The position numbers and the translations under genes are program-made. Below are positions 1 through 64,000 of a DNA stretch of 64,000 bases, piece by piece. Positions within the stretch are counted from its first letter, which is position 1; every line of letters begins with the position of its first letter. Below the pieces are notes generated by a model. That model saw only the letters and a list, made by a program, of their open reading frames with translations. It was not told the DNA's origin and searched no databases. The stretch spans positions 1,336,923-1,400,922 of the forward strand of contig CM041204.1 in assembly GCA_023078555.1 (NCBI GenBank), given 5' to 3'. The stretch comes from Ulva prolifera. Taxonomy: Eukaryota; Chlorophyta; Ulvophyceae; Ulvales; Ulvaceae.

Positions 1-1366
1 ACAGTACTATGCACACGTGAGTCGTCCGAGACAACACACCTTCGGGCAGCTTGCAACTGCCGGTTGCGCTTCAAATACCTGAAGTTCCCGCACCGTTTGC
101 ATCTTTCGCCTTGCCTCTTCAAGCGGTCCCCCGGTGGAAGCTGGGGCCCATACAGAGATGGACATTGACCATTGTTGCACATATCCCAGGCATATGCATC
201 TGGACTCTGAATGCAAAGTAGCCCATCGACAATGTGTTGGGACCTGCAGAGGAGGTCGTGGATGTGCCCGTGAGAGGCATGATACATGCAAAAGTTGCGC
301 AGATTACAGCACTAGCACAGTAGTGGCGCACTTGGGCATATGATTGACGGCACCGCCCAGTAGTCCTCCGTAAGACAGCAGCCTGCAAATGTCGTCCATG
401 CACCGGCCAGTCATCCCACCACGCAGCTTCAAAGACGCAAGACAGAAGCAAGCTTGGCGGATCGTCATGTCGCTGCCTGTAGTGACAAGTTCATCAGCAT
501 TAGCTTGGTACCACCTCACTGTGTGCATACGCGGTGCCGGTTTGCCCTCTCCCTCTTGTTCAGCCTTCATCAAAGCCATGCGATCCCGGAGCTCTTCGCC
601 CAGAACCTCCAAAGACATATCGGAAGATATCTGCAAGCTCGAGTCCAAGGCGGCCCGCAACACGCCACCAACATCATCACCACCTCGGAGGCGGCCATCA
701 ACATCACTTAATGCCAGTAGGTCGGCAATGGTCTGCATGATAGCGAGAATGCAGTCGCTTGAAATGAAGTGCACAGACCGGATTTTACAGACCACTGCAG
801 AATACAAAGGAGAGCCATCAGTAACACACCGCAGTGATGCTGCCCTCCTCCGACGCGGTCAATGATGAACTGCTGTACTGATCCACCTCATCTTCCTCAT
901 CAACCTCCCAGACGTACGTTTTCACGTCAATGACATCAGCATCAGACTGTTCAGACAGAGTGACTGTGGGAGGAGGCAAGAGTGGCCCCTCTGCTTCGTC
1001 TTCATTGTGCACTGCAGCTGGCGGAGTTTCCAACCGAAAAACACATTGGTCCTGGGGACTCCTGTGGATGTCGACACCAAGTGCATCTGTTCCACCGGAC
1101 GGTGAGCGCTCTGCCACACCCGTGGTCTGTGTTGCAGCACCGACTGGGCTCGGCGGCACCCACTTGCATACCCTCGGTGTAATCACATTTGGCAGTGGAT
1201 ACGGGTTGCATCCGTTAGCAAGGCCCGCAACATTTTCGGCGTGGTAACCAGCCCTCAGATGCCGAGTGAGATTCTTCGTATACTTCAGCGGTATCCCGCA
1301 CGCCTCACAGAAAAACCAGCCGTGATCTAACTCTACGAACGCGTCTCGAGCGCGTTTTTCAGACAT
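1..1366 (-). CDS. EnSpm/CACTA-like transposase, N-terminal part, three exons, runs off the left edge
   Basis: Start chosen at the ATG at 1366. Exon 1 (1366-830) carries a C2H2 finger near residues 19-41 (FCEACG...RHLRAGYH) and then an acidic, Ser-rich stretch. A GT-AG intron (829-733, phase 0) leads to exon 2 (732-332), with the block LASLKLRGGMTGRCMDDICR. A phase-2 intron (331-244, donor GTGCGC, acceptor CTGCAG) leads to exon 3 (243 to the edge), which reads QHIVDGLLCIQSPDAYAWDM and then a Cys-rich knuckle (CNNGQCPSLYG, CKRCGNFRY). The order of a target-selection region, a CNN-C segment and a CxxC knuckle ahead of the DDE core resembles the tnp2 transposases of CACTA elements; this rests on motif recognition, not a search. 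Phases join cleanly at both introns and the three exons show no stop, so this copy may be intact. The catalytic core lies outside the window and the terminal repeats were not found. Confidence 0.6.
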
Positions 1367-2477
1367 TCGGCCCAGCTATATTGGCGATGACAGTTCACGC
1401 GATGAGCCCATGCAGTGGGTTAAACTATGGAGCATACTCCGGGGTCCCTGACCAGACACACTGTAGCACGAGGACGACGTCGACGAAATTTAACGGGTTA
1501 AATATTAACGAGGCCATCATGTGCATACTATTATACGAGCAGCATTTCCCCTCAGAGAGATGGTTCGAGATGCACGCCCATCAAATCCATGCATCGAGAG
1601 TTGTCAAGACACTTGAAGTCATGCGGACACCAATCCAAGGCTACAGATTCAATTCGACATGAGCGTGCTGAACGAATCTGATCGCAGTCAATCGTAGCAG
1701 CAGATCGTCAAAACTGCAACTGCGTAAAAACACTCAGGTTGACTAACGTCTGCGGCTGATGAGTGAGTACGTGAATAGACGTGCAGACGGCAAGGCCGAG
1801 TTTACGCCAGGCATCCAGGTCAATCGTACAAACGCATTCCTAAGCATGCCAAGCAGCTGAAACGGATGTCAAAGATCCACGTCCACATGCTGCTCACGAT
1901 TAAACGTGGCTCACGACGCGAAATGTGCACCTTCTTTGTCCCTGCATGGTCTGATACTCGATAGCGCTCGCCGAGGAGCCCATGTAATACGCACTTGGGC
2001 TTGATCACATCGGGAATGCACTAGAGCATATATACGGCCATTCAGAAACCTCCCGCGGCAGTGATCAAGCTCACCATGCCCACCACAATGCCCCACACCT
2101 CCCAGCTGCACTCACCCATCCACGTGGGTCACTTCGGACACCCACGCGGCAACCGACCACTTAAGTGTCCCCAGCACGTGTCCATTGGGGCACATGTTGG
2201 TGTCTGGCATTCAGGATCCTGTATAATGCGAAGTTGGTCGACAGGTGCTGGGGTTTCCGGCCGGGCCCACCCACAAGACGCTCACCCCCGGATCTGGCTC
2301 ACTCACAGCATGGGCCATTGACACCCCTCACAACACCTGAAACACCCACCAACGCACATCAGCGGTGTCTACAATAAATCTACGCACCTATTAGCACCCA
2401 AAGGGCATGGGAATAGCATTAAATCAAGCATTACACACTCAACACAGAAGTTGCCATATGGCACACCCGCAAACGGC
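1367..2477. other. Non-coding stretch between two transposons
   Basis: Only short open frames without recognisable domains. It probably holds the 5' flank of the CACTA transposase and the boundary of the copia element. I could not place terminal repeats of either element here. Confidence 0.4.
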
Positions 2478-4079
2478 TCACCCACTTATATGGCCCACCT
2501 GGATGAGCACAAAGTGGCATAGGCCCTGTGACACTTGCTTCTTGTGCGAATAATGCAGTCCTTTTACATCTGGCACATACAGACCTTTGTGCCTTACTCC
2601 AATTTTTCTGTCCTTACCTCCATGTGGCGTAGCAATGACTGTGCATTCTGTGAACGCTATTTGACCAGAAATCTGTTGGGCTGCCTTGCTGATTGATATC
2701 AATGTGGCCACCGCTGTCGGTATGTACAATGCGTCATTGATGGTGAGGGTGTCACCAGATGATAAATTGATGACGAAAGTAACCAATCCCTCTGCCCTGT
2801 GACGCTCACCCCCCCCCATCCTCACGTATGTTGGTATGTGGTCACTGCTGAATTCCTTGTATGACCTTACATGATCTCCTTTCTTCACGTTTGTGAGGTG
2901 AACATCTGATCCTGAGTCAAAAAACGTCTTCAATCCTGAATTGTGAATTCTGTCTAGCATGTCAGGTTGTTCACAGCACGAGTTATAGACAATGTATTGC
3001 TGTTCTGTTGGTTTCTCTGTAAGAATTGTCACAGGATACATGAGACCTTCCTGCATCATCTCGTTTCGCACGTCCGTTGACAAATTTGCTCTGGATGTTG
3101 ACAGGTATATTGATAACATGTCGTCCGCATCAATGTCTGGATTCCGCTGGGCGATTTCAATCAATTGTCTGAGCGTTTCCATGTGTCCTGGCTGATCAAT
3201 GTTCTGTACGGTTGCCAACATGTGTGCACTGTTTGCGATCACTCTGTCAGTGTTGAAGTTGTCAATGGTATATCTGCCTTCGTTATCAGTCTCCATCGTT
3301 GCAGTGAATGCTAAGTGACAATGTCCGTCCTCCGGTGTATCTGGTCTCTGGTTTTGTTTCTTGTCTCTGCAGAATCGAGCTATGTGACCACGCCTGCCGC
3401 AATTAAAACATATCCCTGAGAACCTTTTTCCCGGCGGCTTTTCATCCTTGTTGTTCTCAGCCAAGAACGCTCTGCTGTCGTCTCGATCCAGCTGTGGTGT
3501 GGCGCTTTGCAGCTTTGCCATGAATGTCGGTAGTTTCATGTCTGCCAATTCAAATTCCATGTGACTGACAAATGACGCGTACGCTGGCCCGAGACCTTTC
3601 ATTATTGTATGTATGAATTCATCGTCATCCACTGTGATGTTGCACCCTTCCTTTAATCTTTGTTTCAATTCTGTGGCTCTGCCGACGAAGGCAAGCGCAT
3701 CTTCTCCCTTTTGTCTTTTGATGTCCCTGAGGTCATCCTTCAGTTTGAGTTTTGCTCCAAGTGTTGCTTCTGTGAACATCGCAGCATAGAATTCCCAAGC
3801 CTCCTTTGCAGTTTGCATGGCGTCGATGTGTGATCTGAGTTCAGATGAAATGTTCAACGTCATTACCGCCAGAGCCTTCGTGGTCATTGTTGCTCGTTGT
3901 CCGGGTGTCAGTGCCTGGAATTCCTCATTTTCCTCAACTGCCGCCCAGAGTCCATGGTACGACAGTGTTGCTTTGACGTCTCCTTTCCATCGAAAATAGT
4001 TTGTAGATTTCAGCTGCGTGATTTTGACTGCGTCTGACAGTCCCATTGTCATGTCGAATTTCAAATTTTGACCTGACAC
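2478..4079 (-). mobile_element. Ty1/copia retroelement fossil: gag and start of the protease
   Basis: One open frame of 533 codons. The N-terminal half is a copia-type Gag (UBN2-like) with WKGDVKATLSYHGLWAAVE near residues 31-49 and KLKLKDDLRDIKRQKGE near 110-126. A CCHC knuckle, CFNCGRRGHIARFC, follows near residue 224, then an aspartic protease with the active-site triplet in FFDSGSDVHL. This is the gag-protease order known for Ty1/copia polyproteins. The integrase, reverse transcriptase and RNase H parts are not seen beside it, so the element is treated as a broken fossil. A primer-binding site and a possible LTR lie just upstream on the same strand. With no second LTR recognised, an age cannot be estimated. 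Confidence 0.92.
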
Positions 4080-4211
4080 TTTCGTTGTTATATCCCTTTA
4101 AAGAGCGTGGCTCTTCACACGTACTCTTTTGTTTAACTTAATGTCTCTCCTCAGGCTGTTTCCAATATATACCTTATCGTGTGTCTGATACTTGTCTCTG
4201 ATATCGGTGAT

Positions 4212-4241
4212 GCGCAGTGGAAGCGTGATGGGCCCATAACC
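4212..4241 (-). other. copia primer-binding site: half-tRNA type, initiator tRNA-Met
   Basis: The + strand here matches the 5' half of eukaryotic initiator tRNA-Met through the anticodon loop (core GGGCCCATAACC), with about two differences over 30 bases from the tRNA sequence I remember. The element is on the - strand, so its RNA would carry the complement. Drosophila copia is known to prime from such an internal half-tRNA site. The position fits: directly next to a possible LTR end (..ACAACA on the - strand) and about 130 bases before gag. Confidence 0.75.
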
Positions 4242-4599
4242 TGTTGTGATCCTGATGACAAGTGATGGTTACAACTCTTGTCAGTGACGAACAACTAAAC
4301 TGGATGATGCATTGTACTCTACGATACATTATATAGTACTTGAGCTGTCTGACACCGAGTGCAGTGACGCACTTATGCATGCATGCCCCTGTGGCATAGG
4401 TGCAGCCCTAAGAGTCTGGCCTTGCTGGCGCTGCAGCGTTTGGGGCACTGCGCATTCAACACATCTCCCTGATGATGCTAGGGCACATACGGTCACGCAT
4501 ACGCGACGCTGCTTACTTCAAAGTGAGCCACAAGCTGTGATTCTACTGCCGTGCTGTAGCGAGCTTCGGTAGTGTTTTGAGGATGTCACTGCGTCAACA
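4242..4599 (-). repeat. Possible 5' LTR of the copia fossil
   Basis: The end next to the primer site reads ..CAACA on the element strand, a usual LTR end. Going upstream, a matching TGTTG start occurs at 4599, giving about 358 bp; another candidate near 4460 would give about 219 bp. No second copy was found, so both the extent and the identity as an LTR are tentative. Confidence 0.4.
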
Positions 4600-6012
4600 A
4601 TGCTGCAGAGTGCGCCTACGCCTGACGCTGAAACGCTCACGCGGTCTCAATCACGCATCCGTTATAAGACTCTAGCAGTCTATGATGATAGAGTGTACGG
4701 CTGCGAACGCAGAGACGGTCAACCTGCTCAGAGCTGGAGTCGTCGGCGACGCCATGGCCAGGCTGGTGCCCACAGCCAGTACTAGTGCGCAGTTGCAAGT
4801 GCCCCGGAAACAGACGATTCGCTCGTTTCAGCCTTCGCCATGTAGCTTTGACGCAAGCAAGTAATAGCTTTGTCATATCAGTTCCAAAAGTGCTCAATGC
4901 TCGCTGCATGCCGAGGTGTTACAGTTGCACGCACGGCGCGCTGCAACTGGTGCTTACGTGGCAAGTGGCAGTGACAGTCACATAAGCGACGGATCGAAAC
5001 CTGAGGACCGGAAAAATGACCTCCTCAGCTGAGTGAGCAGATTTTTGGGTGAACTTGCCGCTTGAGATCGCGGTGCGAAAGTTCATGCACGGCAGACACG
5101 TCCAGCGGGCGCGCACAGCGCGCAGCGCAGCAGATACACTCTAGCGCAACGCTCGACATCACGACGTCGAGCGTGTATGCGCACATATGCATGGCTGCGG
5201 TTGGTGAGAACGCTGATTCGGAAGAGACTTTGACCGCAAGTGTCTGCACACGCTTACTCGTCTATAAGTGAGCATGGCCTGCGGCAGTGAGGCTGCGTGT
5301 GTGGCGGGGCCGGTCGGTTCGGATGAGACTCTTTCGCTGTGTCAGTCTATGCGCGCCCATCCACCCTTCTGAAGCTCTTCTGCAACACACATGGCGTGGG
5401 CGCATGCATATGCCTGTGGTTGGAAGAGTGAGCATGTATGGGTCTTGATTCACTTGTAAAACAGCACAGGAGTTTATCTGGGAACAGCCATCACACATAG
5501 CCACGTGCTACCTGCCTTGCTTGCTTTGTCCTTGCATCTCTGTTTGGCATGCAGCTGTGAGATAACACAAAGCCACGTGAACAACGCTGCAGCGACACAC
5601 ATACGCACCCCGCAAACTTGGCCATGGGTGCGAGTATGCACATGGAGTCGAGTTGACATCCTCGTGGCCGAGGTCGCACGTGTACGAAAGCCCCCGTTAG
5701 TCACTCTAGATTTGATGCTGCACGCGACCGCATGCAGCGCAGCGGATGGTTCCAGGCCGTGCCTGAGCCAATTACATATGTAGTCCAGCTGTGCTGCAGG
5801 GCACGCGCGATTGCACAGTTCTTGAGTTTTGCTTACCTGAGTGCCGCGTGGAAGGTGTATGGCCACGCTGTTGCCGAATTCGGGTCACCGGACGGTCCAG
5901 TAGCGAGATCTTTAGTGCTAGCTCTAGAGTGCTAGCTGCTTGTAGGTGACGCAGCCTCGGGCAACGAACTTTGTTTCCCGGCTTACAGACTTAGGCTAGA
6001 CAGTGTCGCACG
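4600..6012. other. Non-coding stretch with a fragment of the SINE-like repeat
   Basis: No convincing gene. 5505-5534 matches the head of the SINE-like family in - orientation (complement of CAAGGACAAAGCAAGCAAGG). The rest is TGCATG-rich unique-looking sequence. Confidence 0.4.
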
Positions 6013-6199
6013 ATGTTTTCGGTGGCTTCACATGCTGTGGCCCTGTGTGTGTATGTCCTGGCCGTGTCGTGGCCCCTGGACACGGACGCACGGCTGCTGC
6101 CGTTGAGCATTCCCCGCGGAGTCGGAGCGCCCCACAGGCGCAACCAAGATGATCTGAGGAGTGATTTGCTGGCAACAGGCCGAGTGCTGCACAATCTCG
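6013..6199 (+). CDS. Exon 1 of secreted gene A: signal peptide and conserved LLxxGRxLH tail
   Basis: The ATG at 6013 opens a hydrophobic signal peptide (MFSVASHAVALCVYVLAVSW) that ends near TDAR, followed by a short linker and the tail SDLLATGRVLHNLG. The exon ends at a GTACGT donor after one base of a Gly codon (phase 1, 187 bases). The same design is seen in four other first exons in this window, at 34969 (-), 48125 (+), 55288 (-) and 62899 (-). The next + strand exons with the family's repeats are at 11023, 12608 and 13360. The distance is large because a LINE occupies 6990-10684. Membership in one transcript with those exons is inferred. The mature product would be exported to the wall, surface or medium. 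Confidence 0.6.
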
Positions 6200-6989
6200 G
6201 TACGTGTTGCGACCCGCCCTGTTACTTTAGGTTTGCACGCGCGCGCCGATCTTCAGGCGTGCATGTGCGCATTTCCACACGTCCACGCATGCATGTGGCC
6301 CATGAGCAGTGTAATCTTGCATGTGACCAATGCGCACTGACAACTGCCACGGCTCGTTACGCTTTCGCACATTCCCTTTTTCACACGTTGCAATAGCAAT
6401 TGCTAGCGCACTACAAGAGAGTGAACGTGAGAAGACAAGCCCCAAAACCGAATCTCATCCGAATCAACAGCAACACACACATAGATCCGAGTCCATGCTG
6501 TCGACACATGATCACATTACGTTGCTAGCGTAGCTACGCGTAGTCAACGTATATAATCGTCGTGATCTGCCCCGGACCCGCTGAAAGTGACGAGCCTTTA
6601 GGTTGTCCCGTCCTGCAACTTGAATACGGTCGCATGCGGACGGCTGCGACGACGAACAAAAAGTGTTTTTGAACAAAATTGCATCGTTTCGCTGGCGCCA
6701 CGGTGCACAGCAGTGTGCTCAACAATGACACAGTGCTATGATATCACTGGTGTCTGCGCCTTCCCTGCCACGCGGCAGGCACTGTGATGTCGCATCGGTA
6801 CGAGTTGTACAACTCAACGTAGGGTATTGGTACAAGTACTTGTCCTGTGTCCCGGCAGCCGCGCGGCTCATCATCATAAATGTCATCTGTTACAATGACA
6901 TCACGATCATCTACTTATCATCTACTTAAGCAATTGAGATCTGAATTGATTCACCTGTAAACTTTTAGACTGAGGGTTAGAGCGAAGGT
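6200..6989. other. Presumed intron of gene A or intergenic, with a LINE 3' fragment
   Basis: No exon recognised apart from the repeat at 6405-6475. The sequence from about 6530 to 6960 is AT-richer and looks unique. Confidence 0.35.
6405..6475 (-). repeat. Short 3'-end copy of LINE family 1
   Basis: It shares GTGAACGTGAGAAGACAAGC and CCGAATCTCATCCGAATCAA (with small differences) with the 3' end of the full LINE at 6995-7065 and with 21905-21962. Truncated copies that keep only the 3' end are the usual by-product of target-primed reverse transcription. Confidence 0.65.
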
Positions 6990-9900
6990 GGTTACAAAAG
7001 AGTGAACGGGAGAAAACAAACACTGAAACCGAATCTCATCAGAATCAACCGCAACATACACTCACACACACACGAACACTACAACCGCACTCACAACTCA
7101 GTCCGGCAGGATCGCGTCCTCCAGGCCCGCATCATATCGCAACCCTTGCTCCCGAGAGATGACAAGCCCAGACTTCCGATACATATCCGCATTGCCGCGC
7201 TGCAATGACACCGACAACACCCGCAGCGCCCACTGGACAAACGCGCCTTTGGAGATGCGCCCACTGGCAGCGGCCACATCCCCCAACTGACCGACGAACC
7301 TCACGGCAGCCTTGCCCATGAAGCCACACGATTCGACCGCAAACGGAACAAACCGGAACGCGGCATGGTCAGGCACGTCCCGCCGGAAGCGGTCCCGCTT
7401 CCTGTCCTCCGCCCGCTCCGCCGTCGCACCCGTCTCCCGCGCCGCAGCGGCCACGTACGAGGCCGCCGGCGCATGCGTGACCACGACGTCCACGGCCGCC
7501 ATCTCCAGGCGCGGCATGACCACGACGACGTCCCCGCGGCGATTCAGCTCAACACCCGCGCCCCTCGCGAGGGCACGGTAGAGCGGCTCCAGGGCAGACT
7601 GCAGTCCGGCGTAAGAGGCGACCAGGCGCAAGGCACGAGCCAGGTTATCATGGCGCATCTGGGTCTCCTTTGCCACCTTCTTGCAGACCATGGCGTGGTC
7701 TGGTTCGGCGGCAACACCTGCACTGCATTTGCACGGAGGGGGGGGGACGTCCGCCGGGACGCGGAATCGCAGGCGGTGCCACACCGCCAGGACAAACATG
7801 TCGTCGCCCATGGTGAGAACGCCGCCCGGAAGAGCGGAGAGGAAGGCGCCTGCAGGCCCCCCCGAAGCGCTCCTGAGCCACGCCGCTTCCCGCCTGCCGG
7901 CCGGCGTGTCGAGGTCGATGCCCTGTAGCACGAGTGAGGCCGCATGGTCCGCGACCGCGCGCCCCACCTCGCGCTGGGCCGCTAGCAGCTTGCCCGAGAC
8001 GAACTCGTCCGGCAGGTCACGGGCATCCGCCTCCCACCCCAGCAGCTCATGCAGCTCGTCGAACAAGCCCTGCCAGCGCTGCAACAGACTGCCCCGGCTG
8101 TGGCCGCGGAGGGGGCGGAGCAGGTCCGGGCAGCCGGCGAGGTTGCGCTCGGCCGTGCCGGCCCCCGACAGAAAAGCCGCGTCAGCGACGCTGTCCACCA
8201 GCATCGTCAGTCCGAGCCCGCCATGCCTGACAGGGGACATCAGCCGGTAAGCAAGCCGCCGCGTCTCAGCGTCAGTGGCCGAGTTGTCAGACGCGGCAGC
8301 AGCCTCCGCAACCTCCGGCGGCAGGCACAGGATTGCGGCGGCACCGCGCCACACAGCGGCCTCCGCCTTGCGCATGTGCGGCTCGAGCACAGCATACGGC
8401 ACCGTCCGCATCAGGTGCGTCATGCGCACACTCAGGGACACACGCAGCAGGAGGAACTGCGCCTGCACTGAGAGCGGGATGCGCACGAGGGTCTCGACGA
8501 GGCCTTCGACCTCGCGCGCCCGCGCGTCCAGCACCTCGGCGACGTACTCCGGGGTGCCCAGCGGCGTGCCGACAGCCTTGAAGCCCGCGTGCAGATCCCG
8601 AATGCCGAGCTCTGCGGCCACGGCGGCCGCCGCCTCCGCGTCGGCGCTGTGGACGCCGCAGGGTTCACCTCAAGCCCAATGCTGCGCACGCCGTCAGCTT
8701 CCACGCACAGCCGCCGGAACACGGCAGCTCCAGCCGCGAGGTCGCCCGCAATGCTGATGTCGTCCAGGTACGCCACCACAGGTGCGCCGGCGCCTGACGC
8801 GTCGACGCGCTCCAAGACAGGGTGCAGGGTCAACGCAAACAGGAGGGGGCCCAGGGGGTCACCTTGGCGGACGCCACGTTGGCAGAGGACCGGCTCGACG
8901 TCCTCCGGAGCGCCCGCGATGTGCAGCGGGGTCCCGGCGCCGTACGCCCACTGCGTGAAGGGCAGCAGCGCCGGGGCACGCTCCTTCACGGCAGCGAACA
9001 TGGCCGCGCGGTCGATGCAGTTGAAGGCGTTCTTCATGTCGACCGAGAACACCGAAGCGCCCTCGGCCAGAGCAGAAGACAGGCCGTGCACTACTGTCTC
9101 GGTCCCGCCCCGTGTGCCAACGCCGACCTGCAGCGGCGCCAGGCTCTCTCCGATGCCGCGGCCGTACTCGCGCAGGGCGCACACTGCCGCGAACCGGTAC
9201 CAGGTCTCCCCCACCGCGATCGGCCGCGTGCCACCGTCCGGCTTCTCCAGGCCGATGAGGAGCCCGTCCAGCAGGAACGTCTCCCGTGGCAGCATGCCGG
9301 ACAGCATGTGGTTGACGACCGCCAGCAGCGCGTCGGTGGCTGCGTCCGAGGATTGGCATGCTGCGCAGATCATCTCGAACGTCCAGCCGGACGGGCCGGC
9401 CGACGACCCTCGATGGTGTGCGCTCACGGCGGCCACCGCCGCCACCAGCGCCTCCCGTGTCAGGCACAGAGCGGGGACATCCGGGTTCGGCTCCAGAGGG
9501 ACCGGCGGATCTGCTGGCGGGAACAAGGCGCGCAGACCGGCTTGGACCTCCGGGGACCGTGCATCTGCGGGCTTGCCATCCTGCAATCCGCGGCCAGCTT
9601 TGTGAATGGAGCGCTTGATGCGAAAGCATCTGTCGATGTGTTGCGCCCGCAGCTGATCTGCAGACATGGGAGCTTTGCGCCTCCCGGGCCAGCGGCCGGG
9701 CGGCGTGTCCTCCCACATCTCCACGGGCAGCCCGAGGGCGTAGTCGCGGCACCGCCCTGCCGCCGCTTTCCCAGAGCGCCGCCCCCTGCTGTACGCTAGC
9801 AGGCGCATGGGCAGGCGCATGAGCTCCTCGAAAGCGGCAACAACCTCCTCTCGCGCGCTGTCGCCGCGCGCATGCGTGCACGCGTCGGCCACCAGCTCCC

Positions 9901-10684
9901 ACACCCTTGTGCACGACTCGGCCCACCCCAGCCGGGCGGCTGGGGGGACATGCTGCGGCAGGCGCAGCCGTGGGGCCGCGTTGGCCCGCTGCACTGGCGG
10001 GGCAGATGCAGCCGCACGGAGCCCGGCCTGTCTGCGGGGGCCCGCCCGCTGCGACTGGCTACCTGCTCCCCGTCCCTTGCCTTTCTTCTTACCTCCCCGC
10101 CGGGCACGTTGCTGCTTGGCGTTGCCGCCCGTGCCCCCACTGGCCTGCGCAGGGGGGGGTGCGCCGGCGGCTGCTGCGGCTTGGCGATGTGGCCGGCGGG
10201 TAGCAGACTGCTTGGCTGCTGCGCCTGCGAGGCCAGGAGGCGGGGGAAGAGGCGGGGAAGGGGTGTCGGCGGAGGCGGGCGGGGGTGGATGGTGGCACTG
10301 TGCAGTGCCGTGAGCCCTGTCGTGCTGGTCGTTGCTGGTGGCTGGCGGCTGCTGAGGGGCAGCCGTGGCGAGCTGAGTCTCACCAGGCACCACATTCAGC
10401 GCCGATTTTACCTGTTTGCTTGTATCTGCAGAGAGATGAGCCTCGGTAGCTGTCCCGCTGGCAGGTGCTGCGCGCCGGCGCTTGGGCTGTGGAGACCCGC
10501 GCGGTGACTCGCGCTGCACGACTGCGAGCTGTCCATTGTTGCAGTTAACAACTTCATTAGTATCTAGGATGCTACGTTGGTCTGTAATCAATAGGCTAGG
10601 TCGCAAGGGCGACTGCGAAGCGTGCTGGCGGTTCAGGTCGCTCAGCTTTGCCTTTGACGGCTCCTTCCGCTTCGGCTTGCCCAT
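6990..10684 (-). mobile_element. Non-LTR retrotransposon (LINE family 1), RLE type, nearly complete
   Basis: The element reads leftward from an ATG at 10684 to a stop at 7098, then a roughly 100-bp 3' UTR. The 3' tail (about 6995-7065) recurs alone at 6405-6475 and 21905-21962, which fixes the 3' end. The body is GC-rich, unlike its flanks. It lies between exon 1 and the Cys-repeat exon of secreted gene A, on the opposite strand, so it probably inserted into an intron or the 5' region of that gene. I did not identify target-site duplications. Confidence 0.9.
7098..10684 (-). CDS. LINE reverse transcriptase with C-terminal Zn knuckle and restriction-like endonuclease; one frameshift
   Basis: The first frame (10684-8432) has a basic, Pro/Ala-rich N-terminus (residues 1-270) with GKKKGKGRG, then the reverse transcriptase: LEKPDGGTRPIAVGETWYRF, GVGTRGGTETVVHG, FSVDMKNAFN, RQGDPLGPLLF and the catalytic box AYLDD. 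Homology passes to a second frame (8621-7098) close to plus-strand 8660, after GLEVNP, so a one- or two-base indel breaks this copy. The second frame holds the thumb (AVGTPLGTPEYV), a CKC...DHAMVC Zn knuckle, and a PD-(D/E)xK-like endonuclease (AAVDVVVTH, AEDRKRDRF, FVPFAVESCGFMG). RT followed by RLE is the plan of early-branching, often site-specific LINEs (CRE/R2/NeSL-like) and of relatives common in Chlamydomonadales genomes. No N-terminal CCHC finger was seen. Confidence 0.92.
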
Positions 10685-10859
10685 GGGACCCTAGCATTGC
10701 AGATATGGTCTAACAAGTATTATCAAATGCCAAGCGCCGAGCCTCCGGGGGCTCGACTGCCATGCCGTGGACGAGGTCAATCGACACGACCAGCAACAGA
10801 CCAGAGACTCGGACCAAGTGTTGTCGAGAGAGCGAAGGTAATGCGGGGCATGAGGCCTC

Positions 10860-10980
10860 CGGCCCGGGGCGACGAGGGGGACGAGGGGGGTGAGGGGAAC
10901 GAGGGTGGTCCGCCGCCCCCCCCACACAGGTGACGGTGCCCCCGGAGGAGTGCGAGCACCCGAGGGCCCCGGGATCCCGG
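10860..10980 (+). pseudogene. Decayed module of gene A: Gly-Asp-Glu block, Pro run and broken Cys repeat
   Basis: 10865-10925 reads GDEGDEGGEGNEGGPPPPP, the same order (triplets, then prolines) as the good exon at 12608. The next 50 bases align by eye to a Cys-repeat unit (GGAGGAGTGCGAG core) but lack about six bases and the opening Cys codon, and the frame is lost. It looks like a worn copy of the module that is intact at 12608-12982. Confidence 0.4.
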
Positions 10981-11022
10981 GATGGCTCATGTGACACTAC
11001 TGCTGATTCCCAGTGCCTGCAG

Positions 11023-11523
11023 CTTGCGGCGACGGCGTCATTCAGCCCCCGGAGGATTGCGAACCCCCGGGCGTTGGCAACTGCAACGCAAATTGCCGAA
11101 TCGGAGCGTGCGGCGACGGCGTCGTTCAGCCCCCGGAGGAGTGCGAGCCCCCGAGCGTTGGCAACTGCGAAGCAAATTGCCGAATCGCAGCGTGCGGCGA
11201 CGGCGTCATTCAGCCCCCGGAGGATTGCGAACCCCCGGGCGTTGGCAACTGCAACGCAAATTGCCGAATCGGAGCGTGCGGCGACGGCGTCGTTCAGCCC
11301 CCGGAGGAGTGCGAGCCCCCGAGCGTTGGCAACTGCGAAGCAAATTGCCGAATCGCAGCGTGCGGCGACGGCGTCATTCAGCCCCCGGAGGAGTGCGAGC
11401 CCCCGAGCGTTGGCAACTGTGACGCAAACTGCCGACTCTCAGCGTGCGGCGACGGCGTCCTTCAGCCCCCGGAGGAGTGTGAGCCCCCGGGCGTTGGCCC
11501 CTGCAACGCAAATTGCCAAATCG
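11023..11523 (+). CDS. Gene A exon: six 28-residue Cys repeats (DUF4215/Myxococcus Cys-rich type)
   Basis: Six head-to-tail units of exactly 84 bp start at 11025, 11109, 11193, 11277, 11361 and 11445. Each encodes CGDGV(I/V/L)QPPE(D/E)CEPP followed by (G/S)VG(N/P)C(N/E/D)ANC, with four cysteines likely to form two disulphides. Such repeats are known from secreted myxobacterial proteins and from surface proteins of protists. Units 1-2 and 3-4 form a near-identical 168-bp higher-order repeat. The exon is bounded by a CCTGCAG acceptor and a G|GTGCGCC donor, phase 1 on both sides. The open frame continues past the donor to 11615, but that sequence matches the start of the intron after the exon at 12608, so it is read as intron. 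The gene shares its family and strand with exon 1 at 6013. Confidence 0.82.
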
Positions 11524-12607
11524 GTGCGCCTCCCCCCTCCCTTCCCCAACGCCGCCCCGGAGCGTGGCGCGGGCCACAGATGACTGTCCTGCCAGGTATC
11601 CGAACCACAGAATAGCACTCTATAACAACGCATCCCTGCTCATTGTGCGACAGCACATGCCGGGAGGCTGAGGCGGTATGCTGGGTGCCATGCGCGCTGT
11701 TCTGCCGCCACGCTTGTATGGGCCCCGGGATTCACATTTGTACCTAATACCTAGCGGTCAGGAAATCGCTAATGAGGCCATTCGCTGTAGACACCACTGT
11801 AAGTAGCATCCAAGGTGGGCAGAGGTTGCACAAGCGCATCAGCATGCACAATGTGCATGTGCACGTATGCATGGGAGTGCGCCGCCAGGCATCTGTAGTG
11901 CAGGAGAGCAAGCATGGATGGCATAGTTGAGTAGAGGCCGTTTTTGCGAGTCTCACGATCCTCACATAGGTCATATGTTGCACTGTGCGGGCCGGCATGG
12001 CGTGCTCACTGCCCTGAGAACAAATGTTATCACACAGCCTGTGGCGGGTTCGCTGGCCAGATCTCGGATCCATGATAGCAATATCATATCATGATGGTGC
12101 TGGATTAGTTTTCGAACATAGTTGTGGATGTGGCAACTGTAGAGAGTCTGAGATGCCACCGAGCTGGTACGGAGTCTTGTACCGGCGAGAGTTCGTGGAG
12201 ACATAAGGCGGTGGGTGATCTGTTGTCTGTAAAATTTTCAGAGTTAAATCAGGCGATCTGTGTAGTTGTGGCTGATTGCGCTCTCAGTGGGCTTGGCTGC
12301 CACCTGGGGTGCAGCACCCAAACCCATAGACCGCTCTGACACCCCTGCCGCATGGGCCACAGCTGCGCAACAATCCTGTCCTTTGGATGCAAACGGCACA
12401 GTCTGCTTGAAAGTCTAGGGGGCTTGACTGCTGTGCATTCCGCCAGGCAATCTGCGGGTGGGCCTGATTATTCACAGGGTTACATGGCCACATTAGCTTT
12501 TCCCTGACCGCTAGGCGCTGCCGTCTCGTGTCTAAGGGGTAGGGCCACATATACAGCCAGCATTCGCATGCATGCTTCTCATGCATGAACAGAATTCGCT
12601 GTTTCAG
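11524..12607. other. Presumed intron of gene A, with a dispersed repeat
   Basis: It starts GTGCGCCTCCC and ends TTTCAG. It holds the 300-bp repeat at 12217-12525. No other exon recognised. Confidence 0.4.
12217..12525 (+). repeat. 300-bp dispersed repeat, copy 1
   Basis: It is collinear with 36719-37015: both start GTGGGTGATCTGTTGTCTGT, share GGCTGATTGCGCTCTCAGT and CTTTGGATGCAA, and end near CCCTGACCG. The family is unknown. A hydrophobic frame can be read through copy 2, but it is not well kept in this copy. Confidence 0.7.
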
Positions 12608-12982
12608 AGGATGACAACGAGGGGGACGAGGGTGATGAGGGTAGCAATCCGCCGCCGCCGCCACCACCACCACCACCACCACCACCACCACCGCCGCCTC
12701 CTCCTCCCACGAGCTCTCCGCCGCCACCACCACCACCACCGCCTCCTCCTCCCACGAGCTCTCCGCCGCCACCACCACCACCACCACCGCCTCCTCCTCC
12801 CACGAGCTCTCCCCCGCCACCACCACCACCACCACCACCACCACCGCCTCCTCCTCCCACGAGCTCTCCGCCACCACCACCACCACCACCACCAGCACAA
12901 GTTTGCGGTGATTTGGTCATCCAGCCCCCGGAGCAGTGCGAGCCGCCGGGCGTTGGCAACTGTGGCGCAGAATGCCTCATAG
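12608..12982 (+). CDS. Gene A exon: acidic triplets, long polyproline and one Cys repeat
   Basis: The exon opens after TTTCAG with DDNEGDEGDEGSN, then about 75 residues of polyproline broken by four TSS insertions. Each TSS is part of a repeated cassette (CCTCCTCCTCCCACGAGCTC). It closes with VCGDLVIQPPEQCEPPGVGN...CGAEC, one more 28-residue Cys repeat. It ends ATAG|GTGCGCCTCCC; the first bases of this intron match those after the exon at 11023-11523, so exon and intron edge were copied together. Both ends are phase 1. Polyproline rods between charged and disulphide modules suggest an extended extracellular stalk, as in the hydroxyproline-rich wall glycoproteins of green algae; that role is inferred. 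Confidence 0.78.
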   Translation, partial: RMTTRGTRVMRVAIRRRRHHHHHHHHHHRRLLLPRALRRHHHHHRLLLPRALRRHHHHHHRLLLPRALPRHHHHHHHHHRLLLPRALRHHHHHHHQHKFAVIWSSSPRSSASRRALATVAQNAS

Positions 12983-13359
12983 GTGCGCCTCCCTCCGGCC
13001 TTCCCCCACACCTGCCCAGCATGCATATGACTCAGGCCGCAGCCCTGTCTGCATGCAGTCAACACCGCACAGCAGCACACAGTGGCGCTGCGCCCCTGCT
13101 CATGGAACAACTGCAACCGCAGCCGCGTGCCCACATATGCTGCGGCAGTCGCCTAACGCTGTCAACTTATGCACCTTATCTGCCACCATACGCATACATG
13201 CCCACAAGCCCCATACATAGCTGTGCATAGCCACCTTGCATATCTGAGATTGCGCCACGTATGCATCAACACCGCGAAGATCGTGCACATTGCTCATGCG
13301 GCATGACTCAGTGAGTCATGCCTGAATTGGAAGTTCCAGCCACTGTATGCGTGACTCAG
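12983..13359. other. Presumed intron of gene A
   Basis: GTGCGC donor at the start and a GACTCAG acceptor at the end. No coding signal recognised inside. Confidence 0.4.
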
Positions 13360-14765
13360 GGGCGTGCGCAGATGGTGGTGATGAAGGCGACGAGGGTGAC
13401 GAGGGTGACGAGGGTGACGAGGGTGACGAGGGTGACGAGGGTGACGAGGGGGATGAGGGGGATGAGGGGGATGAGGGAAATGAGGGAAATGAGGGAAATG
13501 AGGGAAATGAGGGGGACGATGGGGATGAGGGAAATGAGGGAGATGAGGGGGATGAGGGGGATGAGGGAAATGAGGGAGATGAGGGGGGTGATCTGCCGCC
13601 GCCATCACCGCCATCTGCGCCGCCACCGCCGCCACCACCACCACCACGGACGCCACCACCACCGCCCCCTCCCGCTGCCTCGCCACCACCGCCTACGCCA
13701 CCACCACCACCAACACCGCCGCCACCACCTCCCCCTCCCGCTCCCTCGCCACCACCAGATGGTGGCGATGAAGGCGACGAGGGTGATGAGGGGGATGAGG
13801 GGGATGAGGGGGACGAGGGGGATGAGGGGGACGAAGGGGGTGGTCTGCCGCCGCCGCCACCTCCTTCTCCTCCCATGACCTCTGCGCCACCGCCACCACC
13901 ACCACCTGCGGCCCCTCCTGTAAGCCCTCCGCCTCCTCCTCCCGCTCCCTCCCCCCCGCCACAACCACCAGGCGACAGTGGGAATGAGGGCGATGAGGGC
14001 GACGAAGGTGATGAAGGTGACGAAGGGAATGAGGGTGATGAGGGTGATGAGGGTGATGAGGGTGATGAGGGTCGATCCCCTATATTCATTTTCACTGTCT
14101 CAGGGGGGGTTGGCTCACAACCGGGAACCCCAGCCCAACCGGATATATCGCCACCACCACCACCACCCCCCGGCAATGGAGGCGACGACGGGGATGAGGG
14201 CGACGAAGGTGATGAGGGTGATGAGGGGATTGATGGTGATGAGGGCGATGAGGGTGATGAAGGTGATGAGGGTGATGAAGGGGATGAGGGTGATGAAGGC
14301 GACGAAGGGAATGAGGGTGATGAGGGTGATGAGGGTGATGAAGGGATCGATGGTGATGAGGGCGACGAGGGCGACGAGGGTGATGAAGGTGATGAAGGCG
14401 ACGAAGGGAATGAGGGTGATGAGGGTGATGAGGGGATTGATGGTGATGAGGGCGATGAGGGTGATGAAGGTGATGAGGGAGATGAAGGTGATGAGGGTGA
14501 TGAGGGCACATCTCCTATTTTTACTTTCACTGTCTCCGGCGCCAGTGTCCCGCAGCCGGTTGCCCCAGCCCCACCGGTTTCACCACCACCCCTGGTTGCA
14601 TTGCCACCGCCACCACCCCCTGGCAATACAGGCAACAATGGAAACGAGGGCAATGAGGGGGATGAAGGTGATGAGGGCGATGATGGTGATGAGGGTGATG
14701 AAGGTGATGAAGGTGATGAGGGTGGATCCTCTTTCTTTACTTTCACTACTAGTAGTACCTCGTAG
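13360..14765 (+). CDS. Gene A last exon: Gly-Asp-Glu triplet rods, Pro spacers and FTFTVSG motifs
   Basis: The exon enters in phase 1 after GACTCAG and stops with TAG at 14763-14765. Five blocks of strict G-(D/N/I)-(E/D) triplets, about 13368-13590, 13765-13842, 13975-14075, 14178-14510 and 14628-14725, are separated by Pro-rich spacers. The fourth block spans over 100 residues and is broken at intervals by GID. Blocks three to five each run into an aromatic motif: SPIFIFTVSGG, SPIFTFTVSGA, SSFFTFTTSSTS(stop). Glycine every third residue gives collagen spacing, but with Asp/Glu instead of Pro. The predicted segment is extremely acidic and could bind Ca2+ or basic polymers. The antisense frame is also open (Ser-Pro repeats) only because of the nucleotide periodicity. 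It is the likely C-terminus of the gene opening at 6013. Confidence 0.82.
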
Positions 14766-15029
14766 CCCTCGTAGCCATCTCGGCCCATTCAGCTCTCGGG
14801 CATTTGGTTGATTTGCGGCGATTGCCCCGGTCTCTTTCTGGACTGGACCGGTGCGTCGCCTGGGCAAGCAGCTCGTGCACAGCCATGCAGCTGCGCAAGA
14901 TGAGATAGCTTGTGACATTTTGTTAAGTAGTGCATCCATGCTTACCCGGTGGTATTTTGCTACTGTGTCATTCGTCAGTGTCTGCACGGTTGGCAAGGCC
15001 AAGCACAACAGGCAATGAGTATGTGTAAG
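14766..15029. other. 3' flank of gene A
   Basis: No gene, repeat or clear terminator signal recognised. Confidence 0.3.
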
Positions 15030-17340
15030 TGTGCAAATTCCCACTTCATCGTTGGCCGCAGGATTTCCACATTGTGCTTACGTGCACCAGGTGAAGCCAC
15101 AACACTATTCACACCACACATGAGTGTGCCAGTGCCATTGGTGGAAAAGGCCATCATTTGCATGATCTGGAGACTGGCTGCAAGGTCGGCGTGTGCTCGT
15201 GCACTTTCACACTGGCATCTGTACCACTAGTGACTATAGTTTTTCTTGTAAGCTGTTTGGTGCCAGCAAAGGTTGTGCAGCTGTACATGTGTGCATGCTG
15301 ACACTGTGGCTGATGTCAACACAACCTCATAGCACCGTTGGCATACCAATAATGCGGTTTGACCACCCCGAACATCCATGACCTTCAAATGCAGACTACA
15401 TTGTAACGTTACCTTTTGCGCACTCGATGATCCCAGAGTCGTTCGGCATGCCAACCTGTGACAGCGTGTCAGCCTGCTGGAGTTGACTGCAGCTGCCAGG
15501 CGTGACTTGATGCCACTGGAACATTGAACTGAGCCTTGTGTGTTGCAAAATGGTTTCACGTATACATGGGTGGCTCATACGTGCACCAGGACGACAAATA
15601 TCGCCGCCACAGGCAAGCACCTCACTCCTACGTCAGTGCCAGAACGCAAGAATCACACCACCGATTTTCAGCCAGTCCAATCGTTGGAAGTCTTGACACA
15701 TCATGTGCGTACAAGTACGCTGGCACGTGCTGTGGGTCAGACGTCGACACAGGAATTCGATGTGACTGGTGCCATGTGAAATCAAAAAAGCAAAGCACCG
15801 CGCGAATATGTCATAAATTTGCTGGAGAGCACAACAGCCATATTAATTCACGATGACTCAAGGACAGCAGCTGTGTTGCTTCTTGTGTTGAATAGCAAGC
15901 ATGACGTCCTTGCCTCTGCACTGGTTCCGTCAGACAGCACATGCACAAGTCGACCTCCTCTTCATTCTCATCGCAAAGCCGATCGTTCCAAGGATATGTA
16001 TGTATGACACTCAACCAGGCTTGACGGGGCCATGTTTATGTGCACATTCTTGCCTGCATGCCAGCTCGGCCAAGGCACTTCCGTCGCCATGTACACGGGG
16101 CGGTGGACTGCTCTTCATCCTCGGCGCGATGCAGTCGTCAGAGAACGATAGCTACATGCCACTCAAATGCACATGCTGTTTTGCGTAGCCGTCATTTGTG
16201 TTCTTTGTGATCAGTCTGTCGATCGATGGGTGTCTTCTCGCCTTTCTGGATGCCACTGTATGTCAATGTTCTCTCTGCTGTATCAATATCGTCCTTTTGC
16301 TTGAAGAACAAACTGCCGTGGAGATCGATCCTGTGCATAGTGCCATGAGAAGCCAAGTCGCATTGATGCCATTGCCGTCAACAGAGATCAGCCAATTGGC
16401 CGCGTTCATCAGAATCAAAATTCGACCTGGGTGACTACTATCTCTAGAACGCGTTTGACTGCACGTTGCTTCGGCACGCACTGTCAAAGCTCGTCTTGAA
16501 AGCACGGCCAAGCCCGAGGCCATGCGCCGGCAGGTCCAGGTGCGACTGAAACGTCTCCCAAAGCGTGAAGCAAAGTACCGGTCAGTTATCGTTGTGGTGG
16601 CAATTGCTAAGAAATATGCACGATGAAGTGTTGCCCACCGGCCCCGCCCAACGGCATCCTGTGTACAATTCAGACAAGGAGGTCAGAGGTGTATCGTACG
16701 GCTCCGTGCTTCATGCCATGACCTCAGGCATGGACCAGGAATCAACGCACAGTCTGGACTTCGATTCTGTTGATTTAATTTGGTGAATCAGAGACATTGC
16801 AATTGCAGCCACCCCGGGTTTCCTTCACCGCGACACAGTAGTGGTAGTGACTGATCGTTTTTGACGACCACACCTACAGAAGCCTACATCTGTGCTTGCC
16901 ACGCTGCTTCCGGGTTGTGCAGACGTTCCATGGCAATCATGACTGCACGGCGACAGCCTCTCAGTTGCGCTCTGGCTACATGTTCGACATGTTTCTATCG
17001 CCTCACTGTACACCTATCACACACACCCAATGACTGCTGCACAGCACAACTTCGCAAGAGCATGTCTTCAGATGCACAAGAAAATGCAGTGGCCACTCCG
17101 GACACTCAGAAGGAGGAGACCGCGCACAGGGACAGCCCAATTCCGCTCCAATCAAACAATTACACCTGATGCCGGATGACAGACACTGCAAGCCTCGGCC
17201 GCATAGGGCAAATCGATTTGGCACACGGTCAGCAAGGATCCGCTTCAGTAGGGCGAGGTCGGGTTTTATGAGCTCACAGCCGCAGCTGCGCTTTGTGCAG
17301 CAGGACTGGCAGGGATTGCGCACCATGGCCACTACCACCA
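15030..17340 (-). repeat. Segmental duplication, arm 1: degraded unknown coding-like sequence
   Basis: Collinear with 24620-27200. Shared landmarks, exact or nearly so, include CCCAGAGTCGTT(C/T)GG (15430 and 25068), GGTCCAGGTGCGACTGAAA (16530 and 26180), CCACGCTGCTTCCG / CCATGCTGCTTCCG (16899 and 26497) and GGGACAGCCC (17130 and 26720). On the - strand both arms give short matching peptides such as LPAH after FQSHLDL, NPEAAWQAQM against NAEAAWQPQK, and IPNDSGTTAT against MPNDSGIIEC. None forms a long frame. I read it as an old gene broken in both copies; its family is not recognised. Confidence 0.6.
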
Positions 17341-17349
17341 TCCCGACAG

Positions 17350-18690
17350 AATGGATGTTCTCCTCCCCTCAACCACTCGTGTTGCCCTCCTCAGTTGTGC
17401 TGGCCGCATCCGCAACCACATCGACAAGGGCGTTACACCCCTCTGTACCTGCAGCCTCGCACATGAAGCGCCTCAGCCGGTGATACAACGATGCCTGTGT
17501 CCTCATTGGCGGTGCAAGCGGGGGATGGCTCAGATGAAACCGCAACCTCTTCTACGACATCGGCGATTGGCAAGACGTTAGCAACAAGAGCCCCCTCGTG
17601 TACAGCTTCCAAGCATGTGCAGGCCGCTGGAAGGCTCGGAGTCTCTTTCTGCGAGGTGACTGTAGAGCAGCCTTCTTCGACATCGGGGCTATCAGCGGTC
17701 CTACCCTCCGCTTTGGTGACTTGCTGCGGGTCCGCAGCCACCACAACCTCAGCGCTGACTACCTCGCCTCGACACTTTCAGGAAGATGGAATATGTCTCA
17801 GGTCCAAAGCAACTCCTCGGTGCGGGCATCACTGGCTGTGGCGGCCTCCTCCACAGCAGCAGAGTAGGCTCCGTGTGGGTGCGCACGACAGGTCTTCGGC
17901 AGGCACATCGCTCTCTACAGCAGCTGTCTTGTCAGCCTGCACTGACTCCCGCGAGCCTCGTCAGCAGAAGGCCCAGGCAGCTCCTCGGCTCCTGCAGCAT
18001 GCTTCATGGCGAGCGCCTGTTCAGGACTGTGAGCCGTCTCACCAGCATGACGAGGCTCGCCTTCAACATCCGCAGGCACCTCGGCGGGGCACCATTGTGC
18101 TGTCGGTGTAAGCAGTGAGGACGTCCAGGGGAGAAGCAGACGAAGAATTCTTCGCAGGCTGACGGCACGCTACCATCACCTGTGGCTAGCTCTGCGCGAT
18201 GTTCGTTAGCAGAGGGTGATCGCGCCGTCTCGACAACTGCCGCACCCACTGTGGCGGCCTCCTGTTCCTCAGCAGGCTATTTACATACCCAGGGAAGCTT
18301 GTCTGTCATCACATCGACCTCAGCAGCGGCCGGCTTCTCTGCAGTGACCGCCTCGGCCAGCCCGAGAGCGACACGATCCCACAGCTCGCCCAGCGGCGCC
18401 CGCAGCCGCGGGTCACACTGGCGCCAGTCAAGCCGCCTCCACTGGGTTGACGCGGGTTCACTGGCGCCAGTCAACCCGCCTCCACACAGGCCCGCGGCGC
18501 CAGTAGCGTGCTGCGGAAGCGGCTGCCACTTGCGGCCGTGGCGCGCCTGTGCAGTCACCACTGTTGCCACCAAAGCCACCCGGCAGATCGGCTCGTGCCG
18601 TGGGGACTATGGCCACGAGGTCATTCCGCATGGTGGAGTTGGACCGCCAGTCGGGGGCTGCGTCAGCGGGGATACATTAATGCTTCTGGA
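17350..18690 (-). pseudogene. Truncated pseudogene copy of the protein kinase at 27257-29651
   Basis: The sequence follows the kinase tail from 27757 to about 29080. Examples are TTGTGCTGGCCGCATC, VEEVAV...NEDTG and CDPRLRAPLGELWDRVALGL against CDPRLRASLEELREPVALGL. Frames shift and stop repeatedly and whole pieces are missing. The copy ends before the catalytic HAD and DLG segments, so it cannot make a kinase. A local duplication of CACTGGCGCCAGTCAA at about 18416-18480 lies inside the former C-lobe. It joins the repeat arm at 15030 in the same order as the parental block, so kinase and downstream sequence were duplicated together. Confidence 0.75.
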
Positions 18691-19251
18691 GATCCGTTGG
18701 GATTGCTTTTGCAAAAGTCAGGGGAGTTGTATCAATGAGACTTGGGGTTTCATTGCATGTACACCTGCGTGTAACAAAAATTGAGGCAGCTCCGCTGACC
18801 AGCAAGCAGTGTGAGACCAGAACTACCACTGGCAACCCAATCCCACATCCACGTCACAGCCGCAGTCAGCTGCCTGCGTGTGTGATCATGCACCATATGT
18901 TGCGACACTGGGCTGCATGCGAAGGCCTGCGGTCTGTGAGAGCATAACCCCCTGTTCTGTGATATGCATGTTCAAAGAACTCTTTCACAGTATGCCATGT
19001 TCACTTGATGTCTTTTAGCTGCTGAGCGGCAGTGATGGCATTGTCCAGTGCTTTGAATTTAAACATTTGTAGGCATTTTGTATGTGTTTCTCACCTGCTT
19101 GGCAAGTGCAGATGCCGACAGGAAACTACGATCCCCCTGTCTAGGCCAGCTGGCCCTGGCATCAGATGCATGTCATCCTGCGCCTCTCTCCAAGTTCTCT
19201 CTTCAAGTACATGCATGCATTATCCCTGGAGCTCCATGGACACACAGCTAT
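18691..19251. other. Non-coding stretch
   Basis: Low GC, unique-looking; no gene recognised. Confidence 0.3.
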
Positions 19252-19425
19252 GCGGAGACGGCTTGGGCGGTGCTTGTCCTGGGTGCGGTGCGGCGTGGGC
19301 CGGCGAGGCTGCGCGGCGGTGTGCCGGGCTGGCGTGGTGTGCTGTGGCTCGGTGGGGTGGGGGTGGGTCTTGGGGCTAGGGCGGCCCCCGGCAATCGGGC
19401 GGCCATGATGGGCGGCCTCAGGCAG
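19252..19425 (+). repeat. GC-rich direct repeat, copy 1
   Basis: Near-identical to 19926-20097: both contain GGGTGCGGTGCGGCGTGGGC and CAATCGGGCGGCCATGATGG. The two lie 0.67 kb apart in the same orientation and enclose a SINE-like element and a LINE end. Open frames on both strands reflect composition. Confidence 0.75.
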
Positions 19426-19466
19426 CGGTGTGTTGGGTTTGGCCCTGTCGTGCGGCGGCGGGCGTT

Positions 19467-19709
19467 GTGGTGTTGGTGGTTGTGATGTTGTGTGTTGGCC
19501 GTGGGGTCTGTGCGTGCACGCACGTGCGGGTTTTGGTTTGTGGGTGTGTGGGTGTGTGCTTGGCGGTCTGCGGATCTGTGTCTTTTGATGCGCCGGTGGT
19601 GGGTTTCCTGGGCGTGGTGGGTGTCGCGTGCGTGCGTGTCTGTGTGTTTGCTTCATCTGTTTGCTTCTTTCGCGGTGCTGCCCGCCTTGCTGCCTTTGTC
19701 CTTGTAACA
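19467..19709 (-). repeat. SINE-like element (TGTTACAAGG family)
   Basis: Head at 19709, reading TGTTACAAGGACAAAG on the - strand. The tail is rich in CA and ends CACAACCACCAACACCAC, matching the copy at 23345-23595 along its length. No flanking duplication was found for this copy. Confidence 0.7.
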
Positions 19710-19751
19710 CACAGCTGTGCACAGGCCCATGGTGCACCAACAGTTCTGGCG

Positions 19752-19812
19752 GGACTCACAGTCCCGTCTGATGACCTCTCGCCGCTTACAGGCCATCCGG
19801 CCTGAGCGGTGG
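19752..19812 (+). repeat. 3' end fragment of LINE family 2
   Basis: It holds two hairpins, GGGACTCACAGTCCC and the CGCCGCTTACAGGCC...GGCCTGAGCGG region, shared with the LINE end at 20673-20740 and with 22388-22445. Confidence 0.5.
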
Positions 19813-19925
19813 GGTGCCCCTTGGGCGCCCCGTCCGCTTGACGCCACCGACCTGTGGCCTCTGACTCCAGCTGGGCCGGGTCCGATGGGTGTGCGGGATG
19901 CCTTCGTTGGCATGTGCGGGGACTG

Positions 19926-20097
19926 CGGAACGGCTTGGGCGATGCAGGGTCCTGGGTGCGGTGCGGCGTGGGCCGGCGGGGCTGCGCGGCGGTGTGCAGG
20001 GCTGGCGTGGTATGCTGTGGCTTGGTGGGGTGGGGGTGGGTCTTGGGGCCAGGGCGGGCCCCGGCAATCGGGCGGCCATGATGGGCGGCCATGATGG
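19926..20097 (+). repeat. GC-rich direct repeat, copy 2
   Basis: Partner of 19252-19425, with only scattered differences. It runs directly into the element at 20109. Confidence 0.75.
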
Positions 20098-20108
20098 GTC
20101 TGTGCGTG

Positions 20109-20670
20109 TGTTACAAAGGAAAAAGCTGGAGGGGCAGGTAGCACCGCCAGGACCAAAAGGGAGAGCATAAGAAACGCAATGCGCACGCAGCAGGAGAGCC
20201 ACAGCCAACGCCAAGGCACAACGAGCACACACACACCCCCACGCTCCCACACACTACCACACGAACCACTCACTGACACCCGACCCACGCACCCACGCAC
20301 CCGCACGCGGCCCAGACCCGACCCCCAACACACACACCCACACGCCAACACGCTACACGACCCCGCCGCCCGCGCGGCAGCAGCAGCCCCACGCAGCGGC
20401 CTGGCCGGCGCCGGCCCCACACGGAAGCCGCCGGGGGCCCCCAGGACCCCCGCCCCAACGCCCCGATCAGGCCAGCCCCGGGCGCCGGAACAACACACAC
20501 GGGGGCGCCCCCATCCGCGGACCCACCCGGAACGGAGCACGCCCGAGGCGCGCCGTGTTCGGGGGCCGGGGCACACGGCCGCGGCAGCACACGCCGCCTA
20601 CCAGCGCGTCCGAGCCTCGGACGGCGCCCGGCCCGCGAGAGAGCGACGAGGACGCCGCGGGCGGCTCGCC
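20109..20670 (+). repeat. SINE-like family B element with GC-rich tail
   Basis: The head TGTTACAAAGG...GCAGGTAGCACCGCC is like the main family. The body is rich in CCCACAC and includes GGCCGGCGCCGGCCCCA, shared with the element at 23697-24240. No protein-coding signal, although the + frame stays open (Pro/Arg-rich). Confidence 0.6.
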
Positions 20671-20672
20671 GC

Positions 20673-21056
20673 TCAGGCCGGATGGCCAGTGAGCGGCGAG
20701 AGATCATCACATGGGACCGCAAGTCCCGTCAGTACCGCCTTGCCCGCGTGACGCGCCATCAGCGGGGCAGCGGCGTGAACCTGGCGTGCAACGGCGCGGC
20801 AGAGCGTCGTGGAGATGTCGCGCATCGCATTCTCCAGGAAGCGCCGCCGAGAGACCGCGCCTGCCCCTGCAGCCACATCGGCGAGCCTGTTCAGGAATGC
20901 GAACGCCGCCGGGCCCACGCGCCCGTATGTTTCATGCGACAGCGGGACCAAGCTGAGCCCTCCGACTCCCGAGCGGCCGTACTTGTCGCGTTTCCGCCGG
21001 TCGGCGGCGTCCGCCGAGGCGCCGTCGCGCAGCGCAGCCGCGCGAACGTTGGAACC
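20673..21056 (-). mobile_element. LINE family 2: C-terminal fragment of the RLE endonuclease ORF
   Basis: On the - strand the frame reads DRRKRDKYGRSG, VPLSHETYGRVGPAAFAFLN, SRRRFLENAMRDISTTLCR and a short tail ending near LTGHPA. The K-x-x-x-Y ... P-L-S-H-E-T-Y-G-R-x-G pattern corresponds to the end of the restriction-like endonuclease seen in LINE family 1 (RKRDRF ... FVPFAVESCGFMG), but the sequence is clearly a different family. The reverse transcriptase is absent. The 3' end carries two hairpins that recur at 19752 and 22388. Confidence 0.75.
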
Positions 21057-21221
21057 TGTGCGTGTGTGTGCTGGTGTGTGGGTGTGTGCTTGGCGGTCTG
21101 CGGATCTGTGTCGCTTGCTGCGCCGGTGATGGGTGAGATGTTCGTGGGTGTCTTGGTGTTTGCTTCGTCTGCTTGCTCCTTTCGCGGTGCTGCCCGACTT
21201 GCTGCCTTTGTCCTTGTAACA
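21057..21221 (-). repeat. SINE-like element, tail cut by or fused to LINE family 2
   Basis: The head at 21221 reads TGTTACAAGGACAAAGGCAG on the - strand. It follows the copy at 23345 until about 21057, where the LINE fragment begins. With 20109 it forms inverted heads about 1.1 kb apart. Confidence 0.65.
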
Positions 21222-21904
21222 CCAACAGGTCCAAGCAGCCAGGCATGGCCATGACTGCAGCCAAAAGCGCAAAACAAGCTTGCTCCTGACACCAGCTGGG
21301 ATCTCAGCTTCCAGGATTAGCTGCAGCATGTAGATTACACACTGCCCTTGCAGTAACTGCAATACTTGGTGTACAGCAGACAAGCTGCACTTGTTGGAAT
21401 GATGTAAAGTGAAATCTGAATTTACTGAGCTGATGAGGAGAAGGGTTGAAATGCTGCAGCGCTGGGGCTGCATGCCATGTCTGCAATTTCATGATGAAGC
21501 TCTGGCTCAAATTCTCAGTGTGCTATAATCATCACCATATTATCTCCTTCAACACATATCGACATGGATGTTGTCCCGGAACGGCCCCCGGCCGGCGAAT
21601 TAGGTGGTCCTGGAATTGTAGGCGGGCTTACATCAGATTGTTCCGGTTTTATCATTCCTCCGCAAACATGCTGGCTATGAATACGTGCTCTCGGAGAGTT
21701 TGCATGCAAAATCGCCGAGACCACATGTTCATTGCGATCGCCATGAACGACCGATGACGCCCGTGCGTGGTCGTGCGCCAACCAAAACCGATGTTGCATT
21801 CATTCTACACGTATGCGTAGCAGCTCACGGGTTCTGGACTGCCCACGCTCAAGGCCAGTGGCCCGCGCATCGACATCGTTAATCTTCGTGTTTACACATG
21901 CACA
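21222..21904. other. Non-coding stretch
   Basis: No gene recognised; short chance frames only. Confidence 0.3.
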
Positions 21905-21962
21905 GAGGGAACGGGAGCAGACAAACACCAAAACCGAATCTCATCCCAATCAACGTCAACCT
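21905..21962 (-). repeat. Short 3'-end copy of LINE family 1
   Basis: It shares CAAAACCGAATCTCATC and GGGAGCAGACAAACACC with the LINE tail at 6995-7065. Coding sequence is absent. Confidence 0.6.
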
Positions 21963-22387
21963 TCGTTCGTGCTCTGAGAGCAAGCGCTGACGTTGAGCGC
22001 GGCCACACTAGGAAGCGTCAGCTTGCTAGCGGCTTCGACTAGCTTGGGAGAAGGAATATCCCATATGAAAGCACGGCTCATCCTCGCATGCATGAGTACG
22101 ATCTCTGCATGCGTGACTCGGAGCACAGGTGAGCAGCGGTGCGAACGCGTACGTTCGTGCACGGCCGCCACGCGCAGTTGCGCTCATTTGCAGTGCAGTT
22201 TTATGAAATGCCGAGTTTGTTTTACAAGGTGACAGTGGAGTTCCCAGTAGCGGAGTTCCCAGTAGCACCGCCAGGGCGCAACGCCAAAGCTCGCCAACGC
22301 CATGTGCAGCAATGAGTCACGGACCGTGCACGTGACAACACTGCCAGATGCCCACCCCAAGTCGACGTCGCCCGGCACAGCATGTCC
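21963..22387. other. Non-coding stretch
   Basis: Contains a small direct repeat of GGAGTTCCCAGTAG near 22239-22266. No gene recognised. Confidence 0.3.
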
Positions 22388-22445
22388 GACACGCACGAAT
22401 CACGATGACTCTCTCGCCGCTCACTGGCCATCCGGCCCGAGCAGC
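22388..22445 (+). repeat. 3' end fragment of LINE family 2
   Basis: It contains CTCTCGCCGCTCACTGGCC, matching the LINE end at 20673-20740 in inverted orientation; only the outer hairpin is kept. Confidence 0.5.
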
Positions 22446-23326
22446 GGCCCGCCCATAGCATTCTCGCTCTCCCTCTGTTTCAACAATTGCAAATTGCTGG
22501 CCTTAAGCTTTGGATGCAGGCGCAGCTTGCAGGAGCTATAGCTAATTAGGCAATTTTGCCGGCTGACGCGCGCCGGCTCACATGCCGCCGTCTACTGTGC
22601 GTGCCCAGACACCCAGCTGCAGGCACAGCCCGGGCGCACTGCCACGTGTTTTTCGGCGTACGCGTCGGCATGCGCAGGCGTCGGCCCAGGCGTGCGGGCG
22701 GATCACGGCACGGCTCTGGTGATGGGCCGCACTGCCGCAGCCTTGGATGTGCACAGGGGTGCATATGGGCAGCAGAGGGGAGGGGGATGGGGTCTGAAGG
22801 ATTGGGGGGGCCCCCTGCTTCCTGTGGGGTGGACCGGCGGCGGCCGGGCTGACGGCTTGAGCCACCATGGCCGCACGGGCGGCGGCATCGTTTTGTGTGA
22901 GGGCCCGGAGCTGCGTGTCTTTGGGGGGTGTGTGGGTTTTTATGGGTGGGGTCCGAGAGTGTGGGTGTGGCCACACCATGGGGCTGAGTGGGTGTGGGGC
23001 TGAGTGGGTGAGGGGCTGAGTGGAACCTACATTCCCCCCCCCCCCCCCCCCCCAAAAACCCACTAGCCCCAAACTCATTTAATTCTGGGCCCGAACGAAC
23101 ACAGAAGGAACCAGCCACCCGCGGCGCCGCGATATCGCATCGATGGCCCACCCATCAACAGGCCTGGGGCCCCCCCAGCCCCAACAATTTGGGTCATCAC
23201 CCGCGGCTGCGCCGTCACGGCCAGCTCGCTGAAGACGCGCACCGGCCGCAGGCGAATGTTTTCCAGGCCGAAGCGCCCCAGACCCAGCTGGCAGCGATGT
23301 ATGTGTGATGGTTTGTGTTGCGTGCT
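22446..23326. other. Low-complexity stretch with a 20-base C run
   Basis: It includes short GGGGCTGAGTGG repeats near 22980-23022 and an unbroken run of C at 23034-23053. The long Pro-rich frame on the - strand here looks like a composition artefact. Confidence 0.4.
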
Positions 23327-23613
23327 GGTGGTTGCGTGGATGTGTGTTACAAGGACAAAGGCAGCAAGTCGGGCAGCACCGCGAAAGGAGCAAGCAGACG
23401 AAGCAAACACCAAGACACCCACGAACATCTCACCCATCACCGGCGCAGCAAGCGACACAGACCCGCAGACCGCCAAGCACACACCCACACACCAGCACAC
23501 ACACGCACAGACCCACACACCCACAAACCCAAACCCACACACGCGCACGCACAAACCCCACGGCCGACACACAACATCACAACCACCAGCACCACGGTGG
23601 TTGCGTGGATGTG
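23327..23613 (+). repeat. SINE-like element with perfect 18-bp target-site duplication
   Basis: The element, 23345-23595 (251 bp), starts TGTTACAAGGACAAAG and ends CCACCAGCACCAC. It is flanked directly by identical 18-mers GGTGGTTGCGTGGATGTG (23327-23344 and 23596-23613). Long direct duplications are the mark of target-primed reverse transcription, so this is a retroposon. No clear tRNA-type A/B box or poly-A tail is visible; the tail is CA/ACC-rich. It is the best copy for defining the family. Confidence 0.85.
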
Positions 23614-23696
23614 TGTGTGCCCTGCGGTGCTATCTGCGTCCTTGGACGTATGGGGGGAGGTGGTTGCATGTGGGGGTGCTGCGAGATGGGAGAGTG

Positions 23697-24240
23697 TGTT
23701 ATACAAGGACAAAGCCGGAGGGGCAGGTAGCACCGCCAGGACAACGAGGAAGCATACAAACAATGCAAAGCACACGCGCCATCAGATCAACAGGCATCTC
23801 GAATTTGCCCAAACTCAGGGCCAAGGCGCAACAAACACCCGCACACGGCACCCCGCCACAGCCCGACAGGGACCCACTGAACACTCGCCCTCACACCCCC
23901 ACACCACACCTACCCCAACGCCCGCATCCCCGCTCAACCCCCCACCACACGCACCCCCCACGCCCGCACGCAACATGACCCCACCGCCCACGCAGCAACG
24001 GCCGCCCAAGCTGGCAGCCCGGCCGGCGCCGGCCCCATGCGCAGGCCGGCCGACGGGTTCGCCCCCTCAGGCCCACTGACCACCACGCAACTTCCCGACC
24101 GCACCCGCTCCCCGCTGCAATCCCGCACCCGAACAGATCAGCCCAGAGCGGCGGAGCAACACGGCAGCTCCGCCAGCCGCCGACCCTCTCAGGACAGAGC
24201 ACGCCCAAGGCCCAGCACCCGCGGCAGCCCCACCAAGTGA
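23697..24240 (+). repeat. SINE-like family B element, second copy
   Basis: The head TGTTATACAAGGACAAAGCC and GGGGCAGGTAGCACCGCCAG resemble 20109. The body shares CCAAGGCGCAAC and GGCCGGCGCCGGCCCCA with that copy. The 3' boundary near 24240 is approximate. Confidence 0.6.
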
Positions 24241-24619
24241 GTGCACTGCATGCAGGAAAGACACTCAAAGCCATCCTGTATCTCAAAGATAGGATCACGT
24301 ATGCAAGATGACCGCGATGTACTCTGCTCATGCATGCAATGCCTGACAGCCACTGCATGCGGGCCTCAGGGGTGCGCAGTCCCCAGTCTCAGATTGTGCA
24401 TGATCTGCCGCATTTCCGCTTCTAACATGGGCGAGGCCGTGCAAGGCGGCTGGACTGCCTGGACTGCCGCGCAGGATCAGAGGTCTCAATGTCATAGTTC
24501 CGGTAAGTCCTCTAGGCTTGTCGAAGTGCATACTGCTCCTGTATGATTTCTGAAATGCCTGCCACCTGTGCAAAGGTTAGTGCTACTGAAGCCTTTGACA
24601 GCAGATGACTGTGACCATG
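24241..24619. other. Non-coding stretch
   Basis: No gene recognised. Confidence 0.3.
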
Positions 24620-27200
24620 TCTGTGTCCACAGTGACACGCGTCGCAGTTGTTGCCAGAAGCTGTTCAGGTTGCCAGAAGCTGTTCAGGTTCACCGGACAT
24701 TGCGGTTGTATGCATCACACATCGCGAGTATGCCAGTGCCTGTGGTGGCAGAGGCCATCGATCTGCATGACCTGAAATTTGGCCTCTGGAGCATCGATAT
24801 CGTGAGTGGCTCGACCTCACGTGTGCTTTCACTAAGTCTGTTGTCACCGCCAGTGACCATCACGTGTTTCAAGCTGAACTGTGAGAGACACAAGAGCACA
24901 ATTGTGCAGCTGTACATCCTTGCACATTGCTGCAGTTGTCGATGCTAAAACAGTGGGCTGGCTCTGTTTGGGAAAATCAATGAATGTGCGTCAGTGACCT
25001 ACTGGAACTTCCACAACATGATATTGCAGGCTCTCTTGATCAGCAATTACTGAGGTCGCTGTGGTCCCAGAGTCGTTTGGTATGCCAAGCTGCGGTAGCT
25101 ATTCTGCCTGTTTAAGATGACAGTCGCTGGGTGTGACTCCAGACGACCCGCACAATGCAGAGCATAGTTTGTTGCCAGACTATTTCTTGTCTGTATGGTT
25201 GTCTTGTGTACCAGGACGACATATGGCACCGCCACAAGCAGCACTTAACTCCTACATCAGGTCAAACGTGCAAGAACGCAAGAAACACACCATCGGACTT
25301 CATCCAGCCCGAGCGTTGCACTTATCCATGCATATTCTGCGAGCCAGTACACCGGTACGTGGAGAGGGACAGGCGTGGACGCAGGAGTGCAGCGTCACTT
25401 GCTCGCTGTGGAAGAATAAATCAGAGCACCGCGCAATCAATTCAGCTCGGTGCGAGAACGCCACACAATGCTGCTCAACATATAACGTTGAGCCTCGTGC
25501 AGCAGCTGTGTTGCTCCTTGTGTTGAATTGCAGGCGTCACGTCGTCGTCGCTGCTCACTGAATGCGCACGAATTGCCCACACTCCTCTTGACCCTTGTCA
25601 CGAGCCTGCTCATTCAAAAGCGAATGGATGCAACCTTCACTTGCATCTACTTTGGTGATGCAAGTGTTCACTTTGGCAAGCGTGCCAGCTGCAGCTGGGC
25701 CCATGCACATATTCCGGTGCACTGCGCACGATGAACTCGAACGCCTCTCCATCTCTTCTTCATCCTTTACGATTTTGATGTTGTCCTCACATAATGGTGC
25801 ATGTGTTGCCACTCAACTGCATATGCTCTAGCGCATAGATGTCGTATGCACCCATCGCGATTCGTCCGCCGATGCGTCGAATCGTGTCCTCTCGCCCCGC
25901 TGAATGCTACGGTTCATCAGTTATATCCCTGACATATCATCGTGCCGCTTTCAAATGAACCAGCAAGTGTGTTGATCATTGGTCATGTACAGAGCGCCTC
26001 AAGTGTTTCAAGTCGCGTTGATGCCGTTGCTGTCAAAAGGAATCATCCAAGTGACCGCGTTCTTACAGCTTCAACAACAAAAAATTTCATGACTTCAATC
26101 CCTGAAAAGCGTATGATTGTACGTTGAACCGGCACATACTGGCAAAGTTCGTATCCATAACAAGGACAATGCGCTGGCAGGTCCAGGTGCGACTGAAAGT
26201 TCTCCCAAAGCGTGACTCAAAGCACTGATATGTAATCACATTCATGCCGATCGTTGAATGGACTGCACGACGAAGTGTCGCCCACCAGCCCCGCCCAAAG
26301 ACAATCTGTGGTGCCCTGAAGGCTTCAGTCATTTCCCACGAAACAACGCAAGTAGTGATCGTCAAATATTCTGTGTGGGAAAGAATCTTTGCGTTTGCAG
26401 CCACCCTTAAGGTTTTTCCGCCGCCATGCACAGGCAGTTTACTGGTGTCTGATCGTTTGTTGCACCAATATGTGCAGATGGCTACTTCTGTGGCTGCCAT
26501 GCTGCTTCCGCGTTGGGTAGACTCTCGATAATGCTCTAAAATGTACGGCTATTGACGGTCAGTTTGGGTGTGGCAACATGGCCAACATCGCTTTACTGTC
26601 TGTCTCTTCACCTCTTACACACAGGCAATGTCCTCTGTATGGCCCAACACCACAAGAGCATGCTTTCAAAATGTTCACTCAGAAATCACGCATAGACGCT
26701 GAGAAGGAAGACTGTAGACAGGGACAGCCCGAGTATCAAATTCCTTCAGGCAGGCAAACTGTATGCCCAATGATAGACCATGCAAACCTCGAGCATAGTT
26801 TCAACCAACTTGGAATTTCCAGTCAATTTTCAACAGGAAGGAATCAGTACCGAGACAGCAATGATTTCGAGCAGCCTAGACTTGATGCAAAGTATGTGCT
26901 GCCTGTTGTGTGGCCCACACTTTCTATGTATCTCTACTTGCAGAAGGCTTCACCAGAACTGACAGCGCCAGCAACACGCGACTCAGCCCATTGTCCGACG
27001 ATGAAATTAACAGCGTGATTTTTTGGGACATATCACACATGTCTTGCAAACACCGTGTCCCTGTGAGCAGCTCTCCTAGACACACAACATAACATGCAGC
27101 ATAGCCATGATGAATTAAATTTACAAAATCTTTCCCCGTCACCCTGGGCAACAATCTACGTCTCCCACCACCACGCCTCCTGCAACACTCATCGCCACGA
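24620..27200 (-). repeat. Segmental duplication, arm 2: degraded unknown coding-like sequence
   Basis: Partner of 15030-17340, lying just downstream of the kinase stop. The - strand again gives broken peptides (VTLWENFQSHLDLPAH, VVEAVRTRSLG, NAEAAWQPQK) but no long frame. The family is not recognised. A direct repeat GTTGCCAGAAGCTGTTCAG near 24653-24688 lies at its left end. Confidence 0.6.
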
Positions 27201-27256
27201 CGCTGAACTATGTCACTATACTGTGCTAAGTTATGTGAACTAAGCCACTCACCGCC

Positions 27257-29651
27257 TCACAGTCCGCCGAGGTGTATCAATACCTTAGTGCTGCCATTGC
27301 GCTTGCAGCCCTTCCGCTTCACCTTTGCAGCCTTTGCAGCCTTTGCAGCCTTGCCCGACAGCCGAGCATCGCTGCTGTCAAACCACAACGCGTCAGCCCG
27401 CTTGTATGCCTTCAGCCCACCTTCCGCATCATCGTCAGGGAGTGCTTCTGCAGGGTGGGTGCCGGCGATGCGCGATGGTGACCACGCAGGCGAGGAGCAC
27501 GTGGACGACCAGGCCTGGAGGCTGCACGTCTTGAGGCTGAGGTTGCCGCCAGAGTCCAGTTGGGCGATGCCGCCAGAAGCTGCGGATGCGGCCCCTTCCT
27601 GCACCGGCGGAGGATGGTGTGAGGCGCATCTCGACATTCAGCATGGAGACATACAGCAGGGCGAGGTGGGTGTGCATGGGAATGCAGTCGCAGTCGCAGG
27701 TACGCATCATGTGACATGATTCACTGGGAGCACGCACCACGGCAATAGCCTTCACGTTGACACCTGGGATCTCGTTCTCCACTGAGCCACGTGTGTTGCC
27801 TTCCACGATTGTGCTGGCCGCATCGCCGGCGTCGCCGGCCGGCGCAAACTGCTCCTCTGCATGTGTCGCCTTGCACTCACCAATCGCAGCCGAGACAGCC
27901 GGCATTTCAAGATTGCCTGTGCCCTCATCGGTGTTGCATGTGCCGGATGACTCGACAGGAACTGCCACCTCTTCGGCGGTAGGCATCATGGCAGCAGCAG
28001 CCACAACCCCCTCAAGTGTAGGTGTCATGCTGGCCTCTGGGTGGCTCGGGGTCTTCTGACGCGGGCCCGAGGTGTCCGCGGTGCCGTCCTTCTCGGAGCT
28101 GGGTGTTTGCACAGCGTCGGTGGCTTGTCGTGGCTTCTCAGCTACCACAAGCTGAGCGCTCACGGAGGCACGCGCCTTGATGTCATCAGCGGCATGAGTG
28201 CTTAAAGCGTCTGAAGAGGGCAGGTCCTCTGTTGTAGCATTACTGGCTGTAGCAACATCCCCCACAGGAGCAACAGGCTCCGTGCAGGTGCGCGGCACGT
28301 CTTCGGGGGAGCCGTCGCTCTCTGCAGCTGCAGCCCTGTCAGCGCACAATGCCTCCTCAGCAGAAAGCACAGTCAGCTCTTCGGCCACTGGAGCCCGCTT
28401 TGTTGAGAGCGCCTCTTCAGCATTGTGAGCCTTCTCGGCAGCAGGATGAGGATCACCTTCAGCATCTGCTGGCACCTCGGCGGGCACCACAGCACCCCCA
28501 GCAGCGGCTTCCTCCACAGGAGCAGAATATACCTCCTCTGCGCAGCCGACTGGCAGCTCTGCGGTCTTCATGCCATTGTCGTCAGTGGCCGTCACCTCCG
28601 CAAACTCAACCTGCTCAGAAGCTGCAGCTGCTGGCGGCTCCACCACAACTGCAGCAATCACTGTCGTGGCGCCCTCTGCAGCGGCTGACTCTTCGCAGGG
28701 ATCTGGAGCCTCTTCTGACGTCGCATCTGCCTCAGCAGCAGCCGTCTTCTCTGAAGTGGCCGCCTCCAACCCGAGAGCGACCGGTTCCCGCAGCTCCTCC
28801 AGCGACGCCCGCAGCCGCGGGTCACACTGCAGCCCCCTCTCGAGCACTTCTACGAACCGCGGCGCCAGCGCGCCCGCCTTCACACAGGCCCGCAGCGCCA
28901 GCAGCTCGCGGCGGAACAAACTGCCGCTCGCGGCCGCGGCACGCATGTCGCTCTCGTCGCGGTTGCCGCCAAAGCCACATGGCAGCTCAGCGCGTACCGC
29001 GGGAATCGTTGCCACGAGGTCGGCAAGCACGACGGAGATGGACCACACATCGAGCTGGGAGGAGACGCGGACGCCGCCGGCGGGGAACGCGAGGAGCTCT
29101 GGGGCGTTGTAGCGGGGCGTGCCGAAGGTCATCATGGACTCCGTCCCGATTGTCCGTGCTTCCCCGAGGTCGATGAGGAACGGGTGGGCGTTCTCCGTGT
29201 CGTCCACGGCAAACATGACGTTTGCGGGTTTGATGTCGGCGTGGCAGGAGTGGGTGATGCGGGCGATGTCGAGGGCGCCGTCGATCAGGCCGGCGGTGAT
29301 GCGCCACCTCAGCGCGTCTGTGAGGCTGGCGGGCTCGGCGATCACGGCGTCGAGGGAGCGGCCCATGAGGGGGAGCACGATGGACACGGGGTCGGGGTGC
29401 GGGACCTTTTTGGACTTGGGGCCGAGGCCGATGGCGAGTGCAGTGGCAACGTGTGGCGAGCCGCCGCCGGCAGCGAGGCCCTCATGCACCTTGGCCTCGA
29501 TTTTGATGTGGCGGAGGCCGGAGGAGGTGAGGGTGGACTTGATGGCGACGCCCTCGAGCTGGAGGGGCTTGGTGCTGGCGGGGGCGGGCTTGCCCTTGGA
29601 CTTGGCCTTCTTGCCGGCCACGGCGGCGGCGCGAACGTTCCCGCGGCAAAC
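27257..29651 (-). CDS. Protein kinase 1, catalytic domain with long acidic Ala-rich tail (5' exon not found)
   Basis: The main exon (29651-27738) follows a CACATGCAG acceptor. It carries the beta-3 lysine (EGVAIKSTL), the catalytic loop CHADIKPANVMF (HAD in place of HRD), the metal-binding loop LIDLGEART (DLG in place of DFG), the activation-segment end GTPRYNAPELL and DVWSISVVLADL. About 300 residues of Ala/Glu/Thr-rich, probably disordered tail follow. A phase-0 intron (27737-27599, donor GTGCGT, acceptor GGTGCAG) joins a last exon (27598-27257) ending in a Lys-rich stretch (KAAKAAKAAKVKRKG). The frame is open upstream to 29804, but no glycine-rich loop is seen there, so a 5' exon is probably missing from the model. 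Lys, Asp, Asn and the second Asp are all present, so activity is likely; HAD/DLG variants are known in active kinases. A truncated copy lies at 17350-18690. Confidence 0.85.
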
Positions 29652-32476
29652 CTGCATGTGGACACCGTGGATGTTGGATGAGGGTGGCACATGCCGGTGG
29701 TGAGGGTGTACTCCCATATATACAATGACCCAGACTTTTCTGAGTTGACTACATGCCGGTGGTGAAACGTTGGGTATGTGCTCTAAGCTTGTTTGGTGAA
29801 TCATGAGGTATCGTCATGTGAAAAGGACGGCTTGTTGCGAGGGCAGAAGCGGACGCGGTATGATGACTGTGCTGTGCTGACATGGCAGCTCGGACGTCAG
29901 CTTTGCATGACACGTGGCAGAGGCTCGTGAGTGATGTTCTAGTACACAGTCGGCAGGCAAGCCTGATGCCACAGCACGAACGATCTTTCACGATGGGAAA
30001 ATCAATATCCAGCTCAAGAGCAGCGACAAACCCCAAGTTTTGTCTGACGCAAAGAGTGGCACAGACATCGTATAACGTTGTAGAAAGCTCAGCAAGCACA
30101 TAAACGTCGAGAGTGCATGCGCACGCTTGAGTGCACGTACGTAAGCCGCAGGGACGCAACGAATGGCAGCCCGACTGTTCCGCATACTCGAGCTCGACAA
30201 ATCTACGGCAGGAAGCGTATGTTACTGTCATGACATGTCAGGTGGCATACCTGGGCACAAGCTCCCATGCCCACAACCTGGGTTTTTCCGAAGACCTTGA
30301 GCTCAGCCCGTGGCAGGGGGCAAGCAATCTTGTCTGACGCTGAAAGCTTCATCATTGTTTTCTAGGTTGTGTAGAGGATGAGAAGCAGAGGTAGCAGCTG
30401 AGAAGCCCTGTCGTGGAATTCTAGGGTGGCGTTCGAGGCGTCTACTGCTGTTACGATCTTGAGCGGATATCAGTATGGGGAAAGGGAGTTTGTTTGTAGC
30501 AGTTGTGCACATGTTATAACACGAATACTGAGTTGAGCAGTAAGTGGGACAGCTATCATGCTGGAGATGGCACGCACCACCAAGCCTTGCCATGCTAGCA
30601 GGCTTCGAGAAGCATCGTGCGGACCATTGATGGCCTCATGTGCCTTTAAGATTCGCGCGCGACTGCGTCAAAGGATGTTGGCGGATGCATACGCAAGCCT
30701 CGCACACGCGGGCTTTCGGGGGTCACGCATGCATATGCGGATCTTGGTCGTAGTCAGACTTCGTGCCGCATCGCGCAATCGCCGGTCGTGATCCGCCGCC
30801 GCTTTACGTCCGCGTTGGCCGCCTCCGCTCTCTTCATGAAGCCACGCAATGTAGTGGGTACCGCTCATGTTCGGGGAGTTGTTGCAACACACATGTCATA
30901 CAAACAGGTCGCATGAGAGCATGCAAGTCTAGCTATCTGCCATCATGTTAGTTTGCTGCATTGCGGTCGTGGTCAAGCTGTCGCTTGCTAGCTGCAGGCA
31001 CAGCGGCAGTCCCCGAGGTCCTGCACGCCACGTCTGAGAAGAAGAGCGTATGAACCTCCGCTTCCGCTAAGGATCTAGTATCTGTTTGCCTTGCGAGGGC
31101 CTTTGCGTCGCTTGTGCTGCACATGTATGCTTTCGAAGCATCGCAATTGCGCTCACAGCTTCTATACTACTCGAGGCCAGGTGGTATGCACTGTTTTCAA
31201 AGTTTCAATTATTTCATATCAACCTCCCCGTGCTGTGCTGTTGTGTGCAAAATCACGCTCTTTGTGCCCGCTGAAGCACTGCGTCGACGTAGCATCTATG
31301 CCGACGACTTTGTGCGTGCAAAAATACACAGGAAAAATACTTCCTAGCATGCTGATGTCCAGCGGCATTGTTTCTGCGTTTTTGCATGTCCAATCAGTGT
31401 GTCAAGGGATCAGGCAGCGGGGCTATTATATGGCACTGCTATGTGCCACCAAGGCCTGCTGCGTGTATAAGCCAAAAAACATACACGGACTGGCTTGCAC
31501 TCGATTTTTTTGTCAAATGAGATGCACCGGGCGCCTGAAGCCATGTCCAGCGGCCGCTGTTTGATCAAGCAGCTGCAGGTCAACGATCAAGCAGCTGCAG
31601 GTCAACGATAGCTGCCACACAAGCCAAGCCAAGCCGACTCTACATCTGTAATGACCGCGCTTTCGGTCATCGATTATGGCATGGATCCTTGCTTTCCGAA
31701 ATTTCTGATCTGTATGCATTCTCTGTTCGCCACTGGCTCCCTTCGCATCCGTCACTGCAGTGACATGCGCCGCTGAACAGCTGTAGGTGTTTGCTATGAG
31801 TGCCTCATAGCCCATGGCCCATTCACGATGCGGCTTGCAAAGCTTGAGCTCGTCACTAAGACACATTACATATGCCACTGCAACTGCATACCTCCCAGGT
31901 ACTGGCGCACTCGTGGTAGCCCACTGCTGCAGCAAAGTTGGAACTCCACAACACATGCAACCCCGAAACATCTGCCACCGCCTCGAAACAAATGCCACAG
32001 GCATGATCCACCATGCGGCGAGGCATAGTATTGCAATACTATGCAGTGTGCTGAAGCACACTTTGGGAACTACTGCGACTCGTCTCCGTGCGGCATTGCA
32101 TACACTTATTCTGAGTCTGCTGCATGTCCAAATGTCTTGAAAACCTCAGTACCAATGGCTCATACGCAGCACGAACAGCGAGCCGGCAAGAGAAACGCAA
32201 CTGGTCTAGCAGCCTTGGAAGCTCTGCTGGGACACAAACTGTCACATCCATTACTCTGACCTTGCTTGGCTCCATCGCTCCACACATGCAGGCTGCCACA
32301 AGCGGCCTGTGTATATACTATATACATGGCCAGGTGCGCATGTGCTGGGAGGCCCTAGGGCCGCGCCCAAACTGCTGCCCAGAACAAAGAAACATCGGAA
32401 ATCTCGCCTCACCAAATGGCCCATGCCTGCATGGCTTGAACTATGCAGCACAACAATCAAACGACTGCAGGATCAT
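29652..32476. other. Non-coding stretch between kinase 1 and gene C
   Basis: It presumably holds the 5' exon and promoter of kinase 1, which I could not place. A 22-bp tandem duplication (GATCAAGCAGCTGCAGGTCA core) lies at 31563-31606. No other gene recognised. Confidence 0.35.
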
Positions 32477-33373
32477 CTACAGGGGCATAAACACCATGTC
32501 CTCGTTGCCCTCGTCCCCCTCATCACCCCCATTGCCTTCGTCCCCCTCATCGCCCTCGTTCCCCTCATCACCCTCATTGCCTTCGTTCCCCTCATCACCC
32601 TCGTTCCCCTCGTCGCCTTCATTGCCATCGATGCTGTCGCCGCCTCGAGTCACTGGTGGCAACAATGGTACTGGTGACGGTAGCGGGTCGCCAATGGGGG
32701 GGGAAGGAATTCGAACGACATCACCAGCTGGTTGTTGGGGTGGCTGCGGTGGTGGTGGCAAGGGAGCGGGGGAAGGAGGCGGAGGACTCAAGGGAAGGAT
32801 CACCGGTGGAGGCAGGGGTGGCATGGCCGCAGCAGGTGGCTGTGGCTCCACCCCATCATCACCTTCGTCACCCTCGTTCCCTTCATCCCCTTCGTCGCCC
32901 TCGCGGCCCTCATCACCCTCATTCCCCTCGTCGCCTTCATTCCCATCGACAGTGTCGTCGCCTGCAGCCACTGGTGGTACCACTACTACGTAGCACCGGC
33001 ACGAGCACTGGTGCGGCCGGGGGTGGCGGAGGCAGGGGGGCTGCAGCGGGGGCGCCAGCTGCTGGCGGGGGAGGTGGCGGCGGCGGCGGCATGGGGCCAG
33101 GAGGCGGTGGCGCTGGCGGCGAGCTCAAGGGTGGCACTGCCAGCGGTGTGGGCGGTGGCGGCACTACCGGCGCAATGGGCTGCGGGGCGGCCCCTGCATC
33201 ACCCTCGTCGCCCACACTGCCGTCGTTGCTACTGTCCGGCGTGATGGGTGCACGTGTGACCAAGCCGTCCGCAGAGGTGGTGAATGTGAAGAAGCGGCCA
33301 GGGGTGGCTGCGCGGCTGCGGCGGCGGCCCCGGGCCGCCGCCTCACGGGGCGGCTGCGCCTCGTCTGGCCCAT
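32477..33373 (-). CDS. Gene C last exon: FFTFTTS motif, Pro/Ala-rich spacers and Gly-Asp-Glu triplets
   Basis: The exon enters in phase 1 after GCTGTTGCAG with GPDEAQPPREAAARG, then GRFFTFTTSADGLVTRAPIT, a short acidic stretch and a Pro/Ala-rich spacer. A second frame from about 32990 holds triplet blocks (GDDTVDGNEGDEG..., then GGDSIDGNEGDEG...) divided by a spacer, and stops at 32477 after NEDMVFMPL. The two frames meet near 32985-33005. No intron with matching phases fits well, so a one- or two-base indel (real or sequencing error) is likelier. Module order differs from gene A: the aromatic motif comes first here. Exon 1 is presumed at 34969-34753 on the same strand. Confidence 0.72.
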
Positions 33374-33607
33374 CTGCAACAGCGGGGGCCCCTGGTTCAC
33401 CGACTCTGGTGGTCATGCACCGCATGCAGGAACAGCATGCATGTTCGTGTGTTCAATCAAGAGTTGGGGAGTGAGAAGCGAGAAGAGTGAACTGGCGCCG
33501 GGCCCAGATTTGTTGAGTCTCAGATCTGAAACTAGAGTTTGAGCGATTGGTTTCCTGGCAGTCGAGGGGCAGATTGCACAAAAACTGGGCCGTTGGGTTT
33601 ATGTGTG

Positions 33608-33893
33608 TGTTACAAATACAAAGCAATTTAAGCAAGGCAGGTAGCCCCGCGAGCAACAACCAGGGGAACCGCACACCATGCAACAAGCCACACGCAGCAC
33701 ACAGTTTTTGTGTGTGCGTGTGTGGGTGTGTGCTTGGCGGTCTGCGGATCTAGATCTGTGTCGTTTGCTGAGGGCGTGAGGGGCTTTCGGTGCGTGATGG
33801 TTGTGGCGTGCGTGGGTGTCTGGGTGTATGCTTGGTCTGCTTGCTTCTTTTGCGGTGCTGCTCGCCGGCTTGCCGGCTTTTTTCCTTGTAACA
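33608..33893. repeat. Two SINE-like elements fused tail to tail
   Basis: The left part (+) starts TGTTACAAATACAAAGC and follows the family-C copy at 58633. The right part (- strand head at 33893, TGTTACAAGGAAAAAAGCC) follows the copy at 23345, including CAGATC..CCGCAGACCGCCAAGC. They meet near 33703. The pair mimics a transposon with inverted ends. It lies in the presumed intron of gene C. Confidence 0.65.
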
Positions 33894-34752
33894 TAAAACT
33901 GGGACGCGTCGGGTGTTGTCGCTGTATCTCACAAGTCCCATGCATGCCATGGATGCCGAATTGCTGACATCAGCAATATCCTACTTCAGTTGCAAGGACG
34001 CCCGCATCTCCAGAAGAAGTAATGAGTAGCAATTCCGAGAAGCAATGGCGATCGATGGCTTGCGTGAGTGGTGCGCATGTTTCTTTCCGTGCTGCAGTGC
34101 TACCTGCCTCTCCTTAAAATATGATATGTGCATCCTAGATTAAAAACTTGTTGCACAGCTGTGTTACACTGCGGACATGAGTGCCATAGACTTCTGGATT
34201 GTGTTGTGTGCATGTAAGCCACTGCACGTGTACGTGTTCGCTCGCAATGTGTCACCAGGGCAGATTTGAAATCGGAGACGTTGTCTATATATATGTGCAG
34301 GTGCTCGCAGTCCCGGGGCTGCAGCTCAAGCTCACCAGCCACATTGACTGCATGCATGCATGCAGTACATACTATCGCTAAACTACAGCATTTATGATTT
34401 CAGAATTGTCCAGCTGCAGATGGGAGCCGATACATCCAAGGGTTATCGGTACACGTGGTCAACACACACCGTGTGACAGCAAAGGCCACTCTCAGGCTGT
34501 AGGCCACCCGAGGCCACTCTGAAGGCCACGTGGTACCTTGTCAAGGCCAAGGCCCTACCCTAGGGGACAAGGGTATGTACGAACACGTATGAACACGCGC
34601 TGATGCAAAGAGATATTAATATTGAACTCAAACTACACCTGGTGGCTCACGCCACTGGCACAGTATTGTGGCACCTCGCGCATGTGTCATGCGCATGCAC
34701 TGCATGCATATGCTGCAGGGCAGGCAGAGAGCTCTAGGGCGGGGCGCCACAC
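33894..34752. other. Presumed intron region of gene C, with one possible internal exon
   Basis: 34350-34260 (-) follows a GCATGCAG acceptor and reads NVAGELELQPRDCEHLHIYI and onward in a phase-1 entry frame, possibly a small internal exon. There is no family match, so this is only a candidate. Confidence 0.25.
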
Positions 34753-34969
34753 CAGGCACAGCATCGTGCAGCATCCGGCCCCGTGGCAGCCAATCGTCCC
34801 GCAGCACATCGCGTGTGTCGGCCTGGTGGCTGTGCCGTGCAGTGGCTGTGGCCCCTCCAGGCAGTTGCTGCTCCAGCGGCCGCGCGTGGGCGGCTAGGGG
34901 CAGCGCCACAGCGAGCACGCATGCGTACAAGGACGCCACTGGCACGAGTACCGCTGAAATCACTGACAT
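34753..34969 (-). CDS. Exon 1 of secreted gene C: signal peptide and GRMLH tail
   Basis: The ATG at 34969 opens MSVISAVLVPVASLYACVLA and a hydrophobic run ending AAHAR, a good signal-peptidase A-x-A site. A linker and the conserved tail DDWLPRGRMLHDAVPG follow. The donor GTGTGG comes after one base of a Gly codon (217 bases, phase 1). Of the five first exons this is the longest, because the signal peptide has an N-terminal extension. The partner last exon is at 33373-32477. Confidence 0.68.
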
Positions 34970-36718
34970 GATGATTGTGCTGTACTGCAGTAGCTCGGTG
35001 AGACAACACCGGCGATGTGGGACCTGCGTGTGCGTTTCTGATCAACCTGCACAGAATTCTAATTGTATGGATGCACGAAGCTTATAATTAAGCACTCTAC
35101 CGTAGTGACTACAGGTGCCGCCCTCGCGGTCGAGGCGGCCAGGCCTGGCAAATGCTGTGAATGTGTACTCACGCAGGTTGTACGTGCAGTCCAGGCCCCA
35201 GTGATGGAGTATATATGCCTTTCTTGGCGACGCCAGGATCTGTCCTCGGCGCCCCGGGAGCGTTTAGCAGCGCACATGGAGTGGCTAGCGGGGTGCGCCT
35301 GTGCACATGCCTGCGAATGATCGCGAGGACGTTGACCACATGTGCATGCATGATCTGGGCTGCGCGAGGATGGAATACTCGCGCCGCCAGCACAGTATGG
35401 GATACATGCACGGCGCACCGTGTTGTGCGTGACAAGGAATATGTTGCAGAGAAACGTAGCACGGCGCCTGCAGCTGCGCAGGCACCGCACAACCTTCATG
35501 TATACAGTATACTTTATAAATACGCAACGTTGCGTATTTGTACAGATCGCATGCAGCCCTACTAGCATATCATATACTGTATATGTATACTATATATACT
35601 AGTAGTGTATATAACATGGACTTTTTGACCGCTGCCCCACGGTGCAACGCTTTGACACAGGACACCCTACGCATCTGGTGGGCCCGGGCGGCCGCTGCCG
35701 TCCTTATAATAGAGCCCGTTCACTCTTTCAGTGCCTGCTTGCTGAACCTATAGGTAGCTATCGTGAACTTCATCCTGCGAGTCACCCAGCGCACCAGTAG
35801 CCACTCCTGGGTGACAACATGCACAGTTCACGGAAACTCCCCAGACGTATATATACCACCACGCACGCGGTGTGTTTCTGCAGCGCACGTTTCCACAGCA
35901 GTCCGTGCTGGCGGAGGTTTTACTAATTCGACCACACTGTTCTACGGCCGGGAAAACTCCGCTCCGAGTCAACTTGTGCCATGCATGCTATCTGATGCAC
36001 ATGGTACCGCGAGATACCAACATGTGCAGTGGAGTCAGTGGATGGGTGCAAACAAGCTTCAGAGTCTTTGTGCATGCCCCCATATACAAGCGTCATGCAG
36101 AACTGTATATAGAATATAATAGGCTATATGTCACAATACGGTATTGCCCACGAAACGAAATTTATATCAATTGCAATGAGAAGGTTGCCCCGCATGGCAT
36201 ATGTAAAGTAGAAGTAAGTCTAAGTTTACTGAGCCGTATCCTATTGGACATTGCAATTGACAACTCCGAGTTAACGGGACCACATATGCCGAATTCGAAG
36301 GAGTAAACCATCTGGAAACCCCCCTCAGACGACCGCACGCAACTCACATGTACAGGGCCTCCTCCTGTGCTAAGCGATGTCATACACTAGACGCTGTAGA
36401 TCTAGATGCAACTGGCATGCCAGTTGTTTTTGCAACAACACGGTTGCACTCTCGAGCTCCATCAGTGCTACTGGCATGCTATATACAGCATAGTGGCATT
36501 AATGCCATTTTCAATATTTAAAATTTTTACAGATCAGTGGACAGGTACAGGGACACATGCATGAGCCATTGCTCGTTACGCCATTGACAAGTTGAAGTGA
36601 TTGTACATCACAATGCATGTCAGCACACACAAAAATCCGGAGATCTATTGGCCAATCGGGCACCATGCTACCACGGTGTTCATGCTTAAGCTTAAGCTTA
36701 CCTGTGGAGACATGTAGC
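34970..36718. other. Non-coding stretch
   Basis: Contains TATA-rich runs (35580-35615) and no recognisable gene. It could hold the promoter of gene C. Confidence 0.3.
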
Positions 36719-37015
36719 AGTGGGTGATCTGTTGTCTGTAGAATTTTCAGGGACAAATCAGGCGATCTGTGTTGTTGGGGCTGATTGCGCTCTCAGTAGG
36801 CTTGGCGCTGCCACCCGGCGGTGCAGCACCGCACCCATACACCACTCTGACACCTGCCGCACGGGCCCCAGCTGTACAAGTCCTGTGCTTTGGATGCAAG
36901 CAGCACAGTCTGCTTGTAAGTCTATGGGGCTTGGCTGCTGTGCAATCCACCAGGCAGTCTGCGGGCCTGATGATTCACAGAGTTGAATGGCCCCATTCGC
37001 TTTTTCCTGACCGCC
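36719..37015 (+). repeat. 300-bp dispersed repeat, copy 2
   Basis: Partner of 12217-12525. A hydrophobic frame (LLGLIALSVGLALPPGGAAP) can be read here but has no ATG at its start and is not well kept in the other copy. Confidence 0.7.
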
Positions 37016-38470
37016 TGTATACGTACATGTATACCCTCTTCAATTGCTGGGGAAGAGGAAGTAATTGTATTCTTCCAGATCTCCCACCTGTACCACCATT
37101 TCAACGTACACATATGTGCTTGACTTCGGACCCAGATTTCGCGATATCGTATATCCTAGATCTGATGCTGTGCGTTCACTCTGTGAGCAACGCCCTAGGC
37201 CTAAAACATTTCGCCTGAGATATGCAGTCGCCCGTGTCTGGTGGCAGCGCACATATGTGCCATATGGCACGTTTTGGGTTCCCGGCGGCCGTGCTATCTC
37301 GTAATGCAGCCCCGCACAGTCATCCGCGCCCGTCATGCATATTGACGGCTCGTCGACGACGCCTCGCTTCGCGGCCATACGCAGGTAGTCCCACTGTGAT
37401 CAATGAACATGCGCCACGTGGCCACGCGCATCATGGAGTGCTGAGATCGATCGTCGAGAAGAGGCAGCACAGTCGTTGAACACGCCGCGACGGCACATAA
37501 CCCGGACGTAGATAGGCGACTGGACAAGGATATCCGCAACCTTTGAAAGTGGCGTGCCCTTGTCGCGGCTCTGAGTGTTCCAGCAGATATCGCAACCTAA
37601 GTGCAAACTGGGCATCAATACAGAAGTACCAGCAGTTGTGGAACTTTCTGCATGCGATAGTATACAATCTATTGACTGCTTGTGTGCACGTGCTGTTTCG
37701 ATCCAAGCTTGAGCCATGTTCCAGCACGGGATCCAGCCTTCAGTTTGGCACAACCTGGAAGCTACCAAGGCAACTGGGCCAGCCTACCATTTCAAGCCAC
37801 TCTGCTTCATCGGATCAAGCCTGCGCATGATGGCCAGTGGCGCCCTCGGCAGTGGATCGAACGGCGTGGTGTGTTCCCATCCGTGATGAGGGATTCGAAA
37901 TGTTCAAGCATCCGCGGCTGCACCAAAGACCGCAGAAGCACTGGAATCAGCCCTGCTTGTCAATATTCGACACAATCTGCGTGCTATCATCCCCGTGTGC
38001 AGCTGGAGGTCGATGGTTCCGCTGTGCTCGAGCTCTGGACGTGACATCGAATGGCCCCGCACAATTGACTGCATATATCGCTAAAAATGTTGATTTGTAC
38101 ATGTTGATTGTGTCTTTGCACATCCTTTCGCTGTGCATGAGGACTGCCATCGGCCTTTGCGCGGGCAGCGCGCTCACAACGAGCACTTCACAACGGAATA
38201 GCCATCGCACCGCCGCTGGTACTTGTTGCGCGTCGTAACTTTCTGGTTTTCACGCTTGTGGTAGGCTTGTATGTATGTGATTTGTGCCAGCGCAAGCGGA
38301 GTTCTTTCGACGCGCTAGCTGATCTCTTCAATGCGTGTCGCCGTGACAGCAGTTCAGACGTTCCCAGACAGTGTACATGATTTTCAGGACAGTGTAGCCT
38401 TTATCAGACATTTTCGCTGCTGCTTGCCGGCTGCGTGCCTTTCCCTGTCTTGAGCTCGGCGGTTTCTGGT
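37016..38470. other. Non-coding stretch
   Basis: No gene recognised; only short chance frames. Confidence 0.3.
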
Positions 38471-38558
38471 TCGTCGCTGTCTCGTCGCTGTCTCGTCGCT
38501 GTCTCGTCCCTGTCTCGTGGCTGTCTCGTCGCTGTCTCGTCTCTGTTTCGTCGCTGTC
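38471..38558 (+). repeat. 11-bp tandem repeat, eight units
   Basis: Eight copies of TCGTCGCTGTC with few differences; no coding role seen. Confidence 0.85.
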
Positions 38559-39006
38559 GCAAAGCGATAGTACTACACCCATCAACAAACGCATGTACTG
38601 CTGACAGCTAAAACGTGCCTCTGTTTAAAAATTCTCTTCCCGGCCGTTGTTTCAGGTTCCGATCGGTATACTAGGCTGCTCTGTTGTATCGCACATGTAC
38701 AGCGAAATTGATTAAATGGATTCCCTCAGACTGCATCTGCGACTGCCATGCCTCGACCTTGCCAGACCTATAGACCTGCAGCACTTGTGGATACATCTCG
38801 GCCGCCTGCTGAAGGCGCCAACAAACATCCCGTTGGACCTCTCTACGTTCACGTTCACGTTCAAGCCACACGAACAGTTTGCTCATGATCAGGCACACCA
38901 TATGCTGTACATCCGAGCACGCGCGCAGCCCAGCTTTTTCCGAAAGCCACTCCTTCGTCCAAGCAGCTATCGTATGATCATATTTAGGAAGCCTACGCGA
39001 CTGCAG

Positions 39007-41724
39007 GTGATCGATGCCCAGATCCAGCCCGACCTTTTTACGCCACCCGTCCGCTGCGCCCTTAAGCTCCCCATCAACGGCTCCGCCTGCGGCCTCCTGC
39101 ACGAGACCACCGCCCTCTGCATGATCCATGCCGCCGCCCCCGGCGGCACACACCCCCACGTCACCGCCCCCCAAGCCATCCTCGCCCACCACTCCCCCGC
39201 CCGCACCCCCTCCGGCCACGAAGTCTCCACCAGCCGCGTGGACGCCCTCGCACTGGAGATATACACACGCGACCTCGACGCGCACGTCACGCGCGCCCCC
39301 ATCACCATGCAGTCCGTGTGGCGCATCGCCGGCCAGGTTGTCGGCGCCCTTGTGGACGCAAAGGCCGCCGGCGTCGCCCACGGCGACCTCAAGCCCGCCA
39401 ACATCATGGTCTCCGGCGATGGTCGCACCGCCGCGCTCACGGACTTCGGCAACGCGTTCATCCGCGGCGTCACCCGCGCGAAGCCGCGCGGCTCGCCGTT
39501 CTACTCCCCGCCCGAGGCATTCGACTACCTGTACCGTGTGGCCTGTACTGTCCCGCTGGCGCGCGAGTTTGACCCCTTCGCGGCCGACGTGTGGGCCTTC
39601 GGCATGCTCCTCCTGCAGGCCGCGCTGCCGCAGACCGTCGCGGCGCTGCTGGACTACGACACGTCGATCGCGCGGGACAGCGCGGAGCACCGCCTGCCGT
39701 CCGCCGTGGACGACCTGGTGGACATCGTGCGGGGGGAGATGCGGCACCTCGGCGGGCCGCTGTACGATGAGGGTTTCGCAGCGCTGCTGGACCGCGTGTT
39801 TGTGGAGGACCCGGAGCAGCGCGTGACGATGGAGGGCCTGGTGGAGCTGGTGGAGGCTGCGGCTGACTGGGAGGCACAATTCAGGCGGGCGGAGCGGCAG
39901 AGGATCGGGCTGCCGCCGGTGGGCCCGGAGGATGAGACGCCGGCAACGAGGGACACCGTGTGGTGGGAGTACGACCGGGATCTGAGCTTCAAGCTGGTGC
40001 GGCACGGCATGCGGACGGGGCTGCTGACTTCCGAGGTGTGCCTCCCCTGCAGACTGATGCCCACTTTGATCATCTGTACTGTTGGGCACCTAGCCTGCCT
40101 GTGATGGATCAGGTGCATGTGGGCCATGCATGCGCACCTGTCTGCCTCGTACTGTCGACGTGTTCTTGTGCTACACCGCGCTAGCGTGACCGCAGACAGA
40201 CGTGCATTACTACGACGACCCGCACACTGAGTTGCTATTTCAATTCTATGGCCAGATGAAGATTAATCTACATCTAGCATATCCCACAATCGCACGGAAG
40301 CGGCGTGCAGGACCCATCCCCTCTCGCCGGGCCGGCCGCATGTGCAGCCCTCTCCCCGGCCGCCCCACCGCCCGAGCCCGCGCACTCCGCCGCGGACACC
40401 GACTCCTCCCCACAGGTTACACCCGCATCCTCACCCCCCGCCACCGCATCTGCCTCCCCCGCCTGTGGCAGCAGCTCAGCCCCCACAGCCGCTGAAGTTG
40501 TCCACCGCGCCGTGGCCATGCGCAAAACCTCTGCCGCAGAACCCTGCCTGCCGCCCCTCGACGAGCTCTCCCTCCTGCCCACCGCGACCATCGCACACAT
40601 CTTCAAGACGGTCGGCTTCACCCGCGACATCGCCGAAATCACCTGCCAGGAGGCGGGCGTCCACCCGATCTCCATCGCCCGGGTTCTCTCACTCATGGCC
40701 TCCTCTGCAATCACCAAACCCACTTCCCCGGCCTGCGGACCTGTTTCCGAGGGCCCTCTCCCGATCGCGGCGGAGCAGGAGCGAGGTGCCGGCGGCGGCC
40801 GCCCCTCCTCCGCTGCAGCTGACCCGGCCTGTGACACCCCGGCCACGTGCACGCCGGGTGCGCCGCTTGCGGGGGGGCACGGGACGCCGGCTTCCAACAA
40901 GTCAGATCGCAGCCGCTTCGCGGCGCCGTTTGCCGCGCGCCCGCGTGAGGACGAACCGCACTTCGAAGGACATCAGCGGCCAGAAGCGGCAACAGCGGTA
41001 ACCAACGGCGCCCTAGGCCTCTTGCATGGTGAGCTTCCTCCTGTCAGATGTTCTCTTGGTGAGCGTGCCTCGTCACGTACGGCGGCACACGCGCAGGCAT
41101 GTACCTATTGTGGCGACTGCAGCATGTTGCATGCCCGCAAATGCATCAACACAGCCGCCATCATTATCATCAGCGCACGCGTTGGCTCCCTGGCCTCTAC
41201 TCAGCCTCGACACGGTGGCATCGGCTGGCCTTGGAGGGGCTGCCCTCGCTGCAGTTGCGTTGTCCTCAACCGCACCTGCATCCCATCCTCCGCGTATGGC
41301 GACCGTGCCAATCCCCATCACTGTCTTATGAACAGTACGCCACATTGGGTGCACTCTTGCAGGGGTACGTGCAGAGGTGGAGGCCGAGGAGCAGGAGGCA
41401 CCACAGCCGGCGACGGTGTCGCGCCGCACTGAGGCCGACATGCTCGCGGCGCGGCCCGCGCACCTCAAGCGGGTCCGCCGCTCCACCGACGACGCCCCCG
41501 CCGCGCCGGAGGGGGTCCGGCGCTGCCTCCGCCGCAGCCCCGGCCACGTCTCGGGCTCCCCAGCTGCCGCCGCTGCATGTCCGCCGGCGAGTGGTGCGGC
41601 GTTGCGGAAGCGGGGCCGTGTGGATGGAGGCGGAAGCGGCTCAGAGACGGAGTCTGGCGATGGGCTGCAGGAGGGTGGACGATGTGTCAAGAGGCGCCAG
41701 ATGAGCATGCAGCAGTACACATAA
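39007..41724 (+). CDS. Protein kinase 2, three exons, with long disordered C-terminal tail (5' exon uncertain)
   Basis: Exon a (39007-40035) follows a CGACTGCAG acceptor in phase 0. It has the beta-3 lysine in CALKLPI, the catalytic loop VAHGDLKPANIMV (HGD in place of HRD), LTDFGNAF with the DFG Asp, GSPFYSPPEAF and DVWAFGMLLLQ. A phase-0 intron (40036-40310) leads to exon b (40311-41028), which is Pro/Ala-rich and disordered except for a possible helical piece (LPTATIAHIFKTVGFTRDIA). A phase-1 intron (41029-41362, donor GTGAGC) leads to exon c (41363-41724), which has basic clusters (LKRVRRS, VKRRQ) and stops at TAA 41722-41724. Phases match at both joins. The frame is open upstream to an ATG at 38716, but that part has no glycine-rich loop and looks intronic. 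The tail could direct the kinase to the nucleus; this is inferred. Confidence 0.85.
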
Positions 41725-44228
41725 AGTCTGGTTGTGTGCATTACGATGGGTTGGGAAGCCATTGCGAGTACGGCCCTTTGTGGCCGGCAAATGGCAGGTT
41801 GCAGTAGATATCAACAGCACAGCGTGATCAAGATGAGGAGGAGAATTGGGGCCAGTTTCTACTTGCAGAAGATGAAGAGAGAATGCGGTTTTTCATGGTG
41901 ACTTTCCACTGATGAGAAGAGATGATGGGCACTGCGTGAGGCAACTTTCAATTGGCAGCGAAGCTGTCTGCAGCATGAAGACTGTCTGCTGGCCGCGCCG
42001 GCACAGCTCAGATGGCACAAAGGAGTGCAAAGAGATGGCCCATCCAGCCTACTTCCGTGTATGTGTATCCATATGCCAGCATGCCTCGTGGGATTGCAGA
42101 GGGGTGCTCTCCAGCAGCCTGCCCGAGGCGCTGCATGTCTTTTAAAGATTTCAAAGCCGAGATGGTGTATTTGACCCACCAGCTGATCATGGACGTGCCC
42201 ATGACGCTGTGCCGAGTTGGTGTCTTGTACTAGGAAAGGAGATAGGGAGGTCCGTGGAGGTGGGCATATTCGGCCATTCAGCTTGCTGATCAGAACGTAT
42301 GCCGCCAGATATTGTAGGTGGGTGGCAAGCTTGTAGATTAGGTGTGTGTGCACAATCAGTGTGCATGGATTGGTGGTGGTGGGAAAAGAATATGATAGTG
42401 TGTGCAGTAGATCGTACCACCAGTTTAACAGAGTCGAATAATGTGTGCCTGACTTTCAATGCCATTATGCACCACCTTGCTGTTGCACATAAACAAGAAA
42501 CGTTGTGACTTGCCACTAGTACTGCGCGATTCTGTAGCCCTACCTGCCATTTCGAGTGTGCAGTCCAACACAACGGGTGTCCCATCAGTGCCAGCGACAA
42601 CCTGCATTGAGTGTAGGCACAATGATCACTTCTCGCACGTCGTCAGCAATCTGTCAGCGAATCACTACTTTTTCACATTGCATTCGAGCGTGATAAAAGT
42701 GGCTGTGAACAGCGAGAGCCTTGTAGCGTTGTGATGGCACAGGTTATGGTCACACCAACCACCAGGCTCCTCGAAACACGATTCCCGCCCTGCAGGAAAG
42801 GCTCTATCTCATGAATTCGGGAATATGCTGGGTTTTTCTTGCTTACTGGTGAGAGAATGTGCTTTCTGTACGACGGTGAGCATTTGTTCGGTGCAAAGGA
42901 ACACAAGCTGCCGTACAGCTGTTCAGCTTTCACAAGTACATACTGCGAAAAAAAATCAACCGCTTTAACGATCGCATGAGCATTATACAGGAGCTGGCGA
43001 TGAAACGCACTTGCGCTTGGAGTCAGCCCTCGCCACGCGAGACGAGTCGAGTCGTGAGATACTCCTTACCCGTTCAACCATACCTTGTGATCTGACACAA
43101 TTTGCAAGAACCATAATATGACGCACATACCCAATGCGTGATATGTACAACGGAATCGATTTTGCATGCAATAGCACGGTGCAGTTGGTGATGCATGGCT
43201 TTGCACGATGCGTGAGGCGCATGTGGCACCGGAAGTGCTCTCCAAATTGTACAGAGGACGAACAGTTGCCGCTGTCCATGACCACAAGGTACATGGTGCG
43301 TCAAATGCGCTTCAGGATGCCGTCCACTCAACAACATGCAGATTTGAGCCAACGTGCTGCAGATTCGTGTTCTCTCGCCCGCGCAGCACTTGGGCAAGTA
43401 TAATCCGAATTGTGTTACCACGCCACTGCGATTGTTGGGCAATTCATCCACAATGAAAGCTGTATTGAATGAATGTGAAAGTACTCGCTTCAGCACGGCG
43501 CCAGGTCATCAGGCTGCCGACAATCCTTGGATCTCCGTCTCAAGAACACGAGCCGACGGTCCAGGCAGTCGAGTGGACACAGTATGTCATCAATCGTAAT
43601 GTACAGAAAAGCTATCTTCCGAGCGTAGTCTGTTTCATGTTATCTCCTTATGCAGTTTCAAAGTCCAGACACATCACTGCCGAAGCTGCGGACGCAACGC
43701 TGCCCAAAGTAATGATCAATCTCGGTATGCTTACAATTGTAGAAATGATTCGCTGGTAGTGATCTTGTTCCACCGCTGCTTCTCCATCAGTGAGATGCTG
43801 TATTGCTATAGCTATATCTCCTCCAATGTACTATCTGAGGTAGAAAAGTGCACCGGTTGTTGCTGGCTACATGACATTCACGGGCAGACACGACATGTTT
43901 CGGCCTTGCCAAAGGGCTTCCAATGCACAACCAGTGTTCTGCAAGGAAAAGCTTCAGTGATCCTGCGCCGGTCAACCCCGAGCCACCATGAAACTGATCG
44001 TCGCATGATCGATCTCTTTGTCACTACCTAATTTCACGCTGTTGCCTCGTTCTCCTTGTCTGCTGTTGGGCATGATGCCTGATGTGTGTGTGTGTGTGTC
44101 TCCTTACCTTGCATCCGAGGCCATACAGCACCAATACATGCAACTAGAGCAGCCATTCAACAACCGCAAACAAAATCCGATGAAATCGAGGGAGATGTCT
44201 GGATGAACACCAGAGCTGCTGCCAGGGT
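41725..44228. other. Non-coding stretch
   Basis: Lower GC, short frames only. Nothing recognised with confidence. Confidence 0.3.
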
Positions 44229-45365
44229 GTGGAGTCATGCTTGCTCGGTGTTTGCAGGCTGTGTGAGCATTGTTACAAGATTCGCTGCCCTCCTACAGAC
44301 GGGTGCCATGGCTCACACATGCAACCATCAGCAGCTGCGGACGCTGACACTCACCCGGGGGCCGGGGGGGCCGAGGTCTTGCTGGATGTTGTCAGATATC
44401 TCCTCATGTGAGGAGAAATCTGCAGGCCGCCCAAAGACCAAACTCCATCTTCCCGAGGTGCCCTTGGGGTCATGGAGCAATGGCAGGCTCTCCCGCACCT
44501 GATGCAGTCACCAACATCTGCCCCTCAGCACCCACTCAATCACGCTCAGCTGACTTCAATGAGGTGGCTGTCTGTAGTCCGTGTTCACACACAAGGGTTG
44601 CGAAGCGTTGACGCCACATCCATTCCCCGTCGGGCGAACCACCGTCTGAATCCAAGAGTAACACACGCAGGTCTCCATGAACCCGCATTTTGTGGCTCCC
44701 ACCAATGCGCCACCACATCGCTCCGATCTGCTGCTCCTGCTACAATGCCGCCGGCTCGAGCCATCCCCATGACAGATGGGCAGTGCCACCGCCACTCCCG
44801 GCTGCATCATGACGGCATGCATCATCATGGCCAGGTCCGCCCGAGCTCCGAGGCCCACTGAGCCCCGCGCCGGAGGCACCTGCGCCCCGCATGCCCATGC
44901 ATGTACAGCGTCTGGGCTCCAGCCTAGCAGTGGCTGCATGCCCATGCATGTACAGCGTCTGGGCTCCAGCCTAGCAGCGGCTGCACGATCTCCAGAGGCC
45001 TGGGCGCGTGGCCACGGCATACACCAGCCACCGATATGATGATGACATGTGTTGTGCGCGTCGTCTGGCCTGCGGACAAGCCTCCGCCGCAGAAGCACAT
45101 GCATGGCGCGGAGTGCGCCAGCGGCGGATGTCTGACACCGGAGCGCTTGGGATGGCCCCGTCGTGCGGTACCTGAGGCCAACTGCTACTCAGCTGTGCAA
45201 GCTCTGTCCAGCTGGCGCGTGGACCACACTGCCCAGCACATTGCCGGTGTGCCCCTTCTCAGCCCAGGCCTGCTGCTAGGCTGCGTTGCACTGCCGCAGC
45301 TGGGCGCCAGCCATACCTGCACCATTGCCTCAGTGCAGCCTCGAGGCTACAATGGTCAGTAGACG
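44229..45365 (+). other. Two possible Cys-containing exons of an unknown + strand gene
   Basis: 44269-44411, after a GTTTGCAG acceptor, reads LCEHCYKIRCPPTDGCHG and then GGAEVLLDVVRYLLM(stop). 45036-45359 reads MHGAECASGGCLTPERLGWP and ends ATG|GTCAGT, a possible donor. Cys spacing and GC content are exon-like, but no family match or linking exon was found. Confidence 0.22.
44891..44984 (+). repeat. 47-bp tandem duplication
   Basis: Two copies starting ATGCCCATGCATGTACAGCG, with one visible difference (AGCAGT / AGCAGC). Confidence 0.85.
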
Positions 45366-48124
45366 TGTATGTAAAAAAACGACAACATCGTAGATCTGGA
45401 TTCACTGACATATAGATGCTTACATACACGCAACAATTCGTCAGGGATCCTGGTGCAGTATGTGTTCCGGCCCGTCTTCTGCAGCACACAGACATTCATA
45501 CGAGCTCGCATCAGCTCCCGCATATCATAGATTGGCATAGCATAGATTGGTGCTCTGCGGTGATGTCACTGGAGTGCCACAGTGGCCCCTTCAGGCATGA
45601 GCCACTCTCCCTGCACATGGCGCTGCACATGGCGCTGCATGGCACTGCATGGCGCTGTGCATGGCGCTGTGTCCAATTGAAAGCTAGCTTCTTCTCAATG
45701 TGCTGATCGCCTTGGGATGTCAATAATGCCGCTTAGGTCGAGATGGCTTGACCCTTCAGATGTATGTGTCTGTTACATGTGAATTACATGATGAAACATG
45801 GTGACACATGGACACAGTCAGGCACATGGACTGCTTGTTTTGGCTGTGGCACAGTCCAGTTTGTGCTACATATGCATGCCAACACAACTGTTGATGCTCA
45901 AGGCTATAGAGGTATGTAGAGACATGTGAGACCGGACACAGATCTCGCCCGTCTGCAGCCCAGGCCCTGGCTGCGCTACCAGCTAGCTACATAGCTGCAT
46001 GTGGCCCCTTAACTTCATGCAGCTGCAGCATTGCTGTCCGACGCCGCGCATGCAATGAGTCATTAGGACCATACATAGCGACAACAATTATCCATGTGGT
46101 GGGATGAACTTCGAGCGCGCTGGGTGCGCAGCTGGGCGGGAGGAACCGGCAGCGGCTGCACACGCTTTGGTTTTCACTGGCACTGCATGCGCGGCGGCGC
46201 CGGCCGCGGTGCGAAACCTACGTCCACGCCGCGGAAATTCACAGGGACTGCCCTGACCGTGAACAGCATACGTCCACACGGCACACGCCCCGCGGTGCTG
46301 CCCGCCTCGCTGCCTTTATGCTGCTTACTAAACCCCCAACAAAGGGGCCCAACTTTGGCACCGCACAACTGTGAGAACACCGCAGCTCATACGGCAGGGT
46401 TGCTCCTTGTAACACAGTACACGCCCTCTAGAGATCTGTGTTTTTTGACAAAGGACACTCTTGTGACACGTGTCACAAGTACAGATGCAGTGCACGCCCT
46501 CGCGGGGCCTCGGGATCGTCTCTTGAGCCGAATTGCGCTGTGCCCGGTCGACGTCATGACCAACGTTGCCAGAATCCATGTACATGTCGTGCGTGGTCAC
46601 AGCACGTACACCAGCACTGCACTGCGCCTGCTGACCCTGCATGCTGCAGCTGTACTATCGCTGATGGTTGTCGGACGTCAGTGGTTATTGTCGGGCGACA
46701 GCAGTATCCGGCAGATGTCGATCGGATCCGAGAGCTGTACTACAGCCATGCATGCGTCAACGCCGCGGCACCAGCCGCCCCCAGAGTAGCACTTCCACAC
46801 CGCGGCATACAGTGTTCAGAGCGATCGATTCGGTTCGGCGTGGCGCGGGGGCGGCGGCCGTGTGCTGAATATGAGGCCATTTCACACGTGCACATGCATG
46901 CAACGGATATCGGCACCCCGGGCGCTGAACTGAGCCAACCTCCGCGCGATGAACGTGTGTGCCAGCGCTGCACGCTCACCGCACGCGTGTATATGCAGAC
47001 CGCCCCGCAAGCCTCGACCACGTGGAGAACATCTAGAGCTGTCTCGATTGCAGTTCACCTGGTTCGAAGTCCTCGCCATTGACATCTGGGGACCCCTCCA
47101 GATCTTTTGCATCCACGGGCGGTTTCTGAAGCAAGCAGCTGAAGGGCTCACAGAAGACAGAGTCACATCAGGCGGCAATCATCTTCACCAGTGCAGGTAT
47201 GTGCGGGCCAATCCCCCCCCTCCTGTCTCTGTGCAGCTGGCTGTTGCAGTTGTGCTTCAAGTTTTCACAGCATGCTTGCCACAGCTCAGAGATCATTGCG
47301 AATGGTTTCCTTTGTGTTCACTGCTGACAAGCTGCTCGGTGGCGAATTACATTCAGCTCCACTTCTCAGTGGTAAAAAGGACTGTGGTTAGCTATAGTGG
47401 ATAGTTGTTGGGTTGGGACTACACGTGGGACGGGGGTGCCACTGCCTGGCTTCTATATGACTCATCATGCTGGGAGGCCCCGAACAGCCAGCCAGCTGCC
47501 AGTGAGGCAAGAAGCATGAACCTGTGCTGCTTGTTGGTGGGCCAGCTGGGCCAGCATTGGAGCACAGCCAGTCGGCTGCACGCTCTGGCAGTGTGCTTGT
47601 TGACCAGGTCTCATGAGACCTGATCACAGCTCATCTGTTCGACGGTGTGACGCCGACTGTGACAACACCACTGAGACGCCAAAGCCCCGCCCCCAAGTTC
47701 AGCTCCCCAATCCAGCGCTGCACTGATATGGGGGGGTTGTGATCGCGAAAGTAGGGCGGAACGGTTGTGTTCGCCACAGTGATCTCGTACAATCGCCACT
47801 GTGTTCATTCAGCTCTGGGTCTCTGTGCATGTGAGAGGATGTCATCACCGGCCTCACTGACCGTCCTCACTATGTTACAAGCACAAAGGCGGCAGCTCCG
47901 CGGCAGCACCGCGAAAGCAGCAAGCAGTGTAAGAACACACCCATCAACTCGGTGCAACCCGCTCACGACTTGCATCAGTGATCTCTCTCTGCTGCAGGAA
48001 ATACCTTCTGCACACGACTGCCACGGCTGACACACGTGCAGCCACAACCCACCAGAAGCAGCCACAAGCAACCACACTAGTTCACTCCCGAACGCGGCTC
48101 CGTCACCGCCACCCCAGGTCCAGC
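45366..48124. other. Non-coding stretch with SINE-like fragments
   Basis: Short tandem ATGGCGCTG units lie near 45617-45668. Split SINE-like head pieces lie near 46294-46325 and 46404-46416. Another head is at 47873. The 231-codon frame at 46094-46789 crosses these pieces and is judged to be chance. Confidence 0.35.
47873..47935 (+). repeat. SINE-like head fragment
   Basis: TGTTACAAGCACAAAGGCGG and GCAGCACCGCGAAAGCAGC match the family head; the tail is lost. It lies about 190 bases before exon 1 of gene D. Confidence 0.6.
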
Positions 48125-48314
48125 ATGATGTTTGCTGTCATAGCAGGGTCACTGCTGGCCGTTGCGGCGCCTCTGGGCGCCCACGCGCGGCCCCTCCGGG
48201 CCCCAGGCGGCGGCACTGCAGCTCCCACCAGCCACCTGGGCGGCCTGGGCATGGACATCGAGGCTCTCGGCGGCCTGCTCCCAACAGCCCGGGGCTTGCA
48301 GCAAGTCGTGGTCG
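48125..48314 (+). CDS. Exon 1 of secreted gene D: signal peptide and LLPTARGLQ tail
   Basis: ATGs at 48125 and 48128 open MMFAVIAGSLLAVAAPLGAHAR, a short signal peptide with an A-H-A cleavage site. A Gly-rich linker and GLLPTARGLQQVVVG follow, ending at donor G|GTGCGCAG (190 bases from the first ATG, phase 1). It is nearest in sequence to exon 1 of genes E and F (F/L-A-V-I/V start, SPL/APLGA). It sits about 1.35 kb before the last exon at 49663 on the same strand. Confidence 0.75.
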
Positions 48315-49662
48315 GTGCGCAGTCCTGGAGTCACTGGTTACAACTCAATGCCCGCAGCCCGTGCCTGCTAGCCAGGGCGCCTGTCCTGCAGGGCGTCCAG
48401 ATCTTAAGCAGGGAGAGGCCTGCGCGCCCATGGCCACCTGAGCATGACCCTGATGCACCTTGTCCGAGAATGCACCCTGTCCACTTTCCATGCTGTCCAT
48501 TAGTCAGCGCTGCAGTACCTCTGGCAACTGGAATCCGCAGGTACTGTCGCATTGGTCTCTTGCAGCCAGGCCTGGCTTCATGCGTCCGACAGCGGCGTAC
48601 GCATGTATGTACACAGCGGCGTACGCATGTTCCAGTGTCCTGGCACATGCGTATGCTGGGTTGCAGCATTTTGATGATCCAAAAATGACCTGTCAGGGGG
48701 ACCAGGAGAGGCATGGCTTTGATGTATTGTACCTGCTAGCAGCTGCTGGAGCGTTGCAGTCAGTAACTGTGAGCAACCGCTTTCACACACGATGCTGTGT
48801 TGTGCAGAGTGTTGTGCCCCACGTGCGCACCCCTCGGTGACTAATCTCCAGCAGCACAATAAGTGACTAAGTTGGCAAGCACAGCAGTGTTCTCATGGTG
48901 AACCAGGTTCTATTGCGACATGCTGGTGGTTACTTTACTAAGTTCATGAATTCTCATCACCCGGGGACCGATCCCTGTGACCTGATGAGGATGCCTGCAC
49001 ATGCATTGGCATTGGACACACTGCTTCCAATGTCCTTTTCAGGACACGGCTCAGTACATCCAGATTTACTTGACTCTACTTTACACTGCTGTCAAACAGC
49101 ATGGTGGTACAGTGTTGGCGACACCATGATGCCTTTCCAGATCTGGAGTGCAGTCACCACTGCAGCCACCGTGTTCCACATCACTGGTCACGATAAAGGA
49201 CTTGCCCTTTTGTTTTGTCTCCCCAATCGTCTTGCAGACTGACTTGAGTTCTGACTCAGCTGCCACACTTCTGAGTACTATTTTTGAGGCGACTCTTCTC
49301 CCACGATGTACCTCCTATTCAGAGCATGGCTGTTCCAATGCAGCCTCATGTCGCGACATTTGTAGCTGTCAGGCGTACCTGATCACATGCTTTGCCCTGT
49401 CAGGACCGTATGCTGCCACACCCGGACAGGGGCCCGTATCCTGTGTTGCTGCCTCAACTCTTCCGAACTTGACCCAAGTACATGAGTCACGCCAACTGCC
49501 GCCTCTCTCAGCCATTGCAGCGCAGCACCAGGAACTAGAAGCATATGACAACAGGGAGACTCGTCATCAGCAGGGAAACAGAATGGGGCGAGAGCTCTGT
49601 GCGCCACAGCATCGCATCATGTCGGCACACGTGACTGACTCATGCGTGCGGTACTTCTGCAG
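48315..49662. other. Presumed intron(s) of gene D
   Basis: A candidate internal exon, 49041-49190, opens in phase 1 after CTTTTCAG (HGSVHPDLLDSTLHCC and onward) and can end at ACTG|GTCACG. It is weak. No other coding signal recognised. Confidence 0.25.
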
Positions 49663-50597
49663 ACGAGGCAGAGGAGGAGAACGGCCAGCAGGTCATCGAC
49701 GGCCGCAGGACCAACGTCGCCCGCATCACCCGCCGCGTCGTGGCTGGGGGCCCCGCCGTCAGCCCCCCGGGCGTGGACGTGACCAACGATGGCAACGAGG
49801 GCGACGAGGGTGACGAGGGCACCGAGGGGGATGAGGGCGACGAGGGCGACGAGGGGGATGAGGGTGACGAGGGCAATGTGGTGATTATCAACGGGCAGCC
49901 TACTCCCACCCCTGTGGTTGAACCAGCCCCTCCGCAAGTGCTTCCGCCAGCAGAGCCCGTGCCGGCGCCAGTGGATCCTGTGCCTGCACCAGTGGATCCC
50001 GTGATTGTGCCAGCAGAGCCTGTACCCGTGCCATTCAATCCCGTGTCGGCGCCGGTGGACCCGTTGCTGCCACCGCCAGGCAGCCTCGGCGGCGACTACA
50101 TTGACGGCAACGAAGGCGATGAAGGGAACGAGGGCGACGAGGGGAACGAGGGCGATGAGGGGGACGAAGGGAATGAGGGTGATGAAGGGGACGAGGGTGT
50201 TGTGGTACAACCTGTGGTGCCTGCACCGTCCCCTCCGGTGGACCCTGTGGTCCCGCCCCCAGCCCCTCTTCCCGCCCCTGTCACCCCGCTCGCGTCCGCT
50301 CCTCCCGTCGTGACGCCCACGGACCCCGCCCCGCCGACACTCGCCTTTGGGGACCCTGGGGCAGACAACATCGATGGCAACGAAGGTGACGAGGGAAATG
50401 AGGGCGACGAGGGCAATGAGGGCGACGAGGGGGATGAAGGGAATGAGGGTGACGAGGGTGTTGTGGTGCAGCCGGCAGTGCCTGCTCCGGCGCAACCGCA
50501 GCCGTCCCCCGCCCCTGTGGCCACTCCCGCCCCGGCACCGCCAGCCCCCCGCAGGTTTTCTTTTTCCAGTTTCTTCTCCCGTTTCTTCAGTGGGTAG
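49663..50597 (+). CDS. Gene D last exon: conserved NVARITRRVV linker, Gly-Asp-Glu triplets, Pro/Val spacers
   Basis: It enters in phase 1 after TTCTGCAG with EAEEENGQQVIDGRRTNVAR and ITRRVVAGGPAVSPPGVDVT, nearly the same as gene E. Three triplet blocks follow (49789-49875, 50098-50202, 50369-50458), the second and third each opened by (Y/N)IDGNEGDEGNEG. They are separated by Pro-rich spacers with repeated EPVP/DPVPAPV units. The C-terminus, RRFSFSSFFSRFFSG, is aromatic and basic and recalls the FTFT motifs of genes A and C. The stop is TAG at 50595-50597. The gene is convergent with gene E. Confidence 0.82.
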
Positions 50598-51966
50598 GTC
50601 TGAGCTAACGTGGTTGGTGGCACAGCACGTCACATGTGCTCAGCTGCTGACAGAATTTTTGGGCCTCTGGCACTTGGGTGCATCGCCGTTTGATTCCTGT
50701 AGACGTACCTGGAGAGCATATAGGGAGCGCAACAGGGATTGGCTGCGGGGATCAGCATGTGGACAGGTACACAGGCTGCACGAGGGCAGGTTGTCCTGAT
50801 ACAAGCATGAAGGTCACTGCCAAAGTAATTCACTCTCGTTTCGAATGTTGCACACTGTGCAGTGATGTCGTTCCTGCAGGCGCAGTGAGCAGATGGACAT
50901 GGTAGAGGTGGGTTGCAAAACCATCGTCATCGAATGTAGGTGCAAAGCCTTTTGTATGATCACCATGCTGTGCATACATGTCACCAGGTCTTCCACGCCA
51001 TGTTCGTTGCACTTTGTGATGGGCTTCGGCAATGTTACCCCCGCTGCCGTGGTAAACAGCTCTTGGCTGAGTGCAAGCTGAATCGGGCACTTCCGAGCAG
51101 TCTCACTCGATCAGCAGCTGCGCATTTGGCCTGCTTGGGACCGTTGAAGCTCAGGCCGAGGCTTAGCATTTTGCCGCAGTGTTACACACCATGTACATCT
51201 GTCAAAACATGAACCGAAGCTGATGCTTGGGCGCAGATACATTGTGTACATCACCACCGAGACAACCTCCTGATGACTAGCGGGCAAGCCTCCATTTTTC
51301 GACCCACCTGACCAGCACCCAGGCCAAGCTGTAGCATGCAACATGCTGCAACACCCCTGTCGGTGGCTGTGCCGGGCAGGGGACGGAATGCTCTCACATG
51401 GCAGTTGTCCGCTGAACATCCACGCCCGGGGAGCATAAGCGATAGATTATAGAGACAACGCGGCATTTCTAGTACACAATAAGAAACTGACAACCACTGT
51501 ACAAGACCTGTGCATTCTGACACGCAACGCCAGAATGCGAACTAGCCGCAGAATGGATCAGGCGGCACCAACCGCCGCCAGTATGCCGCCGTGGCGCAAC
51601 GTCACAGCCTGACACTGCCACGGCGATCAGCCTGAACATGCACAAACGCCGACGCCTGGGTGCCAGGCCCAGCCTGTGCCCGCCAGGAAGGCCACCCTCG
51701 TAGTCGATGGCTCCCATGCCTCCCGCGTAGTCAGGCTGCTAGCTCGGAACAAGCCTTGGCAAGCGTCAAGTAGCAACGGCCTGGTGACACATCGGGGATG
51801 AGGAGAAGTCGCCGAGTGTAAGTGGCTGGCTGCTGCATTCAGGCCCGGGAGTGAGTACCCAAGGAGGTGAACTCCCCACGGCCGCGGACGCAAGGGGCTC
51901 CCATCTTTGCCGGTGATGTTGCCACCGGCTGCGGCGCCGGCCAGAAGCGGCATAAGGGCGGCTATG
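50598..51966. other. Convergent intergenic region between genes D and E
   Basis: No gene recognised. It should hold both 3' ends; no clear polyadenylation signal was identified. Confidence 0.35.
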
Positions 51967-53237
51967 TCAGCGTAGAAGCACCGGGGCCGATGGTGAGGGG
52001 GCCGGGGACAGGACCTCCGGTGAGGGGGCAGGGGTCGGAGCCTCCGGGGAGGGAGCAGGGGCCAGGCCCTCTGGCGAGGGGGCAAGGGACGGAGCTTCTG
52101 GTGAGGGGGCAGGGGATGGGGTCTGTGGTGAGGGGGCAGGGGCCGGCACCTCCAGTGAGGGGGCAGGGGCCGGAGCCTCCGGTGAAGGAGCAGGGGCCGG
52201 GCCCTCTGGTGATGGTGCAGGGGCCGGGTCCTCTGGTGTGGGGGCAGGGGCCGGAGAGCCTGGTGGTGGGGCAGAGGTCCGGGTCTCTGGTGAGGGCACA
52301 GGGGCCGGAGCCTCCGGTGAGGGAGCAGGGGCCGGAGCATCTGGTGAGGGAGCAGGGGCCGGGCCCTCTGGTGTGGGGGCAGGCGCCGGAGAGCCTGGTG
52401 ATGGGGCAGGCGCCGGGGCATCCAGTAAGGGGGCAGGGGCCGGGCCCTCTGGTGCGGGGGCAGGGGCCTCCGGTGAGGGGGCAGGTGTTGGCGCCTCTGG
52501 AGAGGGGGTGGGGGCGGGGAACCCTGGGGCGGGGGCAGGGGTAGGGCCCTCTGGTGAGGGGGCAGGGGCCTCCGGTGAGGGGGCAGGTGTTGGGGCCGCT
52601 GGAGAAGGGGCAGGGGCGGGGATCCCTGGTGCGGGGGCAGGCGCTCCTGGTGATGGCGCTGAGATCGCTGGGGAGGGGGCTGGGGAGATGTCCAGTAAGA
52701 CAGCAAACTCTGGTGTGGGGACCAGGGTCACTGGCACAGGACCGTTTTCTTCATCACCCTCGTTTCCTTCGTCCCCCTCATCCCCCTCATCGCCCTCATC
52801 GCCCTCATTCCCCTCGTCGCCTTCGTCGCCGTCTGTGTTGTCCCCTAGTGGCGGCAGCGCGGGCTCAGCTGGCACAGGCACGGGATCCGCCAGCACGAGC
52901 ACGGGCAAGGGCTCAGACTCGGGATCGACCTGCGCCAGCCCTGGCGGAGGGGCAGGTGGGGTCGGAGGGGTTGGGACGACGGTGGCGGCGGGCTGCATGC
53001 TCATCACGACCACAAAGTCTCCGTCCCCTTCGTCGCCCTCATCCCCCTCGTCACCCTCGTCGCCCTCATCTCCTTCGGTGCCCTCATCACCCTCATCGCC
53101 CTCGTTGCCATCGTTGGTCACGTCCACGCCCGGGGGGCTCACCACCGGGCCGCCGGTAACGACGCGGCGGGTGATGCGGGCGACGTTGGTCGTGCGGCCG
53201 TCGATGACCTGCTGGCCACTTTCCTCCTCTGCCTCAT
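51967..53237 (-). CDS. Gene E last exon: conserved linker, Gly-Asp-Glu triplets, long Pro-Ala-Ser repeat tail
   Basis: It enters in phase 1 after CTGCTGCAG with EAEEESGQQVIDGRTTNVAR and ITRRVVTGGPVVSPPGVDVT. Two triplet blocks (about 53116-53029 and 52848-52750) enclose a Pro-rich spacer. The final 240 residues are a degenerate repeat of (E/D)(A/G)PAPAPSP, ending SPSAPVLLR before the stop at 51967. PAPSP arrays resemble the arabinogalactan or hydroxyproline-rich glycomodules of green-lineage wall proteins, so heavy O-glycosylation is possible (inferred). The first 45 residues match gene D closely, whereas the tails differ fully. Confidence 0.82.
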
Positions 53238-55110
53238 CTGCAGCAGTGACGCATGGTCATGGTGAGTGTTGATCTGCTGGCAGTGCTGTATCAGCATCGG
53301 CATATATCGTATATATCATATATCAGCACCAGCATCTACGATAATCAAGTCCGCCGCAGCATTGGGAGCAGTGGTGAAACGGTGGGAGAGGTGTTTGCGG
53401 TCACAGCGATGGGGCAAGCCCGGATGTGGGAGCGATATGCTGCAGGTGCTTTGATTGTTGATCGATCTGGGCTCATGTAGCCAGCTGCTAGGCTGCATAC
53501 TGCCGTGCTAGTTCGGTGCTGTTTGCTGTTGTTTGCTGTGACTGCATGTACAGTGGCTGCATGCGCATGCCCACTCCGGAGCAGAACGTTGTTGGCATTT
53601 CGTTATTGGCATGTTGTGCTGCAAAGCCTGGAACATGGACTCTGACTTCCTGGTTGCCAGATCTTTGAATCAGCCAGTTTGTGCTGTTTGTGCATGGCCG
53701 GGTCTGGTGCTGATCATGGTAAGCTTTCAGAGTTGCCTGTGTTGCAGTGTCTACTTTCATCTGATGCAACATGGCATCGCATTAATGGCCCATTCCTGTG
53801 CAGCATGCCTTGTGGCTGCGATACCTGACGCCCTGACAACAAGATGTGGCAGGTCTGATGTTGGAAGCCATGGCAGGGGCAGGTCCGTAGCTTCTGGTGA
53901 AGCTGGAGGGATCCTTTCAATGTATCAACAAGCTTGTGAAAGGTCACTTGCCGCACACACACCACATTCATACCGCACAGAATCGCACAGAATCACGCTT
54001 GCCTGCTCCTGTATCAGGCTTGCTGTCTCACGCTTTCCCACGGAATGCTCCACGTTTGGTAGCACAAGATGGGCTCAACATGTTTTAGTGCAGCAGGTAC
54101 ATCGTGCACCACCGCCTGAGCTCACCTGAACTCCTCTACGGGTGGCAGATCATCTATCTATTAACAAATTATTTCAAGTCTGGTAATGTGTGGACAAGGA
54201 ACAGCCGATCACCTCAGGACTAGGGAACATGCATGGTAGTTCAAACAAGCTGGAGCATGCATGTCAGAGAGCCCATGCATGGCCATGGGATCACAGCACA
54301 ATTGGACAGATGGCCAACTGGCAGGGAGAATGAAGCGTCATCAGAGCACACCATGAGCACACCATGCACCGTTGTACTGTGTCGATTCTGTGATATGTCC
54401 AATGTTCCAGAGGCCACAGCACAGTGCCACATATGCCAGTGATGCATGATACAGTCGACTTGGCACAGAAGTTGCACAAGTTGCGTACTTAAGTAAGTTG
54501 CGTACTTAAGTTTACTGAGACACGGATGGACCTTTTCGCAAATGGAAAGGTGCATGGTGAGTGTTCTACGCCTGACGTGGAGGAATTCTTGGTGCTGATA
54601 TGTTGTGAAGCAGCAACTTATGGCAGTTCAGTGGACTGCCATGCGGCCAAACAGTCATGGAAGGCTCTTGACTGGTCAGTACAGGAGGATCGACAAAGGA
54701 CGAGACAGCAAGGCAGAGACAGGCATAACTCCTCGCCTGACCAACTCTCGAGGTGACAGTATCTCCACATGCTGCAGCACTGCTGCAAGCAGCTGAAACA
54801 AGCTATACACGCACATTCACCACACTCGCTTATTTTGCACTGCTGCAGCAACCAGATTTGCACAGTGTGGCAATCCAGTGGCATAGCGGTCATATAACTG
54901 GATTGCCACACACAGCCAGTCACATCAGGCTTTGAGTATGCTTTGTACCTGTGCAGTTATCTGCCCCTCCCCGGCTTTCTGACCTGTTGCAAATCAGATT
55001 GTCCGCAGGTCAACAGCGCATGCATGGCAGGGCACATCACAGAACACAGAATGCACAGCTACAAACCGCCCACACCACACCAGAGACCAGCGTATGCCAC
55101 GAAAACGCAC
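53238..55110. other. Presumed intron(s) of gene E, with a 45-bp palindromic element
   Basis: Apart from the palindrome at 54866-54910, no convincing exon was found. 53685-53590 (-) has an open frame (NQEVRVHVPGFAAQHANNEM), a weak candidate. Confidence 0.25.
54866..54910. repeat. 45-bp palindromic element, copy 1
   Basis: Perfect 14-bp inverted arms TGTGGCAATCCAGT / ACTGGATTGCCACA around a 17-bp loop. The same arms and a similar loop (AGCGG(T/C)CAT core) recur at 63308-63352. Confidence 0.85.
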
Positions 55111-55288
55111 CCACGGTCACTTGATGCAGCGCTCGGCCATGTTGCAGCAAGGCAGCCTCTGGAAGGGCATCCGGGATGGTGAAGTGGCTGTGGTGCGCTG
55201 CAGCGGTGCCAGGCAGGCGGACGGGCCGCGCTAGAGCGCCGAGTGGCGACGCAAGGAGCAGCAGTGACCCCGCCACCACCGCGAGCAT
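55111..55288 (-). CDS. Exon 1 of secreted gene E: signal peptide and GRALHQV tail
   Basis: The ATG at 55288 opens MLAVVAGSLLLLASPLGALAR, a compact signal peptide with an A-L-A cleavage site. A His-rich linker (AAAHHSHFTIP) and EAALLQHGRALHQVTVG follow. The exon ends at donor G|GTGCGTTT (178 bases, phase 1). It precedes the last exon at 53237-51967 on the same strand by about 1.9 kb. Confidence 0.75.
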
Positions 55289-58188
55289 CGTGCTTTAGGC
55301 CTGTGTGCAGTTCTAGGGCTGTGACTGTTGCACCGAAGGTGGCTGTGCCCAGATTGATGTTCCGGGGGTGCTGTGCTGCACGATTGTTGCTTCTGCTTCT
55401 CGCTATTCTGCTGCAGTCCAGCTGCCTGCATGCACAGGAACTTCTTCAGGCAGGAATGCTTCACATGGCCTAGGTCTGTAGTTTGAGAGTGGAGCAGTTG
55501 TTGAGAATGGTCACCAACTTTGTCCGTCTGTTCACACTTTGCACAATGAATGAAATGCTTGCATGCATGCAATTGTCCCTTGAGAGGGTGAGGCCTTGGT
55601 ACTACTGTAGATAAATATCTTCGACAACATCAGGAGCAGGTGGGTACTTGTTCTTGGCTATGGTCACATGGGATCAGGGCACGTCCGTGGTCACATGGGT
55701 ACCAGGCAAAGGTCACATGGGCACCATGCCAGAGCTGCATGGCCACAGGGGCCCAGCAGGAAATGCAGCGGCAGCTCTTGCCCTACAGGGTAGCTGTGAT
55801 GGTGACATCCCTGACATGTGTGGGCCAGTAAGCAGCAGCAATCGGAAGCAGAGTTTGCCATCGGTGGGGGCGCTGCACAGCAGGAGTCCTTCGTTTAAAC
55901 GACGTCGCTGCTGTGAGCTGGCCACCTGCTGCTGGAAGGCCATGCCAGTCTGATGCCAGGACAGGTGCATGCTGGATCATACAGCACACTTTGGAATGGG
56001 GGTACAGTATGACTGCAGCTCTGGCCATTGCATGCAGCACACAGGCGACTACAGAGCATGGCTTAAGAGATGTACACCTGACAGTAGAGCAGCATGTGAT
56101 GCAGTGGATCTGGATGGAGGGCACGCATGTGCAGGCAGCAGGCAGCTTCAGGCTGGCTGAGTGATGAAATCAGCAATAAACAAGCCACAGCCAGCCCACA
56201 TTTGCCTTCTCCGAACACAAGACGTGGTCACCTGGCAGGCTGTGGCAGGCTGTGGCGGGACAGGCACTGTGATCTGCTGTGCAGTGCGTTGATGCAAATA
56301 CCACCTGATGATCAGATAAAGTGAAGTGAATCAGTGGCACCCGAATTCAGTTGGCTGGCAGTTGGCTGGCAGCTGGCGCAAGACGCCTGCAGCAAAGACC
56401 TGAAGCTTCACTGGCACATACAGCCTACAGTGTGCATATTTCACACTGCTTATGCAACATGACTCGGCTGGCCAGCAATCGACATCAGGTGTGACAGTGC
56501 AATTTGCTGTAGACAGCTGTAGAAAGCATCCGTACCAGGTCGTGTGGGAGATGTATGCACGTGTTCAGCGGTCTGAAACTGGCAAGGCACAGGAAGCAGT
56601 CAGGTGGGTCCAGAGAGTGGCTGCCAAGGTGAGGCTGTGCCACAGGCTGCAGCAAGGGCATGTTTATGTGGCCTTGCTGGTGGTGTACAATGTGAACACC
56701 CTCCCGAACCTGGCCCTCTGCAGACAAGGTCCTGCTGGCTCGTTACTATCCACTTTCCATGCATGCGTGGAATCTCTGTGCACATGCAAACAGATGATTA
56801 CGTCTGCGCGCGAGCCCGTCGCGTCGTGCGTCCGTGGCCTGCGTGCGACCATATCGAGGAGGCAGGTCCGGCATGCCACGTCCGCTCGACAGCATCAGGA
56901 CTCATGCTCACGTGTGCACACCGTGATCGCGCCGCCTTCGGGCGCGTACTAACGGGGGTCACAGCAGCTGCCACGACGGCCGTCTGTCGCCCGCAGCCGT
57001 GATCCCCCCCCCCCCCCCCCCCCCCCCTGTGCCGTCAGGACATGCACGCTTTGGCTTGGCCTGCCCAATGCACTGCGGTTGCCATTCGGCTCGGGACAGA
57101 CCTCCGATGAATAGCCTTGGCACCCATAAGGCCGTGTTCAGTGGACTGACGTCGAGAAACAAAAAAGTTGCAAAAGGCCTGAACGAAGCAGCAACTACAC
57201 ATATGATCATAATTTAAGTATCGCTGCATCGATAATTTGTCCTGATTCGCAGGTGTTTAAAAGTTATTTGATGATACGTGATGTGTCCCGCGAATGTGTC
57301 CGGTCGGGTATGTGACCCCCTCCGAGGGGGGTACACATTGCCGAGACACATTGCATGAGGACGCGACCGGGGACACATACCTTTGACTGACTGGAACATC
57401 ATCGCGAAGCACTTCAGAACATCATTTTTGTCAACAAATACCACATCTAGCATGCACGAGTGCTTTTCATTGTGCCCGAGCAGGTTCTGCAGTACGTGGT
57501 GCTGTCCTCCGGTGCGACATCAAATTGCTTCTGAACACAGCATGCAATGTGACCGGTCACACCACCCGCGTCCGCCCCGTGCGCCCTAATTCAGGCGCAC
57601 CCCACTGAACACGGCCTAATGCTGGCAAGAAACTGACACACCCAGAGGATACGCATCATGGCCAGTACAATGTTGGGGCAAGTCAGCTCATGCAATGCCA
57701 CTCGTATGACACGACTTGGCCACCGGCGCGGCCATCAACCCTTGTTTTCATTGTTTTCATCAAGCCATCGACCTGACATGTCCCTGCCGTCTCCAAATCA
57801 AAACATCAGTGTGCATGCCATCAATGCGCATCAATGTCAAGTACACACCGATCTTGCGCTCCTGCCTGTCATCCACAGCCGCCACCGCCCAGAGGCTATG
57901 GCTGCTGCGCTGGCATCAGCAAGTGCCGCGGCGCAGGCCGCTGCACTGCAGCAGATCCCAGAGGCCTGGCCAGGAGCATGGCAAATCCATGAAGGCAGTG
58001 TCGGCCCCGCCGAGCTGCACCTCCATGAGCGCCGAAGCAAACAGCTGGCCTGTGGACGGACCTAAGATGCGCTTAAATGCGGAGACCTGGCCCACAGATG
58101 GCCAGCTGCAGCCTGACTGGCAGGGCCAGGCAGTTGCCTGCACAAAGATCGAGCGCTCGCGATGGCGTCTACAGCCTGCTGCTATGTT
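55289..58188. other. Non-coding stretch with a 24-base C run
   Basis: An unbroken C run lies at 57004-57027. Near 55669-55735 there are repeated GTCACATGGG units. No gene recognised. Confidence 0.35.
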
Positions 58189-58633
58189 TGTGACAAGGAC
58201 AAAGTCGGGCAGGCCGGCAGCACCGCAGGGGATGCGCACGAGCATGCGACCGGACGCTGTACACACACACATGTCAAGCCCGGGCATGGCTCTCGTGCAC
58301 GGCGAGACGGCCACACACTCCATGCCCAGGAACACCACAAGACCGCCACACTGCTGCTACATGTGACATCGGCAACGGCGACAAGGGCACTCCCGCGTCC
58401 CCAGCGAGCAGCCCCGCTGCTACGCGGTGCTTGGTGAGCCATATGGCGTGCCAGCTTGCGAGTGTTTGTGGGTGTGTGTGGTCGTGTGTGTGGCTGTGTG
58501 GATGTGGCCGGCGCGGGTGCTGGAGCTGCGGGGGTGTGTTGGTGTGTGCTGCGTGTGGCTTGTTGCGTGGTGTGCGGTTCCCCTGGTTGCTGCTAGCGGT
58601 GCTACCTGCCTTGCTTGCTTTGTCCTTGTAACA
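58189..58633. repeat. SINE-like heads in inverted orientation (family C)
   Basis: The left head (GTGACAAGGACAAAGTCGGG, +) is near 58190. The right head at 58633 (TGTTACAAGGACAAAGCAAG, -) is followed by GCAACCAGGGGAACCGCACA, shared with 33608. The middle is partly unique. It may be two insertions facing each other. Confidence 0.55.
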
Positions 58634-61144
58634 CAGATGCATTGAGATGCTCAATCGCGCTCAGACAAGATGCCGCGGAGTGAGGTGCAGCGCATATGCG
58701 CAGCGGCTGCATGGGCTCAGTGTGTGCAAATGTGTAATGGTCCAGGCAAGCACGATGACCATCCAGGCAAGCTTTTCGGGGGCTTGGATGGTTGCTGTGC
58801 GTCAGCAGCTGTACACTGCAGCATGACCTACAGGCTCCCACTGGCATTGGCCGAGATCGCCATGACAGCTCGCGTGTAGCCATGTCGCAGTGTTGCTTAC
58901 GAGGTGGGGACAGGTGTAGCTATAGACCTCATTCGAATGGAAACCCACTGGCTTTGACGAATCTTAGAGTGTGACCCTGCGAGCCGGAACCTGCGGAAGA
59001 ACAGGCCCAATTATGTCCGAGTACAGTATCGCCAAATCTACTGAGCTCGTTGGGTGGTAATGGTGCGTAGCCACGTCCATAGCCTAGTCATTGCTTTGAG
59101 GTGGACTGCCAGGCAAAGCAGGTAGATGTGTAAATCTGGTCAACATGACGCTTGTTTCGACCATATCATACGCTACATATGCTGCAGATTCAAGAGACGT
59201 CATTCTTGGTCTTACCATAGCATGATGCACAGGTCATACCTCAGACTGCGCATGGCCGTGCCGACGATGTGAGCATGTCTGCTCGAGAGCGTAACCGATG
59301 CATCGTCTCATGCCCAGAATTTCCAGCATTGACGAGCCATGGATCTCGTCTGACGTCTTATCGGCTTGCTGTGGCCATCGCGTTCCTATAACGACGTAGG
59401 CAGACTCTCTCGACAAAATGTTACTTGCAGGTGACCAACTCAAGCGCGTGCTGTCCATCTCTGAGCCCGAGTGCCACACAACACTCAAGTAATCATTGCC
59501 TCCAGGGCCAATTCCCTCAGTCCGGATGATCACTTTCGAATAGAGAATAAAACTATAAGACGTACTGCGGTGCATATACGTTACAACAGCAGTTTACGAA
59601 GGAGCGTCCCACTCCTCCAAAAGACAGCCTTTTTCAAATGCTACCAGTTGCAGGTGCATCTTGTAACAGGATTCTCAGCGCGCGCCCGCATCGATGTATG
59701 AACGTCGCAGTGGTGGCCACTGGTGCCCGCACATCGCGATGCATCGCTCCAGCAAATAACATGTACTCTCTCTATTTCCGAATTCAGGTTCTTGGATTCG
59801 GAAACACTAGCCATGTTCTCAGTCACGCAACTTTTTTACTTCATCTCCTGCTGCCCCCTCATCTCCTTGGTCCTAGCAGAGCTTGACCACAATTGCTACA
59901 GCTGCAGCTCATGAAGCAACCAGGGCAATGGTGTGAGAGCTCTGGAGGAACAATCAACATGTAGCCCTCAACATGTATAAGTGGAAGTAGCAGCACGCAC
60001 ATTCTCACATTTGGAGGTTCGATTGTGACTATCTGAACACATGACCAGGGCAGCTGCACAGGCCCAACAAGCGCACACACACATAGTGAGAAGTGTACAC
60101 ACTCAGCCGAAAATGTTTGGGAAATGACATGTAGACAATGGTGCCATATTGTGAGGTCACATCCGCTTGGTAATGCTCGATCAACACAATTACACATTCA
60201 ATCCACCTGTACCCCAGGCCTGTCCTGCGACACACATCGACACAGTTACCGCACATGGTGCCAAACCTGAAAACTGCCCAAACACACTCTCTGAGACCTA
60301 ATCAGCACATGTAAACTCACAGCCCACGGGTCTACCACAGGGATTTGCCCAGAAACAAAAATTCATGTCGGATGAAGCCACAGTGGCCAAGTAACAGGGC
60401 CCTGTAGCCATGTGGTGATTGCCGTGTGGCATATTTCCACATCCGCAACCACTCGGTGAGTATGCATCTGTGGCTCCCACGATCTGCACCCAGTGAGCCA
60501 TGCCGGTCATAAATACTTGAGGCCACAAAGAACCACACATGGCACCATCTGTGCCCTGCAATCGTAGAGCGTGCAGACCTGACGTAGAAGGACCTGCAGC
60601 TTATGCACCCTTCTTCTACAGCTGGCTCGGCCCCCGCCTCCACGGAGTGCATTCTTGAAAAAATGCAATGACCAGGGCGATACGCCAAAAAATGTGCGGG
60701 AACTGACGACCCCCCCCCTCCCCCCGCGTGGAAAGCAGTGCCGCCACGGCAACAGGGCAACTCATATGCTGCAACACGTGGACGTCCTTTGTCCATCAGT
60801 CGTTCTGTGAAAACGCTCACCAGTGGCCAGTGGCATGAAATCGCTGACTCCGAGACAGAGCCCAATGCAACTCAGCATTCATCTGCAGTCGATACTGAAA
60901 GGGCCGTGCTCTACTAGTAGCTCACTTGCAATTGCCCAGGTGAGCAACACACGCGCCCACAATCCAAACCCCCGCCCCCCTCCCCTCTGCGTTCAGGTGG
61001 CCCAGGCCATGGTGGTGCCCATAATGAGCCATGCATGTACCATGGCATATAACACGCCTGCAGCCACTGCTCCGATCTGCACCATGCATCCGACTGTACG
61101 CTTCCGTTCAGTCAATGTTCAAAGCAGGCCACTGGTGCAGCAGG
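58634..61144. other. Non-coding stretch
   Basis: No gene recognised. Confidence 0.3.
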
Positions 61145-62145
61145 CTAAGCACTCTGCCCTCCACCATCACCCTCGTCACCCTCATCACCCTCATTGCCTT
61201 CGTCCCCTTCGTCGCCCTCATTCCCTTCATTTCCCTCATTGCCTTCATCACCCTCGTTGCCATCTATTTTGTCGCCACCAGCGTTGCCAAGTTGCGGAGC
61301 AGGAGGCGCTGAGATGGCTAGGCCGGGCACCGGCGGAAAGAGCACATCCCAATCGACGCCATCAATTCTTTCGTCACCCTCGTCCCCCTCATTGCCTTCG
61401 TCGCCTTCGTTTCCTTCATTGCCGTCATCACCGTCGCTGTCAGCGGGTGGCGTAGGTAGCACAGCTGGTGTTGCGGGTGCATCTCCTGCCGGCTGGTCAT
61501 CGCTGCCTTCATCACCCTCATCGCCTTCGTTGCCTTCGTCACCCTCGTCCCCGTCATCGCCTTCGTCGCCCTCATCGCCTTCATTTCCTTCATTGCCGTC
61601 ATCACCGCCGCTGTCAGCAGGTGGCGTAGGCAGCACAGCTGGTGTTGCGGGTGCATCTCCTGCCGGCTGGTCATCGCTGCCTTCATCACCCTCATCGCCT
61701 TCGTTGCCTTCGTCACCCTCGTCCCCGTCATCGCCTTCGTCGCCCTCATCGCCTTCATTTCCTTCATTGCCGTCATCACCGCCGCTGTCAGCAGGTGGCG
61801 TAGGCAGCACAGCTGGTGTTGCGGGTGCATCTCCTGCCGGCTGGTCATCGCTGCCTTCATCACCCTCATCGCCTTCGTTGCCTTCGTCACCCTCGTCCCC
61901 GTCATCGCCTTCGTCGCCCTCATCGCCTTCATTTCCTTCATTGCCGTCATCACCGCCGCTATCAGCAGGTGGCGTAGGCAGCACAGCTGGTGTTGCGGGT
62001 GCATCTCCTGCCGGCTGGTCATCACTGCCCTCATCACCCTCATCGCCTTCGTTGCCTTCGTTTCCTTCATCGCCTTCATTGCCCTCATTGCCTTCGTTGC
62101 CCTCGTCACCTTCTCTGCCGTCGATGCTGTCACCATGCATGCCAC
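61145..62145 (-). CDS. Gene F last exon: Gly-Asp-Glu triplets in 58-residue tandem units
   Basis: It enters in phase 1 after CCGTGTGCAG with GMHGDSIDGREGDEGNEG. The body is a tandem array of 58-residue units, each a roughly 33-residue triplet block then SDDQPAGDAPATPAVLPTPP and ADSGG. The array is followed by a variant block (NEGDEGDERIDGVDWDVLF), PPVPGLAISAPPAPQLGNAG and a last triplet block to the stop at 61145. The spacers are short compared with genes D and E and there is no polyproline. The antisense Ser-Pro frame (61194-62240) is an artefact of periodicity. Confidence 0.82.
61429..62030 (-). repeat. 174-bp tandem array inside gene F
   Basis: Three units begin at plus positions 61501, 61675 and 61849 (period exactly 174) with few differences, plus a partial, more diverged unit at 61429-61500. 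The units are in frame. Confidence 0.88.
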
Positions 62146-62742
62146 CTGCACACGGCTGCTTGCTGTCAACAGGTTGGCAAGATCACGACCATAAAGCTGC
62201 GGCATGCGAGGGGTGCGGCGCGGGGCACCAAGGACTCTAGTTCTGCATGATCTCATCATACAGCTCTGACAACACAGGTGTACAGCACGGCATGTGCTCC
62301 CGTTTGCTCAAAATTCTCGGGGTCCTAGGCTACAGCTGTGCTGATGTGGCTAGTGCATCCGATTTGCTCTCACATGGGAAGCAGGCAATTGACCGGTGAG
62401 AGTTCAACACCACCATGTGCATCTTTGTGCTTCGTACAGGACCAGCAGGGTGAGGGGGAGGCATGGTACAGGACTCATGTCCTGTTTGATACATGATGCA
62501 GCAGCTCGCAGAGTCCACGTTGCCAGAGGCGGGACACCTGGCAAACTCAATCTGTACCCGCTTGTACAAGCAGTTGGTGGGATTCGCGTACTGACTGAAA
62601 CATGATCTAACGGGCTTTGATTACTGCGTGTTTCTCTGGAAAAAAATTGCGCCGCCGGCAATTATGGCATTGGTGAGGTCTCTTCGGGAGCAGGCCAGGC
62701 CAGGGAGGGGTGGGGGCACACGTGGGGCAGGGGCGCGAGGAC
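62146..62742. other. Presumed intron(s) of gene F, with one possible internal exon
   Basis: 62592-62345 (-), after a GTTTCAG acceptor, has an open frame with QYANPTNCLYKRVQIEFARC and several cysteines. A second frame of the same stretch is also open, so the reading is uncertain. Confidence 0.28.
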
Positions 62743-62899
62743 CTCCAGCAACCATCAGAATGCGGCCCGGCTGGAGCAGGTCCGCCTGAGACACGATGCT
62801 AGCCTCACCGGGCGCGGTGCGAAGTGGCCTGGGCAGGCGAGCACGAGCCGCAAGCGGCGAGCCCAGAGCCAAAATCGCGCTGAGAATGACCGCAAACAT
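62743..62899 (-). CDS. Exon 1 of secreted gene F: signal peptide and LLQPGRIL tail
   Basis: The ATG at 62899, chosen over the in-frame upstream ATG at 63016 because it aligns with the four paralogues, opens MFAVILSAILALGSPLAARAR with an A-R-A cleavage site. PGEASIVSQADLLQPGRIL and MVAGG follow. The donor G|GTCCTC gives 157 bases, phase 1; it is a weaker donor than in the paralogues. The last exon lies only about 0.6 kb downstream, so this is the most compact gene of the family. Confidence 0.72.
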
Positions 62900-63382
62900 G
62901 GGGATCGTCAGACGGTATGGGTGCTGAGGTGCTGCGCTGCCGTTGGCTGCTACAGTGGGTATGCCCTGCACAGCACGATGCGGGACTTGGTCCATGTGTG
63001 GTATCCTAGGCCTCACATGAGGGTGAGTGGCTGCGGTGCAATTTGCCCAGAGACAGCTGTACTGGCAGCAGGCTGGAGGGTGACTGTTGTGGATCTGTGA
63101 TCATTAAGCCATCACATATAGAGCGGAGCAGTGGAGTGCCCGACCAACGTTGAACTGCTTGTAGATATCTCACTGTAGAGGTGTATCCGTAGCTGGAAGT
63201 ACCAAACCATTCAAGCGCCTCAGCAATGCCTTTGAGCTCGCCCTGGGAGCAACATAGGCTTTGTGCACAGGCATGGGACTAATCAGCACCGCAGTTTCAA
63301 TTGATGGTGTGGCAATCCAGTGGTACAGCGGCCATGTCACTGGATTGCCACAGGTGCACGTGTACTCCATGGACACGACCAG
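62900..63382. other. 5' flank of gene F
   Basis: It contains the palindromic element at 63308-63352. No other feature recognised. Confidence 0.3.
63308..63352. repeat. 45-bp palindromic element, copy 2
   Basis: The arms are identical to 54866-54910 (TGTGGCAATCCAGT / ACTGGATTGCCACA); here the pairing extends one more base pair into the loop. It lies about 410 bases before gene F. Confidence 0.85.
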
Positions 63383-63940
63383 CTAGCTGGGGTATACAAG
63401 CACTGACGAGCGGACACCAGGTAATGGAAAACATCGAAAAAAATTCCATTCGTCCGCCTGCAATGTGAGACCAGATGTACCACAGCAGCTCTTGAGCAGG
63501 TGAGCATACCACGTGCACTGGTCAGTCGGCAGTTGATGGAAATCGCCACCAAAACACCAGAAGCAGAGCTGCATTCCACTTGGCAGGAGAGTGCGCTGAA
63601 GTTGCCATATACGTGACGTTGCTGTGCATACATCCTTTATATCTCCCGCAAGCGAGCTAAGCAGGGCAGGTCGTGGGATGCCAGTGCTGGTTATCATGCA
63701 TGTAGGAAGCCTGCCTAGGTGGCGCGCTTGTCGGTCCGATGAGGACATCGCTGCTGACACCAGCATTCGCAGCTCCACAGAGGCGACAAATATTTGAATT
63801 ACGAAGCTATCCCGGACGGCGGAACGTTTTGCCCATGAGCCTTTTGGTAGAGTTCCGGAGTGCAGGATATCTAGACTGTGAGCGAACTGAGGCATGATGG
63901 ACAGCCACGCGCGAACACTGCAGTGCCGGAAACAGTGCAA
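63383..63940 (-). CDS. Possible fragment of a Pif1-like helicase
   Basis: A 185-codon frame includes PRPALLSSLAGDIKDV and CFGGDFHQLPTD. GGDFHQLP matches a conserved box of the Pif1/RecD helicase superfamily (G-D-F-x-Q-L-P-P). The Walker A motif and the rest of the domain are not in the frame. It could be the edge of a host gene, a Helitron or another element that carries such a helicase. The call rests on one motif. Confidence 0.33.
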   Translation of the reverse strand: MHCFRHCSVRAWLSIMPQFAHSLDILHSGTLPKGSWAKRSAVRDSFVIQIFVASVELRMLVSAAMSSSDRQARHLGRLPTCMITSTGIPRPALLSSLAGDIKDVCTATSRIWQLQRTLLPSGMQLCFWCFGGDFHQLPTDQCTWYAHLLKSCCGTSGLTLQADEWNFFRCFPLPGVRSSVLVYPS

Positions 63941-64000
63941 AATTTCCTGCCAATCTACAATGCTTTTTAGGCATGCCGTACGAGAGCTGATGGAGCAGCG

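Follow-up and report, generated by a model that had tools for sequence, protein, structure and literature searches.

Five genes in a 64,000-nt stretch of Ulva prolifera DNA (the window) open with related exons that encode a predicted signal peptide, end in phase 1 and are predicted to be joined to exons coding for acidic glycine repeats and proline-rich stretches. The five genes are probably paralogues making up a lineage-specific Ulva family of matrix proteins destined for export. A sequence-only reading of the same DNA had proposed a local family of modular genes for secreted proteins that share a signal-peptide exon ending in phase 1, and both leave-one-out profiles and predicted phase-1 sites argue for it. 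The plastocyanin of this genome is identical to PDB 7pcy in 98/98 residues, pointing to U. prolifera or a close relative. Rfam and ARAGORN scans of the window gave no Rfam match and no tRNA.

The five ATG-led first exons were confirmed at 6013..6199 (+) for gene A, 34753..34969 (-) for gene B, 48125..48314 (+) for gene C, 55111..55288 (-) for gene D and 62743..62899 (-) for gene E. Measured up to a GT, they are 187, 217, 190, 178 and 157 nt long, all five being of the form 3n+1 as claimed. In gene A, exon 1 encodes a predicted signal peptide, an Arg-led linker and a GRVLHNL tail. The phase-1 donors read CTCG/GTACGT in gene A, CCTG/GTGTGG in gene B, GTCG/GTGCGC in gene C and GTGG/GTGCGT in gene D. 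For gene E the phase held but the position is doubtful: the donor drawn earlier at nt 157 is poor (score 2.0), two alternatives that are also in phase 1 score 4.5 (nt 91) and 4.0 (nt 178), and the better-scoring one would move the end of the exon to 62809.

A profile made from the five exon-1 peptides was searched against the ORFs of the window and of 20 fetched loci with wide flanks. It retrieved a sixth exon 1, that of gene F (L032:5408-5573, 166 nt = 3n+1), with E = 3.4e-6. The top non-member (E 0.19) was taken to be a seventh exon 1, that of gene G (L036, 145 nt = 3n+1), which sits upstream of a further Gly-X-Glu exon and of which a 100%-identical copy is found in L037. In a leave-one-out test with six members, each of the six held-out peptides was top-ranked outside the training set among 5459 ORFs (E 1.6e-13 to 8.2e-5). 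The same was obtained for 7/7 peptides with seven members and 6962 ORFs, with E ranging from 1.3e-12 (C) to 5.9e-4 (A) and reaching 0.024 for G, the rank of which is not independent because G was picked out of the same ORF set. Pairwise tblastn of exon 1 connected C with D (1.6e-10), D with F (2.1e-7) and B with C (1.3e-5). As exon 1 of A and E gave no pairwise match at E <= 0.01 among the matches listed, the membership of these two rests on the profile. On these sequence comparisons, B, C, D and F are considered strongly linked to the family, A and E moderately and G marginally.

Using an ad hoc rule that combines hydrophobicity with a small-x-small criterion, six of the seven exon-1 peptides passed as signal peptides vs 24/920 background ATG openings; the one failing was that of G. 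The A-x-A motif expected before an arginine is present in B, C, D, E and F, while A displays T-D-A and G displays A-H-G. Concerning the tail, for which the consensus LLxxGRxLhxVxG had been given, a loose R-x-L tail was retained, but the consensus itself is weak. Profiles built from the tail alone clearly recovered two of the seven members (B with E ~3e-5, D ~2e-5), ranked A third (0.073) and lost C, E, F and G. The tail by itself does not carry the exon-1 family.

Donors were ranked by a simple ad hoc score and splice sites were picked from consensus, so that all gene models are predicted ones. With this score, the top-scoring donor from nt 90 on was in phase 1 in 7/7 genes, in line with the claim that exon 1 stops in this phase. 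Phase-1 acceptors are present in each of the seven genes, and all joined frames (7/7) are open to a stop. The further claim that a Gly-Asp-Glu/Pro exon is entered in phase 1 after exon 1 applies directly to the models of C, D and E, but neither to A, where a Cys-repeat exon comes next, nor to B, where the frame is kept only via a small intermediate exon. Beyond exon 1 the second exons differ: they carry Cys repeats in A, a DEAEEE module in C, D and F, and another short module in B; in E and G the Gly-X-Glu sequence follows nearly directly. The wider set of Gly-X-Glu ORFs displayed no excess of phase 1, the nearest strong acceptor being in phase 1/2/0 in 10/9/5 of 24 ORFs, as counted by a crude rule with the window genes included. 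As far as the accessible part of PMC1626468 goes, secreted-protein genes of animals and plants generally have an intron in phase 1 close to where the signal peptide is cleaved, and therefore a phase-1 exon 1 is not diagnostic.

Gene A possesses two additional exons with Cys repeats. Exon 2 (11023..11523, +) consists of six 28-aa Cys-rich repeats and exon 3 (12608..12982, +; acceptor TTTCAG/) combines a short DEG stretch, poly-Pro/TSS and one Cys repeat, both exons being of class 1-1 by predicted sites. Exon 4 (13372..14765, +), which extends to the stop, codes for Gly-Asp-Glu blocks and poly-Pro. The predicted protein has 818 aa and a net charge of -193. Two overlapping frames on the opposite strand of intron 1 (7098..10690, -), one with a reverse-transcriptase domain and judged LINE-like, do not belong to the protein. 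Exon 2 scored above the curated cut-off of both DUF4215 (PF13948; 38.2 bits, cut-off 27) and TIGR02232 (36.5 bits, cut-off 20.8), and the exon 3 ORF gave no Pfam match. Among the five window genes, this cysteine-rich acidic repeat was seen in A only, as phase-1-ended exons. The module is also present in another gene, L054, where phase-1 sites were predicted on either side of four of the six Cys modules found by pattern; the remaining two are one module with phase-2 acceptors that lacks a donor in range and one with a weak acceptor. Predicted phase-1 sites likewise flank exons 2 and 3 of A and exon 2 of B, with sites of other phases occurring nearby too. The C-terminal domain of L054 gave no Pfam match. 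A single-sequence AlphaFold2 model of the Cys array (mean pLDDT 65.7) has approximately one 9-residue strand per repeat; Foldseek returned 21 matches at E <= 10, none of them at E <= 0.001, and no sequence relative was found in the PDB at E <= 1.

In gene B, the proposed exon 2 (33203..33373, -; 171 nt, DGPDEAQ...NDGSVGDE) is of class 1-1 by predicted sites and the proposed exon 3 (32477..32961, -) has a Pro-rich stretch between two Gly-X-Glu blocks, continuing to the stop. Exon 2 of gene C (49663..50597, +) comprises the DEAEEENGQQ module, three Gly-X-Glu blocks, Pro-rich stretches and a RRFSFSSFFSRFFSG end, and exon 2 of gene D (51967..53237, -) has a DEAEEESGQQ module, two Gly-X-Glu blocks and a long AP/SP-repeat tail. 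In exon 2 of gene E (61145..62145, -), the Gly-X-Glu blocks lie within a 58-aa unit that is repeated in tandem in the DNA (174 nt, 3.8 copies, 98% match). The DEAEEENGQQ module of C is 91% identical in D and 81% identical in F, with no fourth genome match at E <= 10. Apart from exon 1 and this module, no small internal exon common to the genes was seen among the tblastn matches listed, the remaining ones being out-of-frame readings of Gly-X-Glu DNA, or short and weak.

Two accounts of how the family grew were weighed, each of them rather unlikely. The first one is plain duplication, in which an ancestral two-exon gene, with a signal exon and a Gly-X-Glu exon separated by a phase-1 intron, was copied along contig C9 and the second exons diverged without being exchanged. 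All members found are indeed located on C9: the five window genes, two loci beyond the window and the one identical copy. Genes C and D are diverged copies in tail-to-tail arrangement: they are similar at the DNA level in exon 1 (114 nt, 72%) and in exon 2, and 0/17 matches fall within the intron (48335-49640). Apart from D itself and C, a whole-genome search with exon 1 of gene D found just F, marginally (0.91), and a weak match on contig C1 (2.5). Against this account, a gene on contig C7 also has the Cys-repeat exons seen in gene A, which requires at least one exon gain.

The second account, which is held tentatively, is that Ulva has assembled an ECM toolkit by class 1-1 exon shuffling independently of animals. 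Its parts would be a mobile signal-peptide exon together with Cys-repeat, proline-rich and Pro-free acidic Gly-X-Glu modules, the latter mimicking the glycine spacing of collagen and acting as an extended Ca2+-binding polyelectrolyte cross-linker, not as a triple helix. The accessible text of one review (PMC8001218) asks what confines exon shuffling to Metazoa. Like the metazoan class 1-1 proteins covered in that text, the Ulva proteins are predicted to be secreted and modular, with candidate symmetrical phase-1 boundaries; a module is repeated as separate exons (L054), and the Cys module and exon 1 occur in varied contexts. Unlike these proteins, the host is a green alga, the modules are other ones and the cases are few. 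Exon shuffling has also been claimed for brown algal receptors, judging from a title cited in PMC8307928. If the toolkit account is true, a multicellular green seaweed enlarged its secreted matrix proteins via phase-1 exon modularity, a route discussed as animal-restricted in the accessible text of the review (PMC8001218).

The downstream exons alternate Gly-(Asp/Asn)-Glu runs with proline-rich stretches, and the seven predicted proteins have net charges of -43 to -193. True collagens are an improbable alternative, by which the Gly-X-Glu blocks would trimerise to a triple helix, perhaps stabilised by Ca2+, and give Ulva an animal-like fibrous matrix. Across the seven models, unbroken Gly-X-Y runs are between 7 and 38 triplets long (minimum set: 6), and Pfam Collagen (PF01391) was above cut-off in 4/5 scanned Gly-X-Glu ORFs (A, C, E and F), with at least 125 matches in the genome at no fewer than 79 places separated by over 3 kb. 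Gene D stayed below (24.7 vs a cut-off of 27.2), and for gene B, of which the scanned frame is the proline-rich one only, no match was obtained. The relatives that a Gly-X-Glu block has in the PDB are for the most part collagens and collagen-like peptides, which match it in the spacing of glycine. Against a collagen stands the composition. Collagens normally depend on Pro/Hyp or on paired opposite charges. Here the blocks are all-acidic and none of the 295 Gly-X-Y triplets of the seven models has Pro at X or Y, which makes a real triple helix doubtful; also, no trimerisation domain was among the Pfam matches of the scanned ORFs. Neither an Ala-rich tail beside another Gly-X-Glu gene nor a domain of 140 residues that follows Gly-Asn-Glu exons gave any Pfam match. 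The accessible part of PMC9266709 reports 28 'collagen' genes in U. mutabilis and four in U. compressa, with genomes of 80.8-98.5 Mb and 57.2-57.3% GC (here 88.9 Mb for the genome and 57.7% for the window). That part gives these genes as counts, with no description of a common exon 1, a phase-1 architecture or a Pro-free acidic composition. The earlier statement that the architecture is not recognised as a named family calls for qualification, given the Collagen matches, the DUF4215/TIGR02232 exon of gene A and the reported Ulva genes. If the proposed reading is correct, Ulva 'collagen' counts may partly rest on Pro-free acidic repeats that are probably not collagens.

A search pattern fixing G and E and leaving third bases and X free collected 601 triplets, in which the third base of the Gly codon is near free (1.81 bits) while X is Asn or Asp in 570 (N 303, D 267), indicating that the Gly-X-Glu runs are maintained by selection at the protein level. 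GC-rich minisatellite DNA with accidental open frames and chance signal-like openings close by is thus hardly credible, despite the 9-, 18- and 27-nt arrays given by Tandem Repeats Finder at these places, since the leave-one-out tests also retrieve the exon-1 family.

Since a secretion-signal exon is predicted to be joined to acidic Gly-repeat and Pro-rich exons, the genes look like an exported cell-wall family. An exported wall or matrix protein is the simplest reading of the models, perhaps Ca2+-binding and proline-rich, as a variant of a broadly known kind. Pro content ranges from 7.6 to 26.3% in the seven models and [ASTV]P pairs from 11 to 99, the highest number belonging to the whole protein of gene D; PPP+ runs are present in five of the seven (A, B, C, D and F) and in neither E nor G. 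The predicted signal peptide and the Pro-rich sequence with PPPP, AP and SP runs resemble the hydroxyproline-rich glycoproteins and arabinogalactan proteins of green algae, from which the family differs by its long all-acidic Gly-X-Glu blocks. AGPs are reported in Ulva in the accessible portion of PMC10762512. For the matrix-protein family, exon 1 would be spliced to the acidic and Pro-rich exons, and the proteins would enter the secretory route with cleavage of the signal peptide just before the Arg. The Pro-rich stretches may carry hydroxyproline and O-glycans, in the manner of hydroxyproline-rich glycoproteins. The strongly acidic blocks would remain extended, bind Ca2+ and form bridges to anionic polysaccharide of the wall, for example ulvan. 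The family would gain members by duplication along the contig, and further modules, for example the Cys-repeat exons of gene A, could be added with the frame intact because the family boundaries are in phase 1.

The strings NEGNEGNEG, DEGDEGDEG and GNEGDEG were absent from the literature searched. A viral origin of the Gly-X-Glu blocks was considered and rejected, as 17 pattern matches in IMG/VR yielded 0 confirmed ones. A bacterial search for similar repeats gave 378 pattern stretches, of which 53 were confirmed at 47 loci; 34/47 belong by title to genera that we take to be Rhodobacteraceae. These (Asp/Asn)-Glu-x repeat proteins have a similar low-complexity triplet, the two scanned were both above the Pfam Collagen cut-off, and no Pro modules were seen in those inspected. 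The resemblance serves as a lead, with no homology claimed: by inspection, the (D/N)-E pair is constant and the third residue varies in the bacterial repeats, whereas Gly is constant in the alga.

The signal-peptide first exons proposed by the sequence-only reading were confirmed, start and end, in the five window genes A to E, at 6013 (+), 34969 (-), 48125 (+), 55288 (-) and 62899 (-), respectively. A profile of these five peptides was run against the ORFs of the window and 20 loci fetched from the same genome. It detected a sixth first exon on the same contig outside the window (gene F, L032:5408-5573, E = 3.4e-6), while the next-best non-member, in locus L036, lies upstream of a Gly-Asn-Glu exon and was taken as a seventh (gene G). 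In leave-one-out searches with six members, the held-out peptide was in every case the top-ranked ORF not used for training (E = 1.6e-13 to 8.2e-5; 5459 ORFs). With seven members all ranked first again (6962 ORFs), at E values from 1.3e-12 (C) to 5.9e-4 (A), and 0.024 for G, whose rank is not independent as G was picked from the same ORF set. Pairwise links were obtained for C-D, D-F and B-C; no pairwise match at E <= 0.01 was present for the first exons of A and E among the matches listed. Loci L036 and L037 (777500-787000 and 802200-811500 of the contig) share 9,301 bases with 100% identity at a spacing of about 24.7 kb. This could be an error of the assembly or the outcome of a very recent duplication.

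The profile signal is carried chiefly by the signal peptide and the segment directly after it. A profile of the part following the small-x-small motif recovered B and D (E about 3e-5 and 2e-5) and placed A third, but missed C, E, F and G. The proposed tail consensus LLxxGRxLhxVxG is therefore a loose R-x-L motif at best.

Donors were scored with a simple rule of our own, GT sites being counted from nucleotide 90 onward. The top-scoring GT is in phase 1 in all seven genes, and in gene B a second site of equal score is likewise in phase 1. The phase also held for gene E, but the donor originally chosen there scores 2.0, less than two other phase-1 sites at nucleotides 91 and 178. In each of the seven genes, A to G, the second exon is preceded by a phase-1 acceptor ending in GCAG, and predicted splicing yields frames of 818, 290, 374, 482, 385, 332 and 291 residues, all with stops. 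Overall, the sequence-only reading is confirmed in part: it was correct on the family and on the phase, its tail motif holds weakly, and the models of two genes depart from it. In gene A, two predicted exons (11023-11523 and 12608-12982) separate the signal exon from the Gly-Asp-Glu exon that had been said to follow it. Gene B read straight on ends at 217 residues, and its later Gly-X-Glu blocks need a predicted 171-nt exon (33373-33203), then sequence from 32961 onward. Intron 1 of gene A holds a reverse-transcriptase frame (8435-10690, -), and a copia-type gag/pol fragment lies at 2481-4097 (-).

Gly-X-Glu tracts were searched with Gly and Glu set, leaving x and every third base free. The window and 19 fetched loci gave 601 triplets in 64 tracts, with x being Asn in 303 and Asp in 267, and 1.81 bits at the Gly third base. 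With Gly third bases that vary almost freely and a near-constant Asn/Asp, the DNA is not a young minisatellite; what is conserved is the protein. The Pfam Collagen model scored 110.3 (A), 75.7 (E), 54.5 (C) and 34.7 bits (F), and 24.7 bits in D, under the 27.2 cut-off. Across the genome it gave at least 125 matches, a few holding stops, in at least 79 places separated by more than 3 kb. At least 28 of these places cluster within 0.62 Mb of contig C3 (1.35-1.97 Mb), where the one locus sampled, L048, is a Gly-Asn-Glu gene. Proline was absent from X and Y in all 295 triplets of the seven predicted proteins, whose net charge ranges from -43 to -193. A true triple helix seems unlikely; a Ca2+-binding extended polyelectrolyte is judged likelier. 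In L041 (1646-2770, -), the Gly-Asn-Glu blocks run for five to seven triplets, and after each comes a basic Gly-Arg-Lys/Gly-Lys-Lys block, for the most part in Gly-X-Y register; this charge pattern differs from that of the window genes.

Between the blocks of A to D and F, proline-rich stretches are of the hydroxyproline-rich glycoprotein (HRGP) type by sequence (99 [ASTV]P pairs in D, 19 PPP+ runs in A); this character is weaker in E and G. The first interpretation, a family of secreted modular genes with exported wall or matrix proteins as the simplest reading, is partly supported, and the family would be one of Ulva 'collagen'/HRGP-type exported proteins with a common first exon and a phase-1 build. 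No description of this combination was found in the accessible portions of the literature on collagen-like proteins, exon shuffling, green algae and Ulva.

Gene A also carries a 28-residue Cys repeat (DUF4215, 38.2 bits; TIGR02232, 36.5 bits), found again in a gene on contig C7 (L054). Of six Cys modules detected there by pattern, four have predicted phase-1 sites on both ends; a fifth has phase-2 acceptors and lacks a donor within range. Cys modules with such predicted phase-1 flanks follow the same pattern as animal extracellular proteins in the exon-shuffling literature (PMC8001218, in extract). According to an extract of PMC1626468, genes that have undergone no shuffling also commonly carry a phase-1 intron close to where the signal peptide is cleaved. 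The window can be explained by simple duplication along its own contig, C9, together with a single acquisition of Cys exons by gene A. The DNA of C and D is alike in exon 2 and in 114 nt of exon 1 (72%), and their intron contains none of the 17 BLASTN matches. In a genome search, the exon-2 module DEAEEENGQQVIDGRRTNVARI... turned up in genes C, D and F and nowhere else. Across 24 Gly-X-Glu ORFs, window genes included, a crude count gave no phase-1 excess (phases 1/2/0, 10/9/5). The plastocyanin intron, read from translated exons, is in phase 0, which shows that introns of this genome are not all in phase 1. The two joined plastocyanin exons match PDB 7pcy at all 98 residues, with 1iuz second; these entries are the plastocyanins of Ulva (Enteromorpha) prolifera and Ulva pertusa, respectively.

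The assembly comprises 88.9 Mb in 44 contigs, with 38 PF00504 matches for chlorophyll a/b-binding genes; the window is C9:1336923-1400922. GC content of the window is 57.7%; published Ulva genomes have 57.2-57.3% and sizes of 80.8-98.5 Mb (PMC9266709, in extract). The genome is accordingly taken to be that of Ulva prolifera or of a very close relative. Between family members lie two long open reading frames that encode protein kinase domains (27438-29813, -; 38716-40101, +).

In L054:1742-4664, Cys repeats over separate exons are accompanied by a C-terminal domain that contains Cys and matches nothing in Pfam. A common domain (...EYAGGFDGYWSVDAGDGHEDG...) is located downstream of the Gly-Asn-Glu exon in L035, L039, L045 and L047, the L039 copy having no Pfam match. 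The Gly-Asn-Glu query also matched 47 bacterial loci (L055-L101), 34 of them Rhodobacteraceae by title; 7 of 13 inspected start with a brief N-terminal stretch that ends in [AS][PN][VLI]SF and leads into (Asp/Asn)-Glu-x repeats. Finally, a single ORF in L044 (C3:8255000-8264500, -) combines a similar signal peptide, a Kazal-like region, a Gly-X-Glu block and an acidic Pro tail; the Kazal_2 score of 22.2 bits falls short of the 22.8 cut-off.
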